A stretch of 64,000 nucleotides of DNA from the NCBI GenBank assembly GCA_947646735.1, contig CANTFK010000528.1, positions 124,001 through 188,000 on the forward strand. The letters are read 5' to 3'. Each line of letters opens with the position of its first letter. Positions within the stretch are counted from its first letter, which is position 1. The notes below the pieces were generated by a model. The model worked only from the letters and a program-made list of their open reading frames with translations. It was not told the origin of the DNA and did not search any database. Shown piece after piece: positions 1 to 64,000 of this stretch. A program made the translations under genes and the position numbers. Origin of the DNA: Peronospora farinosa. Its lineage: Eukaryota; Oomycota; Peronosporomycetes; Peronosporales; Peronosporaceae.

Positions 1-830
1 GATAGTTTCTCAGCTTGATCACTCTTTTCAGTAGGTTCGCAGTCTGGACAATACCATTGGCGATTAGGTCCCTGTATCACTTTCGAAAACTGTTGCCGAA
101 AGCAGCTCGTATGGTACATGCATTTGCACTGAACACATAACAGTGCACGTCGTCCATTGCGTGGTTCATGACACACTTCACACTCTTTCCGTGCAACAGT
201 ACGACGACGTGCTGCAATGATTGTACCTACATTAGAGGTACCTGACTTGAGCAATAGAGTTGTAGGGTTTCTTTCCACATTTTCAATACTGGTGATATCA
301 AGATTAGGCGATAAGACGCGGTTGAAAGCCGCTTCAGATGTCAAGTCCGTCTCGTTGTGCATTGGCATTTGCTTGTGATTATTATCCTCGTCCAAATTAA
401 AAGGCGAAAGAATCTGCGACAATTTTGCAGTCTTTGAAATTGTATCGTCCTCTTCATCAGTCTCAGGACGTCGAGAGGTAGCACTGCTGTCTAACTCATC
501 GTCAAAAGGGGCTTTAGTTGAATCGTCGTCGTCGTCATCCTTTTTGGCTTTTACACCACCTTCTTCACCATTTTTTGTATCTTTTCCTGCAATCGATTTT
601 ACTTGATGATGGTGGATCTGATCCAAACAATGGGCACTGGGTCTTACTGCTGGTAAGAAAAGACCCTTCCTATCGCTTTTATTAGACACCGTATCTTCGT
701 CTTCGTCCTCTGAAACATCATCATCATCATCTGAAGTCGAATGAAGCTTGCTTTTATACACTAGTAGTGCCTTTTTGCGCTCTGTCGCGTCGTTTATCAC
801 CATCTTTTCCTCCATCTCAACGTCTCCCAT
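1..830 (-). CDS. PHD-finger protein, N-terminal part (runs off the left edge)
   Basis: Reading the minus strand from an ATG at 830 gives 276 uninterrupted codons to the window edge, with no stop. The first 200 residues are acidic and low in complexity, with runs of Asp/Glu and Lys that look disordered. Residues 217-264 form a C4HC3 PHD finger: C217, C220, C232, C235, H240, C243, C261, C264, with a Trp two residues before C261. PHD fingers read histone tails, often methylated H3K4, so a nuclear chromatin or transcription role is expected. Other domains, which would define the family, lie outside the window. The ATG is the first in frame and is followed by acidic sequence. Start and finger are seen directly; the chromatin role is family inference. 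Confidence 0.85.
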   Translation of the reverse strand, partial: MGDVEMEEKMVINDATERKKALLVYKSKLHSTSDDDDDVSEDEDEDTVSNKSDRKGLFLPAVRPSAHCLDQIHHHQVKSIAGKDTKNGEEGGVKAKKDDDDDDSTKAPFDDELDSSATSRRPETDEEDDTISKTAKLSQILSPFNLDEDNNHKQMPMHNETDLTSEAAFNRVLSPNLDITSIENVERNPTTLLLKSGTSNVGTIIAARRRTVARKECEVCHEPRNGRRALLCVQCKCMYHTSCFRQQFSKVIQGPNRQWYCPDCEPTEKSDQAEKL

Positions 831-1065
831 TAATTAAACGGTATTAATGTTATGGTAGGCGGGGAAGGAAGGGTATAAGGTGATAATTCGTACAGTACAG
901 TCTCGAGTAAGTTCGAAGAAGATTTTTACTGATTTGTGTGTGTGACACGGATGTACAAAACAACAGGTAAGTCACGTATCCGATATCCTCCGATACTTGA
1001 TATATTTGTTAAACAAAAAAACTATATATATTAATTGCCAGAGAATTGACGAGTCGATTCAGGAG

Positions 1066-1334
1066 CCAAAAAAAGATGGGGATTGTCTGCATCTTTTAAG
1101 AGCATAGTATAGTGAATAGCGAGAGACATGCTGTTTAATTTAGCCAGTTACCAAACAGATATTCATATCTGAACTTATGAAAAAAAGGGAATTGTCTGCA
1201 TCTTTAAGTTCATAACATTGTAAATTGAGACACAAGAGGATTTGCTTTTCATTTTTAGCCAGTAGCAAGCAGATATTTGTATTGAACTTGTGGCTGTCTA
1301 AAAAAAAGATGGGGAGTGTCTGCGTCTTTTAACG
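1066..1334. repeat. Degenerate tandem repeat, three units of about 112-121 bp, upstream of the PHD gene
   Basis: An A-run followed by GATGGGGATTGTCTGCATC or a close variant recurs at about 1068, 1180 and 1300. Each copy is preceded by a GCCAG/AGCAAGCAGATAT-like stretch, so the whole unit is repeated with divergence. It lies in the 675-bp gap between the PHD gene and the effector pseudogene. I see no gene in 831-1505; the segment just left of the repeat may hold the PHD promoter. Confidence 0.7.
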
Positions 1335-1505
1335 AGATTGGTGCCAGTAAAAATGAACATACAAAATTGCTGTATATTATCGCCACTACAAACCAACTAA
1401 TACTGTACTTTTCTGGCATCTAATCACGGATGAGGTCTTACAGTACATGCTCCCTCCCCACTCTTCATTTTACTCTGAAACCTCCACATCGCTTTAATTT
1501 TCACG

Positions 1506-1871
1506 ATGCCGATCAAGGCCAACAAAATGTCGCTTGCAAAGATGCTGTTTGTTATCATGCTCGTGGTTCGTTGGACCATGGGAACGGCGACGGCAGATCT
1601 GCCACCAGAGGATGCCCCACGCACCTTACAGGCATCGGATACATTGTATGTGGATCTGACACCTCTTGCCTTGAGATAGAAGAGATACTTGAGGTCGGCC
1701 GTGAACATGATGACAATCACCACTGAGGAGTTGAATAAAATATCTGAAGTGGGAGTTGACGGACTTAAAAGCCTTGTGAAAAAACAGGAGACAACCCCTC
1801 TGCCACACTGCGTCGAAGTGTTAAAACGATTCCCTTTGAAGATATGTCACGTTCTCGAAGGCTATGGTGGC
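1506..1871 (+). pseudogene. RxLR-WY effector pseudogene, 5' part (signal peptide and RxLR)
   Basis: The ATG at 1506 begins a hydrophobic signal peptide of about 28 residues ending in an Ala-rich cleavage region. An in-frame TAG stops the reading at 1677-1679. In the same frame directly after it comes RYLR (1683-1694), then a short linker with a Glu-Glu pair, matching the signal peptide - RxLR - EER layout of secreted oomycete effectors. Between about 1760 and 1860 the conserved reading moves to another frame (a Trp-Trp-Leu motif at 1865-1873), so there is also a frameshift. The gene is then cut at 1871 by retrotransposon G1 and resumes at 9996. A 34-bp intron removing the TAG is conceivable but far shorter than the introns seen here. 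The protein would act inside plant host cells; this copy is dead. Confidence 0.8.
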
Positions 1872-2509
1872 TGTAACGGGGTTACACGACGGTTGTAACG
1901 TCTTTCCGAGAGTTTACGCTTAAACTCTCCTTTGTATTGCATATAATGCATTATTATACTTCTCGTTAGAGAGGTATTAAGTATGAGCGTTAAGATACGG
2001 TATTCGGTAATACCGTATCTTACCGATTAGGATTCGATAAATCGATAACGCTCCATTAAGTACATCATACACAGATGTTAAGACGATACGTCGTTCAATA
2101 GCAAAGTCTGCATATAATAACTACTATTATAGTAATTAATCTAGTGTAGTGTACTTAAAGTAGGACTATTCATAATATCTTAAAGCATAAATAAAATCAG
2201 TTCTCCTTTTGAGTTTAAGACCACAAGTCGTTCTGACTTGTTCTCTTGTGCACTTCGTGCGTTGGTTCTCTGAACCCTAAGCTTCTAGCTTGCTCTTGCA
2301 CTCTGTGCGTTGGTTCTCTGAACCTTAAGCTTATTGCTTGCTGACTAAGAGTCCCTCCTACTTCCTTAGAAGAGGGTGACTTTAACGTCGAATACTTAGT
2401 TCCTTAGAACTAAGTGGCTTTTAGCCTTAACTCTATTTAGTTCTCTCGAACTAAGAGGCTTCCAGCCGAAAGTCTTCCTCTGGCTAAAGAGCTGTGCAGC
2501 TCCGCTACA
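1872..2509 (+). repeat. G1 5' LTR
   Basis: 638 bp, TG...CA ended, matching 9358-9995. It is rich in short palindromes, for example 13-bp arms AAGATACGGTATT / AATACCGTATCTT around 1990-2020 and GAGAGTTTA / TAAACTCTC near 1910. The promoter and polyadenylation signal of the element are expected here; I cannot place them exactly. Confidence 0.95.
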
Positions 2510-2511
2510 CT

Positions 2512-2522
2512 TGGTAGCACTT
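2512..2522 (+). promoter_or_regulatory. G1 primer-binding site (candidate)
   Basis: TGGTAGCACTT begins two bases after the LTR. The same 11 bases sit in the same place in G2 (25014-25024) although the flanking sequence differs, which supports an 11-nt match to the 3' end of one tRNA (...AAGTGCTACCA). The tRNA is not identified. Confidence 0.65.
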
Positions 2523-2569
2523 GTAGTCAATCCTACACCTGAGTCTTTAAAGACTGACCCTCTGTGAGA

Positions 2570-3571
2570 ATGGAGAATCAAAATCACCTCTCTGAGGCAC
2601 AACGACTCGCCTTAGATAAACTATCTGCGTTCGTCGGGCCTGATCAAATCGAGGCCCTTTTGGCCCAAGGCCCCGAGGTTCTAAATGCTCGTCTTGAGGC
2701 CTTTATGCGTTATGAGGCAACGCTCCTCGGGCAGGTCCATGACCAGGCAGCGTCAGCCGCGCCTATACAGTACATTCCGGTACCTGTGACCGATGCAGAG
2801 CCAAAGGCTCGTCCACTTGTTTTAAGTGTCAAGACCTTCGAGGGGAAGGAGGGAGAGAACCTTCTCCTCTGGATCCGAGAAGTTGAAATGGCAATGGATG
2901 CCGCCATGCTTGCATCCGATAAGCAACGAGTTGGCTTGGCCATTTCTAAGCTCGGTGGAAGAGCTAGAGAGTGGGCTCTAACGAGCGGTGTCTCTGTAAA
3001 TGCTGCATTTCCCACATGGGAGATGCTTAAAAAGCAATTAACTTGTGTGTTTGCACCGCCTAATCAGGCTTATCGTGTGCGCTCACGCTTCCTAGCTACC
3101 CGACAGGGTAAGAAAGAATTGTCGGACTATGTCCAAGAGTTGAGAACTCTCATTGCTGCTATGCAGCAGGACCCACTGGCAGAGGAAGTCCGAGTAACCA
3201 TTTTTATGGAGGGACTTCGCACTGGGGTCGCCAGGACGGAAGTTTTCCGTGTCCAGCCTTCAACTTTTGAGGAGGCAGTAAGCGTAGCATTTAACGCTGA
3301 ATTCAATTTTAAATCTGCTCGATATGGTCTGCCCTGGTATCAATCAAATACCTCTAATAGGGCGGAACCCATGGATCTCAGCCATGCTGAAGAAGCTGAG
3401 CTTCAAGCTGCTGAGCAGCAAGGTAGCATCCGTAGATGTTACATGTGCGGAAGCACTAGGCATCTCCGCCCTAGCTGTCCGTTGCGAAAGCAACGTTCAA
3501 ATCGGCAAAGCCGAAGCCCTGCTCCTAGCCAAAAGGCGAGCACCGCAGGGGAAAATGTCGACTCCCAGTAG
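2570..3571 (+). CDS. gag: G1 Gag
   Basis: 333 residues from the ATG at 2570. The central part (about residues 95-250) has the helical pattern of a Ty3/Gypsy capsid. Residues 288-303 carry one CCHC zinc knuckle, [14 protein letters not shown] (C-x2-C-x4-H-x4-C), for binding genomic RNA. The tail is basic and Ser-rich. Gag builds the cytoplasmic virus-like particle. A GTG six bases upstream is in frame, but the ATG is the natural start. The next frame (protease) is open from 3529, a 43-nt overlap in the -1 frame, the same relation as in G2, so Gag-Pol is probably made by -1 frameshifting. I see no canonical slippery heptamer in this overlap. Confidence 0.92.
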
Positions 3572-5301
3572 GCGCGGGGCGCCCTACTGGGAAAGAACTA
3601 AGTTCTGTTGAATCTTTAGGAGGTAAAGGTAAACAGGGCTTAGCCCCAGGTGGTTCTGTGGATGCTCCCATAGAACAAAATTACAAGCCAGGCTTGTTGG
3701 TTGTGTCGGCAACCGTTAAGGGTTTTGAGAAACCCTGGTCAATTTTAATTGACTCAGGGGCGTCAGGGAATTATGTCCGACGTCGCTCCCTTGAGGGGAG
3801 TCAGCTGTATGCTGAGGCGCTGGAAGCGCAAGAGGGTGACAGTATAACCGTACGTCTCGCGACTGGTGTACGTGTCACCGTTCCTAAAGTTCCGTTGAAC
3901 TTAGGTGTGAAATTTTTAGATTTCAATAGCGTTGAACGCTGTCTTGTCCTAGATTTGGACTCGAGATATGATCTCATTCTCGGTATGGCCTGGCTGGAAC
4001 GCCATGAGCCGTGGATCGATTGGAGATCCAAAACTTTAGGCGCAACGCGCAATGTTCCTAGCGAAGCTTTGGAGAGTCATGAACCCACCTTCGCTAGAAA
4101 ACAAAAGTGCTATTGGCGCGAGCCATTAACTGATTCAGTTAATGTGCTGGACATTGGAGTGTCTGAGTTGATAAACTCCGATGTCAACAATAATAGTGTC
4201 GAGCAGAGCTCAATGACACTTAGTGGAACGGCACGTACTCCGTTAAGTGATACTCATAGTAATATTGGCTGTAAATGCGATTTACTGGATGTCGGTAATG
4301 ACATCGGCTCTCGTATAGAGCGAGTGAAGGTCAATGACCTTGTTAGTGAAGTCACTGGTACTAGTGACCCACTGGATGTCGGTAATGACATCGGCTCTCG
4401 TATAGAGCAAGTTAAGGTCAATGACCTTGTTAGTGATATTGGCTGTAAATGCGATTCACTGGATGTCGATAATGACATCGGCTCTCGTATAGAGCAAGTT
4501 AAGGTCGATGACCTTGTTAGTGATATTGGCTGGAAATGCGATTCACTGGATGTCGGTAATGACATCGGCTCTCGTATAGAGCGAGTGAAGGTCAATGACC
4601 TTGTTAGTGAAGTCACTGGTACTAGTGACCCACTGGGTGTCGGTAATGACATCGGCTCTCGTATAGAGCGAGTGAAGGTCAATGACCTTGTTAGTGAAGT
4701 CACTGGTACTAGTGACCCATTGGGTGTCGGTAATGACATCGGCCCTTACATAGGGCAGGTAAACGACAAGGGGTCTGTTGACCTTGGGGATGATAACATC
4801 CCAAGTACTTTGAAGAGTACGGTCTCGTCAAGGAGACGGCAGCGTCGCCAGATGGCGGCTGCGAGACGCAAAGCGTCTGTTTTATCGCATAGTAATGTCA
4901 ATGACCAGTTGTACACCCTGGTCAACGGAGTGACAGGTGATGTAGATGGTGAGGTTGACCTTGAGGCCCTCCCATCATTAAATGCTCTTTTAGAGCTAGG
5001 CGAAATGTCTGTGGATGAATTTCATCAGGCCTTGAAGGCAGGTGCTCTGTCCGATATGGTGGTCATTCGACCTAACCTCGAGCTGAACTCATCCTCGCTT
5101 GTCGATGAGACAGTCCTTGAAGATACCAAAGCGGCACTAAGTGCACGTAGTGGGGCATCTATTCTAAAGGACCCTTCAGATCCCTACTATCCTTTGGTAA
5201 AAGAATTCCAGGACGTGGTGTGTCACGATCCACCGTCGGTTCTACCACCTGATAGGGGCGTACGTCATGAAATTGACTTGGTTCCCGGAACCAAATATTG
5301 A
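3529..5301 (+). CDS. pol: G1 Pol, protease and repeat-filled spacer
   Basis: Open in the -1 frame relative to gag from 3529 to a TGA at 5299-5301, with no convincing own ATG. The aspartic protease has DSGASGNYV at about 3751-3777 and a hydrophobic LILGMAWL flap-side motif near 3970, followed by WIDW. The protease frees Gag and Pol proteins inside the particle. It is followed by a spacer of about 400 residues, most of it six copies of a 29-residue repeat (see 4288-4809). The final [10 protein letters not shown] matches the junction that in G2 runs straight on into RT ([10 protein letters not shown]). Here an extra 11 bp between two CAAATA copies shifts the frame, so the stop looks like damage to this copy rather than a normal end. 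Confidence 0.88.
4288..4809 (+). repeat. Six 87-bp tandem repeats in the G1 protease-RT spacer
   Basis: Units start at 4288, 4375, 4462, 4549, 4636 and 4723, exactly 87 bp apart, so the reading frame is kept (29 residues each, core [18 protein letters not shown]). Within each unit are short palindromes such as AAGGTCAATGACCTT. The last copy is the most diverged. In-frame periodicity argues for expansion inside a translated spacer. Confidence 0.93.
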
Positions 5302-8300
5302 ACAAATACTGTGTAACACGGCAGTGGCCTTTACCCAAAGAACAGTGTGACGTCATTGACGAGTTCTTTCGTGCAAAGCACGCGGCGGGCATGGTGCGTG
5401 AAAGTAAATCTCCGCACTCGACACCCACTTTCTGTGTTAAGAAACCAAATGGTAAATGGCGTATTGTTCATGCTTATAATAAGCTCAATGCGGCCACTAT
5501 ACCTGCACAGACACCGATACCTAGAAAGGATGTTCTTCAGAACAATATGGTCGGTTGTACCATGTACAGTGCGCTCGACTTAGTCGATGGTTATTACCAA
5601 TTGCTCATGCGAGCTAGTGATATTCCGCTTACTGCTGTTAGTACTCCGAGCGGTATGCTCTGGGAGTGGTTAGTGATGCCCCAAGGGCTATCTAATGCTC
5701 CGGCTACGTTTAACCGTTTGGTGACGCAATTGTTTCGACCCCATCGAAGTTATGCACAGACGTATTTTGATGACATTTTTGTCCATAGCCGAGCTGAACA
5801 TGGGCGGTCAGATATTGAGAACCATATTGTTCATTTACGAGCAGTGCTCGAGTGCATGCGCACTAATAAATTATATGCTAATGCCTCTAAGTGCATCTTC
5901 GGGGCCGAAGAAATTCCCTTTCTAGGGTGCTTCATTGGGAAGCGAGGACTACGAGCGGATCCCGCCAAAGTCAAAGCCATAGTCGATTGGCCTGTTCCAC
6001 AATCTCAGAAGGACTTGCGTAAATGGCTTGGCCTTGCCAATTACTTACACAAGTATAGCGAAAATTACGCTGATATGGCTCGGCCGTTATCCAATCTCCT
6101 TAAAAAGGATGTGGAATGGTGTTGGCATGCCGAACACGAAAATGCTTTTCAAGCAGTGAAGGCAAGCCTTCTACATGCTCCTATTTTGGCTTTGCCAGAC
6201 CCTGACCGACCGTTTAGCGTCGTCTGTGACGCATCGGATTTTGCCATTGGCAGTGCTCTGTTACAATCAGATGATGAAGGCCGTGAGCGTGTAATCGCTT
6301 TTGAATCTCGCCAGCTGAAAGCTGCAGAAAAGAACTATCCAGTTCACGACAAAGAGCTACTTGCGATGAAGTATGCCCTGGTCAAATTCAGAGTTCATCT
6401 GCTGGGCTCAAAGCCTTTTGTGATCTATACCGATCATGCGTCGTTACGCACTGCGACTCAGTCGCCGCATCTCTCGCAGAGAATGGCCAGATGGCTGTCA
6501 TTCTTTGCCGAATATAACTTCGAGGTGAAATATAAGCCGGGCAAGCAAAATGCTTTGGCTGATGCGTTGTCACGCAGACCTGATTATGAGCTTGCTCATG
6601 TGACGATGTTGTCGTCTTCTATCACCGATCTCATTCGTACGGCGTATGCTAAAGATGATCACTGTATAGCGTTGCTACATGCTCTTGGCAGTGAGGAGTT
6701 TAAAGACTCGGACATTAAATTGTCGGCACGATTGCGTGCAAGCCTCCATCGATATTCTATCGATGAGGGGCTGTTGTACTATCGTACAGATGTAGCGGAT
6801 CCTCCGCGTATTGTAGTTCCTCATGACGAGGACCTGAAGCATCGTATCCTCTATGAGGTACATGACACCGCCATCGGTGGTCATTTGGGTCGTGAAAAGA
6901 CCTATGGGGCAGTATGCCAAAGTTATTGGTGGCCCAAATTATACAAATGGGTGAGCACATATGTGCGTACGTGTGAAATGTGTCAGCGGGTGAAACCCTC
7001 GCCCCATTCGGCAGCGCCGCTGGCTAGTTTGCCTATTCCCACTGGGTGCTGGGAGTCCATTAGTATGGACTTTGTATTTGGCCTACCGAGAGATTCGCAT
7101 GGCAATACAGGTATTGTGGTCTTTGTTGACCGTTTGAGCAAGATGGCTCACTTAGCGGCTGTGCCAGATTCGATCGATGGTGTGGGTACAGCGGAGCTGT
7201 TTATCGATCGGGTGTTTCGCCAACATGGCTTGCCAGTGGCAATTGTTTCTGATCGTGATCCTCGTTTTACGAGTAAATTTTGGAAGTCCGTCTTCCAGGT
7301 GCTGGGCACCCGTTTGGACATGTCCACGGCGGATCATCCGCAGACCGATGGTCAAACCGAACGCGTAAATCGCGTTGTTGAAGATATCCTACGCAGCGTT
7401 TGTGCTGAAACGCCTAAGCGTTGGAGCTCTATGCTCCCTGTAGTTGAGTTTGCACTCAATAATTCCGTGCACGCCTCCACCGGCTACACTCCGTTCTATG
7501 TCAATGGTCTCACACACCCACGCGTTCCGTTAACGCTACCACCGAGTGGTTCAGGGCTTGGTGGGGGAGAGGTTGCCGATCGGCTTGCTGATGTCAGCCC
7601 TAATACTGTTAGGAAACAGGTAAATGCGTTTCTCGCAACGCGACTAAATGTCTTACGACATGTGCAAGATGCAATGGCTGATAGTCAAGATAAACAAAAG
7701 GAATATGCAGATGCGAAAGGCAGAGGTTGTATTAATGATTATGAGGTCGGAGACCAAGTATTACTTAATGCTAAAAACCTACCTACCAATGTAGTATCCG
7801 CTGTCTTTAAGACGAAGTTGCGTCCGCGCTTTATCGGACCCTTTAAGGTCATTGCCAAGAAAGGCACAGCGTATACGCTTAACTTGCCGCGCAAATTGCG
7901 TACACATCCTGTGTTCTATGTCGCCATGCTAAAACCTTATCGGGATCCGTCCCAAATAGACGCTAAGGCGCTCGCGCCGGGCCCATTGGCATTGTCGCGG
8001 GACGGAGCATCTGCACCAACAAGTCAAGTTGACCCTGCATTCGGGTCCGACTCTCTTCCAGGGACTCAAGCCGGGAGTTCATCGTCTGCCTCTCCTCACG
8101 AAGGGTCCGCACCTCCTGAACAAGCTCGGCATGAGCTTGTTCCGATACACCGACCTCCTCCTCCTTTGCTCGATGCGCAGGGGAACCTGCAGTTCCATGT
8201 GGAGCGTCTACTGCAGAAGCGTCGCCGCCATGGTCAAAACCAGTATCTGGTGAAATGGCGGGGTTATCCCGAATCATGGAATTCATGGGAATTTGAGACT

Positions 8301-8390
8301 CCCCTTCGGCAGGATTGCCCGTACGCCGTGGACGTTTTTGAGCGTCGTGCGCAGGGTCTGTCTGTTGGCGCTGACGCTTCTCACCAGTAA
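5298..8390 (+). CDS. pol: G1 Pol: RT, RNase H, integrase, chromodomain
   Basis: About 1,030 codons without a stop. RT covers roughly residues 30-240, with [10 protein letters not shown] and the catalytic YFDD near residue 156. RNase H (about 305-410) begins [10 protein letters not shown] and includes YTDHAS. Integrase has an HHCC zinc domain (about 515-570; CEMCQRVK) and a catalytic D, D-35-E triad: the D of SMDF, the first D of SDRDPRF, and the E of QTERVN, with exactly 35 residues between the last two. A GPF/Y module sits near 847. A chromodomain (about 966-1013; [16 protein letters not shown]) should steer integration to modified histones. The first codon is only where the frame opens; the true protein continues from the protease once the 11-bp insertion is allowed for. 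The last 428 nt are also read in antisense by another gene. Confidence 0.93.
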
Positions 8391-9246
8391 GGGTGAGGGT
8401 AGGCGGGTTAGCGGCCTCGGGCTGTCGTGAACTCGCGGCTACAGGGGTAGCCGAAACATTGGGCTGCTGGGCAGCAGGCGCATAATGCGTTCGTTGGGAT
8501 TTCAATTTCCCCCGGGCCTTCAATTTAGCGTAATCATAACGCATCTTCCGCTCAAGTCGGATATCTGCCACATCGGCGCTTGCCCGTAGGGCCCACATGC
8601 TGCTTAAACGTCGCGCATAATGCGCCCAGCGGCTGAAAGCCGTGTCTTCTTCGTCCTCGGTTTCCCCCGCGAACAGAAGGATGGGAACACCCTTCATCGG
8701 AGGAACTGGCGCACCGCGCACTTGCCTATTAAGGCGTGCCAAGTATTGGCTTTGAGTAGTGATATGGGGCTCCAGATATCGTTGTCGAAGTGCCGTGCGT
8801 GTGGCAACATCCTCAGGTGAAATGGCCTCAGGCCCAATGGTCCAACCAGAAAGGGAATGCCCAGATGCTTCCTTTAGACGTTCTTCCACCGTAGGTGGCT
8901 TGAACCTGTACTGTCGGTGGTCCTGCAGCCGCGTCATGTTCTTCGTTCGGCGCTTGGCGCCTTCCTCTTGGTCGATGGACCGCTGTTGCTGCTCGTCGAG
9001 TGGATTGGTAACCGTTACCGTTGATGATACGTCAGGCGGGTCACGTAACGCTGTTAGCGCATCTGCTGCACCACGTTCAGGGAACGGATTCGGTGCATGA
9101 CGAGTGTCATCTTCACCCGTGAGGGTGGCTAAAGGGGACCCATCGGGTCCCACAAAGACGGTGTCACTTTCGTAATCAACCGCTTCGTCAAGGTCGTCCT
9201 CAATGAGGTCCCTAAGAGTCTGTGACTCACTGCCGGGAGGCGTCAT
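7963..9246 (-). CDS. G1 antisense gene: coiled-coil protein with basic cluster
   Basis: 427 residues on the minus strand from an ATG at 9246, which lies 111 bp inside the 3' LTR, to a TAG at 7963-7965. The N-terminus is acidic. The middle is basic with many Arg. Residues around 285-320 carry two clusters (EKRQRQQ and QKRPRR) resembling a bipartite nuclear signal. The last 60 residues are a heptad-rich coiled coil ([17 protein letters not shown] and on). The final 428 nt overlap the chromodomain end of pol on the other strand. No known family recognised. G2, G3 and G4 have an antisense gene in the same place with the same kind of parts. It is probably transcribed from the 3' LTR, which is inference. 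It could be a chance open frame, but its length, ATG and counterparts argue against that. Confidence 0.75.
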   Translation of the reverse strand: MTPPGSESQTLRDLIEDDLDEAVDYESDTVFVGPDGSPLATLTGEDDTRHAPNPFPERGAADALTALRDPPDVSSTVTVTNPLDEQQQRSIDQEEGAKRRTKNMTRLQDHRQYRFKPPTVEERLKEASGHSLSGWTIGPEAISPEDVATRTALRQRYLEPHITTQSQYLARLNRQVRGAPVPPMKGVPILLFAGETEDEEDTAFSRWAHYARRLSSMWALRASADVADIRLERKMRYDYAKLKARGKLKSQRTHYAPAAQQPNVSATPVAASSRQPEAANPPTLTLTGEKRQRQQTDPAHDAQKRPRRTGNPAEGESQIPMNSMIRDNPAISPDTGFDHGGDASAVDAPHGTAGSPAHRAKEEEVGVSEQAHAELVQEVRTLREERQTMNSRLESLEESRTRMQGQLDLLVQMLRPATMPMGPARAP

Positions 9247-9348
9247 GTTGTGTGCCGTGAACAAACCGTGAGGTTTTAAAAGTTCGCTAAAGCACTACCT
9301 CTATGAGGAAAGATGTCGAGTGACATTCTATGGGAACGTCAGTCTGGT

Positions 9349-9995
9349 GGGGGAGGGTGTAACGGGGTTACACGACGGTTGTAACGTCTTTCCGAGAGTT
9401 TACGCTTAAACTCTCCTTTGTATTGCATATAATGCATTATTATACTTCTCGTTAGAGAGGTATTAAGTATGAGCGTTAAGATACGGTATTCGGTAATACC
9501 GTATCTTACCGATTAGGATTCGATGAATCGATAACGCTCCATTAAGTACATCATACACAGATGTTAAGACGATACGTCGTTCAATAGCAAAGTCTGCATA
9601 TAATAACTACTATTATAGTAATTAATCTAGTGTAGTGTACTTAAAGTAGGACTATTCATAATATCTTAAAGCATAAATAAAATCAGTTCTCCTTTTGAGT
9701 TTAAGACCACAAGTCGTTCTGACTTGTTCTCTTGTGCACTTCGTGCGTTGGTTCTCTGAACCCTAAGCTTCTAGCTTGCTCTTGCACTCTGTGCGTTGGT
9801 TCTCTGAACCTTAAGCTTATTGCTTGCTGACTAAGAGTCCCTCCTACTTCCTTAGAAGAGGGTGACTTTAACGTCGAATACTTAGTTCCTTAGAACTAAG
9901 TGGCTTTTAGCCTTAACTCTATTTAGTTCTCTCGAACTAAGAGGCTTCCAGCCGAAAGTCTTCCTCTGGCTAAAGAGCTGTGCAGCTCCGCTACA
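9349..9995 (+). repeat. G1 polypurine tract and 3' LTR
   Basis: GGGGGAGGG at 9349-9357 is the likely plus-strand primer. The LTR runs 9358-9995, 638 bp, and differs from the 5' LTR at a single base that I could find. The duplicated target GTGGC follows at 9996-10000. Confidence 0.93.
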
Positions 9996-10866
9996 GTGGC
10001 TGTTGTCTAACAGATTTAGAACCCCTGAAAGGGTCTTTATGTCGCTGAAGCTCGATGAAGGAAAAAAGCCATTGGAAAACCCACTGTTTTCCTTGTGGGA
10101 ATATTTTGTCAAGAAAACCACGCGTGAGATAGACGTGACCAAGGTGATGATAAAAGCTATGGTTAATGCATTGGGAGGTGAAAAGAAACTGGCCGAGATC
10201 CTTCTTCAAGCAAAGACTTCAGAAAGGAAATCTATATGCGATAAAGCTAGATATCTTTTTTCTTATCAAACTCACTACTGGATTCGAAATTCCTACACGC
10301 CAGAGGCTGTGTTCGAACTTCTGGGTCTCAACGATAAAAAGAATATCAAAGAAGTGGGCCCAGACGATTTTTACGCTTTAAAACATTCTTTAATTTTTAT
10401 TAAAGAACCGACTATAGAGAATTTATTGAAAGCATCGGACTCCAAGGAGCCATTGAAACCATCGGACTCCAAGGAGCCATTGAAACCATCGGACTCCAAG
10501 GAGCCATTGAAACCATCGGACTCAAAGGAGCCATTGAAACCATCGGACTCAAAGGAGCCATCGAAACCATCGGACTCAAAAGAGCCATCGGAACCATCGG
10601 ACTCAAAGGAGCCATCGGAACCATCAGATTTAAAGGAGCCATCGGAACCATCGGAAACAACAGATCTGACTCAGAGTTCGCTTGGAAAGCTTTGGATCGA
10701 ACACGTGTTAACAGTAGCAAAAAGTGGCCCTAGTTTTAAGTTAAACGAACGTGATAAAGGGTACGTGGTAGATGTTATAAGTAAACTCAAACGGAGCGTT
10801 TCTCCGAGTGCGGCCGTATACGTGATGCTAAGAGTGTTAGAAGGAGGCGCGGTTTCCCTTAAATAG
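9996..10866 (+). pseudogene. RxLR-WY effector pseudogene, 3' part (WY modules, repeat linker)
   Basis: This continues the gene cut at 1871. With one GTGGC copy removed, the frame crosses the insertion as a Trp-Trp-Leu motif that aligns with RWWLW of the effector at 22863-23906. It then reads about 285 codons to a TAA at 10864-10866. The order is TPERVF, LWEYFVKK (the W and Y of a WY module), a YLFSYQTHYW helix and YTPEAVFELLGL, matching TPDDVF, AWKYFVV and VKSVFHRLKL of the other effector. A 72-residue linker of eight SDSKEPLKP-like units follows, then a last module (LGKLWIEHVL...). The remaining frame is open, so loss is recent. No start codon serves it now. Confidence 0.82.
10435..10650 (+). 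repeat. 27-bp minisatellite inside the effector, eight in-frame copies
   Basis: Eight units of 27 bp code for SDSKEPLKP (four), SDSKEPSKP (one), SDSKEPSEP (two) and SDLKEPSEP (one). Neighbouring copies are most alike and the change runs in one direction, as expected from stepwise duplication. The period is a multiple of three. Confidence 0.95.
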
Positions 10867-11609
10867 CTGAAGAAGAAAAGCTTTACTAAGAAAATTGAGA
10901 AAATTGAGTCGTTTATGAAGACTTTTAAGTAATTTAATGGCAAAGAATCTCAAGTAGATATTTGGATGACGGGGCAGAGCTGGTGGAGGAAATTTTGCTA
11001 CACTCCATAATCAGTATCGGAGATTCTGGTACCTCGATTTTGACGTTGTGGGACAGAGAGTGAAGTGGGTGCTGGTTTTTTGGCTGGTAAAATTAACACT
11101 TTTCATACTTTTTTCATTTGTTTTGTGTGAAGTTGGAAGTCTTATCTGCTACTGATTCTAGAGTACAGCCACGATACTAACGCACAAACACTACAAACAA
11201 TTGACGCAATAGCAGCCTTAGCTGTCTGACAAATGTTGTCTTCTTGCCTGCTTACTGTCGACTGGGAAGCAGTTGGAGGTGATTTTGACCAAGTAATCGC
11301 ATCATTGTCCTGGACTTACTGCGTGTATGTGCCACATCAAATCCAACGTATCGACGACGCTCGGGTCCCCGTTCGAAAGTCCATGCAAAGTACTCAACAA
11401 TTTCCAACCAATCGTGATCATCACTGCGACATTCGTCATTGATGTCTCAGTATCATCGGTCGTCATCCCAGAGCGTGGATCGCTCTTTTTACCATCGCCT
11501 CAGCCTTTGCTTCGATGGTTCGCGATGGTTGTTCCAAATGATACAGAAGCTAACAAGAAGATTGATTAACGTAAAGGAAGGACAAGGAACCATTCTAAAT
11601 TAAGGTTGT
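10867..11609. other. Intergenic, no supported gene
   Basis: Mixed-composition DNA between the effector and the SLC30A9-like relic. Short open frames occur on both strands without recognisable motifs. The first exon of the SLC30A9-like gene could lie around 11440-11600, but I cannot identify it. Confidence 0.5.
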
Positions 11610-12742
11610 TGAACCCATATATCCTTTGCCCAAGCCACGGACGGATGTTATTAAGGCCTATTTCCCGGGAAAAGTGTACCGCTCGACGTCACAGGATGTG
11701 GTATTCCGAGCTATGGCGGGAACACAGCCATTACGGTCCTTAAGGTATTAGCGTGGCTAAAGACTGGCTCCAATGCGATGCTTTCAGAGGCTATTCACTC
11801 GCTCGTGGACACCGGCAATCAGGCTATCCTTATCTTGGGTCTGAAGCAAGCGTCAGGTGTACCGGACAAGAAACATCAGTACGGATACGTACTCGCTGCG
11901 TACTTTTGGTCGCTCATCTCTGCATTGGGCATTTTCTGGTTAGGCTCAGGTGTGACTGTTGTTCACGGGATCTAGTCGATCCTGGAGCCTCCAAAAGAGC
12001 TCACACTGTCATGGGAGATCTGATGCGTGCTTGCGGCTTCTTTCAGCATCGACGGATGGGTCAGTACAGAAACTACTGGCCACCAAACCCAAAAACATGT
12101 CGTTTTATCAGCACGTGAAGCGGACGAAAGACCCGTTTATGATGGCTGTCTGCTCGAGGATCTCTCGGCCTGTGTGGGTGTTATTATTGCTGGATGCGGC
12201 ATCGGGGACAGCCAGATTACCGGCAACACGCTGTGGGATAGCCTCGCAAGTGTTTCTATTGGTGTGCTTCTTGGTGGTGTTGCAGTATCACTAATCTGCC
12301 TGAACCAAAAGTATTTATTGGGTCAGTCAGTGGAGCCAGAAATTGAGAATGGTATCCGTGAGTCGTTGCTGGCACGTCCGTCCATTGACAACGTGTATGC
12401 TGTCCAGTCACAGTGGGTTGGACTATCGACATTTAGCTTTAAGGTAAGACGGCAGCACAAAGCAACCTCTGCATGTACTCTGTTGTCTTGTGGCTCTGAC
12501 CTGTGTGGATATACGACATTTGTAGGCTGAAGTGGACTTTGATGGAACGTACTTGGCAGCGAGACTATTACGAATGTTCGCGTGCTGGTCTGGTCATTCT
12601 ATTGATACATGGTACTTACAATGCTGTCTTATTGTTTACTTTTGGTAGGTACAAGCCGGTATTTTTGGAATCAAAGGATTTGGAAAATGATCTATCACTC
12701 ATTCTATCCTGGTACGCAGAGAATGTGTACTTTTGTCAATGA
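11610..12742 (+). pseudogene. SLC30A9 (ZnT9)-like cation transporter, decayed
   Basis: The parts resemble the SLC30A9 branch of cation-diffusion facilitators, mitochondrial zinc exporters in animals. They include DVVFRAMAG near 11690, MLSEAIHSLVDTGNQAILIL at 11778, a membrane segment ending VVHGI at about 11970, LEDLSACVGVIIAG near 12155, and WDSLASVSIGVLLGG near 12235. Lesions: one missing base near 11720, a TAG at 11973-11975, a TGA near 12021, and a frame switch between about 12060 and 12140. Two introns still look normal: 12444-12525 (GTAAGA...TAG) and 12576-12648 (GTTCGC...TAG), the second leading to VFLESKDLENDLSLIL. Several independent breaks make a working product unlikely; assembly errors could explain one or two of them. 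Confidence 0.75.
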
Positions 12743-15466
12743 TCTTGTGCGTCCTAGGCGACAGCAGCTTCTGTCCGCTGGGAAGCGGCGAGTGCGTCGA
12801 CATGGACGAGCCCAAGAGCAACACTTTCGCTGCAAGAAACGACATCATGTCCACCTCCTTCGGCAAAGAGCACAGCAAATGCTGCTGAAAAGCAGGAGGC
12901 GGCGTCAGCACTTCAGCGTCTGTGGTGTCGTCATCGGTGCTCATCGAACTGGTCGGGCAATGGCTGACAGTGACTGGGAACTGCGTCTGCTGTAGATGCG
13001 TGTGGCTCCTATCCAGCTCAGGGGATTTCAGCAGTATATCGTCTGAATCAAACCAGTCCAGCAGAGGCAAAGCAAAGGCATCAGTCTCGTCGAAAAAAAG
13101 TCGTCCATGTGCAACTCGGCTTTCGCGTCGCAATATGGGAAGTAGCAACTCCAAGACAATGAGAGAGGTGACCCTTTCCAATGGCATATCTCATCGATAG
13201 AGCATGCTGAGGACGAAGAAATACTCTCTAAAACTCGGCAGGAGCTTTCCAAGAATGACCCCTCTACTCGAGGATATCGCGAGCAAGCGCACCGTGGATT
13301 GAGCTGGCAAGCGGCGATTGGCCACCGGAGTTTTGAAGTCACTACGGATACCTTGAACATCAGCAGTCAATAGGCACGGGACGTCTTGAAGCAAATAAAC
13401 ACTGCAACCAGTTGTTGGAGTTCTAATGCACTGGCAATCACCATCAACTGGTGCTGCAACTGACTGACACTGACACTGACGATGCAGCGCAGCGAGACCC
13501 AAGACGAACTCTTACAGCTTCAAAATGGACGCACGCCTGATAGCAGCCACTGCACTGAAGTACGCGGGCTAATAGACAAGAATCAAACGGCAGACGACCA
13601 TCCGACGTACCTCGTCTTTGTCTACCAGCTACTCCGTCCAACCTGTTCCCCCCCTGCATACCAGCAAGAAGGCCATAGTGTACAAATGATCGGGTGCTGC
13701 AGAGGGTTGAGAAGCAAAAGAAAGACAAGGACGATAAGTACAAGAACACGGCACTTCCACCACATGCAGCATGATGCAGGGAAGAGGCATCACACACGAT
13801 GCATTGTCTCCACTTTAATGCTGCGAGTGGGTGGACACGAGTAGATTGGTTGACATCTGCAACAGTAAACGAAGATGAAGAAGCATAACATATCAGTGCA
13901 GAGAGGCTGGCTGAAAAGTTTGTCGTGATTACGACTTTTTTGTAGACGAGCTAACAGCAGCAGCAGCAGCAGCAGCAAGAAACCGTTCCGGGGTTGATTA
14001 CATTTCCACGCAACAAAAGCCGTTCTGCTGGCAAGTACATGCCTTACGTTGATGTGTAGTTGTCCCGGCGTCTGGTGATCGCCTCCAGGTACAGCAGCGG
14101 CGACTCGCGGCGTTTCATCCTGCGAGTTGCTCTTCGTCTTCTTGATGTAAGCATTTACCACCAGGTCCGCATCGTTCGCGAACCAAGTTAGTAGGCCTGG
14201 AGAAACCAACGAGGAAATGTGATTACACTTCAATCGTCCATCGATTATTTGAGCGACCAAGGGTGCAAGCGATTTTGCTTGTGACGTTGGCACAACTAGC
14301 ACTTTATTGTGACTTGGTGAAGTCTTCGTGATACCTTTGGCACAAATGCTTGAGTGTCTTTCCACATTCAACGCATCCTATTGATATTTCAATGTTGGTC
14401 ACTACATAAACGGTTATTATTGGCACTGAGCCCGCATGACATTGCTCAAAGTCGCAGAATCCGGTTTGATCTCTCCGTGTGCTCGGAAAGAATGAGTATC
14501 AACCAATTTTTACCAGCGATGCCATCGGCACATGTAAATACTTAATCCGCACATGGGAAAGCTCATTCTGGACTATCGCCATTTGGCATTGCTGGCTTAG
14601 AAAAGCGTGCTTGTCCTTGGTGGCAATTTACCGTGCGTCGATAAGTAAGACATTCTCTCTCGATGTCTGCAAAGCATTTGTCCATTGCAAATAACATTTG
14701 TCTTCCTAGATCACTCTACAGAATTTTCACCCGACTTCGTGACAGTACCCATATTACTATCAAAAGTAATGGTAGCGATATCGATATGCGCGTTTACGGC
14801 ACCGATGGCTTCGGTGCTACTCCTGAGCGATGCATCACTTACGCTAGTGGAACCAGTATTGATATCCAGTATCTGCAATTAGAATAGTCATCGGTGATGA
14901 ATGAATACGGGGTGCCCCGTCAGCAACGATAGTGTCGATACCGTCGCTAGGTATAGCAACGGTGACATATAAGCTGCACTACGTGACACCTTTGCAACAA
15001 AGTGGACGGTGATCCTCAGGGGATGTGTCAGGAACTATGAGGATGGGTTCATTGTTGCCAAATAATCATGTGTTAGCAACGACATCTTCTTCGGGCACGC
15101 AGTGATTAACAGCGGTCCCCGACAATCTCGCGCGATACGACAGTATTAAGTCCTGGCTGCGTCTTTGCAGCGGCGGATGCATCCAAGATGGCTTGGCTTG
15201 GCTTGACAACATTACTTGGCTTCACTGCACCCTTGGCGTCCCCTTCAATTCATTTTTTCGGCCGCTCCTTTCTACGCAACTTTTTGGTCACTAAAGTTTT
15301 AGCACCGTCAGCTACACCACGGATTCAACAAACACCGCTAGCATTCTTTCAATTCACAGACATTGCCACGCCACACGTTTCCTTTCCAAAGATATTTTGT
15401 CAGTACTGACACACAAGATGCTGCTGCTCATCTCACCGAAGTAGAGCCAGCTGTGTCTTCGACACC
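12743..15466. other. Long region without a confident gene
   Basis: No recognisable domain on either strand. Noted but not called: a minus-strand frame 12699-13187 with an ATG (162 residues, acidic, Ser/Thr-rich); a minus-strand frame 13790-14371 (193 residues, no ATG, Leu run from a CTG repeat); a plus-strand stretch near 13710-13765 reading VEKQKKDKDDKYKNTALPPH; and a minus-strand stretch near 15230-15330 reading DGAKTLVTKKLRRKERPKK. The last two have protein-like composition and may be relic exons. Stops interrupt everything else. Confidence 0.5.
13955..13977. repeat. (CAG)7 microsatellite
   Basis: Seven CAG triplets plus CA. In the minus-strand frame they read as a Leu run. Confidence 0.9.
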
Positions 15467-18052
15467 TTATAACTGCGGATTCTCCCTTCCTCCTAAGATG
15501 GTTTTCTTCGTAGCCTTTCCGACCGCGTAAGCTTTTCTTTTTGCCCTACGAGTTTCACCATCGTAGCGAGAATTGAGATATCGAGTGCGCTTGCCAGCAA
15601 CGCGGACTTCGCGCCACTCTTCGTGTTTCTTAAGCTGTTCTTGGTATTTGCGCCATATCTTCACTGCCTGGTAGCGCATAAAGTCCCGCTTACAAAATAT
15701 TACCACCGTTCTATTCTCCATACGGGCTAACTCAAATACAAGAGGTGTGTGTGTGTCGGTAGCCGGAGCAACCGCAGTCGCTGCCATCGATCCCTTTCTC
15801 GTGATAACGATGTCAGCCGAAGGTGAAGTCCCGTGTATTTGCTGTTTCTGGCCACCTGTAGTAAGTGGAATCACCCTTGCAAAAGGCCTTTTAGCTCTGT
15901 TTATCTTCCTTGGTATTTGGGCATCCTTCCCATTGTCGACCACATCAAGCTTGATCGGAGATTGAACGTTGTTGACCGCTTTTAAAGAGACCGACACATT
16001 GAGAGATGATTGCTGCCGCCGATGCTGTCCAAATGCTTTATCTATCGGGCTGTCACAAACTCTGCCCACATTAGTCTGCCCCATCGCATTCGGTTCATTT
16101 GTCTTTCGTTTGACTTCCGGGGTACTTGAATGCAAAAAGTATGCCGGCTGCACGGCCTGCTCTAGCACTGCTGTATCCTGAGGCGGTGTTCTGGTATGCT
16201 TCTGAATCAACTGGTACGTTGTAGAGCTATTGCACATGTCAGTACTTGCGACCGCCATCTTACTGCTGCCTGGATTCGGCTCTTCATACGCAGCAATGTT
16301 CGGGTTTGCAAATTCTGTAGATAACTGAACGACAGGAGCGGGCAGCAGTAATTGCGAGGGTGGAGTTGAACTTTCTGAATTTTTTTTTGACGGTCTTGTG
16401 TTCGTGATACAAGCGGTCTGTTCTGATGCACGAGCAGCTCGGGACTCCAAGAAAGCTAGATGCATGGGTGTGCTCGGTCTCGCGGTTGATATAAATGCTG
16501 AGGCTGTCACGTCACTCGCACTCTGGCCCAGTAGGAGGGTCCCAGCAGGCTGTTTTCTACGTAGCTGCTGATAATTTCGTACACTTTGTTGGTGGGACAT
16601 CTTTTGCCGGTTGGCTGAAGCCTTGTTCCTTAGCATCTTACGCCTAGGAGGTATTCGCTTCTGTTTGTCATAGGGTCGACTTGTCGACAAGTCTACGTTG
16701 CTAGATCCGTCCTCATAATTAAGAATATCTCGCATAGTCACCAGTCGCACTGCTTGTCGTGCCAGCGATACACCCGGGACTACCGTAGCTCCAGAAGGTG
16801 GAATTGGCAGTCTTGGGTATACATTCATTTGTCCCTCTATCTGCACCTCTTCTCCAGTCCAAATCCGAAATTGAGAGGGGTTCGCGTTAAACACGGCCTG
16901 CTTTTTCCGAGCTTTCCCGAGATAAACGTTAATACCAGCGGAAACGTTAACAGTGGTATGGTTGCTAACTGCAGGCGCTGCGCTTGTAAAAAACCCCTCC
17001 ATAATCTGGTCCAAGAAAGCGTCATCGAAACTAGGTCCGCTTGCTTTTTCTTGGCGACTGCGTTGGTTTATTTCAGCGGGGTAATACGGCTGTGGTTGAA
17101 GAAGCTCTTGTTGAGTGTATCGTTGTAGTGTTTGCATTCGGGGCACCTTTGTCCTCTCCGCTTGAGTTTCAGCTAGCAACCTTACATCGTGTCTTTCCTG
17201 CCGATAAACTGCAAAGTTATATGGATTTTGAGCTTGCAAATGCGCCTGAACTATTTGCGGATCCTGGTGTAAAGCAAACACTCCATCATTGTCCATCGGC
17301 ACTCCTGACCGTGAACGTTCGTTATAATCTGACATGTACGAGTGTGTCGAAACTGGCGCTGTCGTTGTTCGGACTAGCAGTTGCTCACTACATCCACTTC
17401 GAGCATTGTAAAGCTGTCCAGGCTGCTGTATCACAGCATTCAAATCTCCACCACTACCAAAACTTGGTGTAGGTGTGTGTAAAGTGTACACGTCATTTGT
17501 CCACCCTGTTTGATCTAATCTACCCGCGCTACTCGAGTAGCGTGGTGGTAGTATCCTCTCCACAAACCTCTGGGCTTGCACCTGCTGTCGTTGTACCTTT
17601 TCCTGCTGCCAACGTTGCACCTCCATATGCTGCTGTTGCATCTGTTTCTCTAGCTGATGCTGCTGGTTGATCTGCATCCGTAAGTCCCGTTGCTGCTCAA
17701 GCTGCTCCTGTATCGCACACTGATGCCTTCGATGCCAGTCATTACTGGACGTCGAAGGTGCATTCATGTTCACTAGCATCGACACTTCCTCGTCACGTTG
17801 ACAAAGCATGGGTTTCGTATGATATGGGTCATTAGAAGATGGACACCCAATGGTCGGGAGGCTGTTAAACTGCGACATCTCGTGATTGGGTTCATTACAT
17901 GACTCCTGTTGTTGCTGCTGCTGTTGAGTCGAAAGAAGTCGATGGCACTGCATCAATAGTGGCTCTGATGTGTAGCAAAAGTCGTATAGTGTGCCCGCCA
18001 TGTCTTCGTCGGATAGTGACAAAGCCTTTGCATCCCTTGCCGGGTTCGTCAT
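15467..18052 (-). CDS. Large glutamine-rich, probably nuclear protein (unknown family)
   Basis: 861 codons from the ATG at 18052 without a break. A seven-Gln run lies near residue 45. A strongly Gln-rich coiled region at about 110-165 has heptads such as QLEKQMQQQHMEVQRWQQ. A long disordered Ser/Thr/Pro/Gln middle follows. The basic C-terminus (about 790-855) has MENRTVVIFCKRDFMRYQ, then IWRKYQEQLKKHEEW and dense Arg/Lys, which could bind DNA or carry a nuclear signal. I do not recognise the family; the basic tail recalls CCT-type motifs only loosely. Composition suggests a transcriptional regulator. It sits next to the NDUFAF5-like gene in the same orientation, 117 bp apart, so its promoter must be short or lie inside that gene's 3' end. 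Confidence 0.75.
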   Translation of the reverse strand: MTNPARDAKALSLSDEDMAGTLYDFCYTSEPLLMQCHRLLSTQQQQQQQESCNEPNHEMSQFNSLPTIGCPSSNDPYHTKPMLCQRDEEVSMLVNMNAPSTSSNDWHRRHQCAIQEQLEQQRDLRMQINQQHQLEKQMQQQHMEVQRWQQEKVQRQQVQAQRFVERILPPRYSSSAGRLDQTGWTNDVYTLHTPTPSFGSGGDLNAVIQQPGQLYNARSGCSEQLLVRTTTAPVSTHSYMSDYNERSRSGVPMDNDGVFALHQDPQIVQAHLQAQNPYNFAVYRQERHDVRLLAETQAERTKVPRMQTLQRYTQQELLQPQPYYPAEINQRSRQEKASGPSFDDAFLDQIMEGFFTSAAPAVSNHTTVNVSAGINVYLGKARKKQAVFNANPSQFRIWTGEEVQIEGQMNVYPRLPIPPSGATVVPGVSLARQAVRLVTMRDILNYEDGSSNVDLSTSRPYDKQKRIPPRRKMLRNKASANRQKMSHQQSVRNYQQLRRKQPAGTLLLGQSASDVTASAFISTARPSTPMHLAFLESRAARASEQTACITNTRPSKKNSESSTPPSQLLLPAPVVQLSTEFANPNIAAYEEPNPGSSKMAVASTDMCNSSTTYQLIQKHTRTPPQDTAVLEQAVQPAYFLHSSTPEVKRKTNEPNAMGQTNVGRVCDSPIDKAFGQHRRQQSSLNVSVSLKAVNNVQSPIKLDVVDNGKDAQIPRKINRAKRPFARVIPLTTGGQKQQIHGTSPSADIVITRKGSMAATAVAPATDTHTPLVFELARMENRTVVIFCKRDFMRYQAVKIWRKYQEQLKKHEEWREVRVAGKRTRYLNSRYDGETRRAKRKAYAVGKATKKTILGGRENPQL

Positions 18053-18169
18053 ATTTGTCTTCTCGTCTAATTGTTAATTGAGCTCTATTACGTAGTTGAA
18101 ATTGCACTCTTATATATGACTCAATTGCAAACCCCTATATAAGAGTAAATGGTGATGATGCTAACAATG

Positions 18170-19549
18170 TCACCCATGGCTGAGCTCCTTGAGCGAGTGT
18201 TGTGCTGAGCCACGACGCAGTGGCTTCTGCTGCGATTCATGTGGAGACCAACCAATGAGGTAGATAACCTGAAACGTAGCAGGTACCGTGCCGTCCGATT
18301 GGCCGAACATGGATTGATAGATTGAGGCAGCCGCAAGCAGCGAGTCTCGCGTGGCAGGAGCTCCTCGCGAGTTTATGGCGTGATTTTCACCCATGCCACG
18401 TAGATGCTCCATTAATACAAAGGCATTTGGATAGTCCACTTGGATAAAGTCCGTATCCACTGGATGCAAAGTAGCTAAGTTAGTATTCGTTGTAATTGCA
18501 CTTGGCTGGAACGTTCGTACCAGTGCACAAGTTAAACCCCGTAGCCGACAAGAGGTTGCCAGCATTAGCGACGTTCATGAATGGAGAGATGTGGGGGGAA
18601 ATGCCGCCTTGACGCTCTTGGTCGCCAAGGATAAAGGCACTCCTGTAAAACAATGCAGCATTAGGGCGCGGATACTTTATGCACAATATGGTTATCGTAA
18701 GCGTACCGCAGTTCCTGCAATGAGTCTCCTCCCAGCACCGCACCAATGAATGCACCATCGGGCTTCAGCGTGTCTAGCACCTGGTGAAACGTGCTTTCAA
18801 GATCGTTCACCCAGTGCAAACTTAGTGAGCTCATTACCAAGTCAAAGTGGCGGCTCGGGAATGGAAGGAACTCCTCATCTGCTACCAGACGTGTTGTCTC
18901 CACTGCATAGGCCACAATGACCATGAGTCGAATTAGCATTACAGCACCCTCTCTTGGTTATCAGAATGACTACGTACGCAAGGTGTTCGTCTCCAAGTTG
19001 TCGCGTAGAAGCAATTTCTCTGCATTGTGCAAACATGCGAACGACAGAGTGTCAGACGCCAGTCTCTTCCACTATCGCCGCTCTGCTATACTCGTTCGTA
19101 CCCGCCGAGTCGCACTGGACCAGCTTCTTGATGCCTCCTAGCCCGTGGTCGATGCTCAGGTTCTTGTATAGGTGGCCACTGCCACACCCCAAGTCCAGTG
19201 CCAATGGGAACTCGCGCTCAATATCCTACCATAAGCACACAAAAGACGACAGCCACGGTCATCTTCTGTCCATAGGACGTATTTCACTCAGCTGTGGCTT
19301 GTTCGCACCTCCAAGCGATCGACGAGGCGACGAGCGACCTCGTCCTGAAGATACTCGTACTCGTTACTATTGTCCAAAAGCGCGATGTTGTTCCGCTGTT
19401 GCCTCTTGGTTCCTATTGCATCAAGTAGAAAACGAAGAGATTAGTCAACGTATGAGTCGATGAGCGAGAAGTTTCAGACGATGCTGATATGCACCTCGAT
19501 TAAAGATCGGTATCGTGGAAAACGAGCGTCTAGTCACCAAGGGCTGCAT
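18170..19549 (-). CDS. NDUFAF5-like mitochondrial complex I assembly methyltransferase (six exons)
   Basis: The minus-strand exons are 19480-19549, 19309-19412, about 19058-19225, 18707-18902, 18521-18642 and 18170-18459. Introns are 61-83 bp, with a TACTAAC branch site in the last; the third intron's donor is uncertain. The N-terminus is Arg/Ser-rich and matrix-targeting-like. [12 protein letters not shown] is the SAM-binding motif. [48 protein letters not shown] and [10 protein letters not shown] match the NDUFAF5 family in order. In animals that protein hydroxylates an arginine of NDUFS7 and is needed to assemble complex I; it keeps a methyltransferase fold. Apart from the unclear third intron I see no damage. 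The start is the only in-frame ATG after an upstream stop. Confidence 0.85.
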
Positions 19550-19833
19550 GAAAGCAGTCACACGATTCTGCAAAGCAGCAACAGGCACAGACAAGCGTAA
19601 GGCTTGAGATAGTGATGATAGCCATATAGCGAGTTGTTAGCTAAACCATGGTGCTGCTTGTTTGTTAATCGAGGAATGGGAATTGATTGCTACAGGATCG
19701 AGAGAAAATGGCCAATCATGCAAAGCGATCCCAAGAGATCGATGAAAGAGATCAATGCTTATGCAGTTTTGAGTCACGACGTGACTGCTGTTTGAAGAGA
19801 AACACAGAGGCTAACACAGGATCGCCCTGGTCT

Positions 19834-20324
19834 TTAATGTTTGCTTGATCCCTTGCCACGCCACGGAGCGCTGTCGCTAAAGATTGGAATGAAATTGTTG
19901 ATGGCGTCGCGCTGGTTCTGCACGATGCATTCGCAGATCCACACCAAGTTGCGCACCTCCTGTTCTTTCAACTTTACGTACGCGTAGAAGCAAGCTGCAA
20001 CGGGACAAAACGACTCAGTTAGTTGGTCATACGCAGACACGACACACAAATGCTCTCGGATCCACTCGTACCGAAGTGCATTTGACTCTGAAACGCCAAT
20101 TCCGCCATCTGGACGTCACGCTCGTAAAATGCGTCGTCGATGGACTTGCTGTCCACGCTCTCACTCTGATGAACCTCCCAGATCTTACGATATGCTGGGA
20201 ACGAATCCAATGCTGATCCAAGTGCCGACTCATCGCCAGCTTCCGCCAGAAGCGCCGTCGCATCGGGGTATAGCGAACCAATAGACGGATACAGCGGCTT
20301 GCGGTCTGAGATGCGCATCGCAGG
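19834..20324 (-). pseudogene. V-type ATPase subunit d, 3' fragment
   Basis: Two minus-strand exons, 20072-20324 and 19834-19994, are joined by a 77-bp intron (GTACGA...GCAG). They read the C-terminal third of the V0 sector d subunit (Vma6/ATP6V0D): [32 protein letters not shown], then [20 protein letters not shown] and NNFIPIF. The d subunit couples the rotor stalk to the membrane ring of the proton pump. The expected upstream exons, about two thirds of the protein, are absent. Within about 200 bp upstream the sequence becomes a LeuRS duplicate on the other strand. The surviving exons are intact, so the break is recent or the gene was split by rearrangement. The C-terminus is longer than usual by about 14 residues. 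Confidence 0.8.
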
Positions 20325-20524
20325 CTACAGCACGCGGCGAAGCACAATCAAAATGGTCAGTCCACACTTTTGATTCTGGTAAAAATTAACGTGGCGATAG
20401 CTTCATTGAGAAGAAGAGTAATCTTGTGCCTGACCGCACAGAATCCGAATCATTAGCCGACACACATCGTACTAGTCATCCAAACAGCGCGCAGCGCACA
20501 TGATAGATTGAGGAGACGAAGAAG

Positions 20525-21703
20525 ATCAGTCCTGGTGATTCGGTGCAGTCGTCAAGCAAAGGTTGCTTAACCAGTGGTTCCTGCGTATTACGGAGTATGG
20601 TGACCGACTTCTGGACGACCTGAACAAGGTACGGTAGGTGACTGCAGAGCGTGAACATGTCGAGGCGGTTTTAACACATTTTGAGCAGCTAAACAAGTGG
20701 CCGGACGCCGTGAAGCGTATGCAGGCAGCATGGATTGGACGATCGCAGGGCTCAAGAGTCGAGTTCCAGGTTGCACTTAATGCAGCGGCAGGTGTCAAAC
20801 CGACCACTTTGACGGTCTTCACGACGCGCGTTGACACCATCTTTGGTGTGAGCTTCGTTTCAATGGCTCCTGACAGCGTCGAGGTGGAGGTTTTGCTCCC
20901 ACACGTTCCGGCGGCACAGCGGGCTGCCGTCGATGCTTACGTTGCCAAGGTGCGCGCAATGAGTAAAGACGACCAAGGCAAGGGCGACACGACGGCAGGA
21001 GTCTTCACAGGACTGTATGCACATCATCCGCTTACCGGGCGTCACGTGCCCATTTACTTGGCCGAGTACGTGTTAGCACATTACGGTACCGGTGTGGTCA
21101 TGGGCGTCCCCGCACACGATAGTCGAGATCTATCCTTTGCGCGTCACCACAATCTAGAAGTGCGGTCCGTTGTGGGAAGCAGCGACGGAGTTGTGTGGAA
21201 TGAAGACGAGGCGTTCACAGATTATGGCGTGCTGCATGACTCTAACGAATTTTCCGGCATGACATCGCAGGAAGCGACGACGGCCATTAACGATCGTCTC
21301 GAAGAGAAGAGCGTTGGATGTACCACTACTCAGTTCCGCCTGCGGGATTGGTTAGTTTCACGCCAGCGTTACTGGGGCACTCCTGTACCAATCATCTCAT
21401 TGTCCGTCATGTGGACCGGTCGGAGTTCCCACCAAGCACTTACCAGTTGTACTGCCGCCCGTGGGGAAAGATGTGGCTGCCGGCCTGCGTGGAAAAGGTA
21501 GTAGTGACTCTCCTCTTGCGCGCATGCCTGGTTGGCAGGACTGCAAATGCCCACGTTGTGGCGGCGATGCCAAGCGCGACACCGACACACTTGACACGTT
21601 TGTTGATAGCTCGTGGTACTACATGCGCTACTGCGACGCTAGCAACGATGCTGCTGCCTTCAAACCCGAGCAAGCAAAAACATGACTGAAGCACACGAAT
21701 GAT
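20525..21703 (+). pseudogene. Leucyl-tRNA synthetase fragment (broken duplicate)
   Basis: Nearly identical to the minus-strand LeuRS at 61939-63981, in opposite orientation. It covers the end of one exon (LLNQWFLRI near 20555), a 61-bp intron, and the CP1 editing domain (TTRVDTIFG, GTGVVMGVPAHDSRD). It runs on to [13 protein letters not shown] and the zinc-like CPRCGGD segment. Damage: a TGA near 20537, one extra base near 21395 that shifts the frame, and loss of similarity after about 21700. The N-terminal HIGH half and the KMSKS half are both missing, so the fragment cannot charge tRNA. Confidence 0.88.
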
Positions 21704-22862
21704 GCACGAAGATCCCTTGGCCTTGCCATCGAAATGACGTTCTGACCTATCTATGTCGGGTAAGATAATGAAAGATAGATCGGAATGCCATTTCGGCCTG
21801 AGCGTGAGCATAGAGGCAGCGTCACTTGCCCAAGGACAGTCACGATACTTTCGTCTGTGTACGTGTGCACTTCTGCCAGCCAGTTCCATGCTTGTTACCG
21901 AGATGCCAGTTGATGTGCGGGTGATAGATCGGCGCGCTTGCCTGGTATGAACTCTTTACTTGCAGACAAAGAAGTCGCACAAGCACGAGTGCTAAAATGT
22001 CAAACATGTCAATTGTAAACAGCAAAGGAGCGACTAGCAGAAGCCCGAGGGTGAGAGGGAGGTCCCTATTTACATGACAGTCTTAGCTCATGTGGCAACG
22101 AACGAAGCAAGAACCGATAATGAGTTGTTCTGTATCAAAGGCGCTCCTGATCGATCGAAAGAGCTTCTGTCGTTTACGTGTCCGCCAGCGCATTTGCTTC
22201 TCTTGTGCGTTTTTCTAGAAGTAAATGAGACGGATGAGACCCTTCTTAGCAGTCCAAGTCTGTATTCAAAATCTTTTCGCTCTCCTTGCATCAAAACTGG
22301 ATCCTGCCACTGCCACAACCTCAGTCTGTGCACACTCAAACGACTAGTGTGAAGCGCTGCTCTCTTTCTCGATTGTTTCACATATAACCCACTCCATTGT
22401 TGCGCTTTCCCCAGCTTCTCTGTCGTAACGAAGAATACATCCAACTGCTTGCCATTCGAAAGCAAGCAAATTAAAAGACCGAGTTTGTCCGATTGCTAAG
22501 GCTGTCATTCGCGTTGACTGCTCGTTTGAAGGACCTTGGTGGCTGTGCTCCTCGAATCAGTTGCCGTTACAATAATCAACTTCACACAAGACAAATGAGG
22601 AACGTAAATGGATCGTGCAATCTTAATTTAGGAAGTAACAAGAAGGACCCTTATCACCAGGTCGTTAAGGTCGAGGTGATGACAGGACCTCCAGAATTAC
22701 TAAAAGATTACCCACAAATCCCCAAATTTGCCTCGACCGGCTCTTGGTCGCAGCTTCTTCATGCTAATGGGTTCTTGAGCCACTTCTTTTGGACAGGATA
22801 CTCCAACAGCGCTTTAATCCGGCGCGCTGACCCCGCGAAATCATCTTTCATGAGCACATTCA
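21704..22862. other. Intergenic, with probable old 3' end of the effector
   Basis: A minus-strand stretch from about 22970 down to a TGA at 22759-22761, in a different frame from the effector, reads like another WY-type module (for example ARRIKALLEYPVQKKWL). It is probably the ancestral 3' end before a frameshift. The minus-strand frame 22088-22465 (125 residues) has no recognisable feature. Nothing else is supported. Confidence 0.5.
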
Positions 22863-23906
22863 TCATCTTTGTACCAGTAAAACTGCCAAAAATAGTGTGG
22901 AGATGTTGTGCGACTCGAACGAAAGAGAAATGAGGCCACTCTTGTTCATTGAGCTCATGTACACGTAATCCAACGAAACCCTTACAAGCAAGTGATCTAT
23001 CTTAGGAGGCCACAGCTCTATACAAATTTCAATCGGATTTACGCCCGCTGATTGCAAATGCTGGAGACGAGAGTATATCAGGCCTACAGCGAGGGTCAAG
23101 TCCTCACTAGTTGTTCCTGCTAGAGCCCTTATAAGATTAAATTCGCCTTTTGACCCTCTGAGGAGGAAATTGAAAGCACTGTCGTAACTAGACTCCGCTT
23201 TGGTGATGAATGCACCCCACATGATAAATTCTGGACTGTCGACTTGTTTAGCAAATTCTGATGTTTCGCTGTCCGGTAGTTGTTTTAATTTCAGGCGATG
23301 GAAAACACTTTTAACTGTTTCCTTTTCAGCAAGCCACCGCTCGATCTGATAGTCGCGAAGACGTTGAACCGTGTCCCCGTGTGAACCTTTTGCTTGACCT
23401 AGGACCATGACCAAAGCAGCTTCACCCTCAAATTTGCTTTCTATAATTTTGAACATCACACGAAACGCATCTTCTTCCGTGGGGTTGGTTTTTACGACAA
23501 AATATTTCCACGCGGAAAACTTTGGGCTTTTGAATACGCTGCCTTTTACCTTGTCGAGCTGAAGGAACTTGAACACATCGTCCGGAGTTTTTTTGTGCTG
23601 CCGCCACAGCCACCATCGCACTCGAAGTTTTGCGAAGATCTTTACGACACTCTGATGCAAACTGGCAGGGAGTCCCTCGAGTCCCGCGAGACTAGTTACT
23701 AGTCTCCTCCCTTCGCCGCTGTCGACTTGTTGGTTTGTTGTCACGTTCGCGGTCGACCTCAAGTAGCGGGTGTGAACGACATTTGGCATATCCGACGCCT
23801 GTGGGGTGAGAGATAGTTCATCAGCAAAAGCCATTGTCACGGCCAAGAGTGCGATGAGCATGATTACAAGCAGTGCCAGGGGGGCTTTGATGAGCTTGAC
23901 CAGCAT
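22863..23906 (-). CDS. RxLR effector with WY-type repeats
   Basis: 347 codons from the ATG at 23906. Residues 1-28 are a strong signal peptide. RYLR is at 47-50 and an acidic-basic DSGEGRR (62-68) stands where dEER is expected. Two or three alpha-helical modules follow: TPDDVFKFLQL..AWKYFVV, VKSVFHRLKL..MWGAFITK, and a third starting near LIRALAG. Such proteins are secreted by the pathogen and act inside plant cells; the host target is unknown. It is the same family as the pseudogene at 1506/9996. The last 35-40 residues differ in character and a better module continues in another frame, so the C-terminus looks altered by an indel near 22970. It lies between a broken LeuRS copy and G2, a gene-poor setting typical of effectors. 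Confidence 0.88.
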   Translation of the reverse strand: MLVKLIKAPLALLVIMLIALLAVTMAFADELSLTPQASDMPNVVHTRYLRSTANVTTNQQVDSGEGRRLVTSLAGLEGLPASLHQSVVKIFAKLRVRWWLWRQHKKTPDDVFKFLQLDKVKGSVFKSPKFSAWKYFVVKTNPTEEDAFRVMFKIIESKFEGEAALVMVLGQAKGSHGDTVQRLRDYQIERWLAEKETVKSVFHRLKLKQLPDSETSEFAKQVDSPEFIMWGAFITKAESSYDSAFNFLLRGSKGEFNLIRALAGTTSEDLTLAVGLIYSRLQHLQSAGVNPIEICIELWPPKIDHLLVRVSLDYVYMSSMNKSGLISLSFESHNISTLFLAVLLVQR

Positions 23907-24552
23907 CTATAGAAGCGAGGCAAGTGGCTAGCTCGGGAGCAAATGATAAGTGGCAATTCCGCAAGACCTCATTTGGCGGCGAATCAGATGCCAATGTTTC
24001 ATCGGTGGTGGCAGGAATATATACAATTCCTTCGTGTCATTTGAAGTAGCACGTCATAATCCGCTGCATCAATTTCTGAAATAGATGCAGACAATTTTCT
24101 TAGACACGGTGGCCAGATCAGATGCAATATCGGCTTGAACTAGTTTATTTCCACTGTCACGACACGTTCTGAGGCATCATTGACCAAGTTGCAAACACTT
24201 TATTCTCTGTTTCTTCGGACACTGATATCGGATCAGATTAAAATATTGGCTCGGGCGCTAGCTGCTTAGAGAACGCCACAGACTGTTGATTGTAGCTACT
24301 TATCACTACTAAGATGTCTAGCTTTGAGGTAACTACTCGTGTCATCTACCCTAACGCAATCTTCTGACTCCTCCTCTTTCTCATTCTGCTGGCTTAAAAC
24401 GTCGGGCTTAATGCGGGGCACTCTTACGAAGGTCGTGGATCAGCCCGGTGTCAAGTCCGGGGTTAGTTACTTATATGCATTCTTATGAAAGCATAGACCT
24501 GCATGGGTACCCATACCCATACCCATTACCTACCCGTACCCATGGGTATATG
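23907..24552. other. Effector upstream region and ACCCAT simple repeat
   Basis: Upstream of the effector on the minus strand; the promoter is expected here but I cannot place an initiator with confidence. At 24505-24550 an ACCCAT-like hexamer repeats about six times with changes and touches the left end of G2. No gene seen. Confidence 0.6.
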
Positions 24553-25011
24553 TGTAACGGGGTGAGCCCGTTACATAATATTGACACTTATATGAAGTGT
24601 CAATAAAAATATTATTATAACTAATAATATTTTGACAATATTATCTTTTCTTATTATATTGTCCCCAGATCTCCTTGAAGTTGGAGATGCCCTCTCATTG
24701 GTTGATATGGGCCATCATATCAACCAACGCGCTGACCAATGACCGATGGACGCGCGCAATGAGTGGAGGGCAAGTTGTCAACATACATAGTTGTAGTTTA
24801 ATATAGCTAACATAGGTTATAACATATAAGTTTTATTAGACAGTTAACTATATTAAATACAGTTTTCTTTTCCCTCTCAACTAAGCGTTTGCTTCGTTGA
24901 TAAGCTTCCTCTGCTCACGTGTACGCGAGGTAATTGAGGCACCTGCTTTCACTGTAATCAGTGAAAGTAGACTATACTGTAATCAGTATAGTCGGAGGGT
25001 GCCCCATTACA
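24553..25011 (+). repeat. G2 5' LTR
   Basis: 459 bp, TGTAAC...TTACA. Dense stem-loops include TAACGGG/CCCGTTA, TTGACACTT/AAGTGTCAA, TTTCACTG/CAGTGAAA and ACTATACTG/CAGTATAGT. The primer-binding site TGGTAGCACTT follows at 25014-25024. Confidence 0.92.
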
Positions 25012-25058
25012 CCTGGTAGCACTTCGTGGTCCGTTCAGCGACCACCGCACCATCCGCT

Positions 25059-25453
25059 ATGGAATCAGCGGGTGATGAACGTCATCACGCAACGCGTGAT
25101 GATTTCCGCCATTTGAGTGACCTCGAATGGAATGCGGTTCAGCGTATGGCTGAAACCATCGGGAACCCTGCCGTTGGTGCCATGTTGCTCTCTCTTGGCG
25201 AAGACGACCAACATGCAACCATCGCCAAGTTCATACAATATGAACTTGACGAAGTTGTAAAGAAACTCACCTTGCGGCAGGAGCAAGGTTCTCAACAGGT
25301 TGACCTGTTGAGAGAACAAGGCGCTCAACAAGCTGACTTGTTTATGCAGCAAGGCGCTCAACAGTCTGAACTGTTGAGACAACAGTAGGCTAGTGCTGTT
25401 GCTGCCAAATCGACGTATACACGTCGACCCGAGTCCTTGAAGATTGATGTCTC
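25059..25453 (+). pseudogene. gag: G2 gag, part 1
   Basis: Reading starts at the ATG at 25059. After about 110 codons an in-frame TAG (25386-25388) interrupts a Gln-rich helical stretch (repeated QQG units such as LREQGAQQADLF, a probable coiled coil). The same frame then continues with RRPESLKIDVS up to the G3 insertion. The missing SKY... resumes at 38185. Confidence 0.85.
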
Positions 25454-26361
25454 TGTGGTGGAGCGGGATTCGCAAAATTGCTGATGCGATTCCAACTCTC
25501 CACTGGCGCCCGGACGACCGACTAACGGAGGGGGTACCCCGATTCCGTGTATAAAGCCTTCCTCACCTTGTGTACCCGTCGGTAGGGCGGGTTGCTCTCT
25601 TCTCGGTGGACTTGAGTCGATGTTGATCTTAAACTGGGTTAGGGATAGGAGGTTTGGTTATCTTGTGGAAATCTTCACAAGATAAACCGAGTACTTGGTG
25701 TGATCTTCCCAATCGATCACGGTTATCCAATAAAGCGAAGCTTGAATCTTCTGACCACTTGAGCAGAACCTTCTGACCACTTGATCCGTCCTGCACTTGC
25801 TTCGCCTTGCCCTACGTGTTTTATCTGCGTCCGATCGCAATTGAGTTGTGTTGAGAGTTCTTGCAATCCCTGGCCAAACAATCCAGGGATATGACTTGCG
25901 CAGTGTGTAGGCTTCCTCGAGACGTTGGCTGGCCAAAGAATCCAGCCCGGAAGAGAAGTTGACACGTGTATCTGAAGTAAAATTGAACTCTGTTAATGTT
26001 AACCAATCAAATACCAAAACCTACGATTATGCCTATCTGTAGTCCAGGATCTATCACCACATGTCACCCTTCCAGGAAAAATCAGACCTCGATATGTGGT
26101 CCACCCCAAATGCCTTTGCCATCCCGATCCATCGGCGATCTTGCCTTATCCTTGGATCGCGTTCAGCCTTGAATCGCGGTCCTGATTCGGATCGCGGTCC
26201 TGATTCGGATCGCGGTCTACTTTGGATCGCGCTATACCTTGGATCGCGGTCCTGAGTCGGATCGCGGTCTACCTTGGATCGCGACCGATCCTGGGTGTGT
26301 GGTCCACATAACTTGGATCGCGATCTCCACTCCACGAAATTTGTTTAGCCGCTCTTCCACA
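25454..26361 (-). repeat. G3 3' LTR (908 bp)
   Basis: Matches 37010-38184 apart from two point differences near its outer end and a much shorter run of the 18-bp minisatellite (GGATCGCGGTCCTGATTC type), about 26140-26290. Confidence 0.92.
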
Positions 26362-26442
26362 ATCGCCCCCTGCACTGTTAGCTGACATACAGTGTTGGCC
26401 AGACTGTGCATCGCATCCACATTAATTGCCCCAGCCATTCTC

Positions 26443-28723
26443 ATGTCTTCTTCTTCGTCTGCGGCCGCTTCCCTTGTTAGCCGGGATGGTTCCGATTCTG
26501 TCGTATCTGCAAGCTCTTCAGCTGTCTCAAGACCTGGAAAGTCATGCCTGACTTCCGATCCGCCTATGAAACATTCTTATGGATCGCGGATTTTGCTTCC
26601 TTCTACTCGCGTAGAATTCCCGCCCGTGGTGGATCGTCATACCTTGGAGTCGTCAATCGCGGCATTGTACAATCGTTTGGACGCCCAAACTGCCGTCGTG
26701 GACAGTTATCGTTCCTTGGAAGATGCTCTACGAGAGCAAAAAGTGCGCTCTACTCGGCTGGAACGTGAATTGCAATCCTTCCGGGAATAGCACCTCCTCT
26801 GTCAAAATTCGTCTTGGATCGCTACAAGCGGCTTCAGGAACGTTACGACACTGCGATCCAGAAAGCTTAAGAATTTGAAGATGAACTGGGCCTGCGGGAG
26901 GACCAATCTCAAGAGATTGCAAGTTTGAAAACCGCTTTACTCAAAGCAAACACGGCGAACCAGCATGCTCAGGAGAGACACCGATGAGAAATGACCGTGA
27001 CTGAGCAAGTCTTGAAGGGTCAGTTCCAGATCCAGCTAGCTTCTTTCCAGGATCGTCTTGATACACTCCAAGCCACCCATGATGATCTTTTGAATGAGAA
27101 TCTTCGTAAAGATATCTCTTTGGATCAGCTACGGCGAAAAATCTTGGATCGGGAAATGAAACGCGATCAGGCCGTCCACGATCGGGATGCACTTCGATCC
27201 CATTTAGCCAAACTAGCTTCTGGAGCACTCCCAATCATCCAATCTGATCCTCCTGCACCAGATAGCTCGGCGTCCCGGAAAAGCAAACGGTCTTCGTCCC
27301 CATCAGCGGTCGAACTTCCACCCAAACGTCCTCGAGCCGTAGGCTCTTCTTCTTCGGGCCCGCCTGCCTCCAACCAAGGCAAAATTCCATCGATCCAGAG
27401 AAATGTCCCAGCACGATCCGCTAAATCAGCTAGTTCCACTGTACCAGCCCGATCTGTTGGATCTAAAAACGTGATCCGGATGCTTCCAAAGTTCAAGCAA
27501 AACCCCGGAAAAAACCTGCCGCCCCTTCGAAATCGAAAGGGAAGAAGAAAATTCCCACACCTCCGAAAAGGAAAAACAAGAAATCGATTCCTACGCCCCC
27601 TCCCTCCGAGTCAAGTGACGACGAAGAATTTTTGATTCTGGAGACTTCCTGCTTGCAGCCCTATCTGGATCGCGTTCTTCTTCTAGACGTCGTGGCTCGA
27701 CAACTGGGGTCTTCCCGTACGTTGGATCGCCTGGCTCCCCGATCAATGTCGACACCTCCAGTTCCACGTCTGAGTCACTCTCAGCATCGCCTGCTCCATC
27801 CGCTCCGACTAAAATTTCGAAAGTGGATCTTTTTGGAGAACCCTCTAGTGATTCTGAGGGTGCGGTTAGCTTCACCAGCGAATCCCGTGAGAAGATCAAC
27901 ATATTGCTTTTACCACACGAGTACGCCAATCTACCGGCTACTCAGAGGTCGCGCAATCAGTGGATCCCTGGATATCGCAAACGAATTCCTCGATCTTCAG
28001 CAGGTTGCGCCTTGGTCAGCCCGAAGAATTAGCTCTACCTGCGTGGCCGAGTTGGAAGTGGACTTCTTGTACAAGCATCTTTCTAAGCCCAAAGGATACC
28101 CTTTTCCCATACTGACTATATCCAAGATACCGCCATATGATTCACTATGGACGCCCAGGCTGGTCACTTCGGCGCAAATTGCAGTACTTTATGACCAGGA
28201 ACCATGGAAATCTCTTGATACTTTGGTCACCCCAGTTTCATTTCCGATGACTGGGTGGTTCGACGAGCTAAAAGTCCATTATTTTGATTTTGAAGATCGA
28301 CACCGGCAAGCGCTTTGGGAATCAACTCATCCGTTGTACCTATCGAAAGAGCAGCGTGAAAGCGATCCAGACTTGGCGAAGTTTTACCGGGAGCGTAAAC
28401 AACGTCGATCACGATCTGGTCCCCACTGTAAAACAGTACTTCGATTCTTTCTTCGGGGAATAATTATGGGGCACTGCGATCTGGATATCTTGTTGGATCC
28501 ATTTTTCCTCCATTTCCCTCAGTCTTCCGAAATACCAGTATGGTATCCTGGTTTGGACTGCAAGCAGAAAAACATCCCCAACCTGATTACTGCACTGTCG
28601 CTATTGGATTCTGCGGAGCCTTATGGGAATCAATATCTATCCTCTATCGCGGATCACCCCGGTTCATCCCTCGCCCTTTTATCCAGTAATTTTTTTTCCC
28701 AAACAGCAATCGTGATCCGATAA
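26443..28723 (+). pseudogene. G3 antisense gene: coiled-coil, basic cluster and conserved C-terminal domain
   Basis: The plus-strand ATG at 26443 lies 81 bp inside the 3' LTR. Pieces are 26443-26790, 26991-27635 and 27632-28723, so this copy has at least two breaks. Order: Ser-rich start; coiled coil (for example LRRKILDREMKRDQAVHDRD near 27130); nuclear-signal-like PPKRPR near 27325 among Ser/Pro; Lys-rich run; then a folded-looking domain of about 200 residues from 28060. That domain contains GWFDEL, RHRQALWE, RKQRRSR and GHCDLDILLDPFF, shared with the antisense gene of G4 and so under constraint as protein. It ends 194 bp short of the facing pol stop. The function is unknown. Confidence 0.8.
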
Positions 28724-28916
28724 CACTTCTTGATCGTTCAATACAATTCCGTTTTATTCCTCCTTTTCGTTAAAATTGTCTTCTTTTGTTGGGCTTCTTT
28801 AGCCGCGATCCAGTTTTCCAGACCTTCGATCGCCATACTCATTACACACAAATTTCCTTTCCACCACCCTATGCAACCTTCTTGCATATTATACCATTCC
28901 CAACACTCGATCTCCG

Positions 28917-30715
28917 TTAGCCACCAGATCCCTCTTCATGTGATTGCATCACTTCAAAACGATTCCGGCTAATCTCGCCACGTTCAAAATCTCGCAATAG
29001 GGCACCACAATTTAAGTCGGCTTCATCCACCCAGGATGGGTTAGCATAACCTTTCCAGTAGACTTTAAACTGTCTATGTACTCGTCCAGAACTTGTATTT
29101 CTATCAGACCGTACATCCACAATCTTTTCCACTTCGAATTCATCGTCTTCCAGATTACCTTCAAAACTATCTTCCGGCAAAAGCGCTTCATCAAAATCGA
29201 ATCGATACTCTTCTTCAATCGTCAGCAAATTTTTTGGACGATCAGGGAACGTCTTTACTCTCTTCAACTTGGATATATGTACGACGGGAAATAATCGATA
29301 TGGTGTACCAGCAATCTCCAGTCGGACAGCGTGATCTCCACACATTTCTTTTACTCGAAAAGGTCCATGCCACATATGTGCTAGCTTTCGAGCGTACCCT
29401 TCTTTCACCCGATCCAAATATAACCAGACTTGCACCCCTGGTTCAATTTCGTGAGGCTTGAGATCTTCATTGTGGCGATCAGCATGTGTTTGGATCGCAG
29501 TCCTGAGTCTCTCATTTACTGCTTCTCTCGCCCGCTGATAATGCCGCTGCACATGATATCGCCATCTACGTAGATCGCGATCCCGACGCCTCGTACTCCC
29601 TAATGGTAATGTAGCTTCCAACGTAGATCGCGGGTCCCAACCATGAATTAAGAAAAATGGCGTTTCGCCACGCACCCGATCTTGGGCGGTATTGATCGCG
29701 AAAGCTAGGCGTTCGGCATACTCATCCCAGTCTTGTTGTTTAACGTCAGAGACATACATCTTTAATGCACGAGTCAGAGTTTGCACCATACGCTCAGCCG
29801 TTCCATTTGCTTGAGGTCGATATGCCATCGTTGCCCTTTGCTTCTGTCCAACAATTCGGTTAAACGCACGAAAAAAATCCGACATAAACCCGGGCTCTCG
29901 GTCATGACGTATTGCTTCACTAGCACCAAAACGACGAAAGACACACACTCTTCATTATTTTTAGCGATAGTTTGGGCTGTTCGCGACGAACTTGCTTTGG
30001 CGATCACGTAGCCAAAAAATAAATCGACCCAGATAAGTAACTCGGTATTTCCTTTGAACGATTTAGGCAGAGAAGGTATGTGATCCATGGCGATAATTTG
30101 AAAAGGATAGGTAGAATGTAAATTCCCCGGTGATTCTCCATCAATCACGGGACGTCCCTTTCCAGTTTCACAATCTATGCATTGATTCACATAGTATTGA
30201 ACACTTCGATACAAACCCCTCCAGTGAAAATGCGCTCTGATCCGCTGGTAGATTCTCCCAATCCCCTGGTGACCCCCTTCCAAACTAGAATGATAATGAT
30301 GCAGGTTATCTTGCTGCAGATTTTCGGGCACCACCAGACGAGCGATTTCGTCCCGATCTTCGGATTTCGTTGTGGTTCCCGGGCAAAAATATAACAGATT
30401 ATCTTTATCCACTTCATAATCATTAGCCATCTTGGCACATGATTTCGCTTCCTCGACCGTCAATGTCGAAATGTCGACGACCAAATATGCCTTCAGATTA
30501 GCGATCCAGCGTTCTTCGTCTTGGGAACGCTGTATGCGATCAATTCTCATCTTCTGCACCATTTCTTCCTGCAAAATTTGTGGTTGTCGACGTTTTCTGC
30601 GTGGTGATCGAGCGATCGCCGCTACTTTAATCACTGAATTGGTCTCTTGAGGCTTTAGCAATTCATCCAACCGATTAAGCGTAATTAAATCTCGACGATC
30701 CTCATCCGTAATCAT
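28917..30715 (-). pseudogene. pol: G3 Pol: integrase and chromodomain
   Basis: Two overlapping minus-strand frames (29774-30715 and 28917-29948) show one frameshift near 29940. The zinc domain is HHYHSSLEGGHQG...CIDCETGKG. The catalytic core has AMDHIPSLPKSF, the D of HDREPGF, and an E 35 residues later in NGTAERMVQ. The GPF module is WHGPFRVKEM. The chromodomain at the end (EVEKIVDV..FKVYWKGYANPSWVDEADL) is clear. Integrase inserts the cDNA; the chromodomain probably targets heterochromatin. Confidence 0.88.
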
Positions 30716-32819
30716 ACTCGCCCCCCTTCTCGTTGCAATGCGATACTAGCTAATCGATCTGCGCTCTGATTCCAATCGCGTTTCATATGTAGAAACTTAT
30801 GAGCAGGCCACGACAGCAATTTGTCCAATGCTTTATGTCGCAATAATTGCAGACCTGGTGCCTTACAATCAATTTCACCACGCATTTGTCGTATCACCAA
30901 ATTCGAGTCTCCACAAATTATAACTCGTCCCCTGTCCTGGTTTGCGAGTAATTCAAAACCCAGCAACATGCCGTTGTATCTGCTTCATTCACTGTTAGAT
31001 CCGTTGAATATTTGGAAACTGCCTCCAAAATTGTCCACTCTGGTAATTGCCACACAATAGCACTATAAGCTCCACCTTTACGTTTTACTCGTGCCGATCC
31101 ATCGAAACTGACGACCAAAAGACTTTCCGTCTTTCCTACCGTAGGAGGAGGCATACTTATAGTCCTTCCTGGCTGTTTCCGGGGAGCGATCGCAATTAGT
31201 ACCTCATCGACTTCTTCACGGGGCGTTATACTTGCCGCCAAAGCTCCAAGTATTTCGTCCTCTCCTTTCTCGCATTTCTTAATCTTCAACGTCCAAGTCG
31301 ATAACAATGCAGCCCACCTTCCTAGTCTTCCATTAAGACCGGAGGATTGTACTAGCCAGGCCAGCGTTGAGTAACGTGTAAAAACCTTTATCTCTCGCGA
31401 GACTAGCATAGCATAGCATGTATTTAGAATCCGGAGAAGTGCTAGAACTTCTTTCTCGACCATCCCGTAATTTATTTCATTCGGCTTCAACGTCCGAATT
31501 GAAAATGTTACCGGCCAATATATGCCATCAAATTCCTGCAGCAAAGCCGCTGAAACCGCCCATTTACTTGCGTAAACAACAATAACTGGAGATCGATCTG
31601 GATCGAAGTGCTTGAGAATCGGGGTATTTGCGATCTTGGCTTTCAACATAGTGAACGCGATCATCGATTTTTCCCATCTAGTCGGACCTTCTCGATCTGG
31701 ATCGCCCCCTGTATCAGGGTCTCGATCTGGATTAGGTTGATTCGTTTCTTGCCATTCACCATCGTTACTCCCTCCAACATTTTTAGCCAGTGTATTCACC
31801 TTATCCAAACGGCGGATTTCATGGAAATCTTCTTCCCGTAATTCGTACAACACCGACGCGTAAATCGCAAAATCCTTGACAAATCGGCTATAGTAATCCA
31901 AACTCCCTAGAAAAGATTGCATCGATCGTAATGTCTTTGGGAATGGGATATTCACAAGTGATCCTAGATCTTTTGGATGTGCCTCTATTCCAGCGAGTGA
32001 AACTTGATGTCCCAAGTAATCCACCTTTCGTCGTCCCCAAAAACTTTTAGCCAGGCTTATCGACAGATTCCATTCATTGCATGCCTCTAGCAATCGTTTC
32101 ACCTTATCATATAAGGAGGTCCACGACGTAGCTGGAATCAGTATGTCATCGATATATGATCTTCTACCAAGCACAGAGGGATTCTGGCTGGTATCCGGTT
32201 CTCCCTCTGAAAACACGTCAATCAATCTTGGCGATCCAGTATTTGGGAATCTCGAATCTGTTGATTCTGCACCGATCGTAGTCGTACTCTTGCCGATTTT
32301 GAGATAGCCATACAACGCATTGTCTATAAGTCGCTGATAAATCTGTGGAGCGTTTTTCAGCCCAAACGGCATTCGCAACCATTCAAACAAACCCGACGGT
32401 GTAATAAAAGCCGAAATCATTCTTGCCCGCTCCGTCATTTCCACGACACAAAATCCGCTCGCCATATCCATAGAGCAATACCACATCGCCTTGTCCATGT
32501 CTTGTAGCAGTTCGCTTATCAAAGTCATGGGATAAACCATTAGTCTCGTCAGTTGGTTCACCCGTCGATAGTCGATACACAAACGGATGTCGACACCGTT
32601 ATTCTTAATGATCACAACAATTGGCGAGGCCCATGGTGAAGCCGATGTTCGAATGATTTTAGCTGATAATAATCCCTTGATTAGGTCAGCTAACTTCTCA
32701 CGAAATTTAGGCGCGACTGGTCGCACCCGTTTTGCGATCGGATGTGCTTCACCAACATCTATATCACATACAGCTCCACGTGCCGCTGGAGGTAAGGTAT
32801 TTCCTTTGCCGATAAGCAA
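30712..32819 (-). pseudogene. pol: G3 Pol: RT, RNase H and an additional RNase H
   Basis: One long minus-strand frame 30918-32819 plus its frameshifted continuation 30712-30969. RT has DIRLCIDYRRVN, MPFGLKNAPQIYQ and the catalytic YIDD (SYIDDILIP). The usual Gypsy RNase H follows (VVYASKWAVSAALLQ, LKPNEINYGMVEKEVLALL). About 100 residues later a second RNase H begins with SFDGSARVKRKGG, NEA, ICGDSNLVI and NQSADRLA, giving the D-E-D-D set. Such an extra RNase H is known from plant Tat and from some oomycete Gypsy lineages. The frameshift falls inside the second domain just after NEAD, so this copy is inactive. Confidence 0.9.
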
Positions 32820-33785
32820 ATGACGACTCTTCCAAATCAGTTGTCGTAATTCTCTTAGTCTTCAGTTAGGGGAACTCCCGGATCGCCCACTTGTATATCC
32901 TCAATTGTGACTTCGGCTGTAGATGGACCAATTTCTGGCAAAACTGCCATGTGTTGATCTACGTCTTTGGCATACAACTCGCCACTTTCATGATAATATG
33001 TTGGACTCTCCAGCTTCACCTCTTCACCTTTCGTCAAAAATTCTCCCTCGTTTTCCACATCGGACTTATTTTCCATCTTTCGGGATTGTGGATCGCGATT
33101 CTTTATCGCAGGATCGCGATCCGCACATATATCTTTAATTGCCAGATCACGATCCACAGAAGCACTGTCAATAATTGTTGGATCGCGATCTACATCCTCA
33201 ATAATCGCAGGATCGCGATCCGCACATATATCTTTAATTGCCAAATCACGATCCACAGAAACAACTTCCATAATTGCTGGATCGCGATCTACACCATCAA
33301 TAATCGCAGGATCGCGATCCACAGAAACACTTTCAATGATTGCTGGATCGCGATCTGTAATTGTCGGATCGCGATCTCCATAATCATGATTGACAAGATT
33401 CATAAAGTGATCAACAAATTCTGAATCGATGCCCTCGTTGGTGCGAGCTTCTTTGACTGGCACATCCTTTACTTAATCGACTTCTGGCGTTACTTTTGAT
33501 TACATTAATCATAAACGGCGATCGTGCTGATCGTTAATGTTCGCCCTTGATCTCCCTGTCTTCTACAACTTTATCACCGACGTCACTTATTGTACTGCGT
33601 TCATCATTTGATCGTGACGCGAGTTTCACTGTTTCCGTGGTACTTTTTTCTGCTTCCTCTTTTGAGCGTGTTAAGATCCTTTTCAGTGTAGGTACGAAGG
33701 ATGATCCACTAGCGGTCCGGTATATTCTTCCGATCGCTCTTCTTCTCGATCCGTTGTCGCTTCGAACGCTAATGTCTGCCATTCG
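32820..33785 (-). pseudogene. pol: G3 protease-RT spacer with DRDPAI repeats
   Basis: Minus-strand frames 32855-33463 and 33534-33782 join protease to RT. From about 33080 to 33390 the codons for DRDPAI or DRDLAI recur about nine times, separated by short variable linkers. The repeated DNA word is GGATCGCGATC, the same word that forms the LTR minisatellite. The end (YAKDVDQHMAVLPEI, IEDIQVGDPG) aligns with the same spacer of G4 (CAEDIDKNWSVIPEV, LEDIQIPDPG). The spacer carries a stop and a frame change. Confidence 0.8.
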
Positions 33786-34583
33786 TTATACCGACGCGAT
33801 CCCACCCGAGACATATCCTGGGGACCGAGGTATCATATTAGCGACCATCCACCAACCTAATGGCGATCCATGACTTAAAGTCACTTCTTGATCGCCGATA
33901 TTAGTCAGTTGTAAGTACTTGATCTGACCAGGTCCCGTAGTCACTGTGGGCACCCATTTCGGATCACGCCTCACCCAGATCTTGGCCTTAGGAGGACTAA
34001 CTCCGATCTTCACTTCGGTCGATTTACCCACGGGAATCACCACAAATTGATCTGGAATTGTGATCGCTTGTATAGTAGCCCGATAAGGGGGTGTTCGTTC
34101 ATTCAGAAGGATCCTGACCTCATCAGGTAAACAAAGCGTTCCATCGGCTAAATCCAAGCGTATTCCAGCCGGTACCATGAAATTCATACCCAAGATCGCG
34201 TCTTGACCTACTTGATCTCCAACCCAAGCATCAAAATAGTAAACCAATGATCCATTCAGCGTAATCTTTATTCTTGTACGACCATCCGTCATGTATGTGT
34301 TCTCACCAATCCCAACGCATTCTTGCCTTTGGCTCTCGTCAATGACACATCCTACCTTACGAGCAAAGGTGGTGTCGACGATTGAGACTTCGGCTCCAGA
34401 ATCAAACAACATAATCGCCTTTTCATTGTTGATCTTGCCCGTTGCCTTGGCTTGCTTGAACCATTTTCCTGGGGTATGATATTTCCAATATCCTCGTGAT
34501 TCACCTGGTGCTAAGTCGAGCTCCATTTTAGCAGGCGATCGGGCATATTCATCAACTCTTACGACACTTGATATTGAACGCAA
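33786..34583 (-). CDS. pol: G3 aspartic protease
   Basis: 265 codons. GESRGYWKYHTPGKWFKQAK leads into the catalytic LFDSGAEVSIVD, then DAILGMNFMVPAGIRLDLAD as the second hydrophobic-G motif. It is close to the G4 protease throughout. In G4 the region upstream is in the same frame as the end of gag, so a single Gag-Pol frame is likely for this family and the 25-nt overlap here reflects a frameshift. Confidence 0.85.
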   Translation of the reverse strand: MRSISSVVRVDEYARSPAKMELDLAPGESRGYWKYHTPGKWFKQAKATGKINNEKAIMLFDSGAEVSIVDTTFARKVGCVIDESQRQECVGIGENTYMTDGRTRIKITLNGSLVYYFDAWVGDQVGQDAILGMNFMVPAGIRLDLADGTLCLPDEVRILLNERTPPYRATIQAITIPDQFVVIPVGKSTEVKIGVSPPKAKIWVRRDPKWVPTVTTGPGQIKYLQLTNIGDQEVTLSHGSPLGWWMVANMIPRSPGYVSGGIASV

Positions 34584-37009
34584 ATTTTTGAATCCTCACA
34601 TGTATTAATCGGGTCGATCCAAGCGTAAACACCTTGATCAGTCCATCTTCTTTCCACAAATGCATAAATGCAGAGCCTAGAACGCTCGGCTCGTACCAGA
34701 TTCCAACCTGGCGAGCGTCCTAGTTTAACATTTCTTCTGCCTTCCAGCGGAAGCATTCCAGCATGCTTGATTGGAACATACCACTTGCGTATCATGTTGT
34801 AGAATTCTTCCATTCGGCACTTTCCACTCTCATGAACATCTCCGCAGGCGGAACAGGTGTAAAAACACTTATCCGAAGGGTGTCCCTTGCGACCACACTT
34901 CTGACACATTGGCCTCTTCCAACATCCACGATCATCATGTTTCTTTGATCCACAATGGATACAAGCCTTCTGATTCACCACGCGATCTGGACTGCGATCT
35001 TGATCCAAATGGTCCAATCCAGCACGTTGATCACTATATTTCTTCACGCGATCCGGTACTGTAGCCACACAAAGGTTGCGTCGATCTGTATCAGCGTCCG
35101 ATCCACTAAGGTCCGAATTTGACTCGCTGCTACTACCTTCCAGGCGGATTGCTCTCACGGCACGAGTTGGTTTCGAGGGTGTCGGAGTGGAGGCCGACGC
35201 AGATCGCTGACAAAATTTGCTTGACCCCATTGCACTCGGATACTGTCTCTCTTCCATGCGTTGATATGTTCGAAAATTCTCTTCCATATCGTCGGCATCT
35301 CCAAGGCGTAGCAACGTCAATTGCTTAGCCAGATCGCGATCGTCGAGCGTACCAATGAAATGTTCCACATGTTCTCGGCGATTTGAAGGCGATCCTTCCC
35401 GAATGGGGATTTTTGCTCGGATCGCGGCTACATTCAGCCGATACAAATATTTCAATGGCGTTTCATTGGGTCGCTTCTTTGCATGGTAGTATTGTCTCCC
35501 GATAGAATACCATATCCACAATACTGGATCATGAAGGTTTCCAGCAACGACTTCCATGAATTACGAGTGGATCGGCTAAGCTGGCTATAGCAATTTCGCG
35601 CCGGCCCCGTGAGTAAATCACCAAATACTAGACATTTCTCATCGTCCGGGGCTTGATCGCGTAAGAATGCAGACTTGGCCTTGTTGACCCAGCTTCTCGC
35701 CCGATCTTAGTCGTTGTTCCGTCCTGTAAATTCTTTTAGATCTGCGATCGCAGACATTCGAATACGCTGCGTGACAAGTCCACCATTAGGTACAGCGCCT
35801 GCACTTGAGACTTGTGGCCGTCTTAGATCCTCCAACCCCAAATCGTCTGGATCGTAATTATTGGATCGCGATTGACGCGATCCGGCCGATTCCATATCCA
35901 CATCCGAAATGCAGAATTTTGGGGTGTTTATGGAGATCGCGGATCGACTGGCGATCATGCGAGCTTGATCCTGCTCGTACTTTCTCATGGCAGCTTCAAA
36001 ATGAGATTGCAATTGACCTGATCCATTCACATTCATGTCTTCAGCTGTAAGTGCCGTCGTCGATTGTTCTCTGGCCTTAATCGGTGCCAGTCGCTCGCGA
36101 ATATGCGCTGTAACAGCCGGTCCAAGTGACATTCGCTGCATATTAATCGAGCTGTCCGACTCCCCTTCGGATTCCGCTGACATATACTGCGAAGATCCAG
36201 TATGATATCCTTTTGGTATATCTGCAATCGGCTGGATCGCCTGATTCACCGGATCGCACTCTCCAGTTAGCGGAACTAACTTCGAAAACAGAGATCGCCC
36301 TGCTTGGATCACCCGATCATGATCGCATTCCAACAGCACCTGCGCGTCAAAAGCTCCAGCGGTGAATCCCGCGTTTTGGAGCAACTCCATAAGCCGACGG
36401 ATCGCTTCCAACTGGTTCGGTGTCGGAATGGGAGCTGAAATTGGTCCTCGCAGCGATCCAATTAACTTCGATTTCAAAATCTTTAGAACGGGATCGCTTG
36501 ACAACAGATCTTTAAGCGCCTTCCAATGAAAACACCATTCCAGCTGATCCAGTTGCCATCCTTTCGCCTTGTCTTCCTCATGCGCTGGCTTCACGTCGAT
36601 ATCATCATGATCCGACTCAGGCGCCTTCATCTTCACTCGAGATGGCTTCGAATTCTTCTTCTTCTTCGAATTCGGAGTGGTTTTGGATAAATTTCCTTCG
36701 GTTTTAACCGTAGGATTTTATCCACGGATCGCGTTTTGCAACGGAATCCGCAGGGGCCCTCGAAAGGACCTGAGGAGGGGGTAGAGGTTTTTCTTCCAGA
36801 TCAATATCTTGATCTTCCTCTTTGGTTTTCTTTTCATCTGCGCCCCTCCCAAAACGCTGATGATCAGAGGATCTTTTTTCTTCACACGTCTGCGGTGATC
36901 CCTTTGCCGCTGACGCTTCAATCCCAGGTTCAATTTTGACCTTTACATCTTCTCTCAGAGACTCACGGTGAAATCCCGAGTCACCAGAAGATCCGGGAAC
37001 GCGCACCAT
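34559..37009 (-). pseudogene. gag: G3 Gag, with start codon abutting the LTR
   Basis: The ATG at 37009-37007 is the first base triplet after the LTR, so the primer-binding site (TGGTGCGCG...) codes for MVRVPG. Three pieces follow in order (36704-37009, 35707-36636, 34559-35557), with frame breaks between them. The first is acidic/basic and disordered. The second has a helical part and ends ISDVDMES..YDPDD. The third has the capsid helix YYHAKKRPNETPLKYLYRLN and three zinc knuckles (CIHCGSKKHDDRGC, CQKCGRKGHPSDKC, CSACGDVHESGKC). It is much larger than G1 Gag. Confidence 0.85.
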
Positions 37010-38184
37010 TGTGGTGGAGTGGGATTCGCAAAATTGCTGATGCGATTCCAATTCTCCACTGGCGCCCGGACGACCGACTAACGGAGGGGGTACCCCGATT
37101 CCGTGTATAAAGCCTTCCTCACCTTGTGTACCCGTCGGTAGGGCGGGTTGCTCTCTTCTCGGTGGACTTGAGTCGATGTTGATCTTAAACTGGGTTAGGG
37201 ATAGGAGGTTTGGTTATCTTGTGGAAATCTTCACAAGATAAACCGAGTACTTGGTGTGATCTTCCCAATCGATCACGGTTATCCAATAAAGCGAAGCTTG
37301 AATCTTCTGACCACTTGAGCAGAACCTTCTGACCACTTGATCCGTCCTGCACTTGCTTCGCCTTGCCCTACGTGTTTTATCTGCGTCCGATCGCAATTGA
37401 GTTGTGTTGAGAGTTCTTGCAATCCCTGGCCAAACAATCCAGGGATATGACTTGCGCAGTGTGTAGGCTTCCTCGAGACGTTGGCTGGCCAAAGAATCCA
37501 GCCCGGAAGAGAAGTTGACACGTGTATCTGAAGTAAAATTGAACTCTGTTAATGTTAACCAATCAAATACCAAAACCTACGATTATGCCTATCTGTAGTC
37601 CAGGATCTATCACCACATGTCACCCTTCCAGGAAAAATCAGACCTCGATATGTGGTCCACCCCAAATGCCTTTGCCATCCCGATCCATCGGCGATCTTGC
37701 CTTATCCTTGGATCGCGTTCAGCCTTGGATCGCGGTCCTGATTCGGATCGCGATTCTGAGTCGGATCGCGCTATACCTTGGATCGCGGTCCTGATTCGGA
37801 TCGCGGTTCTGAGTCGGATCGCGCTCAGTCTTGGATCGCGCTTCTGATTCGGATCGCGGTTCTGAGTCGGATCGCGGTCCTGATTCGGATCGCGGTTCTG
37901 AGTCAGATCGCGGTCTACCTTGGATCGCGGTCCTGATTCGGATCGCGATTCTGAGTCGGATCGCGATTCTGAGTCGGATCGCGCTCAGCTTTGGGTCGCG
38001 ATTCTGAGTCGGATCGCGCTCAGCTTTGGATCGCGCTTCTGATTCGGATCGCGGTTCTGAGTCGGATCGCGGTTCTGAGTCGGATCGCGCTCAGCCTTGG
38101 ATCGCGACCGATCCTGGGTGTGTGGTCCACATAACTTGGATCGCGATCTCCACTCCACGAAATTTGTTTAGCCGCTCTTCCACA
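37010..38184 (-). repeat. G3 5' LTR (1,175 bp) with 18-bp minisatellite
   Basis: Between about 37700 and 38115 the unit GGATCGCGGTCCTGATTC and variants (GGATCGCGATTCTGAGTC, GGATCGCGCTCAGCTTT) repeat about twenty times; the 3' LTR has only about eight. The outer parts match the 3' LTR. Confidence 0.93.
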
Positions 38185-38512
38185 TCTCCAAGTACAAGGC
38201 AGTTGAAAGCGACTCCTTGTTAAGATGGTTCGTCGAGCTCAACGATGCCATTGAGGCTCGTCGCATCGATGACGATGCGATGAAGGTCAAGTTCGCCATG
38301 TCGAACTTGGCAGGACGTGCCAAAGCTTGAGCCTTAGGGCTCAAACTGCACGACTCATACGTTTTCCCAACGTATAACGTCTTCAAGGCGCGGCTCAAAC
38401 ACACGTTTGAACCGCCTCGCGCCGAATTCAGGGCTCGGACTGAGCTCCTGGATTTAATACAGGGTAAGCGTGATATACACGCTTACGCCCAACACGTACG
38501 ATACCTCGTTAG
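38185..38512 (+). pseudogene. gag: G2 gag, part 2
   Basis: Continues from 25453: SKYKAVESDSLLRWFVELND, then a capsid-like helical region with one in-frame TGA near 38328, up to RYLVS where the solo LTR was inserted (TTAG duplication). Confidence 0.85.
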
Positions 38513-39990
38513 TGTGGTGAAGTGCCAGGAGAATCGGGGCCCAGGGTACAGGGGCCCCAGGGTACAAGAGCCCAGGCCTCGCAAGGTCCCAAGGTTCAAC
38601 CGAGGGTCACCAGGGACAAGGGTACCAGTCACCAGGGACAGGGTTACCAGTTGCCGGGGACAGGGGTATCGAACGTCCAGGGTCTTGAAGTCATCAAAGG
38701 TACAAGGTTACCCTACCGGGCGCACACCAGGATTCGAAAGTTGTCCAGTGCCCTGAGGTGGTCCAAGGTCCTAAGGTCAAAGAAGGTACAAGTTATTTCA
38801 ACGTGCAGAGTTGGTACAGGCCCCAACGTCTAAGAGCACAGGGCACAAGAGCCCAGGGTACCAGGGACCAGGGTACCGGGTGCAGGGTACCGGGGTACCG
38901 AGGCTCAGGGTACATAGTACAAGGCCCAGGGTACAGGGTACAGGGCCCAGGGTACCAGGGCCCAGGGTACAGGGTGCAGGGTACCGGGGTACCGAGGCTC
39001 AGGGTACAAGGCCCAGGGTACAGGGTACAGGGCCCAGGGTCGGCTACAGGGTCCAGGGTACCACGGTACCGGGGTACCAGGAATCCGGGGCCCAGGGTCC
39101 AGGGCTCAGGGTATCAGGGCCCAATGCCCGAGGGTGCAGAAACGGTACACGGAACCTCGAAGATTACAGAAAGTACTGGTACCAAGGAGCCAGTTCTTCC
39201 TCCAAGAGTCGACACGTGGCACTATCCAGATCAAAGGGTTAGGGTTAGGGTTAGGCAAGAAAAAGCATACAAAGTATAAGATAAATAAACACACTCAAAT
39301 TTGCATTACACGAGGCAGCTCCAAGCGCTTCCTTCAAGCTTCTTCGTTACCTCACCTATTCCGGGCGGGATACCCTTTGGCCCACCGACGTCAGGTGATG
39401 TGGCGGCTCAAGCAACGCAAGTTGAACCTCAGAATAGTTGGCCTGAGGTGACAAGTTAGTGTCAAGACTCAAGTGCGAACTTGTTTCGATCTACCCACCT
39501 GTTCCGGGGGAGAATTTTATTTTGCCCCCCCCCCCCCGTTGAAGACAGACGTGTGGTATGATTCAAGCTCGAACGAACCCCAGGAAGTATTTTGACCTGT
39601 GGATTCGTACCCATTCAAGACCCGCTATAGGAAGCGGTTTCCCTACGGGAAACAAGAAAAGGGGTCCAAGGACCAAGATACCATTAGCCACCGAAGTGGT
39701 ACATAGTACCAGGTGCACTGCTATCTACCCAGTCGATTGAGCCCAAGAAACCCTGGGCCCGAGTGAAGCATATCCACTCGGGGACCACCAAGTCCAAGTC
39801 TTATACTAAGACCAAGTCTTTAAGTCTTCTACGTCTAACGAGGAGCAAGACCAGCCAAGCCGACGGGTACACAAGGTGAGACCCAAGGTTGACGCGACAC
39901 GGTATCGGGGCACCCCCTCCGTAAGTCGGCAGTCCGGCGCTGTGTGTGTTTGTGGTTCTCTCACGTCGTTTTAGAATCCACTCCACCACA
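38513..39990 (+). mobile_element. Solo LTR of the G4 type in G2 gag (1,478 bp)
   Basis: Starts TGTGGTGAAGTGCCAGG and ends CTCCACCACA, like the LTR at 49547-50762. Target duplication TTAG at 38509-38512 and 39991-39994. No internal domain remains, so LTR-LTR recombination removed it. It holds a long GGGTACAGGGCCCA-type minisatellite (38530-39120), GGGTTA three times at 39236-39253, and a run of 13 C near 39524. Confidence 0.92.
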
Positions 39991-40459
39991 TTAGCTGTAT
40001 CGTACTGAACCCAATCGATGAACACACGCAGGTTACTGTGTTCATCAAGGGTCTGACAGATGGTCCTGTTAAGACCCACCTGTTCCGCTTGGAGCTAGAA
40101 TCGCTGGATCAAGCGATCTCTGCAGCGGAACAGGAGGACTTAGCCTACAACAGGCTCACGTCCACTCGGGGTCCTATCGTCCACCGAGACGACAGGAGGG
40201 CGGAGGTCCAGAACCAATGGACCTCTCCTATGTAGAGAGCGAGCGACCTTGCTCTCCAGGGTACAAGCGATTGCAAAAGTGCAATCGCTGTCAGAAGTTG
40301 GGCCACTACGCTTATGAGTGTAGTGCCCCACGCCCAGTGTCTCGTAACACTGGGAGTGACGATCGATCGTCTGCCAAGAAGGGCCATATACGTGGGTCCC
40401 ACGTTGCTGCGAAATCGCAACAACGTGGTGGACCATCAAAAAACGGTCGGGGTCAGTAG
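39991..40459 (+). pseudogene. gag: G2 gag, part 3 (zinc knuckle)
   Basis: After the solo LTR the frame resumes as CIVLNPIDEHTQVTVFIKGL and runs through the capsid C-terminal part. A shift near 40200 leads to EPMDLSYVESE and the CCHC knuckle CNRCQKLGHYAYEC. Gag stops at TAG 40457-40459. The -1 frame is open from 40348. Confidence 0.88.
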
Positions 40460-40475
40460 GGGTGGAGCGCTCCAC
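40438..40475 (+). promoter_or_regulatory. Probable -1 ribosomal frameshift signal, G2 gag/pol
   Basis: The heptamer A AAA AAC (40438-40444) is in the exact gag phase (A | AAA | AAC), 12 nt before the gag stop. It is followed after 17 nt by the palindrome GTGGAGC/GCTCCAC (40462-40475), able to fold as a stem. Slipping back one base enters the protease frame. This is the classical layout of a programmed -1 site. Confidence 0.75.
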
Positions 40476-41043
40476 TGATCCAGCAACGTCAAGAGAGTTC
40501 GCGAGACTCTTGACGAGGGTTGCTCCCAACACACAGTCACTGTGTGTTGCCGCTCCCAGTGATGAGGTATCCCTCATCACCTTGAAAATCGAAGTGAAAA
40601 AGAACATGTCACTTCGCGCCCTAGTTGATTGTGGGGCTTCGAACAACTTTGTTCGACGCCAATCGCTAGATGATCGTAGGCTCAAATATGTTGAGCGCGA
40701 GACCCCTTCAACGAGGATGACGGTGCGCCTTGCAACTGGCGCATCCGTAACAGTAAAGAAACTTGTAGTGGGAATTCACTACACGCTAGAAGGCAAAGAG
40801 TACGATGATGATTTCATCGTACTTGATCTGGATGACAAATTTGATGTCATCCTAGGATTACCATGGCTCAGAAGGTACGAGCCATGGGTCAGCTGGAAGC
40901 ATCGAACCGTGAAGATGCCTGCCACTTGTTCATCAGATGGCCATCTGATGAACGTCTTGGAGCGCTCACAAGCGTGTGCATGTAGTGTGACGGCCTCACT
41001 TGTGGTTCGGTCGTTAGTACGACTGCACAAGAACTCAGCGTGA
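40462..41043 (+). CDS. pol: G2 aspartic protease
   Basis: 193 codons here; the frame is open from 40348, inside gag. Catalytic motif LVDCGASNNFVRR (Cys in place of the usual Ser/Thr, DCG for DSG/DTG), then VRLATGASVTV and FDVILGLPWL followed by WVSW, as in G1. DCG is unusual for this family and may weaken the enzyme. A TGA at 41041-41043 ends it early. Confidence 0.85.
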   Translation: MERSTDPATSREFARLLTRVAPNTQSLCVAAPSDEVSLITLKIEVKKNMSLRALVDCGASNNFVRRQSLDDRRLKYVERETPSTRMTVRLATGASVTVKKLVVGIHYTLEGKEYDDDFIVLDLDDKFDVILGLPWLRRYEPWVSWKHRTVKMPATCSSDGHLMNVLERSQACACSVTASLVVRSLVRLHKNSA

Positions 41044-41795
41044 CATACAGTCACGCTGTGGAGAAAGCTGAAGGCGGCTGTGCAAAAGCACAGGCAGCGC
41101 CGAAGGTCCACCAATCGAATAAGTCGAGTGGACCGGGACATGAATGCTCGCCTAGAGGGCAGCATTCACCGAAGAGTAAACCGGTTGCCCAGAAGCGGCA
41201 ACACGGTAATCCTAGATCAACTGGAGAGTTGATCGTAGAGGATCTCGCTGTGGTTGCGCCACCACAGCTAGAGGAAGTCGATGGAACAGGTTCCATCGAG
41301 CCTGCGGGAATAAGTCCCCAGGAAATGATCACTGAGGGAATAAGTCCCCAGTGCCCTGAGGGAATAAGTCCCCAGGAAGTAACCGAGACGTTAAACGTCT
41401 TGGTTAATGACGAATCAAACGTGGGCGCTTATACGCTTAATGTGATTGCGCCTCCGAAGTTAACTTTGGAGATAACTCAGTTGCCTACGCTAGAACCTAA
41501 AAGGTTTTTGCGTGATCTGCGTAGTGGCAAAGTCAAGCAGATCTGTGTGCTCGTCGCAGAAGACGAGTACATGACTGACATTCGTTCAGCAACAGTTTTT
41601 GCCGAGAACGAACGGGTTCTCAGCAGCTCATCAATGGACGAAAGTGTCCTTGATGAGAAGACTCGGATTGAGCGATATACATCGCAATCCTGGGAGTCGC
41701 TGAAGTCAAATCCTTTGTATAAGGATTTGGTCGAATTCAAGGATGTATTCCCTGAATCCGTTCCGTGCGAGTTGCCTAAGGAAAAAGGTACTTGA
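41044..41795 (+). pseudogene. pol: G2 protease-RT spacer with GISPQ repeats
   Basis: Low-complexity spacer continuing from the protease in another frame. Near 41310, 41337 and 41361 GGGAATAAGTCCCCAG repeats and codes for GISPQ. The frame ends at a TGA (41793-41795) that stands where G1 has [10 protein letters not shown], just before the conserved junction to RT. Confidence 0.75.
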
Positions 41796-42594
41796 CACGA
41801 GATAGACCTTGTTCCTGGCACAAAACATTGTGTCATGAAGCAGTGGTCACTGCCTCGGGAGCAGGTCGAGGCGATCGACAAGTTCTTTGCTGATCGCCTA
41901 GCAGCGCTATGTGAGGGAGTCAACTTCACCTCACATCTCTTGGACCTTTTGTGTGCGCAAGGCCACAGGAGGGTGGCGGATAGTACACGCGTTCAACAAG
42001 TTGAACGCTGCAACGATACCGGCGCAAACGCCGATACCGAGAAAGTACGTAATCATAGATGGTATGTCTAACAGTACCATCTTTTCGTCCATGGATCAAA
42101 TGGATGTGTTCTATCAGATCCTAATGCGTGAACGGGACATCCCGTACACAGCAGTGAGCACTCCCAGTGGTATGCTCTGGGAATGGTTGGTGACGCCGCA
42201 AGGGCTTAGTAATGCACCAGCCACATTCAATAGATCTGTTTCACATCTATTGAGACCGGTGCGCGAATTCGCACCGAGTTACTTCGATGATGTATTCGTC
42301 CATAGCAGGGCTATGGACGGGAAAACAGACGTGGAAGTCCATAGACTCCACGTCCGTTATATTCTTACACTTATGCGCGAGCATAAGTTGTACGACAACC
42401 TCAAGAAGTGTATATTCGCAGCTAGCGAACTACCACTTCTTGGGTGCATCGTCGGAAAGAACGGCTTACGCCCTGATCCAGAGAAGATCAAGGCGATCAC
42501 CGACTGGCCACTGACAGTCGATGTCAAGGGAATAAGGAAGTTCCTTGGGCTAGCGGCGTACTTGCCAAGTACTCGCGCAATTACGCCGAAATGA
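41796..42594 (+). pseudogene. pol: G2 reverse transcriptase
   Basis: [12 protein letters not shown] and KQWSLPREQ open the RT region. A frameshift near 41910 leads to the palm domain: [40 protein letters not shown] and the catalytic YFDDVFVHS. It ends at a TGA (42592-42594) where FLGLAAYL should continue. Very close to the G1 enzyme. Confidence 0.88.
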
Positions 42595-42627
42595 CAGTAC
42601 ATCTTTCTTGTTTACTCAAAAAATGTA

Positions 42628-43130
42628 AAGTGGAACTGGAACGCTGACTGTCAGCGTTCCTTTGAACGTATCAAGCAAAGCTTGATGCAATCGCCAGTAT
42701 TGGCGATTGCCGATCAAGACAGACCATTTCATGTGGTCTGTGACGCCAGTGATTTTTCAATCGGCTGCGCACTGATACAATATGATACAGACGTCGCAGA
42801 GCGTGTCGTCTGTTATCAATCGCGTCAGCTGCAACCGGCTGAGCGCAATTACCCGGTGCATGACAAGGAACTCCTTGCCATGAAGTATGCACTGGCTAAG
42901 TTTCGCGTCTATCTCTTAGGAGATAGACCGTTCATTGTGTATACAGACCATGCGTCACTACGCACGGCTGTAAATAGTCCACACCTCTCGCAACGAATGG
43001 CGAGATGGTTGTCGTTCTTCGCGGAGTACAACTTCTCCGTGGAGTATAAAGGGACGACTTAACGTCGTCGCCGATGCTCTTTCACTTCGGCCTGACCTAG
43101 AGCCGACTGTGCAATCCGAAAGTCATGTGA
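42628..43130 (+). pseudogene. pol: G2 RNase H
   Basis: [41 protein letters not shown] and [10 protein letters not shown] define the Gypsy RNase H. A shift near 43055 (after FSVEYKG) and stops after it separate this from integrase. Confidence 0.85.
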
Positions 43131-43186
43131 ACACCACTGTCGCCACGCTGAGTACCAGCGTCTTGTCGTAGAGCTTACTCGACGAC

Positions 43187-44359
43187 ATTAGAAGGGCATG
43201 CGCACAAGATAATGATCTTGTATGCCTGATGGAGTACCTCAAGGACCCATCCACGCAAGCTAAGAAGCGCTTGCCTGCCATGTATCGATCTTCTCTCGAT
43301 CGATACATCCAGCGGGACGGCTTACTGTACTACACAGCCGTCAACAACGACACGCCTCGTGTCGTTGTACCGCCACAACATGATCTCAGGTTACGGATCA
43401 TGTTTGAATGTCACGATGCACCAATAAGTGGGCATCGCGGCCGTGAGAAGACTTACCTCACGGTCATTCGCGACTTTTACTGGCCACGCCAGTATAAGTT
43501 TGTGCGCAAGTACGTGCGTGCTTGCGAGGTGTGTCAACGAGTGAAGCCTAGTCCTTCACTCCGTGCACCATTGCAGCCTCTGCATGTTCCGGCAGAGTGC
43601 TGGGAGTCCGTATCAATGGACTTCGTCTTTGGGACCCCCAAAGACGCTCACAAGAATAATGGTATTCTCGTGTTTGTAGACAGGTTCAGCAAGATGGTAC
43701 ATCTTGTTGCTGTACCTGAGTCGATCACAGCAGAGGGCTGTGCTCGAGTGTTTATCGATACAATTTTTCGATTGCACGGTTTACCCCGTGAACTTGTGTC
43801 CGATAGGGACCCCCGGTTCACGGCTGAGTTTTGGCGTTCCGTGTTCCAAACACTTGGAACACGGCTCGCAATGTCTACTTCTGACCATTCAGAAACTGAT
43901 GGTCAGACTGAACGCGCCAATCGCGTCCTCGAAGAGATTATTCGAGGGTACGTCCACTCGTTTACGAGTTGGAGTGAGTTCTTGTCGATGGTCGGATTCG
44001 CCATCAACAGCTCCGTGCATGCTTCCACAACGCATAAACCGTTCTACGTGAATGGCCTTCGCCATCCACGTGTCCCCACATTAGTAGAGGGTGAATATAA
44101 TTTAAGGGGGGGAGGGACTCGCTCGAGCGAGAACCAATCTGACTCTTGCTCATCACGCGACGACGTTATGGTCGACGCGAAAGTAACCGAAGTCGACCCA
44201 TTCGACTTCGGTGAAGAGGAAGAAAGTAAGAGCGATGACGCTCTTACTGATAACGATGCTGAAGATATCAGCATCGTTCGAGGCATCACAAGTGAGAACA
44301 GTAATGTTCTCGCTGAAATAGTAATTGATATCTCTGCAGTGCATTGTGAGTGCCAATAG
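43187..44359 (+). pseudogene. pol: G2 integrase
   Basis: Zinc domain HDAPISGHRG...CEVCQRVK. Catalytic set: SMDFVFG, SDRDPRF, then E 35 residues on in TDGQTERAN. It ends at TAG 44357-44359 after an acidic stretch. Nearly every 40-60 bp holds a short inverted repeat (for example CCGTGTTCCAA at 43839 and TTGGAACACGG at 43854). Confidence 0.88.
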
Positions 44360-45332
44360 CAACGAGTCAGCTGAGGATTTCCTGCTGACTCGTGAAGCGG
44401 TAGTCCGTTTCGTGCAAGACTCCATCGCAGAAGCGGTGGACAAGCAAAAGCGAAACGCAGACAATAATGGAAGGGCAAATGCTCAAACATTTATTGAAGG
44501 TGATTTAGTTTTACTGTCAACAGTAAACCTACCTAAACATGTAGTGACAAACGTGGGCAGCAATAAATTGTTACCCAAGTACATCGGCCCGTTTCGCGTA
44601 TTGCGCCGCCTAGGCAACGCATACACGATCGAGTTGTCACGCAGGATGCGTACGCATCCTACGTTTTACGTGGGACGTCTTCGTCCGTACGTTCAGTACG
44701 CGGCTTCTTCGAACGACGAAGATAGCCATTACTCTCAAGAATCCCCTTCAGATTCTTGTTGTCACGAACCAGATTCGATACCTGGTCGTGTAGAGATGAG
44801 ATCGTCCCATAATATCGGACGATCTCCTGACGAGCTGTCGCCAGCTCGTTACTTAGAGAATTAAGCCGCCGTTCATTCTCCAATAGTGCGACAGCATTGT
44901 TTGCCCGAGACTTTTCATGGTCAAACCCAAGCTGTCGCACAATGTACTCTAAGCTGCGACGCTCCCGTTCGTGATCAACATCACAACGTAGCTCACGAGT
45001 TACACGGGCAAACCCGTCTAACTCAGCAGCCAAGTCCGATGAAAGATTCGGACAGGGTTTTCCCTCCACCACCGCATCCGCTGGTGGACTCCCATGGTGG
45101 GAAGCGCTTCCTCGTGGAACGCTTACTAAATTACCGCGAGGCAAAGGGACGTTGGACGAGTTATCTTGTTTGGTGGCGTGGCTATCCGCCTTCGGCGGAT
45201 AGCTGGGAACCTCGGGCCCAACTGATGGCCGACGTTGCCGGCCTTGTCGAACAGTACGACAAGGGGCACCCGATGGTGAAGGACCATCGGAAAACGAGCG
45301 CCCAGCGCGTTCGTAAAGGGATTGCAAAGTAG
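44360..45332 (+). pseudogene. pol: G2 Pol C-terminus: GPF module and chromodomain
   Basis: Frame 44325-44864 carries YIGPFRVLRRLGNAYTIELS and HPTFYVGRLRPY. Frame 44886-45332 carries the chromodomain FLVERLLNYRE...YLVWWRGYPPSADSWEP and ends with a basic tail. A stop separates the two. Both are also covered by the antisense gene. Confidence 0.85.
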
Positions 45333-46358
45333 CAATCCCTTCACGCATCTCAGAAGAGATGCGAGCCCTCTAACAGGGCTCAGTAAGGAGGTACGCCTCC
45401 TTAGGCGCTCTTGACGAGGTGCTCAGGAACCCCGGGCATGGGTCGCCCCAAGAGAGGCATAACAGGCCTGCCTCTCTAGATAACCGGTGCAAACGATAGC
45501 ATGCACCGGACGTACTTCATTACTCAAACTTATTGCGGCTAGCAAACAGTCTTTAAAACCAAGCCTCTTTCCCAACGTGTAAGACGTTGGTGATAACGCG
45601 TTCCAAGATTGGAGGAACGCGTCAGCCTCACGCTTCTTGTGTGGGCCATAACATCGATGTTCAAGAAACACATCGCTGTAATAGTCGTTCTCAGTGCGAA
45701 AGTTCTTCGCACTGGCGTCAAGGCCATGAAGCTTTGACGCATCAAACAACGGTATGGGAAATCGTTCCTTGTTATTTCCAGACCAACGATCAAGCAGATG
45801 CTTAGGTAGCATCCATGGCTTGCGATCAGGAGCAAGACGCAATACGTTGCGATCTAAAGCCTCCTGCGTGGTGTCAACAGAAGTACCGACACCACGAGCA
45901 TTAGTGTCAACAGAAGTATCGACACTTCGAGCATTGATGTCAGTAGAAGCACTGACATCACCCTTACGATCCCCACCCGAGTCACTATCCTTCGACTCGT
46001 TTGGCGAGTCGTCTGATTCATCAGAAGACCCGAACATTCACGATGCATTGATTCACTCATGTACAACGATCCCTCTTCGTAACATTTGACGACGAGGTAT
46101 CACTCCGGGGAGATCCCCGGAGGGACACAGGTGACTTTGAGCCGGATGCGTCATCCGACTCTCAGAGTAGTCAACGACTAACTCTGGGTCAACATCTTCA
46201 CGTGGCGAAGCGCTACGTGAACCTGCAACAGGCGTTGCAGGCTGATGTTGACTTCCAGCAGACACATTAGTGTCTGCTGGCTGAGGCTGTGAAGCCTCAG
46301 TAGCGGCTGCACACAGGCGTGCAGCCGAGCTCTTAGCTGCCTTAGCAGCGACGCGCAT
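44659..46358 (-). pseudogene. G2 antisense gene, broken
   Basis: Minus-strand ATG at 46358, 109 bp inside the 3' LTR. The same frame carries two early stops (TGA at 46053-46055 and another close by), then runs on to 45423. A shifted frame from 45348 runs to 44659. Parts: Ala-rich start; acidic Ser-rich stretch with short repeats (VDTSVDTNARGVGTSVDT); middle with GPHKKREADAFLQSWN; C-terminal coiled coil (ENERRLNSLSNELATARQE...); and SKKPR basic cluster at the very end. It overlaps pol by about 670 nt, including the chromodomain. Same place and similar part list as in G1, though I see no clear sequence match to the G1 protein. Confidence 0.7.
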
Positions 46359-46454
46359 TGACTTAGTCGTAGCGTAAATTGTTGGAATAAAAGAAAATTC
46401 AACAAGTGCTCCTTTCCCATAGTTACTAAACAGTCATTAATGTGACTGTTGTTT

Positions 46455-46913
46455 GAGGGGGGGTGATGTAACGGGGTGAGCCCGTTACATAATATTGACA
46501 CTTATATGAAGTGTCAATAAAATATTATTATAACTAATAATATTTTGACAATATTACCTTTACTCATAATATTGTTCCCAGATCTCCTTGAAGTTGGAGA
46601 TGCCCTATCATTGGTTGAGATGGGCCATCATATCAACCAACGCGCTGACCAATGACCGATGAACGCGCCCAATGAGTGGAGGGCAAGTTATCAACATACA
46701 TAGTTGTAGTTTAATATAGCTAACATAGGTTATAACATATAAGTTTTATTAGACAGTTAACTATATTAAATACAGCTTTCTTTTCCCTCTCAACTAAGCG
46801 TTTGTTTCGTTGATAAGCTTCCTCTGCTCACGTGTACGTGAGGTAATTGAGGCACCTGCTTTCACTGTAATCAGTGAAAGTAGACTATACTGTAATCAGT
46901 ATAGTCGGAGGGT
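46455..46913 (+). repeat. G2 polypurine tract and 3' LTR (end truncated)
   Basis: GAGGGGGGG lies at 46455-46463, then TGA, then the LTR from 46467. Similarity to the 5' LTR stops at GGAGGGT (46913), about 12 bp before the expected TTACA end, so no target duplication can be read. Confidence 0.88.
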
Positions 46914-47390
46914 ACGAGCACACACCTTCAGCACAAGCGAGGAAGCGGTTAGACCGTTTTACCTTCGCGTGCGAGGGTGCAACGAACTTCTAAACAAGAA
47001 GTCACCGACGTCACGCAGAAGCCTTTTCAGCTTCTTGTGCGTGGTGCTTCGGTGTTTAGCAAATTCAAGACTGAGCTATATTAAATGAATTATAATTACA
47101 TATAAAACTTGACTTCTGATTGGCTATATATGTATATAGATCGGATACGCGACTCTTTAGAAACGTATCCCGACGCATGAACTTAAATCTAGATTTAAGC
47201 TTGCGAATGACCTCCTTCTGAGACGTCGCGATGCCTAGCTTCAACTAGCGTCATCTCTTCCCATGTGAACCCATAAATGGATATCACATTCATGAGGGTG
47301 GATCACATTTGTGTATCGCACCTAAGTGACAGGTCAAAAGTAATGATGGATACTTTTAGACCAAACATTAAGTATATTACTTAATGTTTA
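46914..47390. other. Palindrome-rich remnant, possibly part of an unrelated LTR
   Basis: No gene. Contains CTTAAATCTAGATTTAAG, CATTAAGTA/TACTTAATG and GGATACG/CGTATCC. It probably continues at 48660-48918 and 60648-60983, split by the two G4-family insertions, about 1.07 kb in all. On the minus strand the whole would start TGTAACGGG at 60983, like the G1 and G2 LTRs. Confidence 0.45.
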
Positions 47391-48659
47391 TGTGGTGGAG
47401 TGGATTCTCAAACAACGTGAGAGAACCACAAACACACACAGCGCCGGACTGCCGACTTACGGAGGGGGTACCCCGATACCGTGTCGCGTCAACCTTGGGT
47501 CTCACCTTGTGTACCCGTCGGCTTGGCTGGTCTTGCTCCTCGTTAGACGCAGAAGACTTAAAGACTTGGTCTTAGTATAAGACTTGGACTTGGTGGTCCC
47601 CGAGTGGATATACTTCACTTGGGACCGAGTTTCTTGTTCTCGATCGACTTAGTCGAAAGCGATGCACCTACCCCTTTGGTGGCTGACTGTTTTTGGTCCT
47701 TGGACCCCTTTGTGTTCTTCCCCGTAGGGAAACCGCTTCCTGTAGCGGGTCGTAGAGTCTTGACACCTCAAGCCAACTATCCTGAGGCTCAACTTGCGTT
47801 GCTTGAGCCGTCTAACACCTGCTGGACGTCGGGGGGCCAAAGGGTATCCCGCCCGGAAGAGGTGAAGCGACGGAGAAGCTTAGAAGGGGTGCTTAAAGCT
47901 GCCACGTGTAATGCGAATTCGAGTGTGTTTATTCATCTTATACCTTGTATGCTTTTCTTGCCTAACCCTAACCCTTTGATCTGGATAGTGCCACGTGCCG
48001 ACTCTTGGAGGAAGAACTGGCTACTTGGTACCCTGTACTTTCTGTAATCTTCGATATTCTGTTTTCCGGTTCTGCACCCTCGGACATTGGGCCCTGGTAC
48101 CCCTGGGCCCCTGTACCCCTTTACCCCTGTACCCCTGGGCCCCTGTACCCCTGGGCCCCTTTACCCCTGGTACCCTGGGCCTCGGTACCCCGGTATCCCC
48201 GGTACCATGGGGTCCACCTGTCACCTGGGGTCCACCTGTCACCTGGGGTCCACTGGCCACCTGGGTCCACCGGTCACCTGGGTCAACCTGTCACCTGGGG
48301 TCCACTGGCCACCTGGGTCCACCGGTCACCTGGGTCAACCTGTCACCTGGGGTCCACCGGTCACCTGGGCCCACCTGTTGTCTGGGGCCCACCTGTTACC
48401 TGGGGTCCACCGGTCACCTGGGTCCACCTGTTATCTGGGACCCACCTGTTACCTGGGGTCAACCTAAGCTGCCCTAGCAGCACTGGTCCTTTGGTCTGTA
48501 GTGTAGGACATCCTAGTACCTTCTCCGAACTCGGGACCTTGGACCAGTTCGGGGCCCTGGTCACTCCCTGTCACTCATTCAAGAGAGTGACCGAGATCTT
48601 TCACGCCAGTTATTATAATAACTACGAAGGGCCCCCCATTTCTCTGGCACTTCTCCACA
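47391..48659 (-). mobile_element. Solo LTR of the G4 type, reverse orientation (1,269 bp)
   Basis: Nearly the exact reverse complement of 49547-50762, longer by about 50 bp because of extra copies of the GGTCACCTGGGTCCACC minisatellite. No primer-binding site or internal sequence on either side. The flanks TTTA and TTTG may be a decayed 4-bp duplication. Confidence 0.88.
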
Positions 48660-48918
48660 TTTGCGTTTAACCAGATGCCCTGTTACAGCAAGCGACGAGC
48701 TAATTAATGTAAATGCAACTTTGTCACACCCGGTGACCCGTGACCATGGCCAATATAATTAGCTCATTCACTATAGCTAAGTGAAAAACGCTATAGTGAA
48801 ACCATTGGTTGGGGCATCAGCTTTATTTACTATTTGCATATAGTATAGTCTGATAATATATATTAGTCTACGTCCGAATACAAGGGTGCAAATTTCCGAA
48901 AAGGGGGGGGGGGGGGGG
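48660..48918. repeat. Left flank of G4: remnant and 75-bp repeat copy
   Basis: Includes 11-bp inverted arms TTCACTATAGC/GCTATAGTGAA near 48755-48790. The segment TTTGCATATAG... to GTGCAAATTTCCGAAAAGG (about 48829-48905) is one copy of a 75-bp repeat whose next copies lie at 60649. A run of 16 G (48903-48918) marks the G4 junction. Confidence 0.7.
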
Positions 48919-49409
48919 TCTGGAGTGTGAAGCTCGTCACCGTGGCCTCATACTGGCCCCTCCAGTACCGAATCTTGGACCGAGACGCTTTAACTTCAAG
49001 GCGATAATCCTTCCGGGTGGCGAGCGCATCTCGGTATTCCGAAATGGTTTGCTGGTCGGTTTCGTGATCGCGGACGAGCTTCCGAACTCGAGCCTCGATC
49101 CGGGGAAGATCAACTTTTCTAATCGAATGACCTCGTCCACGCGTCTCTGCAAGTCTTGGGCCCGGCGATGTTCAGCCTGATAGGCCTGCTGGAGGGCCCT
49201 ATGATTGTCAGAAGGGTCTCCATAACTTGGGCTCGTTCCATCGCCAGATGGATCGCTTCCCACGCCCGGGTAACACTCCCATAATCGGGGGGCTCCCCGA
49301 CGAGGTCTACAGTCGGAATAATCAAGGCAGGGTCAGGTCCAGGCAGTGGAGGGGTAGACCAACGGCCAGGTGCTGGGAGTTCGTCAGAGAAAGGACTGGA
49401 AGAGTTCAC
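48919..49409 (-). pseudogene. G4 antisense gene, N-terminal part
   Basis: Begins near 49409 with GTG (no ATG), about 140 bp from the LTR as in the other elements: Ser/Pro start, then helix TRAWEAIHLAMERAQVMETLL. A frame change leads to AYQAEHRRAQDLQRRVDEV, and a second change to IEARVRKLVRDHETDQQTIS and RKDYRLEVKASRSKIRYWRG, ending TLQ at the junction. Coiled coil throughout. Confidence 0.75.
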
Positions 49410-49546
49410 TGGTGAATAAAGGGTGGGTGAGTTGGTGAATACGGAGGATCGTCAAGCACATGGACACCTACTTATATGTTGAGGAGACGGGACAAGGATG
49501 CACGGGGTCTTGCAGCAGTTCGGAAGACCAGCGCGAATGGGACAGC

Positions 49547-50762
49547 TGTGGAGAAGTGCCAGAGAAATGGGGGGCCCTTCGTAGTTATTATAATAACTGG
49601 CGTGAAAGATCTCGGTCACTCTCTTGAATGAGTGACAGGGAGTGACCAGGGCCCCGAACTGGTCCAAGGTCCCGAGTTCGGAGAAGGTACTAGGATGTCC
49701 TACACTACAGACCAAAGGACCAGTGCTGCTAGGGCAGCTTAGGTTGACCCCAGGTAACAGGTGGGTCCCAGACAACAGGTGGACCCAGGTGACCGGTGGA
49801 CCCCAGGTAACAGGTGGGCCCCAGACAACAGGTGGGCCCAGGTGACCGGTGGACCCAGGTGGCCAGTGGACCCCAGGTGACAGGTTGACCCAGGTGACCG
49901 GTGGACCCAGGTGGCCAGTGGACCCCAGGTGACAGGTGGACCCCATGGTACCGGGGATACCGGGGTACCGAGGCCCAGGGTACCAGGGGTAAAGGGGCCC
50001 AGGGGTACAGGGGCCCAGGGGTACAGGGGTAAAGGGGTACAGGGGCCCAGGGGTACCAGGGCCCAATGTCCGAGGGTGCAGAACCGGAAAACAGAATATC
50101 GAAGATTACAGAAAGTACAGGGTACCAAGTAGCCAGTTCTTCCTCCAAGAGTCGGCACGTGGCACTATCCAGATCAAAGGGTTAGGGTTAGGCAAGAAAA
50201 GCATACAAGGTATAAGATGAATAAACACACTCGAATTCGCATTACACGTGGCAGCTTTAATCACCCCTTCTAAGCTTCTCCGTCGCTTCACCTCTTCCGG
50301 GCGGGATACCCTTTGGCCCCCCGACGTCCAGCAGGTGTTAGACGGCTCAAGCAACGCAAGTTGAGCCTCAGGATAGTTGGCTTGAGGTGTCAAGACTCTA
50401 CGACCCGCTACAGGAAGCGGTTTCCCTACGGGGAAGAACACAAAGGGGTCCAAGGACCAAGAACAGTCAGCCACCAAAGGGGTAGGTGCATCGCTTTCGA
50501 CTAAGTCGATCGAGAACAAGAAACCCGGTCCCAAGTGAAGTATATCCACTCGGGGACCACCAAGTCCAAGTCTTATACTAAGACCAAGTCTTTAAGTCTT
50601 CTGCGTCTAACGAGGAGCAAGACCAGCCAAGCCGACGGGTACACAAGGTGAGACCCAAGGTTGACGCGACACGGTATCGGGGTACCCCCTCCGTAAGTCG
50701 GCAGTCCGGCGCTGTGTGTGTTTGTGGTTCTCTCACGTTGTTTGAGAATCCACTTCACCACA
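49547..50762 (+). repeat. G4 LTR (1,216 bp), the only one in the unit
   Basis: TGTGGAG...CACCACA. Two GC-rich minisatellites: GGTGACCGGTGGACCCA type (49740-49945) and GGGGCCCAGGGGTAC type (49975-50070). GGGTTA twice at 50179-50190. Downstream, A then TGGTGCGCGTGCCCGGAT is the primer-binding site; its complement ends ...CACGCGCACCA, as a tRNA 3' end would. Confidence 0.93.
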
Positions 50763-53240
50763 ATGGTGCGCGTGCCCGGATCTTCGGGCGACGCGGGATT
50801 TCACCGTGAGTCCCACGAAGAATAAAAGACATCGGTCAAGATAGACCAAGGGACGACCAAGACACTGGAAACCGGATCGCCAGTGATCAAGAAGGAAGAA
50901 GGATCGGAGGACCTGCAGAGCCCGGGGAGGAGCTCTGCTATTGAGGTCAAGGTGGAATATGAAGAAAAACCACAAACTCCTCCCCCTTATGTCTTCGTTG
51001 AAGAATACAACATGGGCCATAATAAATATTATGATCCAGGGGTCCCAAGTTTGACAGCGAAAACTAAAAAACAAGGGACCCCGAAACAAGTCTCCCAACC
51101 TACCACTCAAGAGCCAAAGGTGCCCAAGAACAAGCAAAAGAAGCAGAAGCATACCAAGTTGAAGGCACCGAGAGGCGGAGACACGACGGACGAGTCGAAA
51201 GAGAGCCAAGGCGTGGCTAGTAAGGACTGTACAGAAGAAGATTTGGAAGAAGCCTGCCATCGGAATAAATTGAAGAAGTTTCTTCGAAAGGACCCGGTGA
51301 TGAAGGCGCTCAAAGTCAAGCTTCTGGACCAGGTCCACGGTCCAATAACGGCTCTTCCCACCACGACCACAGACCTGGAGGTCCTCAAGGCCGTAATGAA
51401 TCTGCTACATGAAGCTGGGATGGCTTCTGGGAACTTTACCGCTGAGACCCTCTTCGATTTCGGGTTCGAGACCTTGAAGAAGACCTTAGTGACCCTGCAT
51501 GGTCACCTCAAGACGTTAGTGGGGGAGTTTCCCCCAAAGGAAGTACCCTGTCAAGATGTAGGAGTAGTGGATCCTGGTGTGGGCTCTCCTGCTGGGTCAC
51601 TCGGTGAATCGTCACCAAGGTCTCAATATGAATCGGCCACCTCATCTATGATGTCGGCCCTGATGGATACGGTGGACCGAATGCAACTGGGTCCAGCTGG
51701 TGCAGCGTTGTTGGAAGCACGAATTCGTGAAGCTGGCCATATGTACACAGCAACCCCATGGGTCCAGCTCCAAGCACAGGAGGAGACGGAAGCCCGGTGC
51801 AAAGTGGAGCCAAGGTTGATGGGGACAAAAACGGACCAGGAAACAAAGACCGAGTCAGTTTCCCCTAGCGCACTCCAGTCGTACTTTGATAAGGCGATGA
51901 CCAAATTCCTTGAAGAGCAAGGCTCCACAAAAGTTGCAGTGGACAGGGGACACACCACGAAGGGTCAAGGACCAGTTCATCTCAGGTCCTCCCAGCGGAT
52001 TGAGCGCCTAGGACCACTAGGCGTTATCCCGGATGTGGACATGGAGTCTGTGGGGTCAACACATGATAAATACGACCCAGATGACTTGGCGTTCCCGATG
52101 ACCTAAGCGCGAGCGACTGTGGCCGCGGCTACGGCAGGAGGACCCCCTCCTGTTGTTCCACACATTAGGGTATCGGCCTCGTCGGATCTGAAGGAATTTA
52201 GCGGAACGGACCACGATGAAGATCGTGCCAGAAGCTGGAGCACTAAGGTAGACGGCTTTCCTCCGAGACCAGGCACCAGACAGCGAGAAGTGTCTCATTT
52301 TTGGGTCCCTGCTCACAGGTCCAGCTCAGAATTGGTATCGACAGCTAGGTCGAACAGTGCGCGTTGATTGGAAACTGCTTCTGCGAGAGTTCCAAGCACA
52401 ATTTTGCGGCTTGGGGGTGTCGGTGGCCCGACAATATTATCACGCCAAAAAGAGAACCGATGAGTCACCCTTGGAATATCTGTACCATTTGAACGTGGCA
52501 GGGCTCAGGTCCAAGCTAGATATTAAGGGTGGACCCCCCAGTGTAAAGCGTGAACACGTGGACCATTACGTGGAAACCTTGGATGATCGAGAATTAGCGG
52601 ACCAACTTACATTGCTCAGACTTTCTGATGCAGATGACCTGGAGGAAGTCCTGCTGGCTCGTCAGAGAGCGAAGACGCGTCAAGGAAGGGTCTTGTTCGG
52701 TTCCAGCAAGTTTCGACAGAAGGCCCCAACCACTCCAGACCATACCAAGAGTCAGCTGAGAAGACCCGTCCAAGTCATCCGGGCCACTTCTAATGAAAAT
52801 GACCAAGGGTCCAGCTCCAGTGGGTCTGAGGGAGAAGGTGACCTCAGAAGAATTTATGCGGCGGCGAGTAAACCTTACACTGGTAGGGCGAGGAACGCAG
52901 ATGACCCCCGGGACCATCAGGACCCAGAGCCAGACCAAGGTAGACGCATGGCAGAGGGACCTGGAAAAAGGTGGTCCAGGGTCACTCGTGGCAAAGTGTA
53001 CCCATTGTGGATCTAGGAAGCATGTGGATCTGGACTGTTGGAAGCGACTCGTTTGCGAGTGCTGTGGAAAGAAGGGTCACCCCAGCTGATCACTGCCTGT
53101 TTGTGTGTCGCGGTTGTGGCAAGGTTCATGACGCCGGCAAGTGCCCGATGGAAGAGTTCTACAATCTGATTCGCCAGTGGTACAACCCGAACAAGCACGC
53201 AGGGCAGCTGCCCGAGGCGGCGGAGAATATGTTAAATTAG
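50763..53240 (+). pseudogene. gag: G4 Gag, start codon abutting the LTR
   Basis: ATG 50763 directly follows the LTR and overlaps the primer-binding site; MVRVPGSSGDAGFHRES matches G3. A TAA at 50823 breaks the frame, which resumes to 52106 (VIPDVDMESVGS..YDPDD). Further pieces in other frames: HIRVSASSDLKEFSG, the capsid helix YYHAKKRTDESPLEYLYHLN, and three knuckles CTHCGSRKHVDLDC, CECCGKKGHPSDHC, CRGCGKVHDAGKC. Confidence 0.85.
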
Positions 53241-54424
53241 AACGCTCGCCAGGTTTGAATCTGGTACTAGCCGAGCGTTCTAATTGTTGCATTTATGCAT
53301 TTGTGGAGAAACACCCCGTGGAGAAGGTCAATAAGTTGGATGAATTGATTGGAAATACATCGGGCTTTTGCATTAATTCTGTTGCTGCTGTGGTTAATGC
53401 ATGTATACCTCACGTTTATCCCCGAGGAGAGACTATGATGACATTGGATTTATTACCGGGAAAGTCAAGAGGATACTGGAAACACCATGCCCCAGGGAAG
53501 TGGTTTAAGCAAGCCAAAGCCTCTGGAAAAGTTAACAATATTTGTGCGGATCTACTGTTTGATTCTGGTGCCGAGATATCTATTTTGGATATCGCCTTTG
53601 CTCGTAAGGCAGGCTGTCAGATTAACACAAGCGAAAAACAAGAGTGCGTGGGCATTGGAGAAGCAGTTTACACCACGGAAGGGCGAACGAAGATTAAGAT
53701 AACGCTGAATGGTGTATTAGTATACTTTTTCAATGTGTGGGTCGGGTCCATGGCCGGCCAGGATGTACTACTATGGATGGACTTTATGGTGCCCGCTGGA
53801 ATTCGTTTGGACATGGCGGATGGAACTATTTGCTTGCCAGACGAAGTTCGAATCCAGCTGATAGGTCGCAAGACCTTGTATAGTGGCCATATTTCTGAGG
53901 TAAAATTGGGCCAGTACGTGAATTTACCGGCGATAAAATATATCGAGGTTCCGCTGAAGAGGTCTATGTTGGACCAGTGGAAATTATGGATGACCCGTAG
54001 AGACAGATGGGTGATTACGATGATCCAAGGACATGGACATCGCCAATTCTTGAGGGTCACCAATGTGAGTGACAAGGACCTGATCCTACACGAGGATACC
54101 AGGCTGGGCATTTGGCTGTCTAAGGACCGGGTTCCCCGGGCCCAAGGATTCGTGTCAGTTGGTTCTAGGAGGTACGCTGAATGGAAAAATCTAGCCTATC
54201 AAGCAACCAACGATGAGGAGGATGCAGAAACTACTCAAGAAGAAGTATACCAAGGTCCGATGGTCGAGAAACCTCAGTACGCGACTCCACAGAAGATGTT
54301 GCTACGGACGGGGACCCAAGTGCCAGTGGTTAACGCGGTGCACGAGTCTGTTATGAGGGACCCTGAGTCATTACCATCAGATCAGGAGTCTGGAGGGGAG
54401 GCCCTCGATAGAGGTCAACCCTAG
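53241..54424 (+). CDS. pol: G4 aspartic protease
   Basis: In one frame with the end of gag (open from 53141). GKSRGYWKHHAPGKWFKQAK, catalytic LLFDSGAEISILD, DFMVPAGIRLDMADGTICLP as in G3. Ends at a TAG (54422-54424). Confidence 0.85.
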
Positions 54425-54425
54425 C

Positions 54426-55319
54426 GTGGGCAACGAAGTATCATCGAAGATTAGGACCGATATGGAGAGGGTCCACCCAGAGGAGGGTCCACAGGTCCAC
54501 CCAGAGGGGGGTCCACCGGTCCACCCAGAGGAGGGTCCACCGGTCCACCCAGAGGAGGGTCCACCGGCCCACCCAGAGGAGGGTCCACCGGCCCACCCAG
54601 AGGAGGGTCCACCGGTCATCGAGGCTGAAGTAGATACTCCCGATGACCAAGTCTGTGTTCACGAGAGTGGAGATTTATGTGCCGAAGATATCGACAAAAA
54701 TTGGTCTGTTATTCCTGAGGTCACCCCATCCACGAACGAAGTTATGTTGGAAGACATCCAGATCCCAGACCCCGGTGATACCCCAAAGGAGGAGGTAGAC
54801 AGCCTCCGCCAGATTATATGGAGAAAACGACATTTGCTGATGGGAAAAGATAACGCATTACCCCCGGTGGCTCGAGGAGCAGTGTGCGACATTGATGTTG
54901 GGAACGCACGGCCAATCGCCCAACGGGTACGGAAGGTGGCCCCTCAATTTAGGGAGAAGCTGGCAGACCTGATAAAAGGTCTCTTGTCATCCAACATAAT
55001 CCAGCATTCCACCTCCCCATGGGCCAGTCCAACTGTAATTACTGTCAAGAAGAATGGGGTGGATATAAGGCTGTGCATTGACTACCGGATGGTGAATGAC
55101 TTAACGCGGCTTATGGTGTACCCTATGCCTCTCGTGAATGAGTTGCTGGAAGCCCTAGATAAGGCCCTGTGGTACTGCTCACTGGATATGGCTAGCGTTT
55201 TTTGGGTGGTCAGCATGACTGAACGAGCACGTTTAATTTCGGCGTTTGTAACCCCGCTCGGATTGTTTAAGTGGAGACGAATGCCGTTTGGACTGAAGAA
55301 TGCACCACAGATCTATTAG
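54426..55319 (+). pseudogene. pol: G4 repeat spacer and RT N-terminal half
   Basis: From 54470 to about 54620 a 24-bp unit codes for VHPEEGPP about six times; its DNA is built on GGTCCACC, the word of the LTR minisatellite. RT follows: VDIRLCIDYRMVNDLTRL, RMPFGLKNAPQIY, then a TAG (55317-55319) where G3 has Gln. Confidence 0.88.
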
Positions 55320-56171
55320 AGATTGTTGAATAATGCTTTATATGGGTTCCTAACGATTTTCTCGAAGTCCAACACTGAGAAACAGGTTGACCTGTTCGAA
55401 ATAGGTCAACCTGAAGCGGACCACGAGGAGTCCATATTAGGACGCCGGTCTTATATCGATGATATTTTGGTAATCTCTGGATCATGGGATGACCTATGCT
55501 TAAAAGTGGAAAGACTATTGGAGGTTTGTGATAAGTGGAATTTATCGATCAGCGCGGTCAAAAGTTCATGGGGATGTAAAAAAGTTGATTATCTGGGGCA
55601 TCGAGTGTTTGCGGAGGGGTTGGAGGCCCACCCTAAGGATCTTCAGTCATTGGTGGACTTACCGCTTCTCACCACCCTAAAAGCCATGCAGTCGTTTCTT
55701 GGAAGTCTCAATTACTATAGCCGGTTTCTAGAAGACTACGCGATTTATGCGTCCATATTGTACGAGCTAAGAGAAGTGGATTATCACGTGTTACGACGCC
55801 GGATGAGTGGGACTGAGGACCCCCAGAGGAGTGACCAGGAGGAAGACCGATGGACTCGGGTGCAGGTGGCCTTTGCGATATTGAAGAATAAGATAGTCAT
55901 CGCCCCAATCCTCCGCCATTTTGATCCAGACCGGGAGCCTGTCATCATCGTCTATGCCAGTGAGTGGGCCATCTCGGCATCCCTGGTGCAGGAGTATGAG
56001 GGGGTGTATATGCCGGTCACTTTCACGAGTCGGACTTTGAAGCCAAACGAGATCAACTATGGGCTGGTGGACAAGAAAGTGTTGTTGCTATTGCGAATAC
56101 TAGACCTTTGCTACACGTCGCTGGTCACCCGACCTATCAAGGTCTTAACCCGACACTCAACGCTGGCGTAA
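55320..56171 (+). pseudogene. pol: G4 RT C-terminal half and RNase H
   Basis: Same frame as before the TAG. Catalytic SYIDDILVISG, VDYLGHRVFAEGLEAHPKDL, FLGSLNYYSRFL, and RNase H with VYASEWAISASLVQE and LKPNEINYGLVDKKVLLLLR. A TAA at 56169 interrupts after RHSTLA. Confidence 0.88.
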
Positions 56172-56288
56172 TTAGTACGGTCACCGGGTTTACAAGGTCG
56201 CCTTGGAAACTGGGCTGCACTCCTGTCCCAATGGACGTTAGAAGTGGTCAAGTGTAAGCGCGGCGAAGATGAAATACTGGGGACATAA

Positions 56289-58256
56289 GTGGCAAGCATT
56301 ACGCCTCGCGAAAATGTGGACTCTATTCTATCTTCAATCGCCCCAAAGAAACACCCGCGCCAAGCTATCACGGTGGTTCCTCCTACAGTCGAACCCGAGG
56401 AAGTCTTGTACGTGGTCAGTTTCGATGGGTCTGCACGAGTTAGACGTGGGGGCGGAGCCTGCAGTGCAATCGTATGGCAACTCCCAGGGTGGACCGTGAT
56501 TGCAGCAGCGTCAAGATATTTAACGGAGGCAACGGTAAACGAAGCAGAGTATGAGGGCCTATTGTTATGTTTTAGCCTACTGGAGAAATTTGATCGTAGA
56601 CGTCTGGTGGTGTGCGGTGATTCCAATCTGGTAATCCGTCAAATGCGAGGGGAAATTGAATGCAAGGCACCAGGTCTCACGGTACGAAGGTTGAAGGCCC
56701 TGGACGGGCTCTTTTCCTGGCCAGCCCATGGGTTTCTACACATTAAGCGTAAATGGAACCAGAGTGCGGACCGTCTCGCTAACGCGGCCCTGCAACAACA
56801 ACAAGGGGTCAAAATAATACTTGAGGAAGAGTGGAAAGACCTCGAAGAGATTAATCGTCTGCCTGAACTCTTGGTACCCAAGAATCCCAGCCCAGCAATG
56901 CGAATTACAGCTGTCACGAGGTCTCGGGTCCGGTCCAGGATGCCTACAGAGGTTGTGCAAGAAGAGGTGGTGCAACGGATACGAATTGAGCGAATTTCGG
57001 CTGCCCAAGACAAAGAAATGTGGATACGGGATTTGAAGCTCTACTTACGGGGTGAGTGGAGCAGTTTACCCGCAGAAGTGGCGTTGGCATGCGGCAAGAT
57101 CGAGACGAATTACGCTTTGGATGATGACGGACTTATATTGTATTGCCCGGGTCTGGGGACAGCTGAAGAGGATCGCGATGGGTGGATCCGGCTAGTGATA
57201 CCTGAAAGCCTACAACAAGATTTTCTGCACCATTACCACAAGAGTCTTGAAGGGGGACACCAAGGAATCGGCCGCACGTACCAGCGGATACGAAGGCATT
57301 TCCATTGGAGAGGGTTGTTTCGAAGTGTACAGCGCTTCGTTGGTACTTGTGTCGACTGTGAGACCGGAAAAGGTGGATCCACCTTACGAGGAAAGACCCC
57401 AGGGAATGTTCGGGCAACCTACCCATTTCAGGTCATCGCGATGGATCATATTCCATCGTTGCCCAAGTCGTTTAAGGGAAACACGGAGCTGTTGATATGG
57501 GTGGACCTGTTTACTGGTTATGTAATTGCTAAGGCCAGCTCATCGAGGTCGGCTCAAACCGTGGCAGAAGGGTACGAAGAATGTGTATTTCGAAGGTTTG
57601 GGGCTAGTGAGGCGATCCGACACGACAGGGAACCAAGTTTCATGTCGAATTTCTTTCGTGCTTTCAACCGCATGATTGGGCAAAAGCAGCGGGTCACCAT
57701 GGTCTACCGGCCGCAGGCCAATGGAACTGCGGAAAGGATGGTACAGACGATCACCCGAGCTATCAAGATGTATGTGTCGGAGGTGGACCAGAAAGATTGG
57801 GATGCATACGCGGAACGGCTCACATTTGCGCTGAACACGGCGCAGTACCGGGTCCGAAAGGAGACTTCGTTCTACCTGGTGCATGGTTATGACGCACGAA
57901 GCACGTTGGAGGCCACTATACCGCTGGGTAGTGCCAGGCGGCGTGACTGTGACCCCCGACGGTGGCGATATGGCGTACAGCGACAGTATCGCCGGGCAAG
58001 GGAACAAATCAACGAGTTATTGCGATCAGCAATGGAAAGTCGAGCCGAAATTCACAATGAAGAGGTGGCGAATAGCATGATTGAGGCAGAATCTCAGGTG
58101 TGGTTGTATCCAGACCGGGTCAAGGAAGGCTATGCCCGAAAATTGGCCCACCTATGGCATGGGCCATTCCGAGTACGGGAGATGGTGGGGGACCATGCAG
58201 CTCGCCTGGATATCAGTGGGACCGATTATCGCATTTACCCGCTGGTGCAACTTTAG
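56289..58256 (+). CDS. pol: G4 second RNase H and integrase
   Basis: 655 codons without a stop. Second RNase H: SFDGSARVRRGGGA, NEAEYEGLLL, VCGDSNLVIRQM, WNQSADRLANAA (D-E-D-D complete, unlike G3). Integrase: HHYHKSLEGGHQG..CVDCETGKG, AMDHIPSLPKSF, the D of HDREPSF and E 35 residues later in NGTAERMVQ, then WHGPFRVREM. A TAG at 58254 cuts it from the chromodomain. Confidence 0.9.
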   Translation: MASITPRENVDSILSSIAPKKHPRQAITVVPPTVEPEEVLYVVSFDGSARVRRGGGACSAIVWQLPGWTVIAAASRYLTEATVNEAEYEGLLLCFSLLEKFDRRRLVVCGDSNLVIRQMRGEIECKAPGLTVRRLKALDGLFSWPAHGFLHIKRKWNQSADRLANAALQQQQGVKIILEEEWKDLEEINRLPELLVPKNPSPAMRITAVTRSRVRSRMPTEVVQEEVVQRIRIERISAAQDKEMWIRDLKLYLRGEWSSLPAEVALACGKIETNYALDDDGLILYCPGLGTAEEDRDGWIRLVIPESLQQDFLHHYHKSLEGGHQGIGRTYQRIRRHFHWRGLFRSVQRFVGTCVDCETGKGGSTLRGKTPGNVRATYPFQVIAMDHIPSLPKSFKGNTELLIWVDLFTGYVIAKASSSRSAQTVAEGYEECVFRRFGASEAIRHDREPSFMSNFFRAFNRMIGQKQRVTMVYRPQANGTAERMVQTITRAIKMYVSEVDQKDWDAYAERLTFALNTAQYRVRKETSFYLVHGYDARSTLEATIPLGSARRRDCDPRRWRYGVQRQYRRAREQINELLRSAMESRAEIHNEEVANSMIEAESQVWLYPDRVKEGYARKLAHLWHGPFRVREMVGDHAARLDISGTDYRIYPLVQL

Positions 58257-58325
58257 AAGTTGAAGCTAGTCCGGCAATATCCTGACAGACCGAATACGGT
58301 TTTGGTGGTGAAATAAACGGATCAG

Positions 58326-58598
58326 GTGGATTTTGACGAAGCCCTGCTACCAGAGGATAGCTGGGATGCGGAATTGAAAGACAATGAGTATGAAGTGGAG
58401 ATGATTATCGACAAGCGCATGGGAAGAAAAACTCGATATGGTCGTATTCAATGTGAATACCTGGTGCAGTGGAAAGGATACTCCGATCCGTCGTGGGTAG
58501 ACGAGGTGGACCTCAATTGCGATGGACTACTTGAGGACTACGAACGCAGGCAAGTCACTCGGAATCGTTTTGAGGTGATGCAGAGCCATGAGGAGTAG
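58326..58598 (+). pseudogene. pol: G4 chromodomain
   Basis: Separated from integrase by two stops. FDEALLPEDSWDAEL, EVEMIIDKR, EYLVQWKGYSDPSWVDEVDL and the family end RNRFEVMQSHEE, as in G3. Confidence 0.88.
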
Positions 58599-58856
58599 AA
58601 GGGAGAGTTCATCTTGGGAAGTCCAAGATGATGCAAGAAGGAGGTGTTATTTGTTGCATGCACAGAAATTGGTCAAATATGTATTCTAGAAGTGCAGCAG
58701 AACAAGAAGAGTGAAGTATTGCTAACCTGTAGAGGACACCGAGGGACTATCTAAGATATGGCACCAAAGAGGAAGATCGAGAATGTGCTTGGGATTTCGA
58801 GGTGAAATGGCATTATCTCGGCTTATTAAGGATGCACTTAAAGCTAGTGATAACCC

Positions 58857-60647
58857 TCAGGCGGTGTCGGGTGGAGAAAACTTGCCATGGAGACGGGGAA
58901 CCCCGAAAGCGGGATGCTCGTGGATGTTCTTGTGGTAAAAGATGCGCCACGGTTCGACATCATCCACCACCTGCAACGCCGCCATAAGCCCCGGTTGAGA
59001 ACTCTCCTGGTTGACCCTTGGGGTCCAGTAAGACAGTTGACGCGTGGGGGTAACGGGCTGGAAGAAGGGGTCCAGCAGGATGTCCAAGTCACAGTGACCT
59101 GCTACCATCCCCTGCAGGACCTTCTTCAGCACTCCCATCCAAGCCTGTGTCGCCTTGGCCCGTCGTTTTTTCCTGGCGTTGTAAATGCGGGAGATGTACG
59201 CACTGCCGGCACGAAGAGTTATGGAGAAATGAAGACGGTGCCGGTCCTCCCACAAACTCTGGCGCGATGCGTCTGCGTAGGCATCGTAAAGCTCCACCAG
59301 TCCAACAAACCAGCCGTTTACGGAGAACGAGAGAGGATACTCAGACATCGTCTGCTTCTCCCATGGGCGCGAGTTCATCAACAGCCGGAGCTGAGATTCC
59401 GTTACGAGACTATTAGTCTCGCCCAGGCGGTCCTTTGATCTTTTGTCTAAAGGGGGGCTCGGACCCATCCACGAAGCTGGAAGGGTTATGCGAGACCACA
59501 GGTCCTTCACGCTTAATTGCAAGATCGCAAGGGGGCCCACCATAGAGACGGGCCATGGGGCAACGTCTTCGGTCTTGAACACACTTGGCTGGGCGTATCC
59601 CGGAATGGATAGGCCCCAGGCGTTGGAACCAGCGGGACCTTTGGATGCTGGCACCCCTTGATCATCAGAGTCGAGACTCTTAGTATCGGACTCGGAAGGA
59701 CCGAAAAGCTGGATGAACAGGTTGGAATGAGGCGTGGGCGTCTTTTCCGAGCTAAAAGAAGCAGCAAGTGACGTCTGTACCTTGGGAGGAGGCTTGTCCA
59801 TTGGTTTCCCAGTGGGCCCCGCCGGTTTCGCTGGTTTCTTAGTGGACCCCGCCGGTTTTGGAAGAGGCTTCGACGTCGGTTTCAGAGTGGACCCCGCCGG
59901 TTTTGTTGGTTTCCCAGTAGATTCCGCCGGTTTTGGAAAAGACTTGGACGTTGGTTTCCCAGTGGACCCCGCCGGTTTCGAAGAGGCTTGGACGTTGGTT
60001 TCCCAGGGGACCCCGCCGTTTTCGTTGGTTTCCCAGTGGACCCCGCCGGTTTCGGAAGAGGCTTGGACGTTGGTTTCCCAGTGGACCCCGCCGGTTTGGG
60101 AAGAGGCTTGACTTTTGGTCTCCCAAAGGACCGCACTGGTTTGGACTCCGTTGATGTTGGGAGAGGACCGGACTTGGGTGTCCCAGTAGATCCCACGGAC
60201 GTCGAAGAAGGGCCGGATGTCGTTTTACGAGATAAGTCCACCACCTCTGGAGCGGGTTTCTCCACGGAAGTCACCGGGCTACCACGACGACCGTGACCGA
60301 GCCATGGCCGCTAGCAGAGACTAGTCGCTGCTACTGGACTCGTCTTCAGGGGAACTTGGGGCACGGGTGGTCCGACGCTTCTTCGATGTGGAAAAGGCTG
60401 GAACTTCGGCAGTAGGAGACCAAGATCTTTCAGCCCTTGAAGGTCCTGGGACCTTAGTCTTAGGCGAGGCAGATCTATCCGCGGCGCTCCGAGCTACGGC
60501 CAGCTGTTTCTGGAGTTGGTCCCGTTGGCAGGCGACTTGCTTCACGAGGTCTTTAGAGCGGGCCAGCTCATCTCGAAGTAGTGATACTTGAGATACTGTG
60601 GACCGAAGATCGGCCGTGGTGGTATCCAACTTGGCCTCCAGCTCTTT
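58857..60647 (-). pseudogene. G4 antisense gene, C-terminal part
   Basis: Reading down from 60647: coiled coil KELEAKLDTTTADLRS...LLRDELARSKDLV, then STSKKRRTTR (nuclear-signal-like) and a Ser/Glu end with a stop at 60321. After that comes a repetitive stretch (60115-59800) of KPAGSTGKPT units built on CCAGTGGACCCC, then an open 314-residue frame 59801-58857. That frame has GWFVGLVELYDAY, RQSLWEDRH, RKKRRAK and GHCDLDILLDPFF, matching G3. It ends 258 bp from the facing pol stop. Confidence 0.8.
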
Positions 60648-60983
60648 TGGTGCAAATATATAATACCTATATATAGAGGTATAGATGTCCGGATAAAAGG
60701 GGGTGCAAATTTTCAAAAGGGGGAAGTGCAAATACAATTTCCTTATATGTAGATACAGATGTACGGATAAAGAAGAGGGGATTGGCCTCCGATGTAAGTG
60801 GACTTAGTACGGCGATATCGGCTATCGAACCATCACCGATATGGTGCGGTATTACCGATACCATACCCAAACGCTCACACTTTTAGGACAAGTATGAAAA
60901 CATACAGTACTATGCACGATTCATGGTTATCTAATCGTGGTGTAATGTTGAGAAAGGTTCCAAACGTCGTGTAACCCGTTACA
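60648..60983. repeat. Right flank of G4: 75-bp repeat copies and LTR-like remnant
   Basis: One repeat copy at 60649-60723 (GTGCAAATATATAATACC ... GTCCGGATAAAAGGGGG ... TTTCAAAAGGGGG) and a partial one from 60724. With G4 removed, the left-flank copy joins directly to these. The minus strand from 60983 starts TGTAACGGGTTACACGACG, almost the G1 LTR start. Confidence 0.75.
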
Positions 60984-61938
60984 AGTTACCACACAACCAG
61001 GCATCCTAGTAGCCAGAATAAGCAGTCTGTGACCCCTACATTTTACTTTCGATATTTATCGATTATGAATAATATTTTTTGTAAGCAACATACGAATAGT
61101 TTAAGTTGTAGCTCACAGCCCAAGTAATACAATTGAGGGTAAAGAAAGCACTTTCTTGCTAATTAGCCCATCTTCGGGCAGTCTGTTACGATAATAATAG
61201 TACTAAATATCGATGTTCATACAGTACATGCACATTTTTTACGCATAAAAATACAGTATCTTACTGGCAGGAATCGACTACTGTCTAGCACCGACGAGCC
61301 CTAGACATTGACAGAAAATAGATACGTCTTTATCTAGAAGCATTCAAGCAAGTTCGTAGTTTTGTAGTACCGTATCTGGTCCAGGCTGCCAACCTCATCG
61401 TTTCAGCACCGGTCATTGTCAGTTAGTAAAACATGAGAGCGACGGATGTGCTGCATCGACGTAATCGGGAGAGTACGCCATGAGGCAGCCGCAGTTATGG
61501 TTGCCGTGAGCAATCATTGCTGGACAAAAACGGCTTTGTCATATCATCCACAACCTTGTTCTTCTCTTAGCCCAGCGTAAGCTGGTTGCAATTGCGTTGA
61601 GATTTGCAGTCCGTCATGGACTTGGATGCGCAATGATTTATCATGTACAAATCGTACGATCACGAGTCGTTGATGATCGCCTGCCACATTTCACTGCTGA
61701 GGAGGCCGAGATCATTGAGGCATGATGTGGAGAGAGTCTTTTTTCGGAGATCATGGACTACAGGACTGAACTGCAGTGCACACGTTCAGCAGCGGCGATA
61801 TCGTTCGGGTTAGAAGCGTCAGATGGAACACGAGGACAATTCTGATGCAAGCGGTGAGGTGCACAACCCATTATTGTCTGCCTAAAGCAATGAAGTAGGA
61901 TAGCTCTATCTAGTTGTCAATACAAAAGCGTTTTACAT
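60984..61938. other. Intergenic, no supported gene
   Basis: AT-rich at first. From about 61565 to 61720 a plus-strand stretch is open and protein-like (KLVAIALRFAVRHGLG, DDRLPHFTAEEAEIIEA, then a stop) and could be the last exon of a gene convergent with LeuRS or a relic; no splice support and no family recognised. Confidence 0.45.
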
Positions 61939-63981
61939 CTACTTTGTAACAATGTTCAACAATCCATGGGCGCCTTGCTTCTTGGGAGGAACCAAAATCG
62001 CCTGGCACACGTCTCGGCCATGGACGTGGCGCTGCACAAAAGGGGAGTCCAGTGCCAACGCCAAGACTGCGTCCGAGTCCCTAGCCTCCAGCAAGGCAGG
62101 GTCTACAAGGATAGTATCACGCGGTTTGCCTTGCACCTGTAGCACCACTTTCACCTGAGCACGATCCAGTAGCGCAGAGTCGTAAACTGGCCATGCGGAA
62201 GCATGGACATCAGCTACATCGTCGCCGTCTTGCAAAGTCTGAAACATCTCAGCAGCAGTGTGAGGAGCCAGTGGTGCCAACATTTGAACCAAAGCATGCA
62301 GAGCCTCTTCATATGCTGCAGAGCCTTGTAGACGAGTGCGATGCTCGCCAAGTAAGTTTGACAGCTTCATAAGCTCCGCGATAGCGACATTAAACGACTG
62401 AAAGTCATTCAGTGCCTCCGTCACACGTTTAATCGTTCCGTGCAGCTGGTGGCGAAGCTCTTTCTCCTCGTCTCTATCTGCACGAGAAATAGCACCTCGA
62501 CTGCGTGAGGCCACCACACCGTCCAATAACGACCAAACGCGTGCCAACCAGCGCGATTGACCTGCTAGGTCAGCTTCATCCCACTCCAACTCATAAGCGG
62601 GTGGTGCTTTGAATAGCACGGCAAGGCGTGTTACGTCGGCGCCATGGCGTGCACGGATCTGTTCTGGGTCCACACCATTATGCTTTGATTTGGACATCTT
62701 TTCCCAAAGTGTTACCACGGGATGCCCAGTCTTTTTTTCTACGACGACCATGTGACCATCGGATACTACCTCTTCATATTCATCCGACGTCAAAGGGCGT
62801 AGCGAGCCCGGCGATTTGTATGTGCGCCCCAGCACCATCCCCTGAGCCAAAAGCTGAGCAAAAGGCTCATCGGTGGCCAGAAACCCTTGATCAAACATGA
62901 ATTTGGTCACAAAGCGCGAGTACAGCAGGTGCAAAATTGCATGCTCGATGCCACCGACGTAAAGGTCCACGCCCGTGCGCTTTAGCCATGTTTGTGCTTG
63001 CTCGGGTTTAAAGGCAGCAGCATCGTTGCTAGCGTCGCAGTAGCGCATGTAGTACCACGAGCTATCAACAAACGTGTCAAGTGTGTCGGTGTCGCGCTTG
63101 GCATCGCCGCCACAACGTGGGCATTTGCAGTCCTGCCAACCAGGCATGCGCGCAAGAGGAGAGTCACTACTACCTTTTCCACGCAGGCCGGTAGCCACAT
63201 CTTTCCCCACGGGCGGCAGTACAACTGGTAAGTGCTCGGTGGGAACTCCGACCGGTCCACACGACGGACAATGAATGATTGGTACAGGAGTGCCCCAGTA
63301 ACGCTGGCGTGAAACTAACCAATCCCGCAGGCGGAACTGAGTAGTGGCACATCCAACGCCCTTCTCTTCGAGACGATCGTTAATGGCCGTCGTCGCTTCC
63401 TGCGATGTCATGCCGGAAAATTCGTTAGAGTCATGCAGCACGCCATAATCTGTGAACGCCTCGTCTTCATTCCACACAACTCCGTCGCTGCTTCCCACAA
63501 CGGACCGCACTTCTAGATTGTGGTGACGCGCAAAGGATAGATCTCGACTATCGTGTGCGGGGACGCCCATGACCACACCGGTACCGTAATGTGCTAACAC
63601 GTACTCGGCCAAGTAAATGGGCACGTGACGCCCGGCAAGCGGATGATGTGCATACAGTCCTGTGAAGACTCCTGCCGTCGTGTCGCCCTTGCCTTGGTCG
63701 TCTTTACTCATTGCGCGCACCTTGGCAACGTAAGCATCGACGGCAGCCCGCTGTGCTGCCGGAACGTGTGGGAGCAAAACCTCCACCTCGACGCTGTCAG
63801 GAGCCATTGAAACGAAGCTCACACCAAAGATGGTGTCAACGCGCGTCGTGAAGACCGTCAAAGTGGTCGGTTTGACACCTGCCGCTGCATTGAGTGCAAC
63901 CTGGAACTCGACTCTTGAGCCCTGCGATCGTCCAATCCATGCTGCCTGCATACGCTTCACGGCGTCCGGCCACTTGTTTAG
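61939..63981 (-). CDS. Leucyl-tRNA synthetase, bacterial/organellar type (N-terminus outside window)
   Basis: The exon starts at 63981 after an intron acceptor (TTTGAGCAG) and reads 680 codons to a TAA at 61939. Order: LNKWPDAVKRMQ..WIGRSQG; CP1 editing domain with TTRVDTIFG and GTGVVMGVPAHDSRD (the Asp that holds mischarged tRNA); [54 protein letters not shown] near 62690; anticodon-binding helices; and a C-terminal domain. It attaches leucine to tRNA-Leu; the bacterial-type sequence suggests mitochondria. The HIGH half lies beyond 64000. No damage seen. The broken copy at 20525-21703 derives from this gene or a close relative. Confidence 0.93.
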   Translation of the reverse strand, partial: LNKWPDAVKRMQAAWIGRSQGSRVEFQVALNAAAGVKPTTLTVFTTRVDTIFGVSFVSMAPDSVEVEVLLPHVPAAQRAAVDAYVAKVRAMSKDDQGKGDTTAGVFTGLYAHHPLAGRHVPIYLAEYVLAHYGTGVVMGVPAHDSRDLSFARHHNLEVRSVVGSSDGVVWNEDEAFTDYGVLHDSNEFSGMTSQEATTAINDRLEEKGVGCATTQFRLRDWLVSRQRYWGTPVPIIHCPSCGPVGVPTEHLPVVLPPVGKDVATGLRGKGSSDSPLARMPGWQDCKCPRCGGDAKRDTDTLDTFVDSSWYYMRYCDASNDAAAFKPEQAQTWLKRTGVDLYVGGIEHAILHLLYSRFVTKFMFDQGFLATDEPFAQLLAQGMVLGRTYKSPGSLRPLTSDEYEEVVSDGHMVVVEKKTGHPVVTLWEKMSKSKHNGVDPEQIRARHGADVTRLAVLFKAPPAYELEWDEADLAGQSRWLARVWSLLDGVVASRSRGAISRADRDEEKELRHQLHGTIKRVTEALNDFQSFNVAIAELMKLSNLLGEHRTRLQGSAAYEEALHALVQMLAPLAPHTAAEMFQTLQDGDDVADVHASAWPVYDSALLDRAQVKVVLQVQGKPRDTILVDPALLEARDSDAVLALALDSPFVQRHVHGRDVCQAILVPPKKQGAHGLLNIVTK

Positions 63982-64000
63982 CTGCTCAAAATGTGTTAAA

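Follow-up and report, generated by a model that had tools for sequence, protein, structure and literature searches.

The window analysed here is a stretch of 64,000 nucleotides from Peronospora farinosa (contig CANTFK010000528.1, positions 124,001 to 188,000 of the forward strand). It contains four Gypsy units, termed G1–G4, and each carries a gene on the strand opposite to gag-pol.

1872-9995, plus strand: G1 element, with GTGGC as a target duplication of 5 bp; a G-rich tract precedes the 3′ LTR at 9358
1872..2509, plus strand: G1 5′ LTR, 99.5% identical to the 3′ LTR, with TG..CA ends and the duplication GTGGC
2558..3571, plus strand: G1 gag (PF03732 and PF19259)
3529..8390, plus strand: G1 protease, RT, RNase H, integrase and chromodomain, in two overlapping frames with Pfam matches
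7963..9246, minus strand: G1 antisense gene, 427 aa from the ATG at 9246, overlapping pol at 7966-8390
9358..9995, plus strand: G1 3′ LTR, from LTR comparison and TG..CA/target duplication ends
24553..46913, plus strand: G2 element, with LTRs at about 24553-25000 and 46467-46913, split by the nested G3
44659..46358, minus strand: G2 antisense gene, broken up in the window; the C-terminal portion overlaps the pol tail
25454..38184, minus strand: G3 element, nested in G2 and bounded by the direct repeat TCTC (4 bp)
26443..28723, plus strand: G3 antisense gene, its frame broken in the window
27998..28720, plus strand: conserved domain of 241 aa at the C terminus of the G3-type antisense protein (AF2 pLDDT 87.7, pTM 0.84)
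49547..58256, plus strand: G4 LTR (49547-50762) with gag and pol pieces, from LTR, frame and Pfam evidence
58857..60646, minus strand: G4 antisense gene, C-terminal and middle part, from the open frame, domain alignment and other copies
48919..49409, minus strand: N-terminal part of the G4 antisense gene, displaced here and adjoining the 60646 end in other copies

The presence of an antisense gene in all four units, as proposed in the initial annotation, is borne out by open frames and by other copies. The genes had been placed between pol and the 3′ LTR; this location holds for all four, but those of G1 and G2 also run into pol, by 425 and 671 bp, respectively. The G3/G4-type gene does not overlap pol, as seen at locus L033. 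The G1 frame is open from 9294 to 7966 on the minus strand, and the start proposed 111 bp from the 3′ LTR is indeed an ATG, at 9246; an ATG is likewise found at 26443 (plus strand) for G3, and the methionine at 46358 of G2 is where most of the aligned homologues begin.

Only the G1 antisense frame is uninterrupted within the window. The G2 gene consists of three pieces (46433-46053, 46037-45423 and 45369-44662), that of G3 is broken into frames 26386-26790, 26988-27635 and 27467-28723, and that of G4 is split. The earlier joining of 58857-60647 to 48919-49409 in G4 is correct, as the pieces adjoin in other copies: among the matches listed, the piece from 48919 lies next to the 60646 end in 35 of 39 other G4 copies, and the gap between the two pieces in the copies listed is 2-8 bases, mostly 3. 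Elsewhere in the genome uninterrupted antisense frames of 443 to 973 codons are found. These include G2-type genes of 610-657 codons, a G4 gene of 752 codons in one of five fetched copies (L062), and a group of G3 relatives, with ∼65% identity in the domain, whose frame is open for 905-973 codons.

The arrangement is repeated at 55 loci, a set selected by an antisense match in which L001, L009, L017 and L025 are window elements, L017 and L025 being the same one. Pol is on the opposite strand at 54 of these and is lacking at one; 52 of the 54 are tail-to-tail by midpoint and two are overlapping. Of the G1 pol copies for which no antisense partner was listed, six were fetched, and the gene is present in all six, in disrupted form.

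Sequence comparison distinguishes three antisense gene families, between which homology is not detectable. The G3 and G4 proteins display 31% identity over 232 residues, and the C-terminal domain that they had been said to have in common is confirmed, in that GWF, RQ.LWE, RK.RR and GHCDLDILLDPFF all align. Structure prediction, suggested earlier as a check on this domain, gave a confident AF2 model of the G3-type form (scores above). The predicted structure of the G1 protein has a confident core and a confident long helix. Its homologues range from P. effusa to Albugo, the Albugo laibachii protein having 41% identity across 85% of the G1 protein. Three homologue searches yielded 46, 68 and 184 proteins, from Phytophthora, Peronospora, Hyaloperonospora and Albugo and mostly labelled uncharacterized, and one G2-type protein cluster has 1335 members. 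Two homologues bear coiled-coil-type labels (P0035, autophagy-related; P0048, lebercilin domain), and homologue P0020 contains RT and RNase H domains.

Each product had been described as having a coiled coil and a short basic cluster. Heptad-like windows and basic clusters are present in all four types, the windows being the best of each protein and both features being weak predictors. The model of the Albugo homologue stops ahead of the coil (z 1.09), and homologue P0030 has no basic cluster outside the domain. No known DNA-binding domain was found in the window proteins, in P0001 and P0002, or among the 25 commonest families in the alignment scans. Profile searches of the window proteins and P0001/P0002 gave no bZIP match, and fold searches gave no match for the antisense proteins. 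The plant domain TRP28 (PF04195) had no match in the window proteins at E 1 or in P0001/P0002 at E 0.1, and is not among the 25 commonest families in the alignment scans.

Other identities of the third gene were considered. An ENV-like gene is ruled out by the antisense orientation and by a 19-residue hydropathy maximum of 0.66-1.18 in four proteins. No host parent that would point to a captured gene was seen among named matches, because these are hypothetical, unnamed or uncharacterized oomycete proteins with two exceptions. L033 and the G3 type have similar pol and dissimilar antisense genes, which suggested a swap of the antisense module; a sliding comparison revealed a common patch of 1.4 kb that spans the ends of both genes. 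The swap was therefore dropped, and the selection test was redone outside the patch.

The proposal that the protein has been under selection was followed up in the antisense frame, and constraint was found in G1, G2 and the G3/G4 type. In 17 copies of G1, the antisense frame outside the overlap has a pN/pS of 0.272 (CI 0.214-0.350) and 4 stops, and the other five frames of the same part have values of 0.35-1.84 and 133-302 stops. The pol frame in the pol-only stretch has 0.279 (CI 0.209-0.377) and 8 stops. Variable columns common to G1 copies fall 23/14/74 by antisense codon position (p 5e-13), and private variable columns 60/57/67 (p 0.65). In 15 copies of G2, the non-overlapping antisense frame has a pN/pS of 0.505 with 12 stops and pol has 0.529; common variable columns are distributed 7/8/21 (p 0.006). 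The G2 test is weaker because the copies are young. Outside the similarity patch, five copies of the G3/G4 type have 0 stops in the frame of the antisense C-terminal domain, and all 10 pairs have their lowest pN/pS in the antisense frame, a frame comparison that is independent of dN/dS. Values of dN/dS are 0.075-0.171 in between-group pairs with computable dS and 0.14 to 0.94 in close G3-type pairs with few changes, and are rough because dS is saturated in many pairs. Purifying selection outside the pol overlaps is comparable to that on pol, by the direct tests in G1 and G2.

The element-borne antisense frames are thus almost certainly selected protein genes, and a chance origin is excluded because the selection is frame-specific. 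That codon bias or opposite-strand constraint produced the frames as a by-product, with no useful protein made, is extremely improbable. This explanation does hold in part for the overlaps, where pN/pS is 0.815 in the antisense frame and 0.504 in pol for G1, and 0.906 and 0.735 for G2; the constrained frame is pol in the G1 overlap, and neither is clearly so in that of G2. Outside the overlaps, however, the antisense frame is the constrained one and the other five have many stops, the frame and codon-position tests came out against a by-product, and the G3/G4-type gene at L033 stands clear of pol altogether. The tail-to-tail layout with its overlaps of 425 and 671 bp in G1 and G2 raises the question of whether the transcript acts mainly as RNA, convergent transcription leading to double strands and to small RNAs that limit the element. 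Small RNAs of both orientations are found along the abundant LTR elements Gypsy Pi-1a and Albatross of P. infestans (PMC3522703). Yet neither third-position bias nor the absence of stops in one frame is expected from an RNA role; as the main role it is improbable, and it is compatible with a role of the protein.

What the protein does is less firmly indicated. Nuclear regulation is the tentative choice, at somewhat under even chances. The coiled coil and basic clusters fit equally well a protein of the particle or of nuclear import and integration, such as a chaperone or import adaptor, and nuclear entry of the pre-integration complex is among the possibilities mentioned in a review of the plant genes (PMC7264820). 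A separate antisense gene, however, suggests timing of its own relative to gag-pol, which would fit regulation better, and the particle or import role is considered rather unlikely. Plant transposons encode anti-silencing proteins, and by analogy the antisense protein may counter host silencing, its own promoter letting expression outlast silencing of the 5′ LTR. The nuclear-type features and separate placement agree with this, but sequence and fold searches gave no link, and such a function appears unlikely, with perhaps a one-in-several chance.

Returning to nuclear regulation, the third gene would be read towards the pol end, starting close to or within the 3′ LTR. Scanning for oomycete promoter motifs revealed no combined INR+FPR motif in G1, G2, G3 or L033. 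The initiator-type motif has 0 matches in G1, G2 and G3, where only scattered short FPR-type matches occur, and three weak matches in L033. The scan is weak evidence because no more than about 13% of the genes of P. infestans have the combined motif (PMC3599244). The encoded accessory protein would be required by the element during its activity. It may oligomerise via the coiled coil and enter the nucleus via the basic clusters, and the conserved domain may bind either nucleic acid of the element or chromatin factors of the host and so tune transcription of the element. The three non-homologous families would then be independent, or very old, answers to one need. The combined statement, that each element has a third gene for a needed accessory protein that is selected and acts as a nuclear regulator, is judged moderately probable.

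Antisense genes have until now been known mainly from plant Tat elements, where their function is unknown, and from retroviruses. The initial annotation knew of no description in oomycetes, and literature searches revealed none among the matches listed. What appears to be new is the existence of three families without detectable mutual homology and, judged by domains, the Chronos set on G3/G4-type elements. Three families under pol-like selection, one of them in elements that also have a second RNase H and a chromodomain, turn a curiosity into an apparent repeated evolutionary outcome that is testable. Selection on the antisense strand allows a role of the protein to be told apart from one of the RNA, and the genes account for a group of 'uncharacterized proteins' that recur in annotations of downy mildews. 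Perhaps, though this is put forward with considerable reserve, complex Gypsy elements have repeatedly gained an antisense-encoded nuclear regulator as they evolved. If so, an antisense gene was acquired, along with a second RNase H, by plant Tat and oomycete Chronos elements alike, the G1 and G2 lineages of oomycetes separately acquired antisense genes of other kinds, and the HBZ arrangement of deltaretroviruses was reached several times independently by unrelated proteins.

HTLV-1 HBZ is a nuclear regulator encoded in antisense at the 3′ LTR end (PMC10186651). The oomycete proteins resemble it in the zipper or coiled-coil character, orientation and position, but have no bZIP match and no homology to it was seen; a 3′ LTR promoter has been demonstrated for HBZ and is only supposed in the oomycete elements. 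Outside plants, an antisense gene is described from the same part of the fungal element Boty of Botrytis cinerea, in the interval from pol to the 3′ LTR (PMC7264820).

The plant Tat genes termed aORF-3R (maize Grande gene23, rice RIRE2, Silene Retand) also occupy the interval from pol to the 3′ LTR and run against gag-pol; they are present in most copies and conserved like other element proteins, and gene23 is transcribed from a promoter of its own and has a nuclear product (PMC7264820, PMC11963269). Position and orientation are alike in the oomycete genes, but the window proteins lack a TRP28 match and, in G1 and G2, the antisense gene extends into pol. Retand has 2.9-6.6 kb between pol and the 3′ LTR; the corresponding span in G1 is about 1 kb, and that in the G3/G4 type about 3 kb. 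The oomycete Ty3/Gypsy element Chronos has a gypsy RNase H, then an extra RNase H of type I, and a chromodomain that follows the integrase; the text consulted describes no antisense gene, and the word 'antisense' occurs 0 times in that paper (PMC5348765). A dual RNase H (PF17917/PF17919 and the RVT_3 domain PF13456) is found in L033 and G4, RVT_3 not being reported in the G3 window pieces searched. Chromodomain PF00385 is present in G3 and L033 (in L033 at E 2.6e-4, under the curated cut-off) and was not found in the G4 frame searched. By its domains, the G3/G4 type has the Chronos set and is a candidate member of Chronos. On these sequence grounds, the G3/G4-type elements appear to be the oomycete counterparts of the plant Tat elements with antisense genes.

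Four Gypsy LTR elements of the window (G1 to G4, with G3 nested in G2) had initially been annotated as each carrying an antisense gene, opposite to gag-pol and between pol and the 3′ LTR. G2, G3 and G4 do have one at the position it occupies in G1, but only the G1 gene is open; those of G2 and G3 are frame-disrupted and that of G4 is split. The G1 features are as follows.

1872-2509 and 9358-9995, LTRs of G1, 99.5% identical to each other
9294 to 7966, opposite strand to gag-pol, antisense open reading frame of G1, 443 codons

Copies of a 5-bp target duplication (GTGGC) flank G1, and its 3′ LTR is preceded by a tract rich in G. Judging by the identity of its LTRs, G1 is a young element. The antisense ATG at 9246, 111 bp from the 3′ LTR, is conserved in 16 of 17 aligned G1 copies, and the 17th has no aligned sequence at that position. 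A search of the genome (46.85 Mb, 274 contigs) with the G1 protein, in which 95 of 657 candidates were scored, gave at least 30 full-length, stop-free frames of 443 codons among the 99 matches listed, the window's own counted.

Uninterrupted frames of the other types are found elsewhere in the genome, with 610-657 codons for the G2 type and 905-973 for the G3 type. At L033, a G3/G4-type relative, a 948-codon antisense frame, with its first M at 76, opposes a 1468-codon pol frame that stays open up to the edge of the examined stretch, and 189 bp separate the two. For G4, the initial joining of the piece ending at 60646 to that starting at 48919 was right, since the two adjoin, 2-8 bases apart, in 35 of 39 other copies among the matches listed. 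The junction is seen directly in the G4-type copy L062, the one of five copies examined with a single 752-codon frame. The window copy of G4 is rearranged (47391-50762 and 60646): its 3′ end piece (48919-49546) precedes its 5′ LTR, a 16-G run adjoins 48919, and an inverted LTR copy lies 887 bp off at 47391-48659. This could have arisen by permuted insertion, by local inversion or through a fault of the assembly.

The 55 loci that gave an antisense match include 54 with pol on the opposite strand (52 tail-to-tail, two overlapping) and one with no pol within the examined stretch. These loci were selected by the antisense gene, and therefore presence was also checked starting from pol. Several G1 pol copies had no antisense partner among the listed matches. 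The six of them that were examined (96-100% pol identity) all carry the gene, broken by frameshifts or deletions.

At the level of selection, the part of the G1 antisense frame outside pol has a pN/pS of 0.272 (CI 0.214-0.350) and four stops in 17 copies, compared with 0.35-1.84 and 133-302 stops in the other five frames. The pol frame, in its pol-only stretch, gives 0.279 (CI 0.209-0.377). Variable columns private to one copy show no preference among the three antisense codon positions (60/57/67, p 0.65), whereas those common to two or more copies fall at 23/14/74 (p 5e-13; 22/14/74 in a region one base shorter). The same contrast is seen in G1 pol (53/41/52 and 18/11/50). Such a pattern is expected if selection keeps the gene in active elements and lets it decay once a copy has inserted. 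In G2, antisense pN/pS is 0.505 versus 0.529 for pol, and shared columns fall at 7/8/21 (p 0.006).

Two coding frames overlap at length in antisense at the pol tail of G1 (7966-8390) and G2 (44662-45332). Pol is the constrained frame in the G1 overlap (shared columns 14/19/31 by pol position), neither is clearly constrained in that of G2, and the G3/G4-type gene has no pol overlap. Between groups of the latter type, dN/dS is 0.075-0.171 for pairs with computable dS; among close pairs, which differ by few changes, values span 0.14 to 0.94. Across five copies, 184 codons of the C-terminal domain, taken outside a patch common to two groups, are stop-free in the antisense frame, which also has the lowest pN/pS in each of the 10 pairs; every other frame contains stops. 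The antisense frame is constrained in both the G1 and G3/G4 types, as proposed initially for the G3/G4 product. The patch, of ∼1.4 kb, is 87-99% identical between L033:3200-4550 and both G3 and a further locus, L002, and takes in the end of pol as well as that of the antisense gene. Outside it the groups are about 46-86% alike (100-bp steps). Recombination or template switching may have produced it.

Protein searches, with 8000 candidates scored in each, gave 46 homologues of the G3/G4 type (Phytophthora fragariae, megakarya, palmivora, capsici, nicotianae and fragariaefolia, and Peronospora matthiolae), 68 of the G1 type (Peronospora effusa, P. destructor, P. matthiolae, Hyaloperonospora arabidopsidis, H. 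brassicae and, at 41% identity and 85% cover, Albugo laibachii) and 184 of the G2 type (P. effusa and P. matthiolae as named sources among 120 matches listed). The G1 and G2 proteins match P. effusa entries at 96% and 80-92%, respectively, which would place the source of the window in Peronospora or close to it. Profiles of the three antisense families, compared mutually, gave no match. Nevertheless, G1 and G2 are related elements: their integrase stretches are 57-66% identical, and they have in common the LTR start TGTAACGGGGT and TGGTAGC just inside the 5′ LTR. G1 has a chromodomain (Pfam), and the G2 pol tail matches that stretch at 45%. Pfam annotation places RT and RNase H domains in P0020, a 586-aa homologue of the G3/G4-type domain, which may be a fused or mis-assembled reading frame.

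Basic clusters and coiled-coil-like stretches, initially claimed for each product, are present in all four types. In G1, an acidic disordered start is followed by a confidently predicted core (∼81-246), a disordered stretch with QKRPRR and a predicted long helix (369-414). The G2-type core has the arrangement H-x9-C-x6-C-x2-C (residues 357-377 of the protein P0002), a possible metal-binding site; among 18 aligned proteins the first three of these residues never vary and the fourth hardly does. A coiled-coil-like stretch and SKKPR lie beyond. G3/G4-type proteins have an N-terminal coiled-coil-like stretch, basic clusters, low-complexity repeats and the C-terminal domain, where RKQRRSR and CDLDILLDP are located. 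This domain, singled out initially for modelling, is confidently predicted as all-helical (pLDDT 87.7, pTM 0.84); the model has no significant match among PDB and viral models. Hydropathy of four antisense proteins reveals no strongly hydrophobic stretch.

Tandem repeats are present within element coding regions at 4170-4850 (spacing 87 bp), 33105-33302 (99 bp), 54446-54637 (24 bp) and 59773-60085 (75-119 bp). The minus-strand frame at 22863-23906 (347 aa) begins with what resembles a signal peptide and has an RYLR motif farther along; it is a putative secreted protein of the RxLR type. An inverted 1-kb pair (20670-21697 and 62974-64000, 98.6% identity) has a frame that presumably resembles leucyl-tRNA synthetase.

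The coiled coil, basic clusters and conserved core would fit a nuclear regulator, although an import or integration helper, or an anti-silencing factor, would fit nearly as well. A purely RNA role of the antisense transcript is disfavoured because selection acts at the protein level; convergent overlapping transcripts could additionally feed small RNAs. The antisense genes are separate and convergent and begin 81-138 bp from the 3′ LTR, which suggests that each may be driven by its own promoter near or within the LTR. A motif scan of G1, G2, G3 and L033 gave no convincing promoter motif. Grande gene23 of plants is described with its own upstream promoter (PMC7264820), and the promoter of HBZ, the HTLV-1 antisense protein, is placed in the 3′ LTR (PMC10186651).

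Pfam searches found gypsy RNase H and RVT_3 in G4 and L033, and a chromodomain match in G3 and L033. This is the domain set, a second RNase H plus a chromodomain, by which the oomycete Ty3/Gypsy elements Chronos are described (PMC5348765); that paper argues for convergence with plant Tat elements in the second RNase H and with chromoviruses in the chromodomain. As the initial annotation held, no report of such antisense genes in oomycetes was found among the top matches listed from the literature searched, which omits most subscription papers; the word 'antisense' has a count of 0 in PMC5348765, a 2023 paper (PMC10508981) and the P. effusa pangenome paper (PMC11540230). Plant Retand elements are described as bearing antisense genes, most with TRP28 (PMC11963269). 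Given these, and the antisense genes in elements with the Chronos set, the likeness between Chronos and Tat seems to reach to an antisense gene, albeit one from a different family.

Follow-up and report, generated by a model that had tools for sequence, protein, structure and literature searches.

Antisense genes for predicted coiled-coil proteins between pol and the 3' LTR of Gypsy retrotransposons in a likely downy mildew genome

Antisense coding sequence lies between pol and the 3' LTR in all four Gypsy units (G1–G4) of the window, that is, the whole 64-kb stretch of DNA analysed here, as a sequence-only reading of the same DNA had claimed. Comparison of copies from the rest of the genome supports a real protein gene under purifying selection in G1 and in one subfamily (C) of Chronos elements, the signal being weaker elsewhere. 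Our main reading, to which we assign a probability of roughly 0.5, is that a codon-constrained antisense gene behind pol encodes a predicted coiled-coil protein, which would be imported into the nucleus and adjust the expression or insertion of its element.

Results

Gypsy units of the window

The coordinates of the four units are given in Table 1. G1 is an intact 8.1 kb element with the 5-bp target duplication GTGGC at 1867–1871 and 9996–10000. Its antisense frame is intact, whereas those of G2, G3, and G4 are broken. Re-reading confirmed the G1 start codon at the claimed position, 9246, with 111 bp between it and the 3' LTR. From there the G1 frame runs down to 7963, sharing the final 428 bp of pol (7963–8390); the G2 antisense gene overlaps the pol tail and chromodomain (~670 bp of the pol end). 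G3 is nested within G2. In the G3 antisense gene, the coiled-coil part comes first, followed by a conserved C-terminal domain at ~27990–28700.

The sequence-only reading had assumed one antisense gene per unit, which holds, but there are three gene types in the four units rather than four, because the G3 and G4 genes are of the same type. The piece at 48919 that had been joined to the G4 gene is real sequence of this gene but not a spliced exon: copy L002 is continuous where the window reads 58535–60646 and then 48919–49949, and, since L002 is collinear across both pieces, the G4 copy of the window is circularly permuted.

Table 1. Features of the Gypsy units and their antisense genes (positions in the window).
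Feature	Position	Strand	Comment
G1 5' LTR	1872..2509	+	TG...CA; self-blastn 99.5% over 644 aligned bp
G1 pol	5277..8390	+	RT, RNase H, integrase, chromodomain (8193–8348); Pfam
G1 antisense gene	7963..9246	-	427 aa, intact; tail to tail with pol
G1 3' LTR	9358..9995	+	TG...CA; purine-rich tract immediately 5' of LTR
G2 5' LTR	24553..25000	+	self-blastn 96.9% to 46467–46913
G3 3' LTR	25454..26361	- (element on minus strand)	two pieces paired with 37010–38184; ends approximate
G3 antisense gene	26443..28730	+	frameshifted copy
G3 pol end with chromodomain	28917..29951	-	Pfam PF00385
G2 antisense gene	44659..~46418	-	frameshifts here; upper end approximate, from tblastn match
G2 3' LTR	46467..46913	+	self-blastn
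G4 antisense N-terminal coiled-coil piece	48919..49241	-	cut off by circular permutation
G4 pol end, two frames	56289..58598	+	Pfam RVT_3, integrase
G4 antisense main part	58857..60683	-	conserved C-terminal domain; broken, permuted; collinear DNA match stops at 60646

G3 and G4 resemble Chronos in having RNase H domains and a chromodomain as described for this element of oomycetes (PMC5348765), and the genome they reside in is likely from the Peronosporales. According to Pfam, G4 pol encodes a second (archaeal-type) RNase H (RVT_3) and integrase at 56289–58256, and the native RNase H is found in G3 pol, i.e., in a separate unit; the chromodomain at the pol end matches PF00385 in G3, and the chromodomain-like stretch of G4 (58317–58598) is assigned by eye and similarity only. 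The words “antisense” and “opposite” do not occur in the main text of the Chronos paper (PMC5348765), and the antisense gene would add to the described element.

Antisense genes in other copies

Searches of the same genome, seeded with the antisense proteins and listing the best-scored candidates, turned up at least 100 to 152 matches for each type of gene. Intact antisense frames in other copies have ~430 to 900 codons, with ~590 codons from the first ATG for G2 and ~900 codons for intact relatives of the G3 gene; among the best-scored G1 candidates listed, 33 of the 61 rows covering residues 1–433 are free of stops. Each of the five other frames contains 5 to 59 stops in intact copies of G1, G2, and Chronos subfamilies A and C.

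In Chronos A and B, the G4 stretch 58317–58598 finds the pol end in all 20 fetched loci, where it faces the antisense gene tail to tail, and the antisense frames are free of overlap with pol (match ends 255–334 bp apart). Six further Gypsy loci, chosen for long RT frames and sorted by eye, yielded two more families with antisense sequence (F and H), again tail to tail with pol and overlapping it by ~500 to 1050 bp. The genes are antisense to gag-pol and situated between pol and the 3' LTR, which is the layout of the aORF-3R class.

Predicted proteins and their relatives

The domain that had been proposed to be common to the C-termini of the G3 and G4 products was confirmed, and it is kept across five Chronos subfamilies with 24–50% identity to the first row of the alignment. 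Claims of a coiled coil and a basic, nuclear signal-like cluster in each product were largely borne out: heptad-like periodicity exceeds that of shuffled sequences in eight of nine representatives (P ≤ 0.01), but not in H (P 0.06), and a basic cluster, defined as K[KR].[KR] or four K/R, is present in seven of nine (shuffle P 0.003 to 0.057), but in neither F nor H. At the best 12-column bin, this cluster occurs in 12 of 43 G1 relatives and 28 of 34 G2 relatives. Predicted models contain an ordered domain and a long helix, with one ordered helical domain in both G1 and G2; for G1, the predicted ordered domain comprises residues 80–250 and the coiled coil, residues 369–414. Basic and RS-rich stretches also occur in the antisense products.

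None of the G1, G2, Chronos, and F/H products reaches a Pfam cut-off, and the six window frames and ten intact or related proteins scanned against Pfam show no match to TRP28 (PF04195) or to bZIP families at E ≤ 0.1. A PDB sequence search returned coiled-coil proteins and chance matches only. Other downy mildews encode relatives of both the G1 and the G2 product. For G1 there are 69 related proteins, mostly 41–60% identical and down to 30%, the named ones coming from Peronospora, Hyaloperonospora, and, as a distant relative, Phytophthora sojae; for G2 there are 184. A search for relatives of the Chronos A1 protein returned none and also missed near copies; low-complexity words likely swamped the candidates, and hence the empty result is no sign of absence. 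A scan of one viral contig yielded no relatives of the Chronos antisense protein.

The F and H products are 43% identical over 181 residues. A common origin of the G1, G2, Chronos, and F/H types is not supported by hhalign, which gave probabilities of at most 5% between profiles. The G2 and F/H products may still be related, as their alignment follows the expected order and includes a C..C and LQ.SW.AFI-like stretch in both, but at E 0.029; the G2 profile performs on F/H no better than on shuffled sequences, and the F/H profile scores 7.7 bits on G2 (E 0.16, without a shuffle control of G2).

Selection on the antisense frames

Codon tests were applied to copies with a long intact frame, the loci having been picked for long open frames rather than at random. 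The rows used were nine of 12 fetched for Chronos A (L009, L019, and L020 dropped; L006 and L010 start late), five of eight for B (L016–L018 dropped), eight of eight for C, five of six for D (L057 dropped), eight of ten for G2 (L039 and L043 dropped), and, for G1, all 14 together with the copy from the window; the two copies of Chronos E were used in comparisons between subfamilies only.

A dN/dS-type check on the antisense strand had been suggested for the selection claim. Pooled within-family pN/pS is 0.38 in G1, 0.40 in C, 0.41 in D, 0.51 in B, 0.59 in G2, and 0.63 in A. For changes shared by at least two copies, pN/pS is below that of singletons in six out of six families tested, although the counts of shared changes are small for B (9) and D (3) and the gap in C is slight (0.35 vs. 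0.39). Outside pol, shared changes and singletons give 0.18 vs. 0.53 in G1 and 0.27 vs. 1.05 in G2.

In G1, the wobble positions switch strand. Shared changes in the ordered domain number 6/1/34 at antisense codon positions 1/2/3 (singletons, only 11/16/21), whereas opposite the pol chromodomain they number 0/10/1, i.e., they follow the wobble position of pol. In the coiled-coil part opposite the pol linker, neither strand prevails (shared changes 5/8/8 in G1 and 2/4/5 in G2). In this strand switch, selection can be cleanly assigned to each of two overlapping genes. The same switch weakens the nuclear-signal argument for G1, as its basic cluster QKRPRR sits opposite the pol chromodomain and shared changes there follow pol rather than the antisense frame.

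Among the other families, Chronos C has a third-position excess over all changes (85/70/153), Chronos A a weak one (singletons 137/126/170, shared 12/12/15), and Chronos B a borderline one (shared 0/3/6); the five Chronos D copies show no codon-position signal. G2 is borderline, with shared changes numbering 6/8/17 over the frame (P 0.04) and 4/4/11 when only the part outside pol is counted (P 0.08), and F/H show a modest excess outside both pol frames (31/32/51). Between Chronos A and B, dN/dS of the C-terminal domain is 0.21 (bootstrap 0.07–0.31), with dS already at 1.7. Constraint on the antisense frame (0.75) does not exceed that on pol (0.74) among five close copies of Chronos A; within this frame, the values are 0.43 for the coiled-coil half, 0.53 for the C-terminal domain, and 1.16 for the Ser/Pro repeat. 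Purifying selection on the antisense protein is supported for G1 outside pol and for Chronos C, and more weakly elsewhere.

Discussion

Comparison with known antisense genes

Antisense genes of this kind are already known in plants, fungi, and HTLV. Among plant Gypsy elements, aORF-3R genes have been described in maize Grande (gene23), rice RIRE2, Silene Retand, and bean PvRetro13, and the Grande product has been reported to be nuclear (PMC7264820, PMC11963269); elements of the plant Tat lineage also have a second RNase H, like Chronos (PMC7264820, PMC11963269, PMC5348765). The genes described here differ from the plant ones in host group, the chromodomain-bearing pol, and the overlap with pol in G1 and G2, and, unlike the Retand TRP28 proteins, the scanned products have no PF04195. 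Convergence with the plant antisense ORFs would be the plain reading of this comparison. Outside plants, the fungal Gypsy element Boty of Botrytis has an antisense ORF between pol and the 3' LTR (PMC7264820).

The sequence-only reading had also drawn a parallel with HTLV, which is valid for position and layout: HBZ of HTLV-1 and related retroviral proteins are encoded in antisense where the provirus ends on its 3' side (PMC10186651). HBZ regulates in the nucleus, carries a bZIP (coiled-coil) domain, and is active both as RNA and as protein (PMC10186651), whereas the scanned products here match no bZIP family at E ≤ 0.1, and the hosts are oomycete retrotransposons. As to novelty, searches of open-licence PubMed Central (titles and abstract starts), with excerpts of PMC12477816, PMC10508981, and PMC6264045 included, retrieved no account of antisense genes for LTR elements of oomycetes, in agreement with what had been stated before.

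Possible functions

If the main reading is correct, the antisense transcript would start in or beside the 3' LTR, the coiled coil would mediate self-association of the protein, the basic cluster would drive its nuclear import, and the protein may act on the promoter, RNA, or integration complex of its own element. A scan for the oomycete INR+FPR block, as defined in PMC3599244, covered seven stretches that precede the starts of antisense genes; its best scores were equal to those of shuffles, the one sense control likewise being at chance.

Four other functional roles or origins deserve attention. The antisense proteins might suppress RNA or chromatin silencing by the host, an arms race leading to their replacement or rapid divergence; a factor of this type would benefit a silenced element. 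The integrase cores of G1, G2, and H are 62–66% identical, yet their antisense products are not detectably related; similarly, Chronos B loci are closer to the G4 chromodomain (78–86% identity) than to the A antisense C-terminal domain (57–61%). Fast divergence by itself is not specific, however, the products have no similarity to any known suppressor, and the strong constraint on the G1 domain is seen equally in plain structural proteins; we consider this role unlikely. The same coiled coil and basic and RS-rich stretches, together with a position resembling that of env or accessory genes, would suit a factor of the particle, a chaperone, or a factor in transport of the pre-integration complex with no part in transcription control; this role seems still harder to favour, as the sense RNA could make such proteins, and an antisense gene points to separate timing.

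Could the antisense RNA itself be active, forming a double strand with the sense 3' end, with the protein secondary? The tail-to-tail overlaps with pol in G1, G2, and F/H would allow it, but the selection acting on codons of the G1 protein beyond the shared stretch and the Chronos A/B frames clear of pol make it improbable. Finally, chance open frames due to base composition or the opposite coding strand, conceivable where parts of the G1, G2, and F/H frames lie opposite pol and openness may be a by-product, are contradicted for G1 and Chronos outside such parts by the long frames open in many copies and at least five stops in every other frame (A, C, G1, G2), the domain conserved over Chronos subfamilies, the divergence of the G1 relatives, and the strand switch in G1, and are overall hardly credible.

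Returning to the reading of a nuclear self-regulator, the antisense slot appears to persist even as the protein that fills it is exchanged or changes until no relationship can be recognised, in the manner of retroviral accessory genes. More tentatively, and with considerable doubt, the slot might be a general trait of Gypsy elements in oomycetes, where unrelated coiled-coil proteins would have come to occupy it on at least four occasions, with a fast-changing role in counter-defence or self-control, which, together with the second RNase H, would amount to convergence of Chronos, plant Tat elements, and HTLV-like retroviruses. So far, such genes in LTR elements have mainly been a matter of plants and HTLV; their occurrence, with codon-level selection, in several Gypsy families of a single genome, likely that of a downy mildew, suggests that the slot arises repeatedly, and its role can thus be tested by cross-kingdom comparison.

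The relatives of the G2 product also bear on genome annotation: they include one Peronospora matthiolae cluster of 1335 members, and hence more than 1000 “uncharacterized proteins” in the gene set of this species are likely retrotransposon genes.

Antisense genes of the Gypsy units

The window (64 kb of the 46.85-Mb assembly) contains four Gypsy units, G1–G4, and in all four of them, as claimed by the sequence-only reading, an antisense gene was found opposite gag-pol, with an intact frame in G1 and a broken one in G2. G1 is complete: its LTRs measure 638 bp, a 5-bp target duplication flanks it, and it encodes gag, protease, RT, RNase H, integrase, and a chromodomain. Its antisense ATG indeed lies 111 bp off the 3' LTR and opens an intact frame of 427 codons on the opposite strand, which extends into the pol end. 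G2, inside which G3 is nested, shares this layout, its antisense gene also running into the pol end. Between them, G3 and G4 have RNase H domains and a chromodomain of the kinds known from Chronos (PMC5348765). Their antisense genes do not overlap with pol, and the two genes end tail to tail in 20 out of 20 fetched loci of Chronos subfamilies A and B.

The antisense gene of G4 had been joined from two distant pieces; these are pieces of one gene, but the split arises through circular permutation of the element, which explains the "join." With a single LTR between its split halves, the copy has the structure that a one-LTR circle or recombination would leave.

Coordinates of features in the window and in one fetched locus
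Feature	Position	Strand	Remarks
87-bp tandem repeat	4170-4850		Six in-register units inside the protease frame of G1
PexRD54_WY frame (Pfam WY-domain family, oomycete effector type)	10003-10866	+	Starts just past G1 3' LTR; 27-bp tandem repeat inside
861-codon frame	15467-18052	-	No Pfam match at E <= 0.001
Copy of 1-kb stretch of leucyl-tRNA synthetase frame	20670-21697		Inverted, 98.6%, 41 kb away
PexRD54_WY frame	22863-23906	-	
Inverted Chronos LTR pair	47391-48659 / 49547-50762		Adjoins permuted G4; main piece ~97% alike
G4, circularly permuted	48919-60646		Order: antisense N-terminal piece, one LTR, gag-pol, remaining antisense gene; GGTGCAAATTT-like repeat on both flanks, poly-G run on left flank
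Leucyl-tRNA synthetase frame	61939-63960		Near window end
Antisense frame of L061 (F/H type)	958-2370 of the locus		Intact, 471 codons stop to stop

Predicted products, copies, and relatives

A coiled coil, noted at the outset, is predicted in eight out of nine representative antisense products, and the models predicted for the G1 and G2 products show a single ordered helical domain alongside a long helix at one end. A basic cluster, initially ascribed to each product, is present in seven of the nine representatives; F and H, two further families, carry RS-rich stretches instead. The Pfam scan of the antisense products yielded no family at its cut-off.

Own-genome matches to the antisense genes number at least 152 for G2, 132 for G4, 122 for G3, and 100 for G1, and 148 for F among the best candidates scored, these counts not being copy numbers, as only the best candidates were scored, one broken copy may yield several matches, and the G3 and G4 lists partly overlap. 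Intact frames, counted from the first ATG onward, have about 590 codons in G2, and about 690, 663, 742, about 900, and 718 codons in Chronos subfamilies A, B, C, D, and E, respectively.

The closest named relative of the G1 product is a Peronospora effusa protein (96% identical), which makes a Peronospora downy mildew the likely source of the window. The named ones among its 69 protein relatives come mainly from Peronospora matthiolae and Hyaloperonospora, and also from P. effusa and P. destructor, with one partial Phytophthora sojae protein. G2 has 184 protein relatives, the best 120 of which include a P. matthiolae cluster with 1335 members. The relatives of both are gene predictions and in themselves no evidence on expression.

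Generality of the antisense slot

Six more loci, fetched beside long Gypsy RT frames, were sorted by eye into F (two) and H (four). All six have antisense coding sequence of their own type at the pol end, with a pol overlap of about 500 to 1050 bp; the frame of L061 is intact, that of L066 is long, and those of L062, L063, L064, and L065 are each broken or partial. The F/H product is RS-rich with a Cys pair, F and H being 43% identical over 181 residues, and outside both pol frames the counts are 31/32/51 at codon positions 1/2/3, a modest third-position excess.

Integrase-core identity is 62–66% among G1, G2, and H vs. 24–29% between these and Chronos, and no relatedness among the G1, G2, Chronos, and F/H antisense products could be demonstrated by sequence comparison. 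Thus, as far as sequence can tell, the antisense slot appears to be conserved while its protein content is not. No Gypsy family lacking the frame was met among the ten loci types covered, which are too few to call the frame universal.

Selection on the antisense frame

Pooled within-family pN/pS of the antisense frames ranges from 0.38 to 0.63. Since element copies drift after insertion, a change seen in at least two copies is more informative than a singleton. In each of the six families tested, pN/pS is lower for such shared changes; B and D contribute few changes, and in C the difference is small.

Selection on the protein, proposed in the sequence-only reading for G3 and G4, is supported by codon positions in G1 and Chronos C, the signal in A, B, D, and G2, taken singly, being weak or borderline. 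G1 is the strongest case: in the ordered domain, outside pol, shared changes are distributed 6/1/34 over antisense codon positions 1/2/3 (P 9e-11). Opposite the chromodomain, where the wobble position of pol is antisense position 2, the distribution is 0/10/1, and opposite the pol linker (the coiled-coil-coding part) it is 5/8/8, hence neither strand prevails there. In Chronos C, singletons are distributed 69/58/128 (P 6e-8), and shared changes, 16/12/25 (P 0.08). Equal ratios in five close Chronos A copies (0.74 for pol vs. 0.75 for the antisense frame) count against selection. For the C-terminal domain, dN/dS between A and B is 0.21 at dS 1.7; in the remaining Chronos subfamily pairs, synonymous sites are saturated.

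Possible function

What is observed of the antisense gene is its position, intactness, conservation, and, in G1 and Chronos C, selection. We propose that its product is an element-encoded nuclear accessory regulator, which would be transcribed antisense from the 3' LTR side, enter the nucleus, dimerise via the predicted coiled coil, and act on a target. The main rival is counter-defence against silencing, which would fit the fast turnover of the antisense products.

The word "antisense" is absent from the main text of the Chronos-defining paper (PMC5348765), according to a word search. Known genes of this kind are the antisense accessory ORFs of plant Gypsy elements (PMC11963269) and HBZ, the antisense gene of HTLV (PMC10186651). 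In position the oomycete genes match the known ones; in protein family they differ from those tested.
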